NCBI GenBank assembly: GCA_963921825.1
Contig: OY997592.1
Span: 25,585,730-25,649,729 of the forward strand
Reading direction: 5' to 3'
Source of the DNA: Erodium maritimum
Taxonomy: Eukaryota > Streptophyta > Magnoliopsida > Geraniales > Geraniaceae
Length of the DNA: 64,000 nt
The position numbers and the translations under genes were made by a program. This document shows, piece by piece, positions 1 through 64,000 of the stretch. The notes under the pieces were generated by a model. That model had not been told where the DNA came from, made no database searches, and saw nothing but the letters and a program-made list of their open reading frames with translations. The stretch's first letter is position 1; every line of letters begins with the position of its first letter.

Positions 1-212
1 TGATAAACACAATGCTTGTCGTTTTAAACTGGAAAAAAATTAAAAAATTCTGATCCTCAAACAAATTCTTCTATATATGCAAAAAATAATAGCAGTGTAA
101 TAAAAAAAATTCTGTCTGCTTTGCTTGCCTATCATTTGACCTCTTTAGTGTAACTGCAAACAATTTGTTCTTTATCCGCAAACGGATATATCAATATCAG
201 CAAACAGATTTC

Positions 213-976
213 ATTTTGGTTTAGTTGGTCTAGATTCCATTATATTCTCAAACAATAAAAAATAAAACCTCAAAAAACACCCTATGTATGCTCCTCTTTT
301 GTTCAACCTATGTTACGAAGGAAAATGTTTTTCTTGGTATTCTGCCAACTTTCGCAAACTGGGATTCCTCTATTCGCAAACGACATTAACTGTATCCTCA
401 TAAAACAATTCTGCAAACTAAATATCAAAAACGAATTTGTCCTCTTTAGCTTATCCGCAAACGATTTGTTAGTCATCCGTAGAAGATTATATTGTTATAC
501 GCAAACGAGAATAACTGTATCCTCATATGAGATACAGATGAAACAATTAAAGATTAAACATGTTTAGGGACCCACCAATCCAACTAAACCCTACATTTTG
601 GTTTATTTGGTCTAGATTCCATTATATTCTCAAACAATAAAAAATAAAACCTCAAAAAACACCCTATGTACGCTCCTCTTTTGTTCAACCTATTTTACGA
701 AGGAAAATGTTTTTCTTGGTATTCTGTCAACTTTCACAAACTGGGATTCCTCTATTCGCAAACGACATTAACTGTATCCTCATAAAACAATTCTGCAAAC
801 TAAATATCAAAAACGGATTTGTCCTCTTTAGCTTATCCGCTAACGATTTGTTAGTCATCCGCAGAAGATTTTATCGCTATCCGCAAAAGAGAAAAATTGT
901 ATCCTCATATGAGTTACAGATGAAACATCTAGAGATTAAACATGTTTAGGGACCCACCAATCCAACTAAACCCTAC
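213..976. repeat. Two tandem 382-bp copies carrying the CGCAAAC word
   Basis: Copy A (213-594) and copy B (595-976) are near-identical and abut head to tail. Each contains several CCGCAAAC, TCGCAAAC and CTCAAAC words. The same text reappears, more diverged, in the 3' flank of the next gene (about 1440-1690), so each copy looks like the 3' flank of a lost copy of that small gene. The 85- and 80-residue open frames inside the copies simply follow the duplication and are not called as genes. Bases 1-212 hold no gene, only a diverged piece of the same flank. Confidence 0.85.
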
Positions 977-983
977 ATTTTGC

Positions 984-992
984 CTATATATG
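984..992 (+). promoter_or_regulatory. TATA box of the first small helical-protein gene
   Basis: CTATATATG lies about 80 bp before the ATG at 1069. The 8730 and 14266 paralogues, and gene 2983 (CTATAAATA near 2900), have a TATA box at a similar distance, which supports short, independent transcription units. Confidence 0.6.
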
Positions 993-1068
993 CAGAAAAA
1001 CTGCGCAAACAAAACATAAACTCAACATCAACTCTTAGCAAACCTCAACTCTCTCCCAATTATAAACC

Positions 1069-1383
1069 ATGGATGCTTGCAACACCGAGAAGGGTAAGAG
1101 CACGAACATCGATCTTCTAACAAAGGAAGAGCTGCTGAAGAGGGGAGATGCCATATTCGCAAAATACAACGTTCTTCTCAATGTTGAGAAGGTCACAATG
1201 AAGCACAAGAACTTAAAGGTGATGATGCTGGAGGCAAAACTTGATATCGATCTTCTTGTGGTTGAGACCGCCAAAATCGCCGATACCGACATGTCATGTG
1301 ACTGCATAACTATAGCCAAAGACCTCTTGTCCAGAGTGACAGAAGTTAACAGGGCACTGGATCGTGCTATAGGTATGTTATAG
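1069..1383 (+). CDS. Small helical protein, paralogue 1 (unknown function)
   Basis: I do not recognise this 104-residue protein. It is charged and has no signal peptide or membrane segment. Residues about 30-100 look like two or three amphipathic helices, with hydrophobics spaced as in a coiled coil (LKVMMLEAKLDIDLLVVETA). It is the most diverged of five paralogues in the block (2983, 3974, 8730, 14266), recognised by length, helical layout, a conserved M/L-rich middle helix, and the same promoter-to-ATG geometry. The ATG sits in a good plant context (aaccATGGat) about 80 bp after a TATA box. The 3' flank is rich in the CGCAAAC word. It faces the acidic gene at 1752-2396. No intron is apparent. 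It may be a gene carried by the MULE-like block; the protein-level call is inference. Confidence 0.5.
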   Translation: MDACNTEKGKSTNIDLLTKEELLKRGDAIFAKYNVLLNVEKVTMKHKNLKVMMLEAKLDIDLLVVETAKIADTDMSCDCITIAKDLLSRVTEVNRALDRAIGML

Positions 1384-1524
1384 TTGGGTACCAAAGCGTC
1401 AATGAACGACCTAGAAGAAGATGGCTTTCTTCTACTCTTTTTTGTATGGTGCTCTTTTGTTCAACTTGTGTTATGAATGAAAAGATTTCCGATAAATGTC
1501 ATTTGTTCTATTTAGCTTTTCTGC

Positions 1525-1690
1525 AAACGATTTATTCTTCATCCGCAAAGTATTATGTCGATATCCGCAAAAGGCTTTCATTTTGGTTTATTTTTTTGCA
1601 AACTGGAATGATTATATACGCAAACTGGGGTTCTTGTATTTGGAAAAGAAAACAACTGTATCCACAAACCAAAAATAAGCTTAAACATGA
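1525..1690 (+). repeat. CGCAAAC-word cluster, 3' flank of gene 1069
   Basis: Words such as CTGCAAACG, TCCGCAAAG, TCCGCAAAAG, TTGCAAACT and TACGCAAACT follow each other at roughly 20-40 bp. The tract is a diverged copy of the 382-bp tandem unit at 213-976. No coding function is supported here. Confidence 0.7.
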
Positions 1691-1751
1691 TTGATTTCAT
1701 ATGTTGAAATATTTACTTTCCACAAAAAAGAAAATTCAAAAACTACAGTAA

Positions 1752-2396
1752 TTAAGCATCATCATCATCATCATCCCAGAAATCTTCATCATCTTCAACA
1801 ACTCCTTCCTCAGGATCCTCCCCATATGGGTCTATGTTGTCTTCTTCTTCCTCTTCTCCCTCTTGCTCTTCTTCATCATCCTCTGCATGGACATCTTCTT
1901 CATCATCATCCAGCCAATCTTCATCAACATAACAATTGTCTTCTTCATCATCCTCTGCGGGAGCAGGTGCGGCAGCAGGTGCGGGAGCTGGTGCGGGAGC
2001 AGGTGTGGTTGGAGGTTCTTCTTTTTCTGGTTCAAACTCTGCATCTCCTTCCTCCTCATTCTCCTCTTCATCCTCTTCATCTTCTTCCTCATTCTCCTCT
2101 TCTTCTTCATCTTCTTTCTCATTGTCCTCTTCATCTTCATCTTCATCCAGCAGTGATTCATAATTAGGATCCCCCGGTTGAGGAATGTCGTACTCATTGA
2201 TGAGAGGGTCATCATCATCATCAGAGGAGAAGGAGGAGGAGGAAGGATTCAGCCTGCGCCTCTTTGAACAGACGTCGTCTTCGTCATCATCACTACTGAA
2301 GATTTTTGATGGTGGAGACTTGCATTCGAAAGATTTCCATTTGTCTCCATCACTGTTAGAATACAGAATAGATGGAGACTTTGGAGAAGATGACAT
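1752..2396 (-). CDS. Acidic Ser/Asp/Glu-rich protein with basic NLS-like motif
   Basis: The open frame encodes 214 residues and is very acidic. Layout: a Ser-rich N-terminus (1-35), a first D/E cluster, a basic motif CSKRRRL at about 43-49 that resembles a monopartite nuclear localisation signal, a second Ser/Asp run, a long Asp/Glu tract (about 80-125), an Ala-Pro repeat (PAPAPAPAPAAAPAPA, about 132-148), and a final acidic tail. Acidic tails of this type occur in histone chaperones and other chromatin proteins, but I see no folded domain and do not claim that function. The motif and layout are shared with 9433-9837 and 13481-13774, so it belongs to a local family. A TATA-like element (TTTATATTTA, near 2450) lies about 55 bp before the ATG. 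It is convergent with gene 1069 and divergent from gene 2983. Antisense frames here are shadows of the low-complexity coding sequence. Confidence 0.55.
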   Translation of the reverse strand: MSSSPKSPSILYSNSDGDKWKSFECKSPPSKIFSSDDDEDDVCSKRRRLNPSSSSFSSDDDDDPLINEYDIPQPGDPNYESLLDEDEDEEDNEKEDEEEEENEEEDEEDEEENEEEGDAEFEPEKEEPPTTPAPAPAPAPAAAPAPAEDDEEDNCYVDEDWLDDDEEDVHAEDDEEEQEGEEEEEDNIDPYGEDPEEGVVEDDEDFWDDDDDDA

Positions 2397-2982
2397 GGCT
2401 ACCTACTACGATAGGGATGATGAGAAAATAGTTGATTTGTGCTTAAATATAAAGATATCAAAAGGATATCAGAAAATTTGGGGAAATGAAACGATGTCAT
2501 TAATTAGGGAAGCTTTTCGTTGGGCGCGAAGAGATTTTTGTAATGATGACAGAAGATATTGAAATGAAAGGGCGAAATGAAAGGGAGGTTCTAGTCAGAT
2601 CAAAAATGAAACGACGGTTGCGTGTATTCACATCAAAAATTAAAATCATGATTACCTTACTTTTTACTGCATGCTTGACACGTGTTCTACCCTGTTGAAT
2701 TTCGGAAATTAATATTCTGATAATACAAAATTTTAGTTTGCGGAAATAATCATTTTGTTTTACGTAAAATGGTTTACCAGTTTGCGGAAATGAAAATGAT
2801 GTTTTGCGAATAATGGACATTCTATTTGCAAAAATGTGCTTTCATCACATTACGTGCGTGCTTGGGACGTGTCCCACCAAATACTCTAAATCAATACCCC
2901 TATAAATATACCACCTCTATCACCGATAAAAAAAATATTCACACTCACATCTCTCCTGAATTATTAGATCATACATACGAAA
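2397..2982. promoter_or_regulatory. Shared divergent promoter region with G-box
   Basis: This gap of about 585 bp separates the acidic gene (-) from small helical gene 2983 (+). It holds a TATA-like element for the minus gene near 2450, a GACACGTGT G-box core (CACGTG at 2679-2684), three words in reversed orientation (GTTTGCGGA twice and TTTTGCGAA, 2738-2812), and CTATAAATA near 2900 for the plus gene. The 14266 paralogue has the same G-box text about 290 bp before its ATG. Confidence 0.5.
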
Positions 2983-3249
2983 ATGGAATCATCATCAAAA
3001 AAACTCAAAATGGAAGTTCTAGACAAAGAACATCATGGATCCGTGCGTGAGCTTCGACAGTTGAAGATGTCTATCATCAAGTCCCATTTGATGATAGCAC
3101 ATGACAGGGTGGTCAATCTGATGGTTGAATTGTATGAAGAAGACATATCCAACGTGGATGAAGAACACAAGGAGTGCGTGAAGAGCATGAGGAAGACACT
3201 CCCGTTGTATAAGGCTATAATTGGAAGCGTTGTACAAGAGGGCATCTAA
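2983..3249 (+). CDS. Small helical protein, paralogue 2 (unknown function)
   Basis: The frame encodes 88 residues, mostly helical, rich in Met, Glu, Lys and Val. The stretch from RELRQLKMSIIKSHLM onward aligns by eye with gene 14266: R-x-(I/L)-R, then LM, a V-x-x-L-x-x-EL segment, D-(I/M)-SN, K-H/E-KE, and a final M-x-x-TL helix. That is good evidence of common descent. There are no catalytic motifs, membrane segments or zinc ligands. The ATG follows a TATA box by about 80 bp and has an A-rich leader (gaaaATGG). It is divergent from the acidic gene 1752-2396 and followed by word-rich tandem copies (3416-3693). Short size and heptad-like spacing suggest an oligomerising or adaptor protein; this is inference. 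Confidence 0.5.
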   Translation: MESSSKKLKMEVLDKEHHGSVRELRQLKMSIIKSHLMIAHDRVVNLMVELYEEDISNVDEEHKECVKSMRKTLPLYKAIIGSVVQEGI

Positions 3250-3415
3250 GGGATTGCATGAAATTTCCCTTCTGTTTTGATGTCTTTTGTGTTGGCTTTT
3301 GGTTCTTCTGTTTGATGTCGTTATTTTTGTTGTTCTTCCTGACTACAGATGAATCAATGAAAAGCTTTTTTTTAAGTAAATATACACAATATATTACACT
3401 GTACTACCTACTTTG

Positions 3416-3693
3416 CAAAATGTATACAATATTCCCGCAAACAAGATACCTTGTTTTCTCAAACTCGTAAAGCCACAAACGCAAACATCATATTTCGTTC
3501 TTCTTTAATATTTGATAAAATATTTCGTGTGGCTCGAGAGAGATTCCTAGTTTTCAAAATGTACACAATGGTTCTGCAAACAAGATACCTTGTATTCTCA
3601 AACTCGTAAAGTCACAAACGCAAACATCATAATTCGTTATTGTTTAATATTTGAGAAAATATTTCGTGTGGCTCGAGAGAGATTTACCAAAGA
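3416..3693 (+). repeat. Tandem duplication (139-bp period) carrying the CGCAAAC word
   Basis: The text starting CAAAATGTAtACAAT at 3416 recurs at 3555, each copy containing CCGCAAACA or CTGCAAACA, TCTCAAACT and ACGCAAACA, and ending near GTGGCTCGAGAGAGATT. The two copies differ at scattered positions. No gene is supported here. Confidence 0.8.
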
Positions 3694-3901
3694 TACTGAT
3701 CAGACACTGGTGAGATTTGGAAGTGGTGCGTGTCAAGACACGATTGTATACTGCAAAGAGCCAGTGATTTTTGTTTTGAGGATAATTTTATAATTGTTTG
3801 AGAATTTAATACATAAGAAATACAAATCGTCAGTTTTGGATAAAACACTTGATATTCTGACCTTGAAAAGTAACTACCCACTAACCCCATTACTTTGTCC
3901 A

Positions 3902-3940
3902 ATGTGTGAAAGTAGTTACTCAGTAACTACTTTCACACAT
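3902..3940. promoter_or_regulatory. 39-bp perfect palindrome in the leader of gene 3974
   Basis: The 19-base arm ATGTGTGAAAGTAGTTACT is followed by one central C (3921) and its exact reverse complement. It ends 33 bp before the ATG at 3974. It could be an operator-like binding site, an RNA hairpin in the 5' leader, or the scar of a short inverted duplication. The match is direct; the role is unknown. Confidence 0.85.
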
Positions 3941-3973
3941 CTTTCACTCTTCAACTCAAAAAAAGCAACAAAA

Positions 3974-4243
3974 ATGGCCTCTATGAATGTTGAATGGGAT
4001 CGCATGAATGCAGAGGATGAAGCCAGGCGGTTGGCTTCCATCCACCATTTATGGAAGCTCAAATTCACAAAAATCCAATACAATATGCTGATGATGGATG
4101 CGCAGGTGGTCAAGCTCCTGGCTGAAATCGAAACGGACGAAAACCTAATGTGGAACACAGAAGAAAGAGCTTCAAAAGAACACATGCTTGAGAATCTGAG
4201 GGAGTATCAAGAATTCCTCGGAAAAATAACTGTAGATCCCTAA
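3974..4243 (+). CDS. Small helical protein, paralogue 3 (unknown function)
   Basis: An open frame runs from 3794, but the ATG at 3974 is chosen because it has a strong context (aaaaATGGCC), gives a length (89 residues) matching the paralogues, and begins where family similarity begins. The sequence is acidic-basic and helical. LWKLKFTKIQYNMLMMDAQV then VKLLAEIETDE matches the LM-x-x-x-x-V-x-x-L-x-x-E pattern of paralogues 2983 and 14266, and the C-terminus ends in a helix with YQEFLGKI. No known domain. The upstream leader has the 39-bp palindrome; the clear TATA box of the other copies is not evident here. The 3' flank (4345-4535) is dense in CGCAAAC words and runs into the transposase promoter. 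Confidence 0.5.
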   Translation: MASMNVEWDRMNAEDEARRLASIHHLWKLKFTKIQYNMLMMDAQVVKLLAEIETDENLMWNTEERASKEHMLENLREYQEFLGKITVDP

Positions 4244-4991
4244 GCCACATCCAGAAGAAGATTGGTGGTATCTAGTTTTTCATGCATGTCGTCTTTTATG
4301 TTTTTTTTTGGTGTTTCACACACCATCTTTTCCTAATGAATCTATAAATATTCTCAAACTAGATGATGTATTTTCTCAAACCATGCTTTCTGTATTTTCA
4401 ACATGACTGACAGTATCCGCAAACTATAAACAAACAGTCCGCAAACTACATATGAAACATCCACAAACTACTTCTGAAATATCCGCAAACTTGACACTAA
4501 AAATCCGAAAACTAAATATGAAATATACGCAAAGAATCTATTCGCTAATAAAATAAAATAAAATGTTTCGATTGAACTTTCAAAACTGAATCGGGTTCGT
4601 CCATTGCGAATAATATATCGACGGTCCTAGATTAGCGCGCGAATTTACCCCAACTTTCTCTATAAAACCTCGAAATTCAAAAACGGAAGGTTCCTAAACA
4701 ACAAATAAGAAATCGAATCAAACACAGAGTTAGAAAGTCTCTCGAAAAATTCTTTACGATTTTCCAAGTATCAACCCTAGATCGGAGTTTTCTCGAAGAA
4801 ATCCAGATCACGAACTAGGTTAAAAAAACTGCGATTCTTCGAAACTTGATTCCAAAACAAAAACTCAGATCGCACCAGAGATCGCACCGACAGGATCGCA
4901 CCGTGAGATCGTCGGAAATCGCAACAGAGATCGCCGGAGATATTGATTGATATCGTCGGATTTTAACACAGCAACCAATACACAAATCGAG
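4244..4991 (+). promoter_or_regulatory. 3' flank of gene 3974 and promoter/leader of the MULE transposase
   Basis: Bases 4345-4535 carry about eight CCGCAAAC, TCTCAAAC and ACGCAAAG words. TCTATAAAACC (near 4660) is a TATA box, followed by a leader of about 300 bases rich in GATCGCA and TCGGA text, ending at the ATG at 4992. No other coding sequence is seen. Confidence 0.5.
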
Positions 4992-7900
4992 ATGTCATCT
5001 ACAATATGTAAGTATTGATCTATTCAACAAAATTGATTTTCTTCTAGAATCGCTGCAAATTTTGTTTTTCCGTTGACCAAAACGTCATGATCATGGTGGT
5101 TTTTTTATCTGTAAACTAGAATGCCTAGATACTCAAAACAGTAGTTTGTGTTGTACGATATTTAGCGACATAAAATATTTGTTTCTTCTCAAACAATATA
5201 TAAAATATCCTCCATGACAAACTCTCAAACTAGGTGTGCAGTATCCGCAAACTAACTTGCTTATTTCCGCAAAGGATAAATAATCTACTTTGCCTATTAC
5301 TATATACTAGTGCCTGTGTATCAATTTGAGTATATTATAACTATCTGATTCTATGTGTGCTGTATATGAAATCCGAAATTATTACATCCTCAAACTGATC
5401 CTTATTTCGATGAATATCAGCTGCAGGCACAAACAGTGACTGTACTGCAGAATCAGATCTCCAAAACACTGTTCTGTTTTCTGCTGGAGGAACCAGGATA
5501 TACTTGCCATCCTGCCAGCCTGAACGAACGCCGTTTGTAGGAAAGGAATTCAAGACACTGAATAAGGCGATAGATTTCTACCAAAATTGCGCTAGACTGT
5601 CTGGATTCACTACAAGAAGGTCTACGGAGAAGAAGGATAAAACAAACAACATAAAGCTAAAGTACATGGTATGCTCCAAACAGGGTGAGATCCCCAAACA
5701 AAACAGTCCGCAACTTTCAAAGACTACAAAAAAGAGGAACAGATTGCTCACAAGAATTAATTGTGAAGCAATGATAAGGTTCACATTTGTTTCGGAGGAA
5801 TTAGGATACAAAGTATCAAAATTTGTTGAAGGTCATAACCACCCTATGGTTGGAGCGGAGCACAGACATGAGATGCGAGGTAACCGACACATGGAAGGCA
5901 ACCATGTTGAGTATATGAACTTTTGCGAGAGATCAGGAATAGGTCCCTCAAAGGCACACAGACTAATCAATGAAACACGCGGAGGCCCCAGCCATGTTGG
6001 AGCTTTGAAGCAAGATTTCTTCAACTACCACAGGGACTTGAAAGCTTATATTGGAGGAAGTGATGTTCAGATAATCCTTGACCAGTTCCGTGACAAGAAG
6101 GTAGCCAACAACAAGTTCTACTATGAGTACGATGTTGACACAAGCGGAAGCCTCACTAAGCTATTCTGGTGTGATGAAATAGCTATCAAGAATTACTAGC
6201 TTTACGGGGATAATGTTTCCTTTGACACAACTTACAGGACTAACCAGTAAGTATTACTCGTATTCGCTAATTCATTGAAAAAGAAATTTTAAACATTATT
6301 CTTTATTAACGATTGATGTTTTGTAGGTACTCGATGTCATTTTGTCCGTTTACAGGAGTAGACAACTATGACAAATCTGTGACTTTTGCGCTAGGACTAG
6401 TAACACATGAGGATATCGAGTCTTTCACTTGGATGTTCAACGCTTTTCTGAAAGCGATGAATGGGAAGCAACCAATGTATCTGGTGACAAATCAAGACCC
6501 AGCAATGAAAGTTGCAATACCTAAAGTCATGACAGACATTAAGCACAAACTCTGCATGTGGCACATTATGAATAAGATTCGTCTTAAGGTCAGTCTCTAT
6601 AAGAAAATCATATACTCTGTATCCACATCTTGTAATGCTTGTTTACTCAAAACGTTTTATTCTTAATATGGTTCTCATAGTTAACTACTATGCGATGAGT
6701 TTATATCTATTCTCAAACTGTTATGTCTGTTTTCTCAATCTATGAACACAAAATATCCATATGCCACAGTATTGTCAATTACTATTATTTATTTGTTCGA
6801 GTTTACAAATCTTACGAAAAATGTTACAGGTGCCTGGAAGTATAACAAATGATACAGACTTTGAGAAAAGGTTGGATTCCATAGTATACAACAACCTTAT
6901 AGGCCCTGATGAGTTTGATGAAGAGTGGGCTAGCATCATTGAAGACTTCAATTTGCAGGACAACACTTGGCTCAATGGCATATTCGAGTTGCGACACAGT
7001 TGGATCCCAGCATACCATAGGGATTTCCCGATGGGGTTGTTTATGAGAACAACATCAAGGTCTGAATCAGCCAACCGGGCCTATCAACAACTCACAGATC
7101 AGTACCTAAACCTTGTTCACTTGATCTGGCGGTGTGGAGTGGTGATAGAGAACCAAAGGAATGAACATTTCAGTCTTATGATTCACAGCTACAATTCATA
7201 TCCGGTGCTGAAGACAAACACGTGGTTTTGAAGCAGATACTTAGACTGTATACACACATACTGTGTTTGCTGACATACAAAAGCATATAGTTTACGCTCT
7301 CAACCGCTGCAGCTTGCCAAGCATGGATGACACCGTAGATGACACCATTGTCTATAAAGTCAGGGATTCGTCGATTATTAAAGATGGTAAGGAATTCAGG
7401 GTGACTTGGACGATGAGTACAAACAACTTTGAGTGCAATTGCAACAAGCTTCTAACAACGGGCTATATATGTTCTCACATATTCTTTGCGCTGCAAAACA
7501 CAACGTTAAGGAAGATTCCTAGGACGCTGGTAAACCCGAGATGGTGTAAAGACACAAACTTGTCAGCTACATTGTCTTCTAATGGTGTTGCACCTGAAGG
7601 TCCGAGTCTGAAGGACGATGAAGTTATGGATGCAGTGAAAACCAGGTTTACTGAAATGATTGGGACAGAAGATGCAGCAATTTCAAGTATTCGAGGATTG
7701 TTTGACACTCTAAATCGATACAGAGTGAAGACGATGGATGACATAGTGAATGAGAATAGACTCAATAGAACAAGTTTCATAGCATCAGTGACAGGGATCA
7801 AATTACCAGAAATAGTCACTGTCCAGCCACCAAATATCACAAACACCAAGGGCTCTCGCTTGCGATCTGGGAGTAGAATGATCAGTAATAAAGAAAAGGC

Positions 7901-8186
7901 AATCAATGCTAGTAACAAGCGAAAACGACTATGCGCTACATGCCGCACAATGCAAGACCATGACACAAGGACCTGCCCTCTGAAGAAGAAGAAGAAGAAG
8001 AAGAAGAAGAAGAAGAAGAAGAAGAAGAAGAAGAAGAAGAAGAAGAAGAAGAAGAAGAAGAAGAAGAAGAAGAAGAAGAAGAAGAAGAAGAAGAAGAAGA
8101 AGAAGAAGAAGAAGAAGGATGTATATTTTCAACTGTGGATTTCGTTGTTTCTGTTTGCGAATATAGACAATAAGTTTTGCGAATAA
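4992..8186 (+). pseudogene. MULE transposase, FAR1/FHY3 type, decayed
   Basis: Proposed exons: 4992-5007, about 5421-6246, 6327-6588 and 6830 onward, with GT-AG borders that keep phase. Order of parts: FAR1-type zinc-binding domain (about 5570-5860; CAR, MVCSKQG, INCEAM and EGHNH supply the C/C/C/H-x-H ligands); MULE transposase core with Asp in VSFDTTYRTNQ, Asp in LVTNQDPAM and an acidic DEEW further on, plus the CMWHI motif; SWIM finger CNCNKLLTTGYICSH near 7440-7480; C-terminal CCHC-like knuckle CATCRTMQDHDTRTCP. It would cut and paste MULE ends. Damage seen: an in-frame TAG at 6197-6199, a one-base frame change near 7225-7231, an in-frame TAG at 7242-7244, and a runaway AAG tract in place of the natural C-terminus. 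Introns contain the CGCAAAC word. A domesticated FRS host gene is the alternative, but the lesions and the second copy at 48255 favour a transposon. Confidence 0.85.
7982..8117. repeat. (GAA)n microsatellite, about 45 units
   Basis: This is an uninterrupted GAA run of 136 bp. In the transposase frame it reads as poly-lysine directly after the zinc knuckle (TCPLKKKK...). The antisense poly-serine and poly-leucine frames are artefacts. Confidence 0.95.
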
Positions 8187-8520
8187 ATACAGACTGTTTG
8201 AGGATACAGTTGTTTGAGTTTTCCGAATTAATAAATTTCATTTCTGCACATGTTTTTATTTATATGAAATTTAATATAATATATTGTTCACACACAATGC
8301 AAGACCATGACACAAGGACCTGCCCCACTGAGTAAGAATAGGAAGAAGAAAAAGTATACTTATGAAGATTATCGATTGCGGATTTGGTTTTCTATGTTTG
8401 CGGATATAGACAATTGGTTTTGCGGATTTAATATAGACTGTTTCATTTATACGAATTTAATATAACAAATTGTTTGCGAATATTTCAAATTTTGTTTACT
8501 AAAAAATATATAATGATTTG
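8145..8520. repeat. Partial duplicate of the transposase 3' end, with reversed CGCAAAC words
   Basis: Text at about 8295-8330 repeats the zinc-knuckle end seen at 7947-7980, without the GAA expansion and ending in TGCCCCACTGAGTAA. The following 150 bp repeats the flank at 8120-8260. Words here are in reverse orientation (GTTTGCGAATATAG, GTTTGCGGATATAG, TTTTGCGGAT). The duplicate preserves what looks like the original stop of the transposase. Confidence 0.75.
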
Positions 8521-8654
8521 AGAATTTACTACTTTCGTTTTGCGTACAAAAGGGAAGTGAAACGGTTTGTGGTAGACCAATCAAATATTGACAGCGTGGA
8601 AACGTGGGGGAGAATTAATTGCTCCACTAACCCACGATGCCCTACGTGTTCCCC

Positions 8655-8662
8655 TATATATA
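8655..8662 (+). promoter_or_regulatory. TATA box of gene 8730
   Basis: CTATATATAC lies 75 bp before the ATG at 8730, as in the other paralogues. Confidence 0.6.
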
Positions 8663-8729
8663 CCCAAATACTGTATCCTTCTATACTCAACCCTCAACTC
8701 GTCGAATACCCAATTTTACTCTTGAAAAA

Positions 8730-9047
8730 ATGGCGTCGTCAAGCAGCAGGAAGCGTAAAAGCTATGAAGATGAACTCGATGAACGCGAAAGGAAGCTGAA
8801 CGAGCAGAACAAGAAGGACAGAAAACAAAAGCGTCTCATCAAACACGAGAAGTTTGTGACGAGCTTCAATGAAATCAAGGCTAAGCTTTCTGAGATCGAG
8901 CTTGAGCTTGAAATATTGGCCATGGATGTTGGCGACGAGTTGTGCACTGACATGAGCACCGAAGAGGTGCTTGCAAACACAGTCCTCACCAGGAAGATAA
9001 ACGAAGTGATCTTAGCAGTGAACAAGGTTATGAAACTGGTGGTATAG
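8730..9047 (+). CDS. Small helical coiled-coil protein, paralogue 4
   Basis: The frame encodes 105 residues. The N-terminus is basic (SSSRKRKSYEDELDERERK), followed by a lysine/glutamate-rich helix and a leucine-rich coiled-coil stretch (about 45-75: IKAKLSEIELELEILAMDVG). The C-terminal helix ends KVMKLVV. RKRK could act as a nuclear signal. Size, helix order and promoter layout match the other four paralogues, though identity is low. The start is fixed by aaaaaATGGCG. The frame is intact with no intron. It lies between the transposase and a minus-strand acidic gene, repeating the convergent arrangement of 1069 and 1752-2396. Function unknown; nuclear adaptor is inference. Confidence 0.5.
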   Translation: MASSSSRKRKSYEDELDERERKLNEQNKKDRKQKRLIKHEKFVTSFNEIKAKLSEIELELEILAMDVGDELCTDMSTEEVLANTVLTRKINEVILAVNKVMKLVV

Positions 9048-9184
9048 GGGTAGCAAACCCTATTCTCTTCTATTCCTTTTGTCTGTTCTTAACCAGTTTA
9101 AAGTAATTAAAAAAATCGTTTTCCTTAAAATCGTTTATATTTCACTTTCAAGTCATGTATAATTCCATGATTTGTGTTACACGC

Positions 9185-9420
9185 GAAACATGATATTAGT
9201 ATCAGCAAACCATGATCTCTGTATCCGCAAACCAGGATCTCTGTGTCCGCAAACTACAGTCCATAATTATATTCGCGAAACATAATAACAGTATCCGCAA
9301 ACTACAAGTCCGTATTCGCAAACACCAAGTAAAGAGAAACAAATTAACATTATAAGCAAACCAGGATCTTTGTATCCGCAAAGAGAGAGCCCTATATCCT
9401 AAAAATGAAATAACTTGTGG
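9185..9420 (+). repeat. CGCAAAC-word cluster downstream of gene 8730
   Basis: About eight words in 220 bp (CCGCAAACC, CCGCAAACT, TCGCGAAAC, TCGCAAACA, AAGCAAACC and others), several preceded by GTAT or TAT. The same block, rearranged, recurs at 13505-13670, the far side of the solo LTR. Confidence 0.8.
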
Positions 9421-9432
9421 CAAAAGTTACAT

Positions 9433-9837
9433 TCACCAATCTTCGCTCTCCCAGTCTTCTTCTTCGTCATCATCATCTTCTTCTTCTTCATCCTCTTCAA
9501 CATCACCATTATAACCATAATCTTCTTCTTCATCTTCCTCATCATCATCCTCTTCAACATCACCATTATACCCATCATCGTCTTCCTCCCCATTTTCTAT
9601 CTTCTCCTCTTTCTCATCATCGGCATCATCACTGATGATAATAGGGTAATCCTCTTCATCACCATGTGAAATCAGCCTTCGTCTCTTTGAAGTTACCTCT
9701 TCCTCGCCGAAAGGGATAAAGACAAGATGATGACGACACTGAAAGGGATTCAGGACTTCTTCAAAAGCATATCGATAGCAGAGGGCGAAGGTACATCCGA
9801 CCCATGAAGGATGTAGTTTTATTTTCACTATTATCAT
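9433..9837 (-). pseudogene. Acidic NLS-type protein, chimeric 5' end
   Basis: The 134-residue frame has EVTSKRRRLISHGDEED (about residues 48-64), matching the basic motif of 1752-2396. A long Asp/Glu tail follows, with an internal repeat built on YNGDVEED. The first 45 or so residues are not family sequence: that DNA (9713-9837) is the antisense of the 3' end of a small helical gene like 14266. The frame therefore starts in borrowed sequence and the natural N-terminus is missing. It is convergent with gene 8730. I call it a rearranged, probably non-functional family member; expression from the fused region is possible but unsupported. Confidence 0.55.
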
Positions 9838-9975
9838 GTCAATCGTCTTTTGATGTTTTTGTTTTGTCTTTTGAACACTTGTTTTCTCAATGAATGGATG
9901 ATTAGTATCTACGTATTCTACTGTTAAAGTAATCTATATTAAATTCGCAAAAGACATGTTCTGTATTCTCGAAGA
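9713..9975 (+). pseudogene. 3'-end fragment of a small helical gene
   Basis: Text from GACAAGATGATGACGACACT onward matches the last 25 or so codons and the 3' flank of gene 14266, including ATCCGACCCATGAAGGATGT and the TTTTGATGTTTTTG 3' region. Only the end of the gene is present. It abuts the acidic gene remnant and the solo LTR insertion site (TSD at 9976-9980). Confidence 0.75.
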
Positions 9976-9980
9976 CGTAT

Positions 9981-12900
9981 TGTCACGCCCCAATTTTAGT
10001 AAAACCGAACTAGGGACGCGAACTTTTTAAAACATAAAAACACTTGAAAACCTGTTTTCATTAAACACTTTAAAAGTACCATTTGTTCAACAAAATAATA
10101 ATTAAAGTTTAAAACACGTCCCAATAAGTGGACAAAAGACGAGGTATCCGTCACTAGACTCAAGACAAGACCCGGACTCCGCTCCTAGCTCCCCAAGCTT
10201 CGAGAGCTCACCTAGTCCGTCCCACGAACAGTACCTGTAGGAAAAGCAGCTAGGGGTGAGCGTTCGCTCACCACCACGGATAACAGACTGACTACGGCAT
10301 AATTAGCAGACAAACAAGTAACACCAACAACAACTTAACACCGGGGAACACCATCCCCAACCCAAGTACTCTAACTGAACAAACACCCACGGTGACTTTC
10401 CTCGAATGACTCGATACTTCACACACAAGGTAGACCCGACACAACGATCACGACCTCTTCCAAGGACTCAAAGGGAACTACGCAACACCAAACAACCTCA
10501 CAAGGGATCACACACCAAACAAGATCACAAAGGATCGCAAACCAGCTGCCAAGAACGCCCTCCCGGGACTCTAACCCGGTCAGGCCAACCCAAGAATGCT
10601 GCAACTTACCGGGACTCTAACCCATAAGCCAGCCGGAAAATGCTGCAACTTACTGGGACTCTAACCCATAAGCCAGCCGGAAAAATGCTGCAACTTACTG
10701 GGACTTTAACCCATAAGCCAGCCAAGGTATGCTCACAAACCCAAACCACACACGCGCGGCCAGGACCCCTTTATTGGCGGGCGGGCCCCCTACCCCGTCT
10801 GAACGTGCAGACGCGTGTGCTCGTGGACCCCCGTTTCAGGAAGCGGGCCCCCAACCTCCGGTAACCACAAACACAATCACAATCACAAGCAAGTTCAACA
10901 ACCAGTGACAACACAAGTTCAACACTCACAGGCACTCATGGCCACCAAGACACCAACAGTAAAACTCGAACTCAACCGCCCCACAGGCACTCACGGCCTC
11001 CCAAGACACACCGAAAGTAAGACACGGACTCAACAACCCCACCGGCACTCACGGCCTCCCAAGACACCAACCATAAAACGCGCCTGCAACTTACCGAGAC
11101 TCTAACTCATAAGCCAGCTAAAGGAAGCTTGCAACCCCCCCGAGACTCTAACTCGGTCAGGCCAGCCAAAGACACCAATCTTAGTACACAGCTCTCAAAG
11201 CCACCCAAAACACCAATTTAAATACACGGGCTCTCATGGCCACCCAAACACGATTAACAACACGGGCTCTCATGGCCACCCAAGACTCAACAATAATAAT
11301 ACACGGGCTCTCAAGGCCACCCAAGACGCCAAAAAAATAAACAATCAACCTCCGGCTTAACCCAAGCCTCTAACAGTCCTAATATCAACAGTTCACAATC
11401 AACCTCCGGGCATGGTCATATGCCTCCAGTAAAACAATTATCGCTAAGTTCTCTGATCCTACGACACTACTAAGTATCACGTGCTTTTCTCATAATTACT
11501 AAGTTCCCGTAACATGCTTTTCTGATAAACGCTACAATCCCGTATCATGCTTTTCTAAAAAGTAAATAAACCTATTCAACCCATGACACCCCGGTGTCAC
11601 ATGCAATTCTACTGTTAACTTTCCCTAGTCAGGGCCGAGATCCGGCTACTTTTCCCTACCTCAACTGAAGAGCAACCGCTACGCTTCCTAGCTGCTGACG
11701 TTCTGGCTCGCTACTTCCGGGCTTCACTTCGATCGAAGCCGGACGCTAAGGATAACACGAAAGCCATAAATTAATAACAGTTCCGCCGTTAAGTTAAAGG
11801 TTAATTTAACGGTTATGATTACTCCAGTTTAAAACCGACAGTTGTCCCTTAAACTCGAGCGGGATAAAAGCGGGGTCACTGCGAATCGGGTTTGAGTACC
11901 CGAGCACCGAAACCGGTGCATGCGAGGCACGGTCCCAATGCACGAGTCCCGAGGTCCGATTCAGCGGTCCGCTTTTGTTCCTTTTAAACCTAAATAGCAG
12001 TCCATTTTAACCAGAAATCCAGAGTTGTTCCCACATCCGATTAATAACCCCTTTTTCAAAACAGAACGGTTTTTGTTTCAATTCAAATTCCCTTTTATTT
12101 CAAATCTGTTTCTGTTCCGATCCTTTGAGCCCAAAAAGAATTAAGTTCGGTTTTTTTGAACAACCGTCCCTAACCCCGTTTACAAATTTGATTCTCAAAC
12201 TCCTAGATTTAAAACCGTTTTTAAGACCAAAATAATCTTAATTCCCTTTCATTTTAAAACCCTAACCTTTCCATTTAAAACCGTTTTCCTTTCCTTTTCT
12301 TAAGACTGATTTTACAATTTAATACCTCTTTCTTCTCAAATTTCTTGATTTTGATTCCAAAAGTTCTGATTTAAAAAAACAACTTGAATCCAACCTCGTT
12401 TTAGATTACTTCCCCTTTTGAAGTTGATTTTGGTTCCAAAACATCTTCCTTTTTTTGATTTAGAACTGCTCCACGCTTCACTAAATTTCCTTTTCGTAAA
12501 CCTTTGGTTTTGCTTCAAATCAGTACCGAAACACCCTGAACTCGGTCTCAAACCCCAGATCCAACACGGTCAGAAGGACCAAATAAGGAGGGAGAAGAAC
12601 TCGGTGAGAGCTCCGACCAAAACCGGCGGCGCCGTTGCCGGCCGATGCTCCACGGGCTGGAATCTCACCTTAGAAACAAGGAAAACGACGGGGAGGTGGA
12701 CGTCGTGGGGACGTGACGGCAGATCTGGGCACGGCACGGCTCGCCCGGACGTGTCCGGTGGCGGTCTCGGCCACGCGGTTGGGGAAGGGGAAGCAGAAGG
12801 GAGGCGAGGGGGGCTCGGATCGTTGACGGGACGGACCGGAGAACGGAACTGGACGGAGGAGAGGCGGCGGACTCTCGGGAGAGAGGAGGACGGCGCCGGC

Positions 12901-13420
12901 GAGTCCGTCTCGGCTCTGGCCGTGCACGGCGACGGCGTGGAGGCGCGACGGAGCTCGGGACGGCGTGGAGACGAGGGAGGGCTCGGCGGCGGCGGCGCAA
13001 GGGAAGGAAGAGATGGTGAGGGCGTGGTGGTCAGGACCGAAGAACTGAGAGGGGGAAGGGCCGGGAACGGTGAGGAAGAGGGAGGTGGGAGACGGTGTGG
13101 CCGGAGCCGGAGAGAGGGTCGCCGGAGAGTAAGGAGATGAGAGAGAGAGAAACGGCTCGGTGAAGGTGAGGGGAGAGGGAGGTCGGCTGAGGGAGAAGGG
13201 AGCAGACAACATTTAGGGTTAAAACCCTAAATGTTGGTATTTATACCCGGGCTTGGGCCGGGTCACCAAACTGGGCCGGGTCTGTAGCTTGGGCCGGGCC
13301 TGGCCCGCCCGGTCCAGCCTTTTAATTTTTTAATTTTTTTTTTTGCACTAGTTTCAAAATCCTACCTTAAGGTTTCCGGATTGCGTTTTAATACCCTTTT
13401 GAAGCGAAGCGGGTTTTACA
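9981..13420 (-). mobile_element. Solo LTR, Ty3/Gypsy family A (GC-rich 5' module)
   Basis: The sequence runs from TGTCACGCCCC to GGTTTTACA and is flanked by a 5-bp duplication, CGTAT (9976-9980 and 13421-13425). Read on the minus strand it begins TG and ends GGGGCGTGACA, as do the LTRs of the elements at 36950 and 52639. It carries the family hairpin GTGAGCGTTCGCTCAC (about 10256-10271), the 40-60 bp minisatellite (about 10900-11340) and a GC-rich module (12,580-13,330). No internal region is present, so this is a solo LTR left by recombination. Frames inside the GC-rich part are low complexity and not called. Confidence 0.9.
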
Positions 13421-13480
13421 CGTATTGTTAATTTCGTAAAAGAGAACATGATTGTTCGCAAAACAAAAATTACTGAAATG

Positions 13481-13774
13481 CTAACATGTTTGCAAAAAAC
13501 TAGGGCATATCCGCAAACTACAGTCCATAATTAAATTCGCGAAACATAATAACAGTATCCGCAAACAACAAGTACAGAGGAATAAATTAACAATATTAGC
13601 AAACCAGGATCTCTTTATCCGCAAACTACAAGTTCGTATCCGCAAACACCAAGTAAAGAGAAATAAATTAACAATATTAGGGCAATCCTCTTCATCACCA
13701 TGCGAAATCAGCCTTCTTCTCTTTGAAGTTACGTCTTCCTCACCGCTACTACAGTGCTTTCTATATGGTGACAT
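13481..13774 (-). pseudogene. Remnant of the acidic NLS-type gene
   Basis: The start reads GEEDVTSKRRRLISHGDEEDC, nearly identical to 9433-9837, but the frame then runs straight into CGCAAAC-word DNA instead of an acidic tail. The word block (13505-13670) duplicates 9250-9400. The coding part left is only about 30 residues. Confidence 0.65.
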
Positions 13775-14265
13775 GACTTAATTGAAAAAAGCTCTATATT
13801 AATTTAAACTAAACCAAACGGCGGTGAAAAGACTTACCAACGCATTAAATGCGATAATATCTTCGTGCATTCGAGGGGGATTTTAGTAATGATGAAATAT
13901 AACCGTGAAAACTTAACCGTTTGATTTTGAAATCATATCGATTACATGATACGTCTGATTTTCGTAACGATTGACACGTGTCCTCTACAATATCTTATAG
14001 TATCACATACCGATACACGTAAATCATCATTTATTTTGAGAATTATGAGTTACGGATTGCGAAAATAAGGTATATGTTTTGCGGAATTATTATTAGTTAA
14101 CTAATCTGTCTATAATTAGAACTCTACTTTAAACATAATAACGATAATGTCACCGCAAGAATTCAACTATAAATACCCCCACTCATATACCACTGAACCC
14201 TACAACTCTCTTTCAATTTCAAATTCTCTTCTCAAATAACTTCAAACTACTAGTCTGCAAAAGTG
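13775..14265 (+). promoter_or_regulatory. Promoter of gene 14266 with G-box, reversed words and TATA box
   Basis: TTGACACGTGTCC (CACGTG at 13975-13980) lies about 290 bp before the ATG, TATAAATA at 14168-14175 about 95 bp before it, and reversed words (GATTGCGAAAA, TTTTGCGGAA) at 14050-14090 between them. The order G-box, reversed word, TATA is the same as in front of gene 2983. Confidence 0.55.
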
Positions 14266-14595
14266 ATGGCCCCAAACAGGAAACGCACCAGAGGGGAAGG
14301 AAACGTTTGCACCGCAGAAGCTATGGAACGTACCAGAGAGGAACGTTCCAACAGGGTGCTACAAATGGAGGAAGCCGCTATGGAGTCCGCAATGCAGTAT
14401 CGCAAAATACGGTTGGCACTATGCCAGATCCACTTTTTGCTGATGCAAGAGAAGGTGGAAAGCCTTGCCAATGAACTGCAAGTGCTTGACATGAGCAACT
14501 CGACTAAAAAACACAAGGAAGATAGGGACAAGATGATGGCGACACTGGAAAAGATTCAGGACTTCTTCAAAACCATTGAGGTAGAACTGGACTAG
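14266..14595 (+). CDS. Small helical protein, paralogue 5 (unknown function)
   Basis: The frame encodes 109 residues. I start at the ATG at 14266 rather than the in-frame GTG just before it. The N-terminus is basic (APNRKRTRGEG, a possible nuclear signal). A continuous helical region follows, with IRLALCQIHFLLMQEKVESL and NELQVLDMSNSTKKHKEDRD, then a last helix ending FFKTIEVELD. It aligns by eye with paralogue 2983 across about 60 residues and is the source type of the 3' fragment at 9713-9975. Frame intact, no intron; TATA box 90-98 bp upstream. Its 3' flank (to 15500) is the densest word region of the window. Function unknown. Confidence 0.5.
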   Translation: MAPNRKRTRGEGNVCTAEAMERTREERSNRVLQMEEAAMESAMQYRKIRLALCQIHFLLMQEKVESLANELQVLDMSNSTKKHKEDRDKMMATLEKIQDFFKTIEVELD

Positions 14596-14744
14596 GGCAC
14601 ATCCGACCCATGAAGGATGTAGTTATATTTTCCCTATTATCATGTCAATCGTCTTTTGATGTTTTTGTGTTGTCTTTTGAAAACTTGGTTCCTCAGTGAA
14701 TGTATGACTAGTATCTGCTTGTCACTGTGAAAGTCACCTATATT

Positions 14745-15500
14745 TAATTCGCAAACGACATGTTCTGTATTCTCAAACACGTATGGTTATATTCGTTAAC
14801 CAAGACATGATTATTCTCAAAACAAAAATTACTGAAGTTACTAACATATTAAGGCATATCTTATCATTGGTAAAATCAAACAGAACTACAGTGTATTCTT
14901 CGTACAAGATAATCCAAAACCTCAACCACAAATATTGCATATCTCAAATATGTAAACGTTATTCCGCAAACCACGTTACGTATATCCGCAGAACATACAA
15001 TAGTGAAACTCAACCAACATATTGCATACTCTGAAACAAGGAAACCCAGTTTCTCAAACCAAGGATTGACTATTCGCAAAACAGAAAAATAGTTCCGCAA
15101 ACTAGACACTATATATTCGCAAAACAGTAAACACATAACCTCAACCAACAAAGAAAAACCAGTTTCTCAAACCAAGAATTGACTATTCGCAAAACAGAAA
15201 AATAGTACACGCAAACTAGACACTATATATTCGCAAAACAGAAAAGACATAACCTCAACCAACAAAGGAACCCCAGTTTCGCAAACCAAGGATTGCCCTT
15301 TCGCAAAACAGAAAAATAGTACCCGCAAACTAGACACTATACATTCGCAAAACAGTAAACACATAACCTCAACCAACAACTTGTTTATCCTAAAATACAG
15401 CATATTCACAAACAAAAGATCTTATATATTCTCAAAACAGTACACAGATTATTCTCAAACAATATATCATAAATTCTCAAACAAAAAAAATTGTCGTTTC
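14745..15500 (+). repeat. Dense CGCAAAC-word region with 113-bp tandem array
   Basis: Three tandem units start at 15046, 15159 and 15273 (period 113-114 bp). Each contains the ordered set (C/G)CAAACC, TCGCAAAACA, CCGCAAACT, TCGCAAAACA, CCTCAACCAAC. Further words lie on both sides. About twelve words fall in 15046-15390. No gene is seen. Confidence 0.85.
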
Positions 15501-16304
15501 TGAAAACAAACACCAGTAATCAAAAAGAGTAATTCACTAAGCTTTATGACGTTCGCATGGTAATAAGGCTTTATACTTGACACTAAATTTGAATGTGGCC
15601 TTCTTCTTTTTGAAATAATATTTGATATTCTCCTCAATTCCTAGCCACAGGTTGTTCTTCTCAAATGTGATCAACTTAAAGAGGAATCTTTTCCTCAATA
15701 ATTCGATTTGTGCAGCCTACAAAATCAAAATTTAAAGATCAAATCTATACTCATTGTTATATACTGACAAAGAAATAATTGTTGGTTTAACTTACATCAT
15801 TAACGGCCAATTCTCCTGCCCAATTCCCATTGCCAAGATACGATTACATGTGCCACATAGCATACACCCCACAATCCTTATGATTGTCGTTAGATTCCCA
15901 TGGTACATGGAACCATTCAATCTTACCTTTGAAAATTTTCTGAGCTAGAGCTTTATCAGTTTTTGATATGACCTTGCAAATTTTAGACCTCTACGCAACA
16001 CAGAAACACCAACGAAAAATAAATAAAAACATAAATGAATAGATAGACAGTAATCAAACACATAGTCAATGAGAGAAGAATATGTACCAATGTATAGTGA
16101 ATTTTATCATAACGAATATCGTCATCAACCGTTCCTTTCACATTGTCAATAATATCTGAATTTTCGTTCTTCATGTCGATACATAAGAGTGTGTAGTGAT
16201 TGCTCTTAAAAACAACTATGAAAACCTGTAAAAAAAATATATAAAATACATCAGCATATTAATATAATGTATAAATTGGTTTATATAATACAAGCATTCA
16301 CTAC

Positions 16305-16570
16305 AATATCAGCAAAACAGATATTCATTATCAGCAACCCAGGGAAACTGTTTCTCAAACCAGGGTGCGCATATCCGCAAAACATGTATTCATTATCCGC
16401 AAACTTGATAGAGCATATTCGCAAACAAGACAATCCATAACCTCAACCCAGATATTGCATATTCCCAAACAGGTAAACGTTATTTCTCAAACAAGGGGGC
16501 GTATAACCGCAAAACATACAAACCTTAACCGCAACCAACATATTGCATATTCTAAAACCAACCATGTATT
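16305..16570 (+). repeat. CGCAAAC-word cluster in a Ulp1 intron
   Basis: The intron between exons 16677-16579 and 16225-16088 is filled with words (TCAGCAAAAC, TCTCAAACC, TCCGCAAAAC, TCCGCAAACT, TTCGCAAACA, TCTCAAACA, ACCGCAAAAC). All read forward on the plus strand, opposite to the gene. Confidence 0.75.
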
Positions 16571-18402
16571 ATACTTACCAACTCCAACTTCTTCCATGAA
16601 AAAGAAGGGAACTCCTTAGCTTCAATCTTGAAAAGATCGTCAAAATCTACATCTTTTTTATGTTTCGAAAGCGTAGCCTACAAAATAAACATATTAATAA
16701 CAAAAACATATTAAAATAATTCAAACTATAAACGTAATCAACCAAAAAAATGCGCAAACTATGCTTACACTAAGAGAAGCTGAAAAGAAGAACCGATTAG
16801 TTGATGAAACACTCTTGATAGTTTCCAGATGATTCAGAAAGTGACACCACCCATTAATGGTTTCCACTTCAATCCATGCATCATTTTTGAAAGAACTAAA
16901 GCCCCCCTTGGTAATACAATTATCAGAGCACTCAAACATAAAATCCCTGCATTCACAGAGAGAAAAGCCTATTCACTGTATTTGCAAAAATAAAATATAA
17001 AAACAAAATAAGGGGAATAACATATTTTACTTACCAATCCTCCTTTTTGCTTATATTCAGCACCCAATCAGCAACACAATCCTCAACCTCCAGAAGATCG
17101 GACCAATAATCTGTTTGACGATCAACATACGGAGAACACATAAATTTAGACGGTGCAATCAAACGAGGTAAAGGTTGTTTGACTGGGGTTTCCGTTAATA
17201 AAGATGCTTTGCTACACCCAATTGACGTAAAACTATCGCTACTTGCAGCACGTTTCTTAACAACAGCGGGATTTTTCTTAACAGCACATTGATCTTTTTT
17301 TGCTGCAACAGTACGGGGTAATTTCTTCTCGGGGACAGCAGTGGGGCCTTTCTTACCAGGTGCACGAGCGGGACCTCTCTTCTTCGGTGCATTAATAACT
17401 GAGCCAGACTCCACATGACCAACACCATCACTCGACTTCTTAGGAGGATGCACATGGCCTTTTTTATCAGGAAGAGGTACGACAACAGGGCGTTGGACTA
17501 TGGATTCACGAAATCTTGCCATTGCAAGTTCAGGATGCTCGTCAACTGCCTCAGGGACCTCTTTCCCACCAATAGCACGATTGATATTTTGGTCAACCCT
17601 TTCAGTAACAAGTGGCGGTGGTTGAGTCTTGCAAGCTTGATTAACAGGTGGTTCATTGTTGACATTTTGTTCGACAACAATTATATTGAGTGGCTCGGGT
17701 TGCTCTCGAAGTGTCTGACAAAAGTCATTGACAGACGCAGACCCGTTGACATTTCCTTTACTGCCTTCTATAGTGAGTGTGTCTGATTGCACTGCAAGAG
17801 CCCAACACTCATCTTTGTTAACAATATCGGGAGCTTCACATTCCGCCATTGGATGATCAACAACCATGTCACAAGCTTCTTTACCAATACCATAAGCAAC
17901 AGAAATAGCGTCAAACTCATCGCCAACACTGTTATTCTTTTCTGGCTCAGTTTGTTCTGCAACAATATTATCCACAGGAGCTGCATCATTACTTGCGAAC
18001 AATTTCCGAACCACATTATCGCATTCAGGGCTTGACAATGTAGTGGATCCAGCAGGGCAAGGTGAAAGAACATTGGAAGGCGATTTTTGGGATGGTGAAA
18101 GAAGTCTGAACGTTGGTGGAGTAACGGCACGAGCAGGTGGCTTCTCTCCTCCTTTGTACCCTTCCCCAACGCGTGTTGCTGCTTCAATCAATTTCTCAAT
18201 GGTCTCGATAACCCCGGGTAGATTAAACCATGAGTCTTGTGACAGCAACACACTTTGTGTGTCAGGCATGGCATCTTCGGGATTTTTATTCCCAGTCAAA
18301 CCATCAAATAGGGTTGACATTTCCTTGAAACACTCGGTATTGGGATCGGCGATATGCCCTTCAACCAACAACTGATGCCATTCCAAAAAACCTTCTGCAA
18401 CC

Positions 18403-21400
18403 TGACGCCCTGCGGGTTTTAATCGCAAACTTGAGCACGGCAAGTGCACCGGCCGTCAAGTAGTAATCGGATTTGAAGTCCGGAATATCGAGCCCAAAGG
18501 AGCAATAGACAATCACTTACTATTTAAAGCTTGTAGCTAAGCTATTTCGGTAAAAATCGATTTTTTATGTTTTGAAAATAAACCTATAACGACTAGAAAG
18601 AAAATACAGAATTTAACAGAGAGTTTTCTTATCTTGAATCAAGTGAAGAGAAATCAAGGGCATGGGTTCATCGAGTTCATTCCATAAAATTGAACACGTT
18701 CGATTGTAGCGATGTCGATTTATTTTAGAGGCAACAAGTTGTCTCGACTCTAGTCCTAACTTCTTTCGAACGATTCGGACCCTAATGGAATCTAACAACC
18801 GAGTTCTTTCGAATCACGATGTAGGAAGACCCAAAGCGTTAAGCTCTATGACAACTTCTAACTTTCGACCAAACAAGTCTATAGATATTGCAATTGTATT
18901 AACCCCGCTAGTTCTAGCTAAAGTTTAAATCCAACCTATGATCGATTTTTGACTTAATTAGAACCCTCCTCTTTCGAGCGACGAATCCTAATTCAAAACA
19001 ATTACCAAGCCTACACGGGAGGTAAAGCATTAAGCACAAATCAATCATAGACACTAATACAAATCAACAACACCACAATCGAAGCATTCAAAATATGGAA
19101 ATCCCTACTCTAATCCCCCATAGCCCTAGAAATTGGGGGTTTAGTTGTTCATGGTGAGAAAATGCAAAGATGAGAATGAGCAAACAATTAAATTCATAAT
19201 GAAGATAAAAGTTGAGATACAATCACCAAATTAGTCGTCTAATGTTGCTCTTCCTCTTCTTCGATCCCTCTCCTTGAAGCTCTTGAAGATGCACCAAAAC
19301 AAACCCACTTGTGTAGCCAACAATGGAGATTGTCTCCAAAAATCAACACCCAAATAAATATCAAATGATGCTCTACTCACAAAAGATAGATCCTCAACAA
19401 TCAAATTCAAAATAATAAACTCTCTCCTTAATTCAAAACAAAAATAAAATAAAATAAAACTATACAAAAATATGGCTTTTTCTTTTCCTTCGGTTCTGTT
19501 CTCTCTCGAAAAATGGTGTAGAAGGAGCTCCTCCTTTGTGTTGTGCGGCTCAGCCTAAAAGAATGAGTGCTGCCCTAGAAATTCAGCCAACCAGGAGAAG
19601 ACAGGTGTTGTGCTGGGAAAGGTGGATCCGCTGGGACAAGTGTCGGCTTGCGGGGCGTGTGGCGGCTGGAGAATGGCACGTGGCGCGAGCTGGGGAGGTG
19701 GCGGCTGGAGAAGGCCACGTGTCGCGCAGAGGGGAAGTGGCGGCTGGAGGCCGCCACGTGTCAGGCGGTCAAAGCACCACGCGCCGCGAGATGGGAGATT
19801 GGCGACTGGCGGCGGCTGCAGGCGCTGGACACGTGTCAGGCGGCAGTTTGCCGCTCCATTTTTCATCCTTTTTCGCTATTTTGCTCGCTCCGGCTTCGTT
19901 TGAGCTCCGATCGATCTCGTTCTTGCGCCAAAATATTTATCTTTTCAAGACCTACAAAACAAGACCAGACATGAGTATATTTCGAAGCGATCAAAATCGA
20001 CCCTCTTAACGGTCCAAGTGCACAAAACACCAAAAATACGCCGAAAATCCATCGAAACCCCGAACATATCAATAAAATCAATTATTCACACTAAACATAA
20101 ATACATGATAGAAAATCGGGACCAAAAGCCTAAATAACTCGATAAAAAGTGGCCCTTTTAAGTGTTAAAATGCACCCGCATCAACACCCCACACTTAGAC
20201 TTTTCTCGTCCCGAGAAAACTAAACATAAATAAATATAAACTATCTAAGATAAATGCCAAGATAAACCCCCGCGATACTATCTCCGTAGGCGGAGCTTGG
20301 CGACTCCGAGTTATTGAAAGCAGTAAATATGCATATGCTGACTCAACTAGACCAAAATTCTCGAGCTAATACACAAGCAAATTAAAGACCAAAAATTTAA
20401 GACTCAAAGAAGGTGTGTGCTTACACTTGGATTTTATCGGCAATTTGACCAAGAGCATGCATAAGGAATAAGATCTCTCGTCATTCTTTTCTACTTTACA
20501 CCAACCAACTTTTACATGTTGTAAATTAAGAGTGTATGTGTAGTGGTTTACAAGATGAAGTGCAATAAATAGAAAGATTTCAAGCCTAATTATTGTCATT
20601 TAGCCCTTTGCTCTCTTGATTCTACATACCATAGTACTAATGAAGAGCATAACGTAATCTCATTCACAAATCTTATGAGTGGGCGTTGTCATGCAGTTAC
20701 GTTGCCTTGGGACTACGTGAGTGGTAAACCTATCTAGTTCCTTTACGAGTTAAGTGGTAGATCAAAGTTTTTCTTGGTTTTTTCGATTACGTGTAGAAAC
20801 TTTGGATCACTAAGATAGGCTGGGGGGTTCACCTTTTATTACGCTATGATTAACTCGAGACATGAGGGTCTCACTCTGCATAGCGATCCGCCGCAGCCCC
20901 TCAAGCCTTTGTTAATACACAGATTTTATTGGATCCCTTTTCTCCGGGACCTATACTTAATTCCCCGTGCATAGTGTGTGTGATTTTGAAAAATTGGTAC
21001 CACAAACGCACAATGGGACTAACCATTTGAACTCGACTAGATTTCTAATCTACCGAAACGCATAGTTCGATCCCAAGACAACAAGCATGTGGGCTCAACC
21101 TCCTCTACATGCAACAAGTGAAATAAGACTAGTATCCCTTAACTAGGGTCACTATATGCATAAATCAAGATAGAATCAGGCCGGTGACAATAAAAAGAAT
21201 TGAAACCTAACCACACCTAACATTTGGTGTGACCACCTTTTCGTGTTAAGGCATCTAGCATCACAAAATCATCATGAACCCAATAAGCAATATAGCACAA
21301 TCACAAAATACAGCTCATTAATACTACCAACAGTAAATCATCCAAACATTCCTCAACAAATCCTCAATGATGAAAATCTACTCCTGACTTGCTCATGTTG

Positions 21401-24400
21401 GCCTAAATTGCACATCCAAGGTTTACACACAAAATAAAGACCCATAAATAAAAAAACTAAACCAAAAATGCATGAAATGCAGCATAGAATGCAAACATAT
21501 AAATGCAAAGCATCCCACCCCACACTTTAAACCTAAGCACTGTCCCCAGTGCGACTCTACACATATATTTACAAATATATACACATGCACCCGATATATG
21601 ATAACAATAAACACCCCACACTCAGAATAAGGCAACATACAAGTCAAGAAATCCTATATGCATGGTCTATCAGCACAGCAATTCGGGTGCTCAGCACCCC
21701 CATATAGCATATATGAGATATGATAGCGGTAAACAATATAAAACAAGAAGGGAAGAGATACTGCCCCTCGAAGAACCGCTACTCGACTTGTAAGCCGATG
21801 TGTGAGTCCTAACGTGCATGGATGGATGGAAAGATCATCGCCCGTGAGAACTTCTAAGAAGCTCGGCGCCATGGCATGTGACTAAACTGCTCCCACTTTC
21901 CATCCATTGTTGGGGTGCCTCCCAACTAGCGCATTTGTTTAACGTCGTTAGCTCGACGAATAGGAGGCTCAATCAGGAGGCCTCCCAAGAACCTCATACA
22001 TCCATTGCGTCCTCCTCTTCAAGTGTGGATGTGAAGGCGGGAGAAGGAATTCAATGCAATAAAATAACCTCTTCCTTGAGTTCTGCACAAACTCCAAACT
22101 CAAGGCCAATCTCATCAAGCTTGCTTTAATAGAATAATCATGATCAAACTCATCTTTGCATAGCTTGGGAGGGATTTGAATCCCATGAATCGGAAAATGC
22201 ACATGCCCAAAAGGGTTAGTAGCATCTACCGAAATAGAATAATAACTCACAAACGGGGAATGAGAAATAGCACATGAATCAAAAAAATTATGCTCAACAT
22301 TAAATTTATAAATCAATGGTATAGGTTCAACATAAAGAATTGATTTGCTAGAATCTAAAAATGAATCTCCCACACTAAATGGAATTTCGACATTATGCTC
22401 GATGTCTAGCAGAATAAAATCAATGGGAGATTCAAACATAACCCCTCTCTTGAGAGCATCATCCATAGTACCCCTTGGATATCTAATAGATCTATCAGCC
22501 AACTCTATGGATACTATGGGAAGATTTGGCTCAACAAGAGTTTGTGAACTATTTTGTAAAACTCCCTTCGTTTCGTAAGGTATTAATTTGCAAACGAGAA
22601 CCTTAGGGTAAGTTTTTGAAACGAGTGCAAAAAAAAAAAAAAAAAAAAAAAAACAGGTCTGGACCAGGCCAGGCCCGCAGGCCCAGCCCAGCCCAACTGA
22701 GGCCCAATCTGGTCAGGGATGGGTATATAACCCACCCTTACCTCAGAAACCCTAGCTCACCCTCACAACCCAGCCGCCCTCTACCCTCTCTCTCTCTACC
22801 CGACCCTCACTCCCTCTCTCTCCTCTCTCGTCTTCTCCGGCGAAACCGGCACCGGCCGCCGTCGCTCCGGCCGCTCTCCCATCGCCACGCCCAGCTCCGA
22901 CCACATCCCAGCCGAACCCCGACCTCCCTCTTCTCCGTCCGACCACGCCCATCTCCGGCCACGTCCCAGCCGTTCCGTCCTCTTCTCCTCCGTCCCGACG
23001 CCGTCACCGCTCCGGTTAGCCACACGACTCCGTCCCCGAGCTCGCTGCCTCACCCTCCTCCTTCGTCTTCCTCGCCGAACCAGCACCGGCCACCACCAGC
23101 TCCGGCCATCAGTTTCGCCGCCGAGCTCCCCGCGCCACCACCGTCCACCACCGGTACCGTCTGAGCCCTAACTCGCCCCGAGCTCCCGCCGTCGCCGGCG
23201 AGCTCGCCAGATCCGGAACGGGACGAGCCGTCCGGACCCGCGCCGACGCCTCCGTGCACCGCCGTCCACTGCCGTCCACCGCCGCCACCGTTTCCTCACG
23301 GTTAGTTCTCGGCCCGTGGAAGCTCGGCCGACCGGCGCCGGTGGTCGGCCGGACCAAGCAGAACCGTTCTTCTTCTTCGCTTTCCCTTTTCTCGAGTTCG
23401 TTCAAATCTGGTCGGGATGGAACGGAGCTCCCGAAATGGAAGGGAACGGAATAGAAAAACGTAGATCTGGTTGTTTAACGGATTGTTGTAATCGTGTAAA
23501 TCTGATTTTGTAAAGATCGACAAAATATAAGTTATCGATAAAATTATTCTTATGTTTGAATAGATTTAAGGACGATCGGGTTGGGTTCAAGCGATTTGTA
23601 AAACGAAATCAGTGTTAGTTTAAAGATCAAATCCGTACCGTTTGGACGTAGTTTAATTATCGATAAAACTATATCGGCTTAGGGTAAACGGGTTTTAAAA
23701 ACGAAAGTCGTTTATTAAGGTTAGACTCGAGTTGAGTTAAACCAAAAAAAAAGGGGGGGAAGCGAAATCAAATCGACTTTATAAGGGTTTTGGACCAAAT
23801 ATCGAGTTTGGAAACGAACGAAAGGAAACCGTTTTGTCTTAAGATCAAAGACGGAATTAATTAAAGCTAGGGAGTTCAACGACGGTTTTAAGTTAAAAAG
23901 GGGTTTAAACTGGGTTTAGATCAAAACTGGGTTCGGTGCGCGGGTGCCCGAACCCGATCCGTCGTAACCCGACTTTCATCCCGCTCGAGTGTAAACGAAA
24001 ACTGTCAAGTTTAAAATGGACAAATCGTAGCCGTTAACTGAACGGTGGAACCGTTATTATTTTGGGTTTTGAGTTATTTATTTTCGACCGGTTCGTACTA
24101 GTTTAAAGTGAGTTAAATCTGTGTTCTTTTAGATCGTGCTGCGGACCGAGGCAAAGGGAGGCTCGGCGAGTGACTGCGATTCATCTCGGGTTTAGTGGAG
24201 CGCTTCTGGAGTTTCTTTCGAGGTAGGGAAAAGTAGCCGGATCTCGGCCCTGACTAGGGAAAGTTAACTGTAGAATTGCATGTGACATCGGGGTGTCGTG
24301 GGTTATTTAGGTTATCGAATATTAGAAATGCATGATACGGGAATGTAACGAATACTGGAAATGCATGTGACACTTAGTAGTGTCGTAGGAGCAGAAAACT

Positions 24401-27400
24401 TAGCGTTAACTGTGTTACTGGAGGCATATGACCATGCCCGGAGGTTGTTGTGCGTTAATTGTTGATTGAGTTTGGGTGGCCCTGAGAGCCCGTGTTATTT
24501 ATTGTCGAGTTTGGGTGGCCTTGAGAGCCCGTGTTATTTATTGCTGAGTCTTGGGTGGCCATGAGAGCCCGTGTTGTCGTTTCGGTGGTTTGGGTGGCCG
24601 TGAGTGCCCGTGGGGTTGTGAACCCGTACTTTACCGTTGGTGTCTTGGGTGGCCATGAGGGCCCGTAGGGTTGTTGAAACTGTGTTTGGTTGTTGGTGTC
24701 TTGTCGGCCTTGAGTGCCTGTGGAGTTGTCACCGGTGTCGTTACTGTCTGTTTGAACTTGTTTGTGATTGTGATTGGTTACTGGTTACTGGTGGAGGTTG
24801 TGTGGTGTAGCTAGCCTCCCGACTGGGATCGGGAGAAGCGGAGGGGTTGTGGGCTAGCTCCCCGACTGGGATCGAGGGAAGGACGCGCGGGTGTGGCTAA
24901 CCACCCGACTGGGATCGGGTGAAGCGGAGAGGTTGTGGGTTAGCCTCCCGACTGGGATCGGGAGAAGTTGCGCGACAGGTCGACCGCCTGACCACGTCTA
25001 TGATCGGTAAAGGGCGAGAGACAGAGATTGGTTACTGAGCAGCCGGTTTGCGATCCTTTGTGATCTTGTTTGGTATTGTGTGGTTGTCAGTCGTGTCTTT
25101 GGAGGAGGTCGTCGATGGTAGTGTGGGGTCTACATAACGTATCCGAGTGTTGAGTCAGTTGAGGAAAAGACTGGTCGTGTGTGTGTCTTTGAGTCGTTGT
25201 TAGTGTCATCGGCTTTGTCTACTAATTATGCCATAGTCAGTATGTTATTTGTGGTGGTGAGCGAACGCTCACCCCTAGCTGCTTTTCCTACAGGTACCGT
25301 TCGTAGTCTGGACTAGGTGAGCTTCTGAAGCTTGAAGAGCTTGAAGCGGGTTACTGGGCGTTTGAGTCTAGAGACGTGTATCTCGTTTTGTCCAAGTGTG
25401 GAACTCTTATTTTGGGATGTAACTATTATTCTTCTGTGGAACTAAACTGACTTTTTAGGTGATTTATCGAAAACAGGTTTCAGTCTTGTAACTTTTTGAA
25501 CGTTCGCGTCCCTAGTTTCGGTTCTCTGAAATTGGGGCGTGACATATTTTCTGAAACAGCACAACCATTATTTACATCTATAGAATTCAATGCATCAAAA
25601 CTACATGGATAATCAATTGGCATAATAGAGGAGGGATAAGAACTTGATACCTCACATTCCGCACTTACCTCTAAACTCTGTCTTGAATCACGAGTTTCTT
25701 TTTCTGTTATGTCACATAAGTGCTCGGAATGATCATCCTCAAGGTGGACTTCTTGATCATCAAAGTTTGTCTCATTAATCAATTGCACGAGATCATTCAT
25801 TTGACCTTGAAGCTCTTGGACCATGGACGCATGTTCCTCTTGTTTCCTCATCATCTCGTCCATCTTGTCCATCTCATCATGTCACTTTTCCTCCTCAAAT
25901 TGGTTTGGAAAAGCTAGACAAAAATCCTCTTCACTAGGCAATTCAAAAGTGGAAGCGTCCCCCCAATTTTGACTATAGTCCCTTGAATGCAAAAGAACCT
26001 CGCAATTGTAAAAATAATGATCATTAGCACCACATATATCACAACACCCTCTATTAGGGAACCAATTCTCCATAAAAGCAACGATGCAAAGAATCAACTA
26101 AAAGAGAAATATATACAAGAATGAAACAGACGTAGCACAAACTATATAGCAAGGGTCGCCTAATTGCTCCCTGGCAACGGCGCCATAAAACTTGACGCCC
26201 TGCGGGTTTTAATCGCAAACTTGAGCACGGCAAGTGCACCGGCCGTCAAGTAGTAATCAGATTTGAAGTCCGGAATATCGAGCCCAAAGGAGCAATAGAC
26301 AATCACTTACTATTTAAAGCTTGTAGCTAAGCTATTTCGGTAAAAATCGAGTTTTTATTTTTTGAAAATAAACCTATAACGACTAGAAAGAAAATACAGA
26401 ATTTAACAGAGAGTTTTCTTATCTTGAATCAAGTGAAGAGAAATCAAGGGCATGGGTTCATCGAGTTCATTCCATAAAATTGAACACGTTCGATTGTAGC
26501 GATGTCGATTTATTTTAGAGGCAACAAGTTGTCTCGACTCTAGTCCTAACTTCTTTCGAACGATTCGGACCCTAATGGAATCTAACCACCGAGTTCTTTC
26601 GAATCACGATGTAGGAAGACCCAAAGCGTTAAGCTCTATGACAACTTCTAACTTTCGACCAAACAAGTCTATAGATATTGCAATTGTATTAACCCCGCTA
26701 GTTCTAGCTAAAGTTTAAATCCAACCTATGGTCGATTTTTGACTTAATTAGAACCCTCCTCTTTCGAGCGACGAATCCTAATTCAAAACAATTACCAAGC
26801 CTACACGGGAGGTAAAGCATTAAGCACAAATCAATCATAGACACTAATACAAATCAACAACACCACAATCGAAGCATTCAAAATATGGAAATCCCTACTC
26901 TAATCCCCCATAGCCCTAGAAATTGGGGGTTTAGTTGTTCATGGTGAGAAAATGCAAAGATGAGAATGAGCAAACAATTAAATTCATAATGAAGATAAAA
27001 GTTGAGATACAATCACCAAATTAGTCGTCTAATGTTGCTCTTCCTCTTCTTCGATCCCTCTCCTTGAAGCTCTTGAAGATGCACCAAAACAAACCCACTT
27101 GTGTAGCCAACAATGGAGATTGTCTCCAAAAATCAACACCCAAATAAATATCAAATGATGCTCTACTCACAAAAGATAGATCCTCAACAATCAAATTCAA
27201 AATAATAAACTCTCTCCTTAATTCAAAACAAAAATAAAATAAAATAAAACTATACAAAAATATGGCTTTTTCTTTTCCTTCGGTTCTGTTCTCTCTCGAA
27301 AAATGGTGTAGAAGGAGCTCCTCCTTTGTGTTGTGCGGCTCAGCCTAAAAGAATGAGTGCTGCCCTAGAAATTCAGCCAACCAGGAGAAGACAGGTGTTG

Positions 27401-27973
27401 TGCTGGGAAAGGTGGATCCGCTGGGACAAGTGTCGGCTTGCGGGGCGTGTGGCGGCTGGAGAATGGCACGTGGCGCGAGCTGGGGAGGTGGCGGCTGGAG
27501 AAGGCCACGTGTCGCGCAGAGGGGAAGTGGCGGCTGGAGGCCGCCACGTGTCAGGCGGTCAAAGCACCACGCGCCGCGAGATGGGAGATTGGCGACTGGC
27601 GGCGGCTGCAGGCGCTGGACACGTGTCAGGCGGCAGTTTGCCGCTCCATTTTTCATCCTTTTTCGCTATTTTGCTCGCTCCGGCTTCGTTTGAGCTCCGA
27701 TCGATCTCGTTCTTGTGCCAAAATATTTATCTTTTCAAGACCTACAAAACAAGACCAGACATGAGTATATTTCGAAGCGATCAAAATCGACCCTCTTAAC
27801 GGTCCAAGTGCATAAAACACCCAAAATACGCCGAAAATCCATCGAAACCCCGAACATATCAATAAAATCAATTATTCACACTAAACATAAATACATGATA
27901 GAAAATCGGGACCAAAAGCCTAAATAACTCGATAAAAAGTGGCCCTTTTAAGTGTTAAAATGCACCCGCATCA
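18403..27973 (-). mobile_element. Ty3/Gypsy LTR retrotransposon (tRNA-Asp primer type), broken, young
   Basis: The two 1781-bp LTRs (18403-20183 and 26193-27973) begin TG and end CA, flanked by the 5-bp duplication CAACC (18398-18402 and 27974-27978). Next to the 5' LTR is TGGCGCCGTTGCC (about 26173-26185, minus strand), complementary to the 3' end of tRNA-Asp, as in Athila-like Gypsy elements. A purine-rich tract (GTGTGGGGTGT) adjoins the other LTR. Named parts: a gag-type zinc-knuckle segment (near 26030) and a retropepsin-like segment starting with ADRSIRYPRG (22502 downward). I recognise no reverse transcriptase or integrase, so it is broken, apart from also being interrupted by a solo LTR. 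The LTRs differ at only about ten sites that I noticed, which suggests insertion well under a million years ago. It lies inside a Ulp1 exon. Confidence 0.9.
22555..25544 (+). mobile_element. Solo LTR, Gypsy family A, nested in the tRNA-Asp Gypsy element
   Basis: Begins TGTAAAACTCCC and ends TTGGGGCGTGACA, with target duplication TATTT (22550-22554 and 25545-25549). It has the GC-rich 5' module (22,650-23,450), the 40-bp minisatellite (about 24450-24740) and the hairpin GTGAGCGAACGCTCAC (25257-25272). It inserted after the host Gypsy element, so it is among the younger events here. Confidence 0.9.
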
Positions 27974-27978
27974 CAACC

Positions 27979-28533
27979 TTATTCCCCGCTAATCGAAACC
28001 TTTATGCAATCCTCTGAATACAATAAAAAGAAGCATGTTAATGAGATTAAATGCAAACAAATAAAACATAGGGTATGCATCAACTACAAAACACATTTGC
28101 AACCCAAAATGTGCATATTTGCATACAATAAACCTACGCACATATCACATGCAGCAAATACTCAAAACTGTTTTGCAAACCAGAGTGCGCATATTCGCAA
28201 AACAAATAATCACTATCCGCAAACTAGGTAAAGCATACTCTCAAAACATAAATTCACTATCCACAAACAGGGTAAAACATATTCGCAAAACATATATTCA
28301 CTATCCGCAGACTAGGTAAAACATATTAGCAAAAAGGTCAATCAATAACAGGGTATGCATCACCTACAAAACACATCTGCAAACCAAAAATGTGCATATT
28401 TGCATACAATAAACCTACACACATATCACATGCAGGATATACTAAAAATTGTTTCTACCAGAGTGCACACTCTCGCAAAACATAGAATCACTATCCGCAA
28501 ACTAGTTAAACCATACTCGCGAAACATAAATTC
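27979..28533 (+). repeat. CGCAAAC-word region between two insertions (Ulp1 exon start and intron)
   Basis: Bases 27974-28005 are the start of the interrupted Ulp1 exon. From 28080 two diverged copies (28080-28330 and 28350-28530) share CACAAAACACAT, AAACCTACGCACATATCACATGCAG text and words such as TTCGCAAAACA and TCCGCAAACT. Confidence 0.75.
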
Positions 28534-31500
28534 TGTAATAACTACTCCCGGTCAACGCCAGTCAAACCTGCGAAAAACAGGAAAATTTAAAAAATTTAAG
28601 ACAGGCACTTAAATGAACCCAAATACGACCCCGAGGGTCATACCGGACATAAGTTGACCCCGATATCGACCAAAGTGAGTTCTGGGGGACTCAGGGCAAC
28701 TTTCTGATCAATTTGGGAAATGTTGACTCTTCGCTGGAAAAGTCAACCGAGCGACGTTTTGGTCCATTCGAGGACCGTTTGGGATCCAAAAGGCTTAGCC
28801 GTCGTCGCAACGGTCTTAGTTGATCCGTTTCCTTGTATCCCGTCAAGTTTCGTAATTTCTTGGAAAAAGTGCCCGTTCGGGGCCCGAAACGTCCGAATTT
28901 CGCGAATCTGATTTAAATATATCTAGAAGATATTTTCTCAAAAAGGTGTGGGACCCACTTGACACTTGTCAAATATGTGGTGGTGTTAGGTTTATTGAAC
29001 AAAACAAAAGATGAGACATGTGAGGGGTAGTTTGTAATTAAGTGTTAGTTTTGTTTTTAAAACAAAACAAAAAGGAAGTCAAATACAAGGTCTCGGCCAA
29101 GACATTTCAAAAGGGAAAAGGGTGAGTTTTTAGAGAGAGAAAGGAGTTAGAAGGAAGAGAGAAAAGAGAGAGAAAGAGAAGAGGGTTTGGAGTTTTGCCA
29201 CTATTCCCGATCATCTAGCTATTGGATCGTCTCAACGATAGAAGATTCAAGCTCACACTGTCATTCTCTACGGTGAGCACCTAACCGATTTTCGTTTTGT
29301 TAAGTTTAAAAGTTAGGGTTTGGGTTAAAACTAGTAGTTTTTGGATGTGTTGAGGTGTGGGGTTCGTTAGGAACGTTTTGGGGCAAAAAGGAACATTTTT
29401 CGTTGTGGCCGTGTGGGGCCCACATGCTCGGGTTTTCGTGTTCGTGTGGGTTAGGACGTTCCCCGGATCATTAATCTACAACCGGATCGAAATTTGGAAT
29501 TAAATTGTAAAAGTTGTAATTGACGGGTTTAGAAACTTTAAACACTAATTAAATGACTCGGAAGTCGGAATTCGATTCCGTCGAGTGCCTAGGAACCCTT
29601 GAATTATTATAAGACGGTAGAAACGAAAACGGAGATTTTCGGAGCCCCGGAAGGGCGTTTCCAAAACCCGGGCAGATTCGCCATGTCGGGCGAATCGGGC
29701 CTTTTCGGGTCCAATATCGAAAATGTCGAGTAATTGGGGAGTTTGGGAGTGATCGACATTGTCAGGGTTACTTTTGGGCGTCGGGTTTATTAAAATTCAG
29801 TTTATGCCTGCAAGCTTAAAATAGTTTAAAATTGTGTTCTTGTTAGATCGTGCTGCAGACCGAGGAAAGGGAAAGCTAGGCGAGTGACCGAGATCACGCC
29901 GGAGCTTAATTGTGCGCTTTTGGAGAAAGCATACGAGGTAGGGAAAAGTAGCCGGATCTCGGCCCTGACTAGGGAAAGTTAACAGTAGAATTGCATGTGA
30001 CACCGGGGTGTCGTGGGTTAAGTATGTTTATCGAATATTAGAAAGGCATGATACGGGAACGTAGCGAATATTAGAAAAGCGTGTGACACTTAGTAGTGTC
30101 GTAGGAGCAGAGAACTTATCGATGTTAGAATTACTGGAGGCATATGACCATGCTCGGAGGTTGATTGTGAACTTATCGATATTAGGAATACTGGAGGCAT
30201 ATGACCATGCCTGGAGGTTGATTGTGAAAATGTTGATATTAGGACTGTTGGAGGCATTGGTTATGCCGGAGGTTGATTGTGTTTTTTGTGTCTTGGGTGG
30301 CCATGAGAGCCCGTGTTTTACTGTTGTGTCTTGGGTGGCCATGAGAGCCCGTGTTTTACTGTTGTGTCTTGGGTGGCCATGAGAGCCCGTGTTTTACTGT
30401 TGTGTCTTGGGTGGCCATGAGAGCCCGTGTTTTACTGTTGGTGTCTTGGGTGGCCATGAGTGCCTGTGGGGTTGTTGAACCCGTATCTTTATTGTTGGTG
30501 TGTCTTGGGTGGACGTGAGTGCCCGTGGGGTTGTTGAACCCGTGTCTCTACTGTTGGTGTGTCATTGGAGGCTGTGAGTGCCTGTGGGGTTGTTGAGCCC
30601 GTGAGTTACTGTTGGTGTGTCTAAGGAGGCCGTGAGTGCCTGTGGGGTTGTTGAGCTCGTGAGTTGTTGGTGGTTTTGAGAGGCCGTGAGTGCCCGTGGG
30701 GTTGTTGAGCCCGTGAGTTACTGTTGGTGGTTTTGAGAGGCCGTGAGTGCCAGTGGGGTTGTTGAGCCCGTGAGTTACTGTTGGTGGTTTTGAGTGGCCA
30801 TGAGTGCCCGTGGGGTTGTTGAGCCCGTGAGTTACTGTTGGTGTATCGTGGGAGGCCGTGAGTGCCTGTGGGGTTGTTGAGTCCGTTTTTTACGGTTGGT
30901 GTCTTGGGTGGCCATGAGTGCATGTGGAGTGCTGAACTTGTGTTGTTGTTGTTTGTTTAACTTTGTTTGTGATTGTGATTGTGATTGTGGTTACCTGAGG
31001 TTGGGGGCTCGCTTCATGAAACGGGCGTCCTCGAGCACACGCGTCTGCATGTTCAGACGGGGTAGGGGGCCCGCCCGTTAGTAAAGGGGTCCTGGCCGCG
31101 CGTGTGTGGTTTGGGGTTGTGAGTGTGACAGGTCGACCGCCTGGCCCGACTTTGTGTCGGGGAAGCGCGTGAGAGAGAGAGGTTTCTGATACAGGTCGAC
31201 CGACTGGCCTGAGAGTTCGGCAAAGCGCGTGATTGAGGGAGGTTACTGAGCAGCTGGTATGTGATCCTTTGTGATCTTGTTTGGTGTGCGATCCTTTGTG
31301 ATCTTGGGTGTTGTGTGGTGGTCTTTTGAGTCCTTGGAAGAGGTCGTGATCGTTGTGTTGGGTCTACTTTACGTGTCAGAGTGTTGAGTCGGTCGAGGAA
31401 GGTAACAGTGGGTGTGTGTCAGTCGGAGTACTTGGGTTGGGGATAGTGTTCCCCAGTGTGAGTTTGTTATTGGTGTTACCGGCATTGTCTGCTAATTATG

Positions 31501-31817
31501 CCGTAGTCAGTCTGTTATCTGTGGTGGTGAGCGAACGCTCACCCCTAGCTGCTTTTCCTACAGGTACCGATCACGGGACGGACTAGGTGAGCTCTCGAAG
31601 CTTAAGGAGCTAGGAGCGGAGTCCGGGTTTTATCTTTTGAGTCTAGTGACGGATACCTTGTACTTTGTCCAATTGTTGGGACGTTTTTGAGTTGTAAATA
31701 TTATTTTGATTAACTAAATGGTGATTTTAAAGTGTTTATTCAAAACAAGTTTCAATTGTTTTATTATTTTAAACGTTCGCGTCCCGAGTTCGGTTTTACT
31801 GAAATTGGGGCGTGACA
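28534..31817 (+). mobile_element. Solo LTR, Gypsy family B, in a Ulp1 intron
   Basis: Begins TGTAATAACTACTCCCGG and ends TTGGGGCGTGACA; target duplication AATTC (28529-28533 and 31818-31822). The 5' 1.3 kb differs from family A and matches the LTRs at 48759, 52639 and 58887. The 3' part (from about 29,840) is shared by both families, with minisatellite (30285-30950) and hairpin (about 31529-31544). Confidence 0.9.
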
Positions 31818-31822
31818 AATTC

Positions 31823-31945
31823 ACTATCCGCAAACTAGGTAAAGCATATTCGCAGAACATATATTCACTATCCGCAAACAAAGGTAAGCATATTAGCAAA
31901 ACAAGTCAATCAATAAACCTCACTGTATATTTAAAAAACATAATT
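31823..31945 (+). repeat. CGCAAAC words, rest of the interrupted Ulp1 intron
   Basis: TCCGCAAACT, TTCGCAGAAC and TCCGCAAACA words continue the tract found left of the solo LTR. A run of C follows at about 31946-31957. Confidence 0.65.
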
Positions 31946-33334
31946 CCCCCCCCCCCGAAAAAAAATAATTAAATAATAGAATACCTCTACAGAACCCCTT
32001 TCACTATGGAACGGGGGGGTATTCGGGGCCGGTGGATCTCCTCCATTTCTATCCCCCCTTTCATTATCTCTATTTACGTTAGGGGGTTGATGCTGAGCAA
32101 CATTCTCTTCCCCCCTAACACGTGGAGGACCCTCCCTCCGTATGTGACCCATTCCAAATGCATCACATTGTAATTCATCACCGACTCTTTTGTTCACCAA
32201 TGCAGTATTCCATCCAATCAAAGAGGGCCACGCCCTAGGAACCTAACACGTGCTGACTTCAACACGATCAAGATAAAACAACTGCATCATTCAAAGAAAA
32301 AGACATGCCACATGAATATAACATAAGAGTTTAATAAATATAAAATACAACACATTAAAATGAAAAATAAACTTACCAACAAGAAAGTTAATTATCCAGA
32401 AAAATTCTTTGAACCTTCGAGTTGATTTAACTAGGTTTTTTTTTGTATCCACAAGTTTCTTGACTAAAAACTTGCGCCAATTAAAATCGTGTATGTGAGA
32501 AACATCAACAATAGAACGGAAGCATGATTGATTCACATAACCCTCATTCCCCGAATCGATCATGCAAGTCACAAACAACATCATGAAGTTTCTTTTGAAA
32601 TCATCTCCCCCTTCAATTTGCGTCTTCATCTGATCAACCAACTGCTTACTGGTGATAAGACGCTTGATCTCGCCTTTGTCTTTTGTATCGAACTGCCGTT
32701 GCCACAATTTAAGTTCATCAGTGCACAGGGTGCCCCACTTATCGACTATGACGTCACGTACACCATTTGGAATGCCCAAAGTTTCATGCACTTCCTTCTC
32801 TGTGATACGCAATTACGCATCTGGCAAACCCAATGATGAGCTAAGGTGGTTATACTTAGACACCAGGTAGTATCCAATCTTGCTTGGGATGATCTTCACA
32901 GCAAAATAAAGAATGTGCCCAAACCCAATTTCCCGCACTGCTTCTTGTTGGTGTTTATTCAAACTCTCCACCAACTCAACCAATCTCTTTGGAGATGACC
33001 TGGTCTTCAAAACATCATCCACACCAACCTTATCAGATAACGGAACAACTCTATCAGACTCACAACCCTTGGTGCGCTTAACATTCTTCTTCTCAACAGC
33101 TAATTCTCCACCTCTCTTCTTTCCGGCTTTAGCAGGTCGGACAGCTACATCGAGAGATTCACAAACCTCTGCTACCTTCTTCTTTTTAATTGAAAGTCTT
33201 CGTTTATCTTTATTGATAATAGACTTCTGCTCCTTCAACATATTAGCAAGAGTCGTATTTCCTTCACCAACATCAGCCTCTGTGGATGGCCTATCCATTA
33301 AAAGAAGAGGTAGCACTGTATCCGGAGTTTTATC

Positions 33335-33937
33335 TATAATTCGCAAACAAGGGTTAGCATTTCAGCAAAACAGACAATATACAAAAACATTGAATATTCG
33401 CAAGAAAGAAAAACAGTGCCCACAAACAAGATACTATATATTCGCAAAACATAAATTCACTATCCGCAACTAGATAAAGATAATTCGCAAAACATATATT
33501 CACTATCCGCAAACAAGGTAAAGCATATTATCAAAACAAGTCAATCAATAACAGGGTATGCATCAACTACAAAACACATCTGCAAACCAAAATGTGCATA
33601 TTTGCATACAATAAACCTACGAACATATAAAATGCAGGATTATTCAAAACTGTTTCTCAAACCAGAGTGCGCACTCTCGCAAAACATAAATTCACTATTC
33701 GCAAAACAGAAAAACAATGCCCGCAAACAAGATACTCGCAATACAGAAACCCCAAAACCTCAACCAACAACTTGATTTTCCTCAAAAATATATCAAAATC
33801 ATCTCATAGTTGAATAATTTCATGGGAATTTCATATATGAATTGAAATGTTGTACACTAAAAGCAAAACAAAACCACTCTGAAAACATAGCAACTGTAAA
33901 AAATCTGCAAACTACAAACACTATATTCTCAAATTAC
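33335..33937 (+). repeat. CGCAAAC-word cluster in Ulp1 intron 1
   Basis: The first intron (33937-33335) is made largely of words (TTCGCAAACA, TTCGCAAAAC, CCCGCAAACA, TCTCAAACC). The first one overlaps the intron's 3' splice site. A block here (33540-33700) is a copy of 28080-28500. Confidence 0.75.
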
Positions 33938-33992
33938 CTGATTCGGTGTCCCTGTTGCAGAATGTTGTAGATTCAGCAACCTTCTTCTTCAT

Positions 33993-34430
33993 TCTCTACA
34001 GACGGATTACTATAATCAAAAAGCTAAATAACCAAACGAACAAGATTGAATCAAAACCCTAAACACCAAAAATTGTAACTCACCAACAATGAACTATTTG
34101 AAATTCACTTCGAAATCACGCAGAAGACGAAAATCAAGGCAATGGAAGCTCAAAAGATCAGATTCCGAAATGTTCGTTTCGCTAAAAACTCGATTCTACA
34201 AGTCTTTTGGTGAGCACGAAACGTTTATGCGCGAACGGGTAGATAAAATTACGTTTATACCCCCGAACCATAGCAAATCAGTTAAAATGAATCCCACGCG
34301 CGACTTATTTACGACGCGTGCCACTGATGACGCGTTCAAATCTGCGCCATCGCGAAATTCACATCGGACGACCATCACGCAGTGCGCAGGTTCGCACCAA
34401 ATCAGGTGGTTCGCACCTGATTGCTCTCCT
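33993..34430 (-). promoter_or_regulatory. Upstream region of the Ulp1-like gene
   Basis: No gene and no words are seen. The tract is CpG-containing (ACGCGT, GCGCGAAC), which suits a leader or promoter for the minus-strand gene; a clear TATA box is not evident. The open frames here are short and unsupported. This marks the right edge of the word-rich block. Confidence 0.35.
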
Positions 34431-34442
34431 ATATATATATAT

Positions 34443-34804
34443 AGGGTTGGTATCAAATACAAACCACCCCTTATTGTGCAAACTACGAACTCACCAGGTG
34501 CTGACACGTGGGCGCGCGCGCTGCTGGTGTGCGCACACAGTGCTGACACGTGGCGCGCATAGTGCTAATAGTTTGGGCGCACAGTGCTAATAGTTTGGCA
34601 CTGTGCAAAATTATTAGCACCGTGCGCGCCAAACTATTTGCACCGTGCGCGCGCGTGGTCAATACGCTCACGCGCGCGGGCAGAGGCGCGCGCGAATCTG
34701 CCACGTGTCAGCATCGCGCGCGCTCTGCTGACGTCACTTTGACCGCATCCTGCGGCTTAGATTGGTTCGTAGTTTGCACAATAAGGATGGTTTTTACTGG
34801 ATAG

Positions 34805-34811
<7 letters not shown>
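34443..34811. mobile_element. Foldback MITE with GC-rich arms
   Basis: The left terminus (34443-34490, AGGGTTGGTATCAAATAC...) and right terminus (34765-34811) are imperfect inverted repeats of about 48 bp that share CTTATTGTGCAAACTACGAAC. TATATA sequence adjoins both ends. The inner 270 bp is rich in GCGCGC, contains three copies of a GACACGTGG-type box and GTGCTAATAGTTTGG repeated, and is itself close to an inverted repeat. No coding capacity. Superfamily unassigned. Confidence 0.75.

Positions 34812-34877
<66 letters not shown>
34812..34877. repeat. (TA)n microsatellite
   Basis: An unbroken TA run adjoins the right end of the MITE. Confidence 0.95.
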
Positions 34878-34879
<2 letters not shown>

Positions 34880-37800
34880 TGGAGACCTCACAAACTAGGG
34901 TTGATCGTAATTGACTATCTGACGATCAATTGGTCTAAGGAAGACCTTAGTGAGCATTTTCATCTGCTTTCATGAGTTTAGGGTTCTCGAGCGTGTAAGA
35001 CTAGCGTGTTGAGAAACTGAACAAAATGAAGCAAACTAAATGCCTATGAGCTCAAAATATATATTGTGATCAAACAAGCTTTGGATTTGTGCACTGATAA
35101 GTGATGATCACTACCTCTTGTTGAAGAAGAAAGACAATCCAAGATCGAAGTGCTTGCAGAGTGGAATCGAGCAAGGAGCTCGAGTTTAGGGGGAGTCCTT
35201 GTATTAGGTTTGTCACTTTTTAAAAATAGTATAGGGTTGATCTGGATTATCTAAGAACTTGTGTAATGATTGTTTACAAAAATGGGTGCCTCTAGATGTA
35301 TGTATGTTGTACCAAACTGGGTAACCAATTGCGTGTCTTTGTGTGATTGTCTATATTTATTGTTCTTCCATTCAGATTCAAAAATAGTATGTCAATCATC
35401 ATGTCATAAATTTCTAATTGACATTATACGAATACATTTGATCAGAATTACAATTGGTATCCGAGCAGGTCACCCAATTCAAGAGGTGAGATCTAGAAGG
35501 TTAATAATTCTAAACGTGTAAAAATGGAAGGATCTAAAATGAGTGCATTCTTGAAATTTCTAGACATCAAAACTTGGAAGGCTATTATTCATGGTTGGAC
35601 ACCACCACAGATAGCTGTTATAGGAACATGTATTGGTACACTCAAACCTGAGAAGGATTGGAGCGCAGCTGAAGATGATGCAGCACTTAGGAATTCACGC
35701 GCTCTTAATGCAATTTTCAATGGGGTTGACCAGAACGTCTTTAAACTCATCAACACTTGCATTACAACTAAAGGGGCTTGGGAGATAGTAGCCACAACCT
35801 ATGAAGGGACTACCAAAATTAAAGATCAAAGATTTCAATATCAGAGTACAAACTTTGAGACATTGTTAATGAGAGATGATAAGACAATTACTAACTTCCA
35901 TGTTCGAATAAGAGACATAGCAAATGAATCACACTCTCTAGGTAAGCCTATGTCTTATGAAGATCTGGTTAGAAAAACTCTACTAGCATTGAATTCAAAG
36001 TTCAAAATGAAATTAACTGCAATAAAGGAAATGCATGACCTAAGCACTCTGAGATATGATGAACTCATGGGTTCTATCATGACGTTTGAGTTGTCTATTC
36101 AAGGACATGAATCTCGCAACAAAGGAATTGCTCTAAAAATATCTTAACAACGTTTCAACAAACTGAACCACTCAGACTCTGAAGAAGAGATGGAGGAGAG
36201 TGTTGCCCTGATAGTTAGAAGGATGATGAAACGCTTCAATAAGATGTATGGACGGAACAATCGTTAAGATGTCAATCAAGGTGTTTCTGACAACTCAGCA
36301 TAGAAACCATGCGTGAAGTATACAGAACGTATTGACAAAGGGAAGGAAGTCTAGTGCCACGAATGCGAAGGTTATGGACACATCAGACAAGAATGTCCAA
36401 ACTTTCTAAAGAAGCAAAAGAAGGGCTTCAATGCTTCCATGTTTGATGAGGACCATGAATCTAGTGACAATGAAAAAGTAAATAATTTTATTGCATTTAA
36501 CAATAATGATGTTGGTGCGAATATGTCAACAAGAGAAGATAGAGATGAAAGGGACTCTCAAGAGTCATTGTCAAATGAAACTATAAGCAGAGCATATTAT
36601 CAAATGTTCACAAACTGGGTGGAAGAATCCAAGATTTTGGAAACACAAGCAGATTAGATAAGAGCTCTGAAAGAAGAGAATGTTGAGTTGACAAATGAGG
36701 TTACATCTCTTAAAGAAGAAGTATGCATGCTTAACTTGGAAATTGCTAGAATCACCAAGAATGTTAAGATGGTGAATTCAAGTACTGACACCTTGGACAC
36801 TCTTCTGACAATGGGCTAGGCAGCTAAAGATGTAACTAGACTCAGTTACTCTGATGAAGCCTCAACATCTCACAAAATGTTTGTTCCTCAGAAAGAGTCA
36901 TCCATTAATGTTCAAACTCAATCAATCTTAAAAGTGTATGGGGTACATTTGTCACGCCCCAATTTCAGTAAACCGAACTCGGGACGCAAACATTTAAAAT
37001 AAGAAAACACTTTGAAACCCTTTCCATTAAAACACTTTACAATACAAGTTTAGTTCAACAAAATGATAATTACAACTCAAAATGAAACGTCCCACAAGCG
37101 GACAAAAAGCGAGGTATCCGTCGCTAGACTAAAAAGTAACCCAGACTCCCGCCCCTAGCCCTTCGGAAGCTCACCTAGTCCGACCTGCGACAAGTACCTG
37201 TAGGAAAAGCAGCTAGGGGTGAGCGTTCGCTCACCACCACGGATAACATACTGACTACGGCATAATTAGCAGACAATGCCGGTAACACCAACAACCAACT
37301 CAACACCGGGGATCACTATCCCCAAACTCAAGTAACTTAACTGACACCCAACCCGTTACTTCCTCAACAGACTCAACACTTGGACTCGTAATGTAGACCC
37401 ATCACAACGATCACGACCTCTTCCAAGGACTCAACAGACCACCACACAACACCCAAAATCACCAAGGATCGCACACCAAACAAGATCACAAAGGATCGCA
37501 CACCAAACAAGATCACAAAGGATCGTATACCAGCTGCTCAGTACCCTCCCTAAATCACGCGCTTTGCCGAACCACTCAGGCCAGGCGGTCGACCTGTCTT
37601 AGTAACCTCTCTCGCTCACGCACTTTGCCGAACCACTTAGGCCAGGCAGTCGACCTGTCTCACTCACGCGCTTTGCCGAACCACTCAGGCCAGGCGGTCG
37701 ACCTATCTCACTAACGCGCTTTGCCGAACCACTCAGGCCAGGCGGTCGACCTGTCTCACTAACCTCACTCACTCACGCGCTTCCCCGACACAAAGTCGGG

Positions 37801-40800
37801 CCAGGCAGTCGACCTGTCTCAATAACCTCTCTCACTCAGGTAACCACAATCACAATCACAAGCGAGTTCAACAACCAGCAACAACACAGGTTCAACACTC
37901 TACAGGCACTCATGGCCACACAAGACACCAACAGTGAAACACGGACTCAACAGCCCCACAGGCGCTCACGGCCTCCCCAGGACACACCAACAGTAGAACA
38001 CGGACTCAACAGCCCCACAGGCACTCATGGCCACCCAAACTCAACGATAAACCACGCTTGCAACTTACCGAGACTCTAACTCGTAAACCAGTTAAAGAAT
38101 GCTTGCAACCCCCCGAGACTCTAACTCGGTCAGGCCAGCCAAAGACACCAATCTTAGTACACGGACTCTCAAGGCCACCCAAACTCGACAATAAATAACA
38201 TGGGCTCTCAAGGCCACCCAAACTCAACAATAAATAGCACGGGCTTTCAAGGCCACCCAAACTCGACAATAAATAACACGGGCTCTCAAGGCCACCCAAA
38301 CTCGACAATAAATAACACGGGCTCTCAAGGCCACCCAAACTCAACAATAAATAACACGGGCTCTCAAGGCCACCCAAACTCGACAATAAATAACGCACAA
38401 CAACCTCCGACATAATCGATGCCTCCAACAGTCCTAAGATCACTAGTTTCACAAACAACCTCCGGGCATGGTCATATGCCTCCAGTAATTCAAGTAACGC
38501 TAAGTTCTCTGCTCCTACGACACTACTAAGTGTCACATGCCTTTCCAATAATTACTAAGTTCCCGTAACATGCTTTTCTAATATTCGATAACCTAAATAA
38601 CCCACGACACCCCGGTGTCACATGCAATTCTACAGTTAACTTTCCCTAGTCAGGGCCGAGATCCGGCTACTTTTCCCTACCTCAAGGCGAAGAACACCCG
38701 CTACGTTTCCTAGCTGCTGACGTTCTGGCTCGCTACCTCCGGGCTTCACTTCGATCGAAGACTGACGCTAAAGATAACACGAAAGCCATAGTTAGAGGCG
38801 GTTCCCATGTGAATTTAAAGGTCACGATTAATCCAATTTAAAACCGACAGTTGTCCTTTAAACTCGAGCGGGAGAAAAGCGGGGTCACGGCGAATCGGGT
38901 TTGAGTACCCGAGCACCGAAACCGGTGCATGTTTCCGAGGCACGGTCCCAATACACGAATCCCGAGGTTCGATTCAGCGGTCCGCTTTTGTTCCTTTCTA
39001 AACCCAATTAGCAGTCCATTTTAACCAGAGTTCCAGATTCGTTCAACTGCTCAAATTCCGTTTTAAATCGACTGATTTTACTTCCCTTTTATTTTCAAAT
39101 CTGATTTTATTTTAAAACTATTTTCAAATTAGAAGTGTTTCTGTTTCAACCCTCCAAAATCGTCTTAAAAACCAACCTGAAATCAATTCCTTTTCAAATT
39201 AAGTCATTTTCCAATTTAAATCCTTTTTAAACAAAACTGATTTTTCGTTTTAGGGTTCTTTTCTTTTCAACTTCAGAAGTTCGATTTCCATCCAAAACAG
39301 ATCTCAAAACCCTAACTGTTTCAAAACAACTTCCTTTTCATTTTCCCTTTTACATCTCGAAAATTCGAGTCCAGATCAACAAGACTGTTCCAATAAAGAC
39401 CAGATCCAAAGCAGTTCGGAAAAAGAAAGAAGAGGGGAAAAAGGTTCGGTTTTTCGAACCGACCGGCCGCCGGCGAGGGCAGCGTCGGTCGGGGCCTCAC
39501 CGTAGGAAAGAGGACGGTGGTGGGCTCGAGGTTGCAGTCGTGGAAGGAGCACGGCGAGCTCTTCGGCTCTGGGAGTGGACGGCGACGACGGCTAAACGGA
39601 GAAGAAGGGGAGGAGCTCGGGACGGTCGTGTCCCAGGCGAGCTTGTCTCGCCGGAGATCTGGAGAGGCAGGTCGGGTCTCGGTGAGGAAGAGGGAGGTGG
39701 GAGACGAGCTGTGAGGGGGAGGAGGGACGGTGGCGATGAGACTGGACGGAGATGAGGGAAGGGAGACGGCCGGAGAGGAGGCGGGAGGTCGGTGCTGGTG
39801 TGGTCGGGATCGGAGAACTGAGAGGGAGACCGGAGAAGGAGAGGAGATCGGGAGTGAGGGGCTGCGCGAGATGGGGGCAAGAGAAGAGTGGGTCAAAACC
39901 CTAAAAACTGACCTTATATAGTTCGGACTTGGGCCGGGTCTACGGTTTGGGCCGGGTCTGCTGGTCGGGTCCGGTCCGACCCTTTTTTTTTTGAAGCGGT
40001 CTTCACAATCTACCACCCTTAAAAGAATTTCGTCCGCGAAATTTAGAACAACGCCACAATATGATACGATAAAATACGTACCCTGAAAGGTCTCGCGGTA
40101 GGTAGGGGATCCTGGTGTCCGGGATTCGGTAACTGCGTACACTCTTCCCTCCGACTCCTGCTGCCTTTGACCCGGCGCACTGGCTGCTGGATACCCATAG
40201 CTCTGCTGCTGTCTCGGAGCCGACACGCTCGTGGATGGCCGTGAGAATCTCAACTGCTGGCTCTGACGAGGGCGACCTCTGGGCGACTGCCCGGTATACG
40301 ACTGTTGCGGCCGCTGCGCTGACGTTGCCAAAATCGGCTCGGGGCACCTTGCAACAGCGTGCCCAACCCGGTTGCACTAGAAACACCTCCTATCGTCGGC
40401 CCTCGGCTCCGTGCCCTGGCCTGTCCAGCTGGTCGCTGGTAGCACCACGGGCCCTCCTCCCATCGGACACTCTCGATAAAAGTGGTCTCGCTGCCCACAT
40501 GTAAAACATGTCGTCCCCCACTCTGAGGCGGCTGGCCCCACTGATGCTACCGACCCCATCTGTCTCGGTCCACCCTACTGAGCATGTGGTCGAAAGAACC
40601 CCGTGGTCCTCTACCTCCGCGATTCTCGTGAGTCGGACGGCCCTGTAACGCTGGTCGGCCGCTGTCGAACCTCGCGGGTTCTGGCCGCATCTTGGATCCC
40701 CTGCTCCACCGTCGCTGCGGTGTCCACGAGATTTGTGTACTTCCGTAGTCTCAAGGCGAGAACCTGGTTCCGAATCCCCAGCCTCAGTCCTCCCTGGAAC

Positions 40801-43800
40801 CGTAGGCAACGGTTCTTCTCTGTCATCACCATCTCCGGCGCGAATCTGGCCAAGGCCGTGAATCTGGCTTCGTACTCAGCCACCGTCAACTCCTCCTGCT
40901 CCAGATCCAGAAACTGTCGATGTCGCTCCAACCGAGCCGACTCGGGAAAGTACTGTTCCAGAAAGACCGCCTGGAAGATGCTGTAGTCATAACCGACCAT
41001 GTCCTTCACACGCCCCCACCAGTGGTAGGCGCTGTCTCTCAGCTGATGGGCCGCGAAGGACACCCTGCGACGGCCATCATCGATACCTGATGTATCCAGG
41101 TCTCGCGTGACCTGCTCTAGCCACCTCTCGGCTCGGTCGGGGTTCGGGTCCCCGACAAATGTAGGTATCCCGAGCTTCAGGAAGTCTAGTAGTGCTCGGG
41201 ATGTGTGATCCTCTGTCTGACCGGGCCTCACTGGGACCGCGGCTACCTCTAGGGCTGGTGAAGCCGACTCTCGGCTGGCAATGACCGCCACTAAACTCTG
41301 GACTTTCCTGGTCAACTCATTCAGGGTAGTCATGACGGGTGGGTCTGCGACTGGCGGGACGCTGGGCGTGCCCGTAGAAGGTCCCGCATCGCTCCTCCTG
41401 TCCCCACCGACAAGAGTACCCCGCGCCTCAGCGTACTCGGCGGGCTCAACGGTGGGCACCCGTCCTGGTGTCCCCGCTGACCGTCCCCGCCTGCCTCGCG
41501 AGGGCGATCGTCCCCGTGCCACTGCTGCTCTTCCTCGTCTGCCACGAGCCATCAACAGGTATCCTCTGCACGGATACACGCAAACGTTCAGTTTGCGAAC
41601 TCAAATAAGGACAACCAGCTCGAATACACTAACGTTCCCACGGTCTACGTCTACCCCAACGTACTTGTTACTAAACGCCACACCGTTCACGCTAACCATA
41701 CTTTAATTGTAATAACACGTAGGCGGAACCTCAAATTTAACCACACAAACGTCCAACAAGCCCTCATCCAGTCCTTTATGCACTTACTTATAACTTTCCG
41801 CAACCAAACAAGTGTTCGCTACTCGTCCCTTGCGGGAAAGTAGCAAGGGGATGAGCGTGATGCTCACCTCCACGGACACCCGTTCGATTATGGCATACTA
41901 GTAACGCACCAAAGACTTACCACTCTAGCCAAGGAAAACCACCAACACAAAACTGAAGCCAAAAGTCACACTGCTCACGCCGTTAATGCCTTAATTATCA
42001 TAGTACGTAAGCGAAAAACTCAACAACAACCCAACCGTGCACCAGGCCTACGGCCTCTACAACCCACAACCGCGAACCCAAACGCACAAAGAAACAAAAC
42101 CACCAAAGAAGAACGAAGACGGCTCACTGGACCAGGCCGGTGCACGACCCCTGCCGTGCCACTCTCCGGGCCGGTAACCAAAACCTGTCGGGCCACACGC
42201 CGGGCCGGCAACCAGCTCCCGGCGTGCCACGTTCCGGGACGGCAGCTAGCTCCTACCGTGCCCCGTTCCGGGCCGGCAGCCGGCTCCCGCCGTGCCCCGT
42301 TCCGGGCCGGCAAGGAAGTCCTGCCAATCTACCTACCGGGTCAAACCAGTGGCTCTAAGCTCCCAGCGATGACGATTTCGCCCTACTTACACCAGTTGTG
42401 TCTACCCTAGGGTACTCGTAATTTTCCCGGCTAAAAGCGACCCGTACACTAGTACGTCGCAGACAACGACCACCAAACACATAACACGTACCACAAAACC
42501 CGACTAAACCACGAACAAGCCAAACTGGCCAAACACTCATAACAACAACAACGACGACACCCGCCCACCGGGCCAACCCAAGTCAAACAACGCCCACCGG
42601 GCCAACCAAAACTCCACAACACGCCCACCGGGCCAATCAACAACAATCACAATACGCCCACAGAGCCAATCAAAGTCAAACACAAACGCCCCCGGCGTCA
42701 AACAACATCAAAACACGCCCACCGGGCCAACCAATTCTAAAACTTTCCCATTTTTACTTTAAAACCGCAGACTTGACATCACGCAGTCACAACCCGGTCC
42801 AGGCGTCCCCGAACTACGTTGTACCAACTTGATGTCAGCACTGTCACGTTCGACTACAGGAGCGCTCCTAAGTCGACCCGCGACAGCTTAAAAATGTTTC
42901 CAGCAGCAACCACAATCAGCAAGCCAACAATAAAAACACTGCACATAAACACAAACTCAACCAGGACTCATAACACTATGGTCCTACACTGACTCGACCC
43001 TCCCCACCTAATTGACGGACAGTCCGAGGTGTGAAACCTCGAGCTCTGATACAAAGTTGTCACGCCCCAATTTCAGTAAACCGAACTCGGGACGCGAACG
43101 TTTAAAATAAGAAAACACTTTGAAACCCTTTCCATTAAAACACTTTACAATACCAGTTTAGTTCAACAAAATGATAATTACAACTCAAAATAAAACGTCC
43201 CACAAGCGGACAAAAAGCGAGGTATCCGTCGCTAGACTAAAAAGTAACCCGGACTCCCGCCCCTAGCTCTTCAAGCTTCGGAAGCTCACCTAGTCCGACC
43301 TGCGACAAGTACCTGTAGGAAAAGCAACTAGGGGTGAGCGTTCGCTCACCACCACGGATAACATACTGACTACGGCATAATTAGCAGACAATGCCGGTAA
43401 CACCAACAACCAACTCAACACCGGGGATCACTATCCCCAAACTCAAGTAACTTAACTGACACCCAACCCGTTACTTCCTCAACAGACTCAACACTTGGAC
43501 TCGTAATGTAGACCCATCACAACGATCACGACCTCTTCCAAGGACTCAATAGACCACCACACAACACCCAAAATCACCAAGGATCGCACACCAAACAAGA
43601 TCACAAAGGATCGCACACCAAAAAAGATCACAAAGAATCGCATACCAGCTGCTCAGTACCCTCCCTCAATCACGCGCTTTGCCGAACCACTCAGGCCAGG
43701 CCGTCGACCTGTCTCATTAACCTATCTCGCTCACGCGCTTTGCCGAACGACTCAGGCCAGGCGGTCGACCTGTCTCACTCACGCGTTTTGTCGAACCACT

Positions 43801-46395
43801 CAGGCCAGGCGGTCGACCTGTCTCACTAACGCGCTTTGCCGAACCACTCAGGCCAGGCGGTCGACCTGTCTCACTAACCTCACTCACTCACGCGCTTCCC
43901 CGACACAAAGTCGGGCCAGGCGGTCGACCTGTCTCAGTAACCTCTCTCACTCAGGTAACCACAATCACAATCACAAGCGAGTTCAACAACCAGCAACAAC
44001 ACAGGTTCAACACTCCACAGGCACTCATGGCCACACAAGACACCAACAGTGAAACACGGACTCAACAGTCCCACAGGCGCTCACGGCCTCCCCAGGACAC
44101 ACCAACAGTAGAACACGGACTCAACAGCCCCACAGGCACTCATGGCCACCCAAACTCAACGATAAACCACGCTTGCAACTTACCGAGACTCTAACTCGTA
44201 AGCCAGTTAAAGAATGCTTGCAACCCCCCGAGACTCTAACTCGGTCAGGCTAGCCAAAGACACCAATCTTAGTACACGGACTCTCAAGGCCACCCAAACT
44301 CGACAATAAATAACACGGGCTCTCAAGGCCACCCAAACTCAACAATAAATAGCACTGGCTCAAAAGGCCACCCAAACTCGACAATAAATAACACGGGCTC
44401 TCAAGGCCACCCAAACTCGACAATAAATAACACAGGCTCTCAAGGTTACCCAAACTCAACAATAAATAACACGGGCTCTCAAGGCCACCCAAACTCGACA
44501 ATAAATAACGCACAACAACCTCCGACATAATCGATGCCTCCAACAGTCCTAAGATCACTAGTTTCACAAACAACCTCCGGGCATGGTCATATGCCTCCAG
44601 TAATTCAAGTAACGCTAAGTCCTCTGCTCTTACGACACTACTAAGTGTCACATGCCTTTCCAATAATTGCTAAGTTCCCGTAACATGCTTTTCTAATATT
44701 CGATAACCTAAATAACCCACGACACCCCGGTGTCACATGCAATTCTACAGTTAACTTTCCCTAGTCAGGGCCGAGATCCGGCTACTTTTCCCTACCTCAA
44801 GGCGAAGAACACCCGCTACGTTTCCTAGCTGCTGACGTTCTGGCTTGCTACCTCCGGGCTTCACTTCGATCGAAGTCGAACGCTAAAGATAACACGAAAA
44901 CCATAGATAGAGGGGTTGCGCGAGATGGGGGCAAGAGAAGAGTGGGTCAAAACCCTAAAAACTGACCTTATATAGTTCGGACTTGGGCCGGGTCTGCGGT
45001 TTGGGCCGGGTCTGCTGGTCGGGTCCGGTCCGACCTGGTCCGACCCTTTTTTTTTTGAAGTGGTCTTCACAACATCAAAATGTCAGTCAACATGTTCCTA
45101 AACATTCAGCACAACATGAATTAGGACATTCAAGCAATGAACTGAACTTGTACTGCTCTCTTGCACTCAAGCTACCATATTCCTTACAAATAATACCAAG
45201 AGTAGCCAGAAAGTGTGTCATTACTATGGGAAAAGAGGACATATTAGGCCTTACTAATATCTATTGCATGGATCATCTCAGATCCATCGGAGGTACTAGA
45301 GTCAACTATAAATGGAAGGTGAAAAGTAATAATTACCATGGAAACATTGCCTATACCACACTCACTTCATCAACCAAACAAGTTTGGTATTTTTATAGTG
45401 GTTCCTCTCGACACATGACCGGGAATCGTGAGTGTCTAAAGGAGATTCGTCTGTGTGTTGTTGGACATGTTACCTTTGGGACGGAGTCAAAGCTTAAGTA
45501 GTTGGGAAAGGTCAATTAAGATTTCTTGGAATAAACTACCTGACTAAAGCCTTGTTAGTTTATGGCCTCACTACAAACTAGTTTAGTATAAGTCAAATTT
45601 GTGACTTAGATCTAACAGTTGAGTTCAACAGTAGTAAGTGTTTAGTTAAGGAGGAGAAATCGACTACGCTTATGATTGGAAATCGTTCTAAAGACAATTG
45701 CTACACTTGGACACCATATGAAGAATCAACATGTCTGCTGACAAAGGGATAAGAAGCTAAAATGTGGCATAAAAGATTGGGTCATATAAACCTAAGGAAC
45801 ATGCAAAGAATAATTGTTGAAGAAACAGTTAGAGGTGTTCCAAACCTCAAAATACAAGAAGAAAAGATCTATGGAGATCGTCAAAATAGGAAACATGTGA
45901 AGAAGTCACACAAGAAAGTTCAAAGTCTCACTACCTCTAGAGTATTGGAGTAGTTGCATATTGACATTATGGGGCCAATGCAAAAAGAAATCTTGGGTGG
46001 CAAGAAGTATGTGATGGTACGGGTTGATGATTTCTCAAGATACACATGGGTAGAATTTATCCATGACAAATCAGACACATTTAATGTGTTCAAAGCTCAC
46101 TGCAACAAAGTGCAACGTGAGAAAGAAGAGAAGATTGGGAAAATAATGCGAGTTCAGAGTGATCATGGCAAGGAGTTTGAGAACTCTAGCTTTGCTAAAT
46201 CTTGTGATCGGGAAGGAATCTCTCATGAATTTTCTGCTCCATCACTCCACAACAAAATGAAATAATGGAAAGGAAGAATAGAACCTTGCAAGAGATGGCC
46301 AGAGTCATGATGCATGCCCAGAACATTCATGTACATTTCTGGGCAGAGGCGTTGAATACAGAGTGTCACATCCACAACATATATGTTTCACAAAA
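34878..46395 (+). mobile_element. Ty1/Copia retrotransposon remnant, broken, split by a Gypsy element
   Basis: The likely end of a 5' LTR lies at about 35452, followed by TGGTATCCGAGC (35455), a variant of the tRNA-Met primer site. Parts in order: UBN2-type gag (from 35524; about 207 residues open), a CCHC knuckle (near 36355-36405), a coiled-coil stretch, then beyond the inserted Gypsy element a second knuckle-like segment, a retropepsin-like segment (near 45390-45480), the GAG-pre-integrase segment (WHKRLGHINLRNMQ, near 45762) and integrase core segments (45954-46370). No reverse transcriptase, RNase H or 3' LTR is recognised. It carries many breaks and is clearly older than the Gypsy insertion at 36950-45071. 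Confidence 0.8.
36950..45071 (-). mobile_element. Ty3/Gypsy LTR retrotransposon, family A LTRs, broken
   Basis: LTRs at 36950-40007 (3') and 43058-45071 (5'), of unequal length but highly similar where they overlap. Near-matching target duplication: ACATT before and ACATC after. A tRNA-Met primer site variant (TGTATCAGAGCTC, minus strand, about 43043-43055) adjoins the 5' LTR, and a purine tract (AAGGGTGGTAGAT) adjoins the 3' LTR. Named parts on the minus strand: a gag domain (41579-40611, with HQLRDSAYHWWGRVK and EQYFPESARLERH), a CCHC knuckle (CFTCGQRDHFYRECP, near 40510), and the pol C-terminal end signature (LNFADEI). The leader holds CGCCCACCGGGCCAA and GCCGGCCCGG arrays (42150-42740). 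No reverse transcriptase is recognised: broken and non-autonomous. Inserted in the Copia remnant. Confidence 0.88.
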
Positions 46396-47400
46396 TAGAA
46401 GACGCAATCACGCGGTGTATTCTCTGTATCTATACTCTCTCTTTTGTGCATTAAATAGGTTCAACCAATCAACTCCCACCCACCAATTATTCTCTTTATC
46501 TCTATCTTGTGCATTTAAGACTATCTTTTGCATTTAAGGGGATCTTTTGTATTTAAGGGGTTCTAAGGCTATTTAAGGGGGTCGTAGGGTTTCATTTTTT
46601 TTCATTGTCCTCACCGCCTCCTATGTAGTATGCTAGGGGCTCCGATGGTTCTCCCACCTCCATCATATCCTCTTCCGGTCATTAGGATCTGAGGTATTCT
46701 TCTGATGTCCATGTCCCTACTAGTGATATCCAACATTCTCTCAAATAGTCTTGCTCGTGTATCACACTTGACAATCAACGTTCTACCTAAGAAATCCTTG
46801 TACAGAGGGTGCTCTAGTTTGGTGTGGCCAAACCTAGCATCGCTAGAGACCGGGAGATTATGGTCGTGAATACCGACATGGTTGTGACAATCAAAGTTTT
46901 GCCTAACCAGCTATTGGGATGGCCATGTCCAACTTGTTTTCAAAAAGTATCCCCTATAAGCCCCCAATCTCCTGAGGGGCACATTTTTGAGGTCTGCCCT
47001 TTTGTTTGTCTTTGTGTTCCATAGTTCTGGTTCAGGGAGCCAAATGATACAGTTCCTGAAAATGGTTACCGTGTCTTTCCGATGAGCCTAACGATAGGTC
47101 CTAAAGTAAGTCACTATTGCCGAGAAAGGTAATGGTGATCTTATTGCATTTTTTTCATTTAGATCAGAGACATTGATGAAAAAAGAGGAGAAATTGAAAG
47201 TTGAGATAAAATGATTGAAAGAGGAGCTTCCTCTCGTGAAAGTAGAAACAAATGTGTCCAACTGTAATGCCATAGTTGCTGAAAATATTGATTGCGAGCT
47301 TCCTCAAATGAAAGTAGAAACAAATGTCTCCAACTGCAATGTCACAGTTCCTGAGAATGGTGTTTCCTATTGTTTTTAGATTAATATGTGACTTACAATT
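46396..47400 (+). other. Unassigned tract, possible gene remnant with internal duplication
   Basis: After the Copia integrase segment the sequence changes character. 46480-46580 has repeated TTTAAGGGG units. A frame from 46824 reads LPNQLLGWPCPTCFQK and SPEGHIFEVCPF, vaguely like a CCHC/GRF-type zinc segment. 47222-47370 reads as a repeated peptide (VETNVSNCN twice), preceded by a Lys/Glu-rich stretch, ending in a stop. Stops separate these parts. I cannot name a family; a decayed gene fragment is the best guess. Confidence 0.25.
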
Positions 47401-47559
47401 TTTGTAGTATGTAAATCGTGTGGTGAAATTTATGGATTTTTGCGTATGTAAGTTCTGGATATTGTGGTTGAAGATTCTGGAAATAAAAGATTAACATTCG
47501 GGATATATGTATTGTGTATAAAAAATGTATATTTTATACATAAAGCATGCAGATGTTGG

Positions 47560-48065
47560 AAACATTGCGTGTTTGAAATTTTGGACAAAAGGCATTTGAA
47601 ATTCTAGTCAGTGTGATCTTAAATCCTAGATAGAGGTTTTTAATCAAGGTTCATGTTGATTTTGAATTCTGGACTTTGAGATTTTGAATTATGGACATAA
47701 GCGATTCAAATCATGGACATATAGAATTTTAATCATGGTTCATATGAATTTTGAATCGTGGATTTTGAGATTGTGAATCATGGAGAAAAGCATTTTAAAT
47801 CCTGGACACAGACTTTAATCCTGGTTTGTATGAGTTTTGAATCATGGACCTTAAGATTTTGAATTATGGATAGTAGGATTTCAAATCTTGGACACATAAA
47901 ATTTTAATCTTGGTGAAAAAACTCAATCTAATCATTGAGTTTTGTGTGTCCTGGTGCATTTATAATTTTGATCTCTGACTCGTAATTCCCATTAGTTTTA
48001 AATTGTGGACATAGAGAAATTAAATCCTAGATGCACAAGGTTTGAATCTTGGTCAATAATTCTGG
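47560..48065. repeat. Degenerate about 30-bp repeat, core TTTTGAATCATGGACA
   Basis: About fifteen diverged units of the form TTTT(G/A)AAT(C/T)(A/C)TGGA(C/T) follow each other at irregular spacing of 20-40 bp, alternating between a TGGACATA form and a TGGTTCATATG form. No gene is present. Confidence 0.65.
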
Positions 48066-48254
48066 GCTCAAGTAAAACGATATAGTAGGATTAACACCAA
48101 CGATTTATTTCTTATTCTTGTCCGACTTTATCAAGACATATAAAATAGGAAGCAAAATTTTGATGTTAAAGTTCATCAATAATTTATTTTGTTAACTATG
48201 GCCAGAATTATAACAGCCTATAACCAAAATCTATATTGGTGATTGTTTTATTTT

Positions 48255-51200
48255 TCCTTCAGTGGGCAAATCTTGCTATCATGGTCCTGTAATGTGAAGC
48301 ATGTCTTGCATATTTGTTTGCGTTTTCCCCTTGTGTTATTGCTACATCCCTATCACTATCCATCCTACCTTTGAACGTGCACGACATCGCTTGGTGTTGG
48401 TCACAGCCGGTGGATGGACATGAACAACATCCGGCAGCATGATCCTAGTAACTTTTGCAATATGACTGGTTGTATTCAGTCTTCTCTCATTGACAATATC
48501 ATCCATTGTCTTTACCCTGTATCTGTTCAGTGACTCCAACAGTCCACGTATATTGGACAGAGTAACATTTTCAGTTTGTATCATTTCTTGGAACTTGGCT
48601 TTCATAGCTTTCATCACTTCAACGTCATCAATACAAGGATAGTTAGGGATATAACCACTAGCATCCATTGTGGCAGACATGTCTTCATCATTACACCAAC
48701 GCTTGTTCACTAATGTACGTGGTATCTTTGTCAATGTTGTCATCTGTAGCATGAAGAATGTAAGAACCACTCCTGGTCAACGACAGTCAAACCTGCGAAA
48801 AACAGGAAAATTTAAAAATTTTAAGACAGACACTTAATTTAACCTAAATTGACCCCGAGGGTCATACCGGACTTAAGTTGACCCCGTTATCGACCAAAAT
48901 AAGTTCCAGGGGACTCAGGGCAACTTTCTGATCAATTTGGGAAATGTTGACTTTTCGTTGGGAAAGTCAACCAGGCGACGTTTTGGTCCATTCGAGGACC
49001 GTTTTGGATCCAAAAAGGTTAGCCGTCGTCGCAGCGGTCTTAGTTGAGTCGTTTCCTTGTGGCCCGTCAAGTTTCGTAATTTTTGGGAAAAAGTGCCCGT
49101 TCGGGGCCCAAAACGTCCGATTTTCGCGAATCTGATTGGAAAATATCTAGTAGATATTTTCCAAAAGGTGTGGGACCCACCTTGCCACTTGTCCAACAAG
49201 TGGTGGTGTTAGTTTTGGGGGGAAAATAAAGAAGACACCCTTAAGGGGTGTTCGGCCAAGAGGTTTTCAAAGAGAAAAAAAATAGAAAATAGAAGAGAGA
49301 GGTTAGAGAGAGAAGGAGAAGAGAGAAAGGGAGAAGAAGAGAGTTGGGGTTAGGGTTTGCCACTATTCACGTCATCCCACCTTTGGATCGTCTCAAGGCT
49401 AAGAGGAATCAAGTTCCCCTCGTTCTCCTCTTGGGTAAACACCGAACCAATCGTCTTTTTATTGATTTTCCAAAGCTAGGGTTTTGTTAAAATGTTTAGT
49501 TTAGGGTTGTATTGAGGTTGGGGAAGTGTTGGAGACGTTTTGGAGGTGTTTGGGGGTGAGATTGCACGTTTTCCGGTGACCGGAAGCTCGGGAGGAGCTC
49601 CGGCCACCGTGGGTGGTGGCCGGCCGGCCATGGGGTGGTTGGCCGGAGCTGGGACCAGCCACCACCATGGTGGCCGAGCCCCAAGAAACCCTAGCCTCCC
49701 ACGGCCTAGCTTGGTCGGGTGGGGCCCACGTGCTCGGGTGCTCGGGTGCTCGGGTTTAGTGTTCGGGTGGTTTAAAACGTTCCCCGGACCATTTATCCTT
49801 AACCGAATCGAAAATTGGAATTAAATTGGAGAAGTTGTAATTAACGGGTTTTAGAAACTTTAAACGTTAATTAATTTACTCGGAAGTCGGAATTCGATTC
49901 CGTCAAGTGCCTTGGGATCCTTAAATTATTCTAAGACCGTAGAAACAAAAACGGGAATTTTTGGAGCCCCGGAAGGGCATTTACGAAACCCGGGCAGATC
50001 GCCATGTCGGGCGAATCGGGCCTTTACGGGTCCTTCATCGACAATGTCGAGTAATTGGGAAGTTTGGGAGTGATCGACATTGTTGGGGTTGCGTTTGGGC
50101 GTTAAGTTTATTAATGTCCGGTTTACTTCCTGCAAGTTTAAAGTGCATTAAAATTGTGTTCTTTTAGATCGTGCTGCGGACCGAGGGAAACGGAAGCTCG
50201 GCGAGTGACTGGGATCACGTCGAGGCTTAGTGGAGCACTTTTGGAGTTATATACGAGGTAGGGAAAAGTAGCCGGATCTCGGCCCTGATTAGGGAAAGTT
50301 AACAGTAGAATTGCATGTGACACCGGGGTGTCGTGGTTTGAGTAGGTTTATTTAAATATTAGAAAGCATGATACGGGAATGTAGCGTTTATGAGAAAAGC
50401 ATGTGACAATTAGTAGTGTCGTAGGAACAGAGAACTTAGCGATATTAGAATTACTGGAGGCATATGACCATGCCCGGAGGTTGACTGTTTAATTTATGTC
50501 TTGGGTGGCCATGAGAGCCCGTGTATTATTGTAGGTGTCTTGGGTGGCCATGAGAGCCCGTGTATTATTGTTGGTGTCTTGGGTGGCCATGAGAGCCCGT
50601 ATTGATTTTTGGTGTCTTGGGTGGCCATGAGAGCCCGTATTTGATTGTTGGTGTCTTGGGTGGCCATGAGAGCCCGTGTTATTTAAATTGGTGTCTTGGG
50701 TGGCCGTGAGAGCTCGTGTTTTCACCGTTGGTGTTTTGGGTGACCGTGAGTGCCCGTGGGGTTGTTGAACCCGAGTCTTGACTGTTGAGGTGTCTTGGGT
50801 GGCCTTGAGTGCCTGGTTGTTGAACTTGCCTGTGATTGTGATTGTGGTTACCTGAAGTTGTGAGTGTGATAGGTCGACAGCCTGATCCGACTTGGTGTCG
50901 ATGAGTTGCGATAGGTCGACAGCCTGATCCGACTTGGTGTCGATGAATTGCGATAGGTCGACATCCTGATCCGACTTCGTGTCGAGGAATTGCGATAGGT
51001 CGATCCTTGACCTATTTGAGATTGATAACTGGGCGTGAGGGAGGTTTTTGAGCAGCTGGTGTGCGATCCTTTGTGATCTTGTTTGGCGTTGCGTAGTCTT
51101 TCTGTCGTGTCCTTGGAGGAGGTCGTCAATAGTTGTTTCGGGTCTACATTACGTTATCGAGTGTTGAGTCTGTTGAGGAAGTAACAGGTGGTATGCCAGT

Positions 51201-51618
51201 TGAGTTACTTGAGTTGGAAATTGTATTCCCGGTTTTGGGTCGGTTGGGGTGTTACTGGCTTGTCTGCTAATTATGCCGTAGTCAGTCTATTATCTGTGGT
51301 GGTGAGCGAACGCTCACCCCTAGCTGCTTTTCCTACAGGTACTGATCACTGGACGGACTAGGTGAGCTCTTGAAGCTTGTGGAGCTAGGAGCGGAGTCTG
51401 GTCTTTTTATTTTTGAGTCTAGTGACGGATACTTGTACCTTGTCCTTTTGTTGGGACGCTTTTGCATTGTAAATGTTATTTTGATAACTAAACGGTAATT
51501 TCAAAGTATTTATTGGAAACAGGTTTCAAGTGTTTTATGTTTTTAAATTTTCGCGTCCCGAGTTCGGTTTACTGAAATTGGGGCGTGACAAAGAATATGT
51601 GTGAACATATGTAACTAG
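48255..51618 (-). pseudogene. Second MULE transposase copy, C-terminal fragment split by a solo LTR
   Basis: Minus-strand sequence encodes the SWIM end (SYICSHIFFMLQ, spanning 51613-51591 and resuming at 48758), then LTKIPRTLVNKRWCNDEDMS, NIRGLLESLNRYRVKTMDDI and the final knuckle CKTCFTLQDHDSKICP near 48260-48300. These match the C-terminal third of the transposase at 7440-7980 (for example RVKTMDDIVNE is shared) but clearly diverged, so this is another subfamily member and not a recent copy. The frame changes before the knuckle. The N-terminal two thirds are absent. The solo LTR 48759-51590 interrupts the SWIM segment. Confidence 0.8.
48759..51590 (+). mobile_element. Solo LTR, Gypsy family B
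   Basis: Begins TGTAAGAACCACTCC and ends TTGGGGCGTGACA, with target duplication AAGAA (48754-48758 and 51591-51595). Contains the 40-bp minisatellite (50495-50820), repeats of GATAGGTCGACAGCCTGATCC (50870-50990) and the hairpin (51301-51316). Inserted into the second MULE transposase fragment. Confidence 0.92.
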
Positions 51619-52638
51619 TGTAAAGACCGGGAAAATTTAATATTTAACTTATTAAATATTAACGTCGAGGTTGGAAACGAGTTTGATTTTTTAATCGAAG
51701 TCAAAAAAAGAAGAAAAGAGAAGAGAAGAGAAGAAAGAAAATAAAAAAAAAAGGGAAAGAGGAGCAGATCAGTTTTGGGCCGGCCAGACTCAGATTGGGC
51801 CGAGCCGGTCACGGTCCACACGCGCGGGCACGCCCAACTCGGCCCAAGGCCCAAACCCTCGAACCCTAGCTTTAAAGTGTCGCCAGCGCCGCTTCGTCTC
51901 CACTCGCACGCACGAAGACCGAGGTCTGGCCGGAATTCTCTCGAACTTGTCGAGCTTCCCCCGCCGTCCAAAGCTCGCCAGAGCTCTTTTTTCCTCTCCT
52001 TCTCCATCCTCTTCCTCACGCAAGCCTCCCTCCCCTCTCCTCGTCTTTCCTCCTCATCGTCTTCCTCGAACCAAGCCCGCCACCGCCTACACTCCGAGCG
52101 TTGCCTCGCCGGCATCGCACGAAACAGCACGGTGAGGCCTCACTCACCCGAATCTGTCCTATTCCCCCCTTTTTCTTCTAGAAATCGGACAAAAACCGTC
52201 GAGTTTGCCTGAGTTTTTGGCCAGAGAGGAGTCGCCGGAGTGACGCGCGTCAAATATGGGTTTCTCCACTCCGGCGAGCCCTCACGACGCCAAATCTGGC
52301 TTGAGGAGCTTCAATCCCGTGCCAGATACCCTCTCCGCCGTCTACCCGAGCTTCAGACGCTTCTCCACCGCTACCAGAACCGTCGTCGAAATTCCCAACG
52401 TCGCCGCCATCATCGGAGAGAGCTGGAGGGACGCCTGAACCCTAGCTCGTGTCTTACGGGCTGGGGAATTGGGCTGGTCGAATACGGGCCTTGGGGCCGT
52501 GGACAAGCCTGGGCCAGACATAAGACTCCGGTCTGGGTCGGGCTCGGGTCCGAGTCTGGACCGGGTTCAGGCTCGGGTTTGGGTCGGACTCGGGCCGGGC
52601 CGGTTCAAGGCAGTTTTTAATTAAATAATTAATAAATT
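51619..52638 (+). other. LTR-like sequence with GC-rich module, left part
   Basis: Starts TGTAAAGACCGGGAAAAT at the edge of the MULE fragment, continues through a GC-rich module (51,770-52,440) and a GGGTCGGGCTCGGG tract (52,530-52,610) resembling the family A LTR module, and is interrupted at 52638 by the next Gypsy element. The flanking base pairs resume at 62347. A further LTR family is likely, but no second end is found in the window. Confidence 0.35.
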
Positions 52639-55600
52639 TGTAATAACCACTTGCGGTCAACGCCAGTCAAACCTGCGAAAAACAGGAAAATTTAAAAAAT
52701 TTAAGACAAACACTTAACTTAACCTAAATTGACCCCGAGGGTCTTACCGGACTTAAGATGATCCTGATATCGACTAAAGTGAGTTCCAGGGGACTCAGGG
52801 CAACTTTCTGATCAATTTGGGAAATGTTGACTTTTCGCTGGAAAAGTCAACCGAGCGACGTTTTGGTCCATTCGAGGACCGTTTTGGATCCAAAAAGCTT
52901 AGCCGTCGTCGCAGCGGTCTTAGTTGAGCCATTTCCTTGTAGCCCGCCAAGTTTCGTAATTTTTGGGAAAAAGTGCCCGTTCGGGGGCCGAAACTTCCGA
53001 TTTTCGCGATTCCGATTGGAAAATATCTAGTAGATATTTTCCAAAAGGTGTGGGACCCACCTTGCCACTTGTCCAACAAGTGGTGGTGTTATTTTTGGGG
53101 GGAAAATAAAGATGAAGCCATATTGGTGGCCGGCCACACATTTTAAAAGGAAAAAAAGAGAAATGAGTTAGTTGTTTTAGAAAGAGAAAGAAGAGAGAAG
53201 AAAGGGAGAGAAGGAGAAGAAGAAAAGAGAGGAGCTAGGGCTTGGAGGGGCACTATTCACGTCTTCAAAATTTGGATCGTCTCAACGTTCCAAGAATCGG
53301 ACTCCCCTCATCTTCCTCTACGGTATACACCAAACCGATCTTCGATTTGTCAATTTCTAAATTTAGGTTTTGTTTTGAAACTATTAGTTTAGGATGGTAT
53401 TGTTAGAGACGTTTTGGAGACGCTTGGAGGTGAAATTTGGCGTTTTCCGGTGACCGGGAGCTCGGGAAGAGCTTCGGCCACCGTGGGTGGTGGCCGGCCA
53501 GCCATGGGGTGGCTGGCCGGAGCTGGGACCAGCCACCACCATGGTGGCTGGGCCCCAATTTAAACCCTAGGGCCCACGGCCAAGTGGGGTCGGGTGGGGC
53601 CCACGTGCTAGGGTGATTGGGTTTAGTTTTCGGGTGGTTTAGAACGTTCCCCGGACCATTTATCCACAACCGAATCGAAAATTGGATTTAAATTGGAAAA
53701 GTTGTAATTATCAGGTTGTGAAACTTTAAACGTCAATTAATTGACTCGGAAGTCGAAATTCGATTCCGCCAAGTGCATTGGGACCCGTGAATTATTCAAA
53801 GACCGTAGAAACGAAAACGGGAATTTTTGGATCCCCGAAAGGGCATTTCCAAAACCCGGGCAGATTCGCCATGTCGGGCGAATCGGGCCTTTACGGGTCA
53901 AATGTCGACAATGTCGAGTAATTGGGGAGTTTGGGAGCGATCGACATTGTCGGGGTTACTTTTGGGCGTCAGGTTTATTAAAATTCAGCATTATGCCTGC
54001 AAGCTTAAAAGCATTTAAAATTGTGTTCTTTTAGATCGTGCCGCGGACCGAGGCAAGGGAAAGCTGGGTGAGTGACTGAGATCACACCGAAGCTCGTTGG
54101 TTGGCTTTTGGAGAACACGCACGAGGTAGGGAAAAGTAGCCGGATCTCGGCCCTGACTAGGGAAAGTTAACAGTAGAATTGCATGTGACACCGGGGTGTC
54201 GTGGGTTAAGTAGGTTATCGAATATTAGAAATGCATGATACGGGAACGTAGCGAACATTGGAAATGCATGTGACACTTAGTAGTGTCGTAGGAGCAGAGA
54301 ACTTAGCGTTAGTAGAATTACTGGAGGCATATGACCATGCCCGGAGGTTGATTGTGAAACTGTTGATATTAGGACTGTTGGAGGCATTGGTTATGCAGGA
54401 GTTTTTTTGTGTAATTCATGTCTTGGGTGGCCATGAGAGCCCGTGTTACTGTTGTGTCCTGGGTGGCCATGAGAGCTCGTGTTACTGTTGTGTCTTGGGT
54501 GGCCATGAGAGCCCGTGTTACTGGTGTGTCTTGGGTGGCCATGAGTGCCCGTGGGGTTGTTGAGCCTGTGAGTTGTGGTTGGTGTGTCTTGGGTGGTCGT
54601 GAGAGCCCGTGGGGTTGTTGAGCCCGTGAGTTATGGTTGGTGTGTCTTGGGTGGCCGTGAGTGCTCGTGTGGTTGTTGAGCCCGTGAGTTATGGTTGGTG
54701 TGTCTTGGGAGGCCGTGAGTTCCCGTGGGGTTGTTGAGCCCGTGAGTTATGGTTGGTGTGTCTTGGGAGGTCGTGAGTGCCCGTGGGGTTGTTGAGCCCG
54801 TGAGTTATGGTTGGTGTGTCTTGGGAGGCCGTGAGTGCCCGTGGGGTTGTTGAGCCCGTGAGTTATGGTTGGTGTGTCTTGGGAGGCCGTGAGTGCCCGT
54901 GGGTTATTGAGTCCGTGTTTTACTGTTGGTGTCTTGGGTGGCCATGAGTGCCTGTGGAGTGTTGAACCTGTGTTGTTGTTGTTTGTTGAACTTTTCTTGT
55001 GATTGTGATTGTGCTTGCCCTAGGTTAGTGACCCGATTGTGTGTCAGGAAGTGGTGCGAATCCCGGTAGGTTACGAGCATTCTTTGGTGGCCTAACCAAG
55101 TTCGAGTCCCGGTAGGTTACTAGCATTCTTTGGCTAGCCTAACCAAGTTCGAGTCTCGGTAGGTTGTGAGCATTCTTTGGCTAGCCTGATCCGTGTTCGA
55201 GTCTCGACAGGTTGTGAGCATTCTTTGGCTAGCATGATCCGTGTTCGTGTCGTTGGAGGAGGTCGTCAAAGGTTGTGTCGGGTTTACATTACGAGTTTGA
55301 GGTTGAGTCTGTTGAGGAAGGTAACGGGTTGTGAGTGTGACAGGTCGACCGCATGGCCCGACCTTGTGTCGGGGAAGCGCGTGAGAGAGAGAGGTTACTG
55401 TTACAGGTCGATCGCCTGGCCTGAGTGGTTTGGCAAGGCGCGTGATTGAGGGAGGTTACTGAGCAGCTGGTATGCGATCCTTTGTGATCTTGTTTGGTGT
55501 GCGATCCTTTGTGATCTTGGGTGTTGTGTGGTGGTCTTTTGAGTCCTTGGAAGAGGTCGTGATCGTTGTGTTGGGTCTACTTTACGTGTTAGAGTGTTGA

Positions 55601-58600
55601 GTCGGTCGAGGAAGGTAACAGTGGGTGTGTGTCAATCGGAGTACTTGAGTTGGGGATAGTGATCCCCGGTGTTGAGTTGGGTGTTGGTGTTACCGGCTTT
55701 GTCTGCTGATTATGTCGTAGTCAGTCTGTTATTCGTGGTGGTGAGCGAACGCTCACCCCTAGCTGCTTTTCCTACAGGTACCGGTCCCAGGTTTGACTAG
55801 GTGAGCTTCTGAAGCTTGAAGAGCTAGGAGCGGGATTCTGGGTTTATTTTGAGTCTAGCGACGGATACCATCCTTTTGTCCACTTGTTGGGTCATATTTT
55901 TAAGTTGTAAATATTATTTTTGTTGAACAAATGGTGATTTATGAAAAAGGAAACTAAATGTTTTATTACTTTAAATGTTCGCGTCCCGAGTTCGGTTTAC
56001 TTAAATTGGGGCGTGACAGCTTGGTATCAGAGCTCGAGGTTTCACACCTCTGATTGTTCGTCAATTAGGTGGGGAGGGTCGAGTCAGTAAGGTCCCATCG
56101 TGCGTTGGGTACGCAGGTCGGAACCGTGTGTAGACCCGTCGTGTTGTGAGTCCTGTTTGCGTTCGTGTGTATGTGCAGTATGGGGTTACTGGCATACTGT
56201 TTGTGTGTTGCTGCGTGAAACATTTTCGAACTGTCGCGACTCGATCCGGGGGCGCCCCTGTAGTCGAGCGTGACGGTGTTGATATCAAGTGGGTACAATG
56301 TAGTTCGGGGACGCCTGGAACGGGTTGTAACTACCTGATGTCAATAAATGAGGTTTTTAATGAAGTGGAGAAGGTTTTAAATTTGATTGTTTTGGTTTTG
56401 ATTGGCCCTGTGGGCGTGTTGTGATTGTTGATTGGCCCAGTGGGCGTGTTTGGTTTTGATTGGCCCTGTGGGCGTGTTTTGATTGTGGGTTGGCCCGGTG
56501 GGCATTTTTCGACTTTGGTTGGCCCTGTGGGCGTGTGTGTAGGTTGGTTGCTCTAGTGGGTGCGTTTTGATTTTGGTTGGTCCGGTGGGTGCGTTTTGGT
56601 TTTGGTTGACCCAGTGGGCGTGTTTCGGTTTGGTTGGCCTTGTCGGCTGGTGTTTGAAGTTTAGTGACTTGTGGTTTGGTCAGAAATTGTGGTACGTGTT
56701 GGGTCAATTTGGTGGTTAAATGTTTGCGACGCACAAGTGTGCAGGTCGCCAAGAGACGGGTAGGATACGAGTACCCTAGGGTAGCCATGACGGGCAGTTA
56801 AGCACGAAGTCGTCGCAGCTACGGGACGGACCTTGAACCGGCTCGATAGGAAACTGGTCGGGGCCTCTGTTTTGGCCCGGAATGGGGCACAGCCCATATG
56901 GTCTGCCGGCCCGGAATGGGGCACGGCCCATATGGCCTGCCGGCCCGGAAGGGGGCACGGCCCATCTGGCGTGCCGGCCCGGTAGGTGGCACGGCCCGGC
57001 CCACTTGCCGGCCTGGTCCAGTCAGCTACTTTCAAAAGAATTTGTCTCTGAGTGTTCGTTGTGTGGTTAGGTTGGTTGTTGCGTGGCTGGGTGCACGTTT
57101 GTGAGGTCTATTTGAGGTCTCTTTACGTGTTATTATAATTACAATATTAATGGCGTGGCGGTGTTCACGGTTGTGTTGGTTGTAGAGGTCGTAAGTTCGG
57201 TGTTGAGGGATGAGGTCTTGAGTTCGAGACTCATCAATAACCTACGGCAGTGATACCGCGCCTCGGTGTGAGAGTCTCACCGCGGAAAGAGGTTCGGGTT
57301 GGTGCGCTGCGACGCCATACGGACTAGTTTCCTCTATGTGAATGGGTTATTCGAGGTTTTTCCTTGCGTGAACGGGTGGTTAGAGGTTTCCTTCACGTGA
57401 GTGGGTTATTGAGGTTCCCTACATGATCGAGTGACTAGGGTATCAAGGTTGTGAGCAATATTGGTTTGCTTGGTTGAGAATTTGATCCCCGTTTGAGGTT
57501 TCCCTACGTGATCGGGTAATTGGGGTATTGAGGTTGCGAGCTATAGTGATTTACTGAATCGAGGACGTGATTCCCGTATCGAGGCTTATCTTACATGAGC
57601 GAGTACTTGAGGTGTTGATAGCGTGAGCAGTGTGGCGTTTGGCAGCAGGTTGTGAGGTAGTGGTTGCCCTGGTTAGATTGGTAAGTCCTTGGTGCGTTAC
57701 TAGTATGCCATAATCGAACGGGTGTCCGTGGAGGTGAGCATAGCGCTCATCCCCTTTACTACTTTTCCCGCAAGGGACGAGTAGCGAACACTGGTTTGGT
57801 TGCGGAAAGTTATAAGTAAATGCATAGAGGACCGGGCGAGGGTTTGTGCTAGACTTTACCAGAGTAACTAATGGAGTGGTTCTCGGTCTCTGCTTTGAGC
57901 GTCAATTCTTTTGGATCCGGGACGTCACACTCGTTTGTGTCACCGAGTTGTGCTGAGAGGTTGAGGCTGAGTTTAGAGCCGTTGAGCCCACCCCCGCGTC
58001 TGGACACGCCGGTTGGTGGTGGTGTGGTGTTGACTAGAGTCTGTCACGCCTACGAAATCAGAGAAGCGAACTGATGCGGAGAGCGGTAAGAGGAGCGCGA
58101 CATCAGGTGGCATGTCTAGTGGGGCAGGATGCGGAGAGCGGTCGCGGAGTTAGTATCACGATGCCGCACTCGTCGGCAGGTGAGAGCCGAACAACAGCGT
58201 CCCGCCAGATTATTGCAACCACTACGGGTTGCACAGTGGAAATGGGGGCACGTCACGATGGGTTTCGTGAGCGTTTAGCCGAGTTCGCCTACAACAACAG
58301 CTTTCAGGCCAGTATCATCATGGAACCGTACGGAGTGTTGTATGGTAGGCCGTGTCAGTCGCCCGTGTGCGGGGCGGAAGTGAGGAATGAGGGTTCACTG
58401 GGTCTAGAACTGGACCAAGAGACAGCTGAGTCGGTCGTGCCGAAGCGTGAGCGGTTGAAGACCGCGTAGAGTCAGCAGGAGCTATGCTGACAGACGGCGC
58501 CGACCTCGCGAGTCAGTAATCAGTGGTCATGTATCCCTGGAGGTGAGTCCGAAAGGTGGACTAATGCGTTTCAACCGCGACGGAGACGGGTTAGCCTCGC

Positions 58601-61600
58601 GGTGTATCGGGCCTTTCGAGTTCTTGAGTACGTCATTGAGTGGGCAGGTGTCGAGGTAACCGGTGATGTCCTGTATAAGGAGAAACCGATGTGGGAAATG
58701 GATCCACGAGAGCAGGTCCTGCGCGGGAGGGTTATCCGCTTAGAACTGGTGTTGTGGCGACACCACGAGGCTGAGTCGCCTTGGGAACGCGAGGACGAGG
58801 TTCGCGCGAAGTATCCCGACTTGTTCGATTCCCGAAGTACGTCTGTTTTAAATTTCGCGGACGAAATTCCTTCAAGGGGGGTAGACTGTAATAACCACTT
58901 CCGGTCAACGCCAGTCAAACCTGCTAAAAACAGGAAAATTTAAAAATTTTAAGACAGACACTTAACTTAACCTAAATTGACCCCGAGGGTCTTACCGGAC
59001 TTAAGATGACCCCGAAATCGACCAAAGTGAGTTCCGGGGGACTCAGGGCAACTTTTTGATCAATTTGGGAAATGTTGACTTTTCGCTGGAAAAGTCAACG
59101 AGCGACGTTTTGGTCCATTCGAGGACCGTTCTGGATCCAAAAAGCTTACCCGTCATCGCAGCGGTCTTAGTTGAGCCATTTCCTTGTAGCCCTCCAAGTT
59201 TCGTAATTTTTGGGAAAAAGTGCCCGTTCGGGGCCCGAAACGTCCAATTTTCGCGAATCCGATTGCAAAATATCTAGTAGATATTTTCCAAAAGGTGTGG
59301 GACCCACCTTGCCACTTGTCCAACAAGTGGTAGTGTTAGTTTTGGGGGGGAAATAAAGATGAAGCCATATGGGTGGCCGGCCACACATTTTAAAAGGAAA
59401 AAAAATGAGTTAGTTGTTTTAGAAAGAGAAAGAAGAGAGAAGAAAGGGAGAGAAGGAGAAGAAGAAAAGAGAGGAGCTAGGGCTTGGAGGGGTACTATTC
59501 ACGTCTTCAACCTTTGAATCGTCTCAACGTTCCAAGAATCGGACTCCCCTCGTCTTCCTCTACGGTATACACCAAACCGATCTTCGATTTGTCAATTTCT
59601 AAATTTAGGTTTTGTTTTGAAACTATTAGTTTAGGGTGGTATTGAGGTTTGGGGATTGTTAGAGACGTTTTGGAGACGATTGGAGGTGAAATTTGGCGTT
59701 TTCCGGTGACCGAGAGCTCGGGAGCAGCTCCGGCCACCGTGGATGGTGGCCAGCCGGCCATAGGGTGGCTGGCCGGAGCTGGGACCAGCCACCACCATGG
59801 TGGCCGGGCCCCAATTTAAACCCTAGGGCCCACGCCCGGCCATGGGGTGATCGGGTTTAGTGTTCGGGTGGTTTAGAACGTTCCCCGGACCATTTATCCA
59901 CAACCGAATCGAAAATTGGATTTAAATTGGAAAAGTTGTAATTATCAGGTTGAGAAACTTTAAACGTCAATTAATTGACTCGGAAGTCGAAATTCGATTC
60001 CGTCAAGTGCATTGGGACCCGTGAATTATTCTAAGACCGTACAAACGAAAACGGGAATTTTTGGAGCCCCGGAAGGGCATTTCCAAAACCCGGGCAGATT
60101 CGCCATGTCGGGCGAATCGGGCCTTTACGGGTCAAATGTCGACAATGTCAAGTAATTGGGGAGTTTGGGAGTGATCGACATTGTCGGGGTTACTTTTGGG
60201 CGTCAGGTTTATTAAAATTCAGCATTATGCCTGCAAGCTTAAAAGCGTTTAAAATTGTGTTCTTTTAGATCGTGCCGCGGACCGAGGCAAGGGAAAGCTG
60301 GGTGAGTGACTGAGATCACACCGAAGCTCGTTGGTTGGCTTTTGGAGAACACGCACGAGGTAGGGAAAAGTAGCCGGATCTCGGCCCTGACTAGGGAAAG
60401 TTAACAGTAGAATTGCATGTGACACCGGGGTGTCGTGGGTTAAGTAGGTTATCGAATATTAGAAATGCGTGATACGGGAACGTAGCGAACATTGGAAATG
60501 CATGTGACACTTAGTAGTGTCGTAGGAGCAGAGAACTTAGCGTTAGTAGAATTACTGGAGGCATATGACCATGCCCGGAGGTTGATTGTGAAATTGTTGA
60601 TATTAGGACTGTTGGAGGCATTGGTTATGCCGGAGGTTGTTTGTGTAATTCGTGTCTTGGGTGGCCATGAGAGCCCGTACTTTATTATTGTGTCTTGGGT
60701 GGCCATGAGAGCCCGTGTTACTGTTGTGTCTTGGGTGGCCATGAGAGCCTGTGTTACTGTTGTGTCTTGGGTGGCCATGAGAGCCCGTGTTACTAGTGCT
60801 TCTTGGGTGGCCATGAGTGCCCGTGGGGTTGTTGAGCCCGTGAGTTGTGGTTGGTGTGTCTTGGGTGGCCGTGAGTGCTCGTGGGGTTGTTGAGCCCGTG
60901 AGTTATGGTTGGTGTGTCTTGGGTGGCGGTGAGTGCCCGTGGGGTTGTTGAGCCCGTGAGTTATGGTTGGTGTGTCTTGGGAGGCCGTGAATTCACGTGG
61001 GGTTGTTGAGCCCGTGAGTTATGGTTGGTGTGTCTTGGGAGGCCGTGAGTGCCTGTGGGGTTGTTGAGCCCGTGAGTTATGGTTGGTGTGTCTTGGGGGC
61101 CGTGAGTGCCCGTGGGGTTGTTGAGCCCGTGAGTTATGGTTGGTGTGTCTTGGGAGGCCGTGAGTGCCCGTGGGGTTGTTGAGCCCGTGAGTTATGGTTG
61201 GTGTGTCTTGGGAGGCCGTGAGTGCCCGTGGGTTGTTGAGTCCGTGTTTTACTGTTGGTTTCTTGGGTGGCCATGAGTGCATGTGGAGTGTTGAACCTGT
61301 GTTGTTGTTGTTTGTTGAACTTTTCTTGTGATTGTGATTGTGCTTGCCCTAGGTTAGTGACCCGATTGTGTGTCAGGAAGTGGTGCGAATCCCGGTAGGT
61401 TACGAGCATTCTTTGGTGGCCTAACCAAGTTCGAGTCCCGGTAGGTTACTAGCATTCTTTGGCTAGCCTAACCAAGTTCGAGTCTCGACTGGTTGTGAGC
61501 ATTCTTTGGCTAGCCTGATCCGTGTTCGAGTCTCGGCAGGTTGTGAGCATTCTTTGGCTAGCCTGATCCGTGTTCGTGTCGTTGGAGGAGGTCGTCAATG

Positions 61601-62346
61601 GTTGTGTCGGGTTTACATTACGAGTTTGATGTTGAGTCTGTTGAGGAAGTTAACGGGTTGTGAGTGTGACAGGTCGACCGCCTGGCCCGACCTTGTGTCG
61701 GGGAAGCACGTGAGAGAGAGAGGTTACTGTTACAGGTCGACCGCCTGGCCTGAGTGGTTCGGCAAGGCGCGTGATTGAGGGAGGTTACTGAGCAGCTGGT
61801 ATGCGATCCTTTGTGATCTTGTTTGGTGTGCGATCCTTTGTGATCTTGGGTGTTGTGTGGTGGTCTTTTGAGTCCTTGGAAGAGGTCATGATCGTTGTGT
61901 TGGGTCTACTTTACGTGTTAGAGTGTTGAGTCGGTCGAGGAAGGTAACAGTGGGTGTGTGTCAATCGGAGTACTTGAGTTGGGGATAGTGATCCCCGGTG
62001 TTGATTGGTTGTTGGTGTTACCGGCTTTGTCTGCTGATTATGTCGTAGTCAGTCTATTATCTGTGGTGGTGAGCGAACGCTCACCCCTAGCTGCTTTTCC
62101 TACAGGTATTGGTCGCAGGTTGGACTAGGTGAGCTTCTGAAGCTTGAAGAGCTAGGAGCGGGATTCTGGGTTTATTTTGAGTCTAGCGACGGATACCATC
62201 CTTTTGTCCACTTGTTGAGACATATTTTTAAGTTGTAGATATTATTTTTGTTGAACAAATGGTGATTTATGAAAAAGGCAACTAAATGTTTTATTACTTT
62301 AAATGTTCGCGTCCCGAGTTCGGTTTACTAAAATTGGGGCGTGACA
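52639..62346 (+). mobile_element. Ty3/Gypsy LTR retrotransposon, family B LTRs, broken
   Basis: LTRs 52639-56018 (3380 bp) and 58887-62346 (3460 bp) with target duplication AAATT (52634-52638 and 62347-62351). TTGGTATCAGAGCTCGAGG (56020-56038) is a tRNA-Met primer site directly after the 5' LTR, and AAGGGGGGTAGAC is the polypurine tract before the 3' LTR. Named parts: leader arrays of GGCCC(T/G)GTGGGCGTG (56400-56650) and GCCGGCCCGGAATGGGG (56870-57010), a retropepsin-like segment (near 57910-58060), an integrase C-terminal segment (AEFAYNNSFQASI, near 58280), and the pol end (YPDLFDSRSTSVLNFADEIP). No gag or reverse transcriptase is recognised, so it is broken and non-autonomous. The LTRs are very similar, so insertion was recent. 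Confidence 0.9.
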
Positions 62347-64000
62347 AAATTAATTAACAACTTACTTGAAATCAGATTATTACCTGGACTTTTGGACAAC
62401 GTATCAGACTTTTAAAGGACCTTGGACAAAACAAACTACTAGATTTAATTATCAGTTTTGAGGACCGTTACGGGTTGGACCGGGACTGATACGTCCCTTT
62501 TATGTTAAACCAGGACGTTACCCCAAGCACGGAGAAGACCGGTGGGGCCAGGACGTCAGCAGCTAGGAGACGCAGCTGCTGGTTCTTCAAGAGGTAGGGA
62601 ATTCCTCAAACCCGCTTTAATTCGATCGTACTAGAATGCATATAGGGAAACCTAATAACCGGTAAACAACTAGTATGCATGTAGGATGAGAACAACTAGC
62701 GTAACCGATTGAACTGCGAACATTTACGTTTCTGTCTTGGGAATTGCCGTGCTGGTAGAATCAGGCCATGTCGTGCCCGTAGGATTGTCTGCTGATTGTT
62801 GGATTTGTGTTGTGCTGTCTGAATCGGTTAATAAACAATAAGCATGTAAACGAGTATAATTGACTAGAGAACGCATGATCCGTGATTTGAGTGCTTTTCC
62901 CCTGTTTTAATTGATATGTTCGATTGTGAATGTTTGGGGATACCGGTTAAGCCGGTGGGGTAACCACGTGGAGAGTGGTATCGGTAAGTGATGGTAAGTA
63001 CGGAACAGTTGTGAGTGTCATTTAAGGGTCAAAGCATATTATGTTCGGTGTAACATGTCGTTGCTATGCGTGGGCAAGTGTGCCATGATTGTTCTAATGT
63101 GAATCATTGTTGTGATATGGTCGGTTGAGAGATAGACCGACGTGATCGTGATTGTGGTGATGGTACTGTGGTTACCCGTGGTTGTGATCCTGTTGTGAGT
63201 GTGATTGCAATTGTTTTGATGCGCGACCGGTAAAGTGTGAGAGAAGTACTTCCGTCAGGTGTATCGTACCTTTCGGCGCGTAATCGGTGAAGTGTTGGGT
63301 TGTGGGTACTTTGGTTACATGAGAAAGGTGATTTCCCTACCTTCCGACCGTGAGTCGGTAAAACATTGTGTTCCGCGAAGAGGTGATTTCCCTACCTTCC
63401 GACTAGAACTCAGTAAAACGCTGTGTTGAGCACCGCGAGAGACGAGGCCTGTTGGGTCTCGAGGTAGGGTTGGAGATGAACCAACTCGCAGCGGAAAATC
63501 AAGGAAAACCAAGAGACGATTAAAACCATGAAACAACTAACAAAGAATGGATTCACAAGAGAAAAATTCAGCACTAGTTCTTACCAAAACAAGAACACCG
63601 GGTAACGAATGATTGGCTTGAGTCTCCAAGACGCCTACGTATCCACATGGGAATCAAAGCCACGTAGTTCTTCTCTTTGAGGACTCAAGAACACAAAAAT
63701 GGAGGAGGAAACTAGCCAAACCCGAAATGGCCATGGAAGAGGGAGAGAAAATGTGTTTCCTATTCTTGTCTTGTGTTTGTTATGTTGAAAAAGGATGACT
63801 TAAACATAACAAAACCCATACTTGTCCAACTAAAGGCATGGGACAAGTATGGTGTCAAGTAAGGTGTAAATAGGACAAAGTATGGCAAGACAAGATTGGG
63901 TTAGGTGGTGAATCACCAACACCTTAATCCTTGTCTTGCTTACTTAGTACTAATTAATCAAGACTTGATTAATTAGTTCCATGGGCCTTGGTTGCATGGG
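62347..64000. other. Continuation of the interrupted LTR-like sequence, then unassigned DNA
   Basis: 62347-63450 holds text such as GACGTCAGCAGCTAGGAGACG and GTAGGGAATTCC that parallels, at low similarity, the shared 3' part of the A/B LTRs, plus a small repeat TGATTTCCCTACCTTCCGAC (63330 and 63386). From about 63470 to the end the sequence is plain, AT-rich, with no frame, RNA or element I can name. Confidence 0.3.

What the first reader, a model, noticed from the sequence alone, without database searches (positions are those of the whole stretch)
1..34430. An about 18-kb multi-gene MULE-like block saturated with a short CGCAAAC word
Seen: with inserted LTR elements set aside, every non-coding stretch from base 1 to about 33,940 contains a degenerate word (T/C)C(G/T)CAAA(A)C at 20-60 bp spacing, in introns and between genes, and the inserted LTR elements lack it. 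Within the block lie a FAR1-type MULE transposase, a Ulp1-like protease gene, five small paralogous helical genes and three acidic genes or remnants. Known: VANDAL MULEs of Arabidopsis lack long terminal repeats, carry extra genes besides the transposase, and one product (VANC) counters silencing by binding a short motif repeated in the element's non-coding DNA. Inference: this is an analogous self-recognition system with a different word and an unusually large gene set, one of whose products may bind the word.
Basis: partly seen in the sequence, partly recalled or inferred. Interest (0 to 1): 0.88.

Follow-up and report, generated by a model that had tools for sequence, protein, structure and literature searches.

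The report
Jumping gene with a self-marking lattice
A large plant jumping gene and many small relatives carry the same short DNA word repeated at an almost exact 22-letter spacing, which suggests a protein recognises their DNA this way, perhaps one that the large jumping gene itself makes.

Summary
YCKCAAA(A)C occurs 82 times in 9,006 bp of non-coding block DNA (shuffles 1.9), 0 in coding, 8 in 16,295 bp of LTR inserts, 8 in 30,000 bp of flank.

(1) The block is one DNA transposon, about -280 to 34,430, ~18.4 kb without three LTR insertions, with imperfect ~60-bp TIRs. An insert-free copy sits between (TA)n tracts. The FAR1+MULE transposase has 146 listed matches, itself included; 119 have a small-gene match within 25 kb.

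(2) Words form a lattice: neighbours 22 bp apart, spacers no more alike than chance. Genome-wide, 22-bp pairs number 13,219, against 180 at 25 bp and 636 reversed.

(3) Eight short relatives match the full element only in TIRs and word stretches (94 of 94 hits) and match none of 12 element protein pieces, so the lattice probably acts in cis.

Best reading: a multi-gene, TA-microsatellite-targeted MULE tagged for recognition by its own protein, VANDAL/VANC-like in logic but with TIRs, a FAR1 transposase and no detected VANC. Binder and function are unproven.

The parts
1..34430 (.). The MULE, interrupted by three LTR insertions; its left TIR (about -280 to -219) lies just outside the window, its right TIR at 34367-34430
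   Evidence: TIR alignment score 26, shuffle max 19 of 1000; deletion copy at C1:15921.5-15924.4 kb with both ends; insert-free copy
34367..34430 (-). Right terminal inverted repeat, GGAGAGCAATCAGGTGCGAACC read inward, next to (TA)n
1069..1383 (+). Small helical gene h1 (family beta)
1752..2399 (-). Acidic-tail protein gene with basic KRRRL patch, divergent from h2
   Evidence: dN/dS 0.38 against E1
2983..3249 (+). Small helical gene h2 (family alpha)
3974..4243 (+). Small helical gene h3 (family alpha)
4992..8128 (+). FAR1-type MULE transposase gene, several exons (start and splice sites read by eye); this copy has an in-frame stop and a frame disruption
   Evidence: PF03101 6.6e-15, PF10551 6.9e-20; lesions read
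8730..9047 (+). Small helical gene h4 (family beta)
   Evidence: AF2 helical hairpin pLDDT 89; 150 matches listed, itself included
9428..9713 (-). Truncated acidic gene joined to the 3' remnant of a lost small gene (9714-9800)
   Evidence: 85% match to the h5 3' end
13685..13777 (-). Remnant of a third acidic gene
14266..14595 (+). Small helical gene h5 (family alpha)
   Evidence: AF2 pLDDT 83
15540..33361 (-). Ulp1-like protease gene (inferred exons); insert B lies in a coding exon, insert C in an inferred intron, and stops interrupt the frame
   Evidence: spliced model with HYTLLCID and DCGVY motifs; PF02902 E 0.0025, 18.1 bits, below the 20.7 cut-off
4341..4541 (+). 22-bp word lattice between h3 and the transposase
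   Evidence: print
9180..9340 (+). Word lattice after h4
15041..15480 (+). Word lattice beyond the 3' end of the Ulp1 gene
16342..16530 (+). Word lattice in an inferred Ulp1 intron, eight units in register with differing spacers, two of them degenerate
28184..28533 (+). Word lattice in an inferred Ulp1 intron, interrupted by insert C
33425..33750 (+). Word lattice near the right end
2743..2809 (-). Words on the opposite strand upstream of h2 (others: 3781-3803, 8160-8479, 14084; 12 of 82 words in all)
9981..13420 (.). Insert A: solo LTR, target duplication CGTAT (read by eye)
18403..27973 (.). Insert B: LTR retrotransposon, LTRs 99.5% identical, target duplication CAACC (read by eye), inside a Ulp1 coding exon
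28534..31817 (.). Insert C: solo LTR of the same family as A, opposite orientation, target duplication AATTC (read by eye)

Best explanation
A multi-gene MULE of the TA-microsatellite-targeting kind carries, through much of its non-coding DNA, a lattice of the word TATYCKCAAA(A)C at 22-bp steps (about two helical turns, so the words face one side). SHOWN: the element, its ends, the lattice, the genome-wide preference for 22 bp, its presence in short relatives without the element's genes, and that genes and lattice travel together in a full-length copy. INFERRED: an element-encoded protein (a small helical protein, the Ulp1 N-terminus or the FAR1 transposase) binds the lattice cooperatively, coats the element and its relatives, and brings the acidic protein and the SUMO protease to keep the DNA free of silencing. 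That is VANC-like self-recognition with a different binder.
For: Non-coding confinement. 22-bp steps with spacer identity 0.31 between neighbouring words, against 0.32 between random word pairs, so recent 22-bp duplication does not explain the period. Genome-wide pairs: 13,219 at 22 bp against 180 at 25 bp; CG-CG pairs 8,249 against 20 reversed. In the 100 listed pairs, 62 spacers are distinct and word types match in 83 (53.6 expected; pairs within one element are not independent). Eight short elements keep only TIRs and word stretches: 94 of 94 hits to the full copy, 0 hits for 12 element protein pieces. Lattice in introns and between genes, as for VANC21 targets (PMC5735166, Results read). 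A sister locus with 70% identical transposase has 13 CT words and 1 CG word.
Against: No binder identified; no DUF1985 found; h4 has no significant PDB fold match. Between recent copies the words change no slower than expected by chance (0.060 observed, 0.062 expected; 0.081 and 0.077). The sister locus L046 shows no 22-bp spacing between its words. Short elements without the genes need no expression, which favours a transposition role as much as anti-silencing. No chromatin data.
Confidence: 0.45

Rival explanations
1. The lattice is a transposase-assembly array: the FAR1 transposase binds TGCGAAC repeats in the TIR and related CGCAAAC words inside, and the lattice is needed for cut-and-paste, not for chromatin.
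For: Some short elements are close to TIR + lattice + TIR (L027a: 381 bp, 11 words). In L022-L025 the arrays point outward on both sides. The TIR motif TGCGAAC is 5/7 like CGCAAAC (my reading, no test). Precedent: TnpA and MURA also bring hypomethylation (passage in PMC10398659).
Against: Lattices run through introns and the interior of an 18-kb element, far from the ends; orientation in the full element is not symmetric; L030 has a one-way array.
Confidence: 0.3
2. The word is bound by a host protein (activator or silencing factor) and the elements have accumulated it to exploit or suffer host regulation.
For: Binder unknown; the lattice occurs with many spacers (62 distinct in 100 listed pairs).
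Against: Word type differs between families, unexpected for one fixed host factor. The lattice tracks one TIR clan: 13 of 16 examined lattice loci other than L034 have at least one such TIR beside (TA)n, 3 of 16 none (relaxed pattern; L012-L021 were not examined).
Confidence: 0.13
3. Old 22-bp tandem repeats created by slippage and left to decay, without function.
For: TRF finds 22- and 44-bp arrays; 40 of 82 words lie in duplicated blocks; words are not slower-evolving than the rest between recent copies.
Against: Core information persists while spacers are near random, even in units not selected for the word; the same core and period recur with different spacers; 0 full words in coding DNA.
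Confidence: 0.07
4. A true VANDAL/KIU element whose VANC is simply too diverged to detect.
For: Antisense Ulp1 gene; motif arrays in introns and between genes.
Against: FAR1-domain transposase, clear TIRs, no DUF1985 hit.
Confidence: 0.05

Closest known systems
VANDAL / VANC (Arabidopsis; PMC5735166 Results read; PMC10398659 introduction and passages; PMC6446971 passages)
   Same: Multi-gene MULE; short motif dense in introns and between genes, arrayed in one orientation; motif types differ between related families; repeat arrays evolve fast
   Different: VANDAL lacks TIRs or has short degenerate ones and forms its own MULE clade; VANC has DUF1985. Here: TIRs, FAR1 transposase, (TA)n targets, 22-bp phase, small helical and acidic genes. 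The passages I read give no spacing for VANC motifs.
MuTAnT / AutoMuTAnT (Medicago; PMC4486113, passages)
   Same: Targets (TA)n; transposase like Jittery; short non-autonomous relatives
   Different: AutoMuTAnT is 4.9 kb with one ORF; no word lattice in the passages read
SaTar / AgS-MULE (guayule, rice; PMC5907723, parts 1-2 of 6 and part 1 of the Discussion read)
   Same: Short TIR elements and autonomous MULEs in microsatellites, stacked side by side
   Different: No 22-bp lattice or accessory gene set in the parts read
Ulp1-carrying MULEs: KAONASHI, melon, rice and grape elements, Jittery-like ones included (PMC2528002 and PMC13317346, passages)
   Same: Ulp1 gene beside a MULE transposase
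   Different: Small helical and acidic genes and lattice not described in the passages read
Spm TnpA and MuDR MURA (passage in PMC10398659)
   Same: Element proteins that bring about hypomethylation of their own copies
   Different: As recalled, their sites are terminal or subterminal, not spread through an 18-kb element

Membership tests
MULE superfamily | MULE transposase domain | tested here: met
   PF10551 6.9e-20, PF03101 6.6e-15
MULE superfamily | 8-11 bp target site duplication | tested here: inconclusive
   no 9-11-mer shared between -400..+60 and 33941-34450 (four 8-mers are); ends of E1 lie in (TA)n, where a duplication cannot be read
TA-microsatellite-targeted MULEs (MuTAnT/SaTar) | (TA)n on both sides | tested here: met
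   E1 and the deletion copy L034; the window copy itself has (TA)n only on the right; 779 TATATA+TIR termini genome-wide, 0 reversed
TA-microsatellite-targeted MULEs (MuTAnT/SaTar) | imperfect TIRs of about 40-250 bp | tested here: met
   about 60 bp
TA-microsatellite-targeted MULEs (MuTAnT/SaTar) | Jittery-clade transposase | tested here: inconclusive
   FAR1+MULE domains fit; no tree was built
VANDAL | no or degenerate short TIRs | tested here: not met
VANDAL | VANC with DUF1985 | tested here: inconclusive
VANDAL | short motif dense in non-coding DNA of own family | tested here: met
VANDAL | motif-dependent anti-silencing | not testable with these tools
   needs methylation and binding data
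Ulp1 (C48) proteases | His-Asp-Cys catalytic domain | tested here: inconclusive
   PF02902 18.1 bits, below cut-off 20.7, on a model with inferred splicing; HY..D and DCG motifs visible; no PDB sequence match

The most novel reading that the evidence does not exclude
An element-encoded protein assembles cooperatively along a 22-bp-phased DNA lattice that works as a transferable self-tag. The large element pays for the binder, a histone-handling acidic protein and a SUMO protease, and a large population of short elements (roughly one to four thousand lattice loci by extrapolation from the first 100 pairs; gene content tested in eight) keeps only TIRs plus tag and shares the benefit. Tag and binder co-evolve, seen as CG-word and CT-word families.
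Probability: 0.3. Interest if true: 0.88.

Novelty: new variant of a known kind. Interest (0 to 1): 0.74.

Why it matters
In the papers I saw, sequence-specific anti-silencing by transposons is worked out in detail for Arabidopsis VANDALs. A second element type with a motif array, strict phasing and a large natural set of short test cases would show whether self-tagging of non-coding DNA is a general transposon strategy. It would also offer a short DNA tag and a candidate binder for targeted chromatin opening. The 22-bp rule gives a sharp, testable prediction about cooperative binding.

Tried and rejected
Transposase relatives in viral contigs and genome contigs: none. Pfam on the five small proteins and others: nothing above a cut-off for them; NCBIfam likewise. 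Fold search of h4: 239 matches with E up to 10, none at 0.001 or better; h5 was not searched. Selection on words in recent duplicates and between window and E1: no slowdown. Chance TIR rejected. A VANDAL label rejected (TIRs, FAR1). dN/dS between window and E1: h1 1.01, h2 1.13, h4 0.54, h5 0.59, pooled 0.78 (h3 left out, no intact counterpart found); acidic 0.38; three transposase pieces 0.23, 0.42, 0.32; Ulp1 0.85 (middle exon) and 0.38 (N-terminal); the row 'Tpase exon2 C' was out of frame (30% identity) and is dropped. Random placements for the co-occurrence counts used rough contig lengths.
Full report
WHAT WAS CHECKED. The window lies at C5:25585730-25649729 of a 763-Mb genome, a plant by its content (my inference; species unnamed). 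The word YCKCAAA(A)C occurs 82 times in 9,006 bp of non-coding block DNA, against 1.87 in shuffles, and 0 times in 8,699 bp of block exons. It stops sharply on the left: 30 kb of upstream DNA hold 4 words, one of them at -82 inside the element. It is sparse in the LTR inserts (8 in 16,295 bp, shuffle mean 4.3) and the right flank (8 in 30,000 bp, shuffle mean 7.3).

THE ELEMENT. Three insertions interrupt it. Two are solo LTRs (9981-13420 and 28534-31817) and one is an LTR retrotransposon (18403-27973, LTRs 99.5% identical). Each has a 5-bp target duplication, read by eye. The outer ends carry an imperfect inverted repeat of about 60 bp (left -276 to -219, right 34427 to 34367; score 26, best of 1000 shuffles 19). 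An internally deleted copy at C1:15921.5-15924.4 kb joins the window's left 1.8 kb to its right 1.2 kb and lies between (TA)n tracts. An insert-free copy of 18.9 kb at C1:36655560-36674530 (E1) has its main colinear blocks 84-93% identical to the window, extra small-gene copies, (TA)n on both sides and 73 words. The pattern TATATAGGNNNNCWATCASGTGCGAACC occurs 779 times genome-wide and 0 times reversed. The window copy itself lacks (TA)n on its left side.

GENES. The transposase has FAR1 and MULE domains and is broken here by a stop and a frame disruption. Its first large exon has 146 listed matches, itself included, from 834 candidates, mostly 90-97% identical. The small genes are two families (h2/h3/h5; h1/h4), each significant within and not between; one member of each is predicted as a helical hairpin (h4, h5). 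E1 has a further copy of each family; its paralogue pairs show dN/dS 0.26 (h4) and 0.56 (h5), which fits constrained proteins for h4 and less clearly for h5; h1 and h2 compared with E1 give about 1. The acidic gene (1752-2399) has dN/dS 0.38 against E1. Two acidic genes (1752-2399 and the remnant 13685-13777) sit divergently beside small genes. The Ulp1 gene runs antisense to the transposase; its C48 match is below the curated cut-off. Of 146 transposase matches 119 have a listed h4 match within 25 kb (random mean 1.5). Of 94 Ulp1-exon matches 76 have one within 30 kb (random mean 1.0). The lists score only part of the candidates (150 of 529 for h4).

THE LATTICE. Same-strand neighbours are exactly 22 bp apart in 29 of 73 cases, and in 18 of 49 after dropping second copies of duplicated blocks (random placement mean 0.31, maximum 3 of 2000). 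In neighbouring word pairs 22 bp apart the ten spacer positions are 31% identical, against 32% between random words. Units 22 bp from a word, taken whether or not they match, still show information in the core and little in the spacer. CAAAAC- and CAAAC-type words tend to alternate (identity at that position 0.34 in 29 pairs at 22 bp, 0.69 in 13 pairs at 44 bp). Genome-wide, pairs at 22 bp number 13,219 (reversed 636) and at 25 bp 180 (reversed 124). CG-CG pairs number 8,249 (reversed 20), CT-CT pairs 2,518 (reversed 562); the remainder, 2,452, is mixed. In the first 100 listed pairs, all on C1 and partly from the same elements, 83 have the same word type (53.6 expected) and 62 spacers are distinct. 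These 100 pairs fall into 30 clusters, 15 with two or more pairs. One sister locus with a 70% identical transposase has 13 CT words and 1 CG word, but no 22-bp spacing between them.

SHORT RELATIVES. Of 16 examined lattice loci other than L034, 13 have at least one TIR of this kind beside (TA)n and 3 have none (a relaxed pattern; L012-L021 not examined). Eight short elements of 0.3-1.5 kb from seven of these loci (limits set by hand) were compared with E1: all 94 blastn hits fall in the TIR (13) or in word-bearing stretches (81), and 12 protein pieces of the element find no match in them. L027a, 381 bp, has 11 words. This is the strongest sign that the lattice is a cis-acting determinant.

MECHANISM. 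Words 22 bp apart face one side of the helix, which suits cooperative binding. Which protein binds is not shown. VANC21 binds dense same-orientation motifs in non-coding DNA of its own family and hypomethylates them (PMC5735166), so the logic is the same. The alternative, a transposition array, is supported by the short elements and cannot be excluded. Against constraint: words change at the rate expected without selection between recent copies, which may reflect decay after insertion.

NOVELTY. TA-targeted MULEs (PMC4486113, PMC5907723) and Ulp1-carrying Jittery-like MULEs (PMC2528002) are known. In the search listings I saw no title or abstract start reporting a phased word lattice or this gene set. 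The most relevant paper on eudicot VANC evolution (PMC9016345) is not held, so I know it only through the review PMC13317346 (passages).

Noticed in passing
window 34431-34815: A second TIR element (ends GGGTTGGTATC / GGATAGCTACCC) stands directly beside the MULE, joined by (TA)n; a related element in the other orientation stands beside the deletion copy L034. This looks like SaTar-style stacking.
   Followed up: partly
window 7982-8117: A perfect (GAA)45 run extends the transposase C-terminus as a poly-lysine stretch.
   Followed up: no
window 2743-2809, 3781-3803, 8160-8479, 14084: The 12 words on the minus strand all lie in the 5' flanks of h2, h3, h4 and h5 (within about 600 bp), while the words after these genes are on the plus strand; h1 does not follow this.
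   Followed up: partly
L022-L025: Short elements of about 1.1-1.5 kb with two word arrays pointing outward to the two ends.
   Followed up: partly
L046 (C1:110290000-110298999): Sister element with a 70% identical transposase, mostly CT-type words without 22-bp spacing, an acidic-gene-like stretch and a 71% match near the h4 start.
   Followed up: partly
left TIR, L009 9734-9790: The TIR repeats TGCGAAC two to three times, two of seven bases away from the lattice word CGCAAAC; possibly the same binder family.
   Followed up: no
window 35527-36144: Copia-type gag (PF14223, 4.7e-17) just right of the element.
   Followed up: no
window 36947-39044, 43054-44905, 48759-51592, 52632-56018, 58886-62347: Several copies or parts of one tandem-repeat-rich LTR family (same as inserts A and C) crowd the rest of the window.
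   Followed up: no
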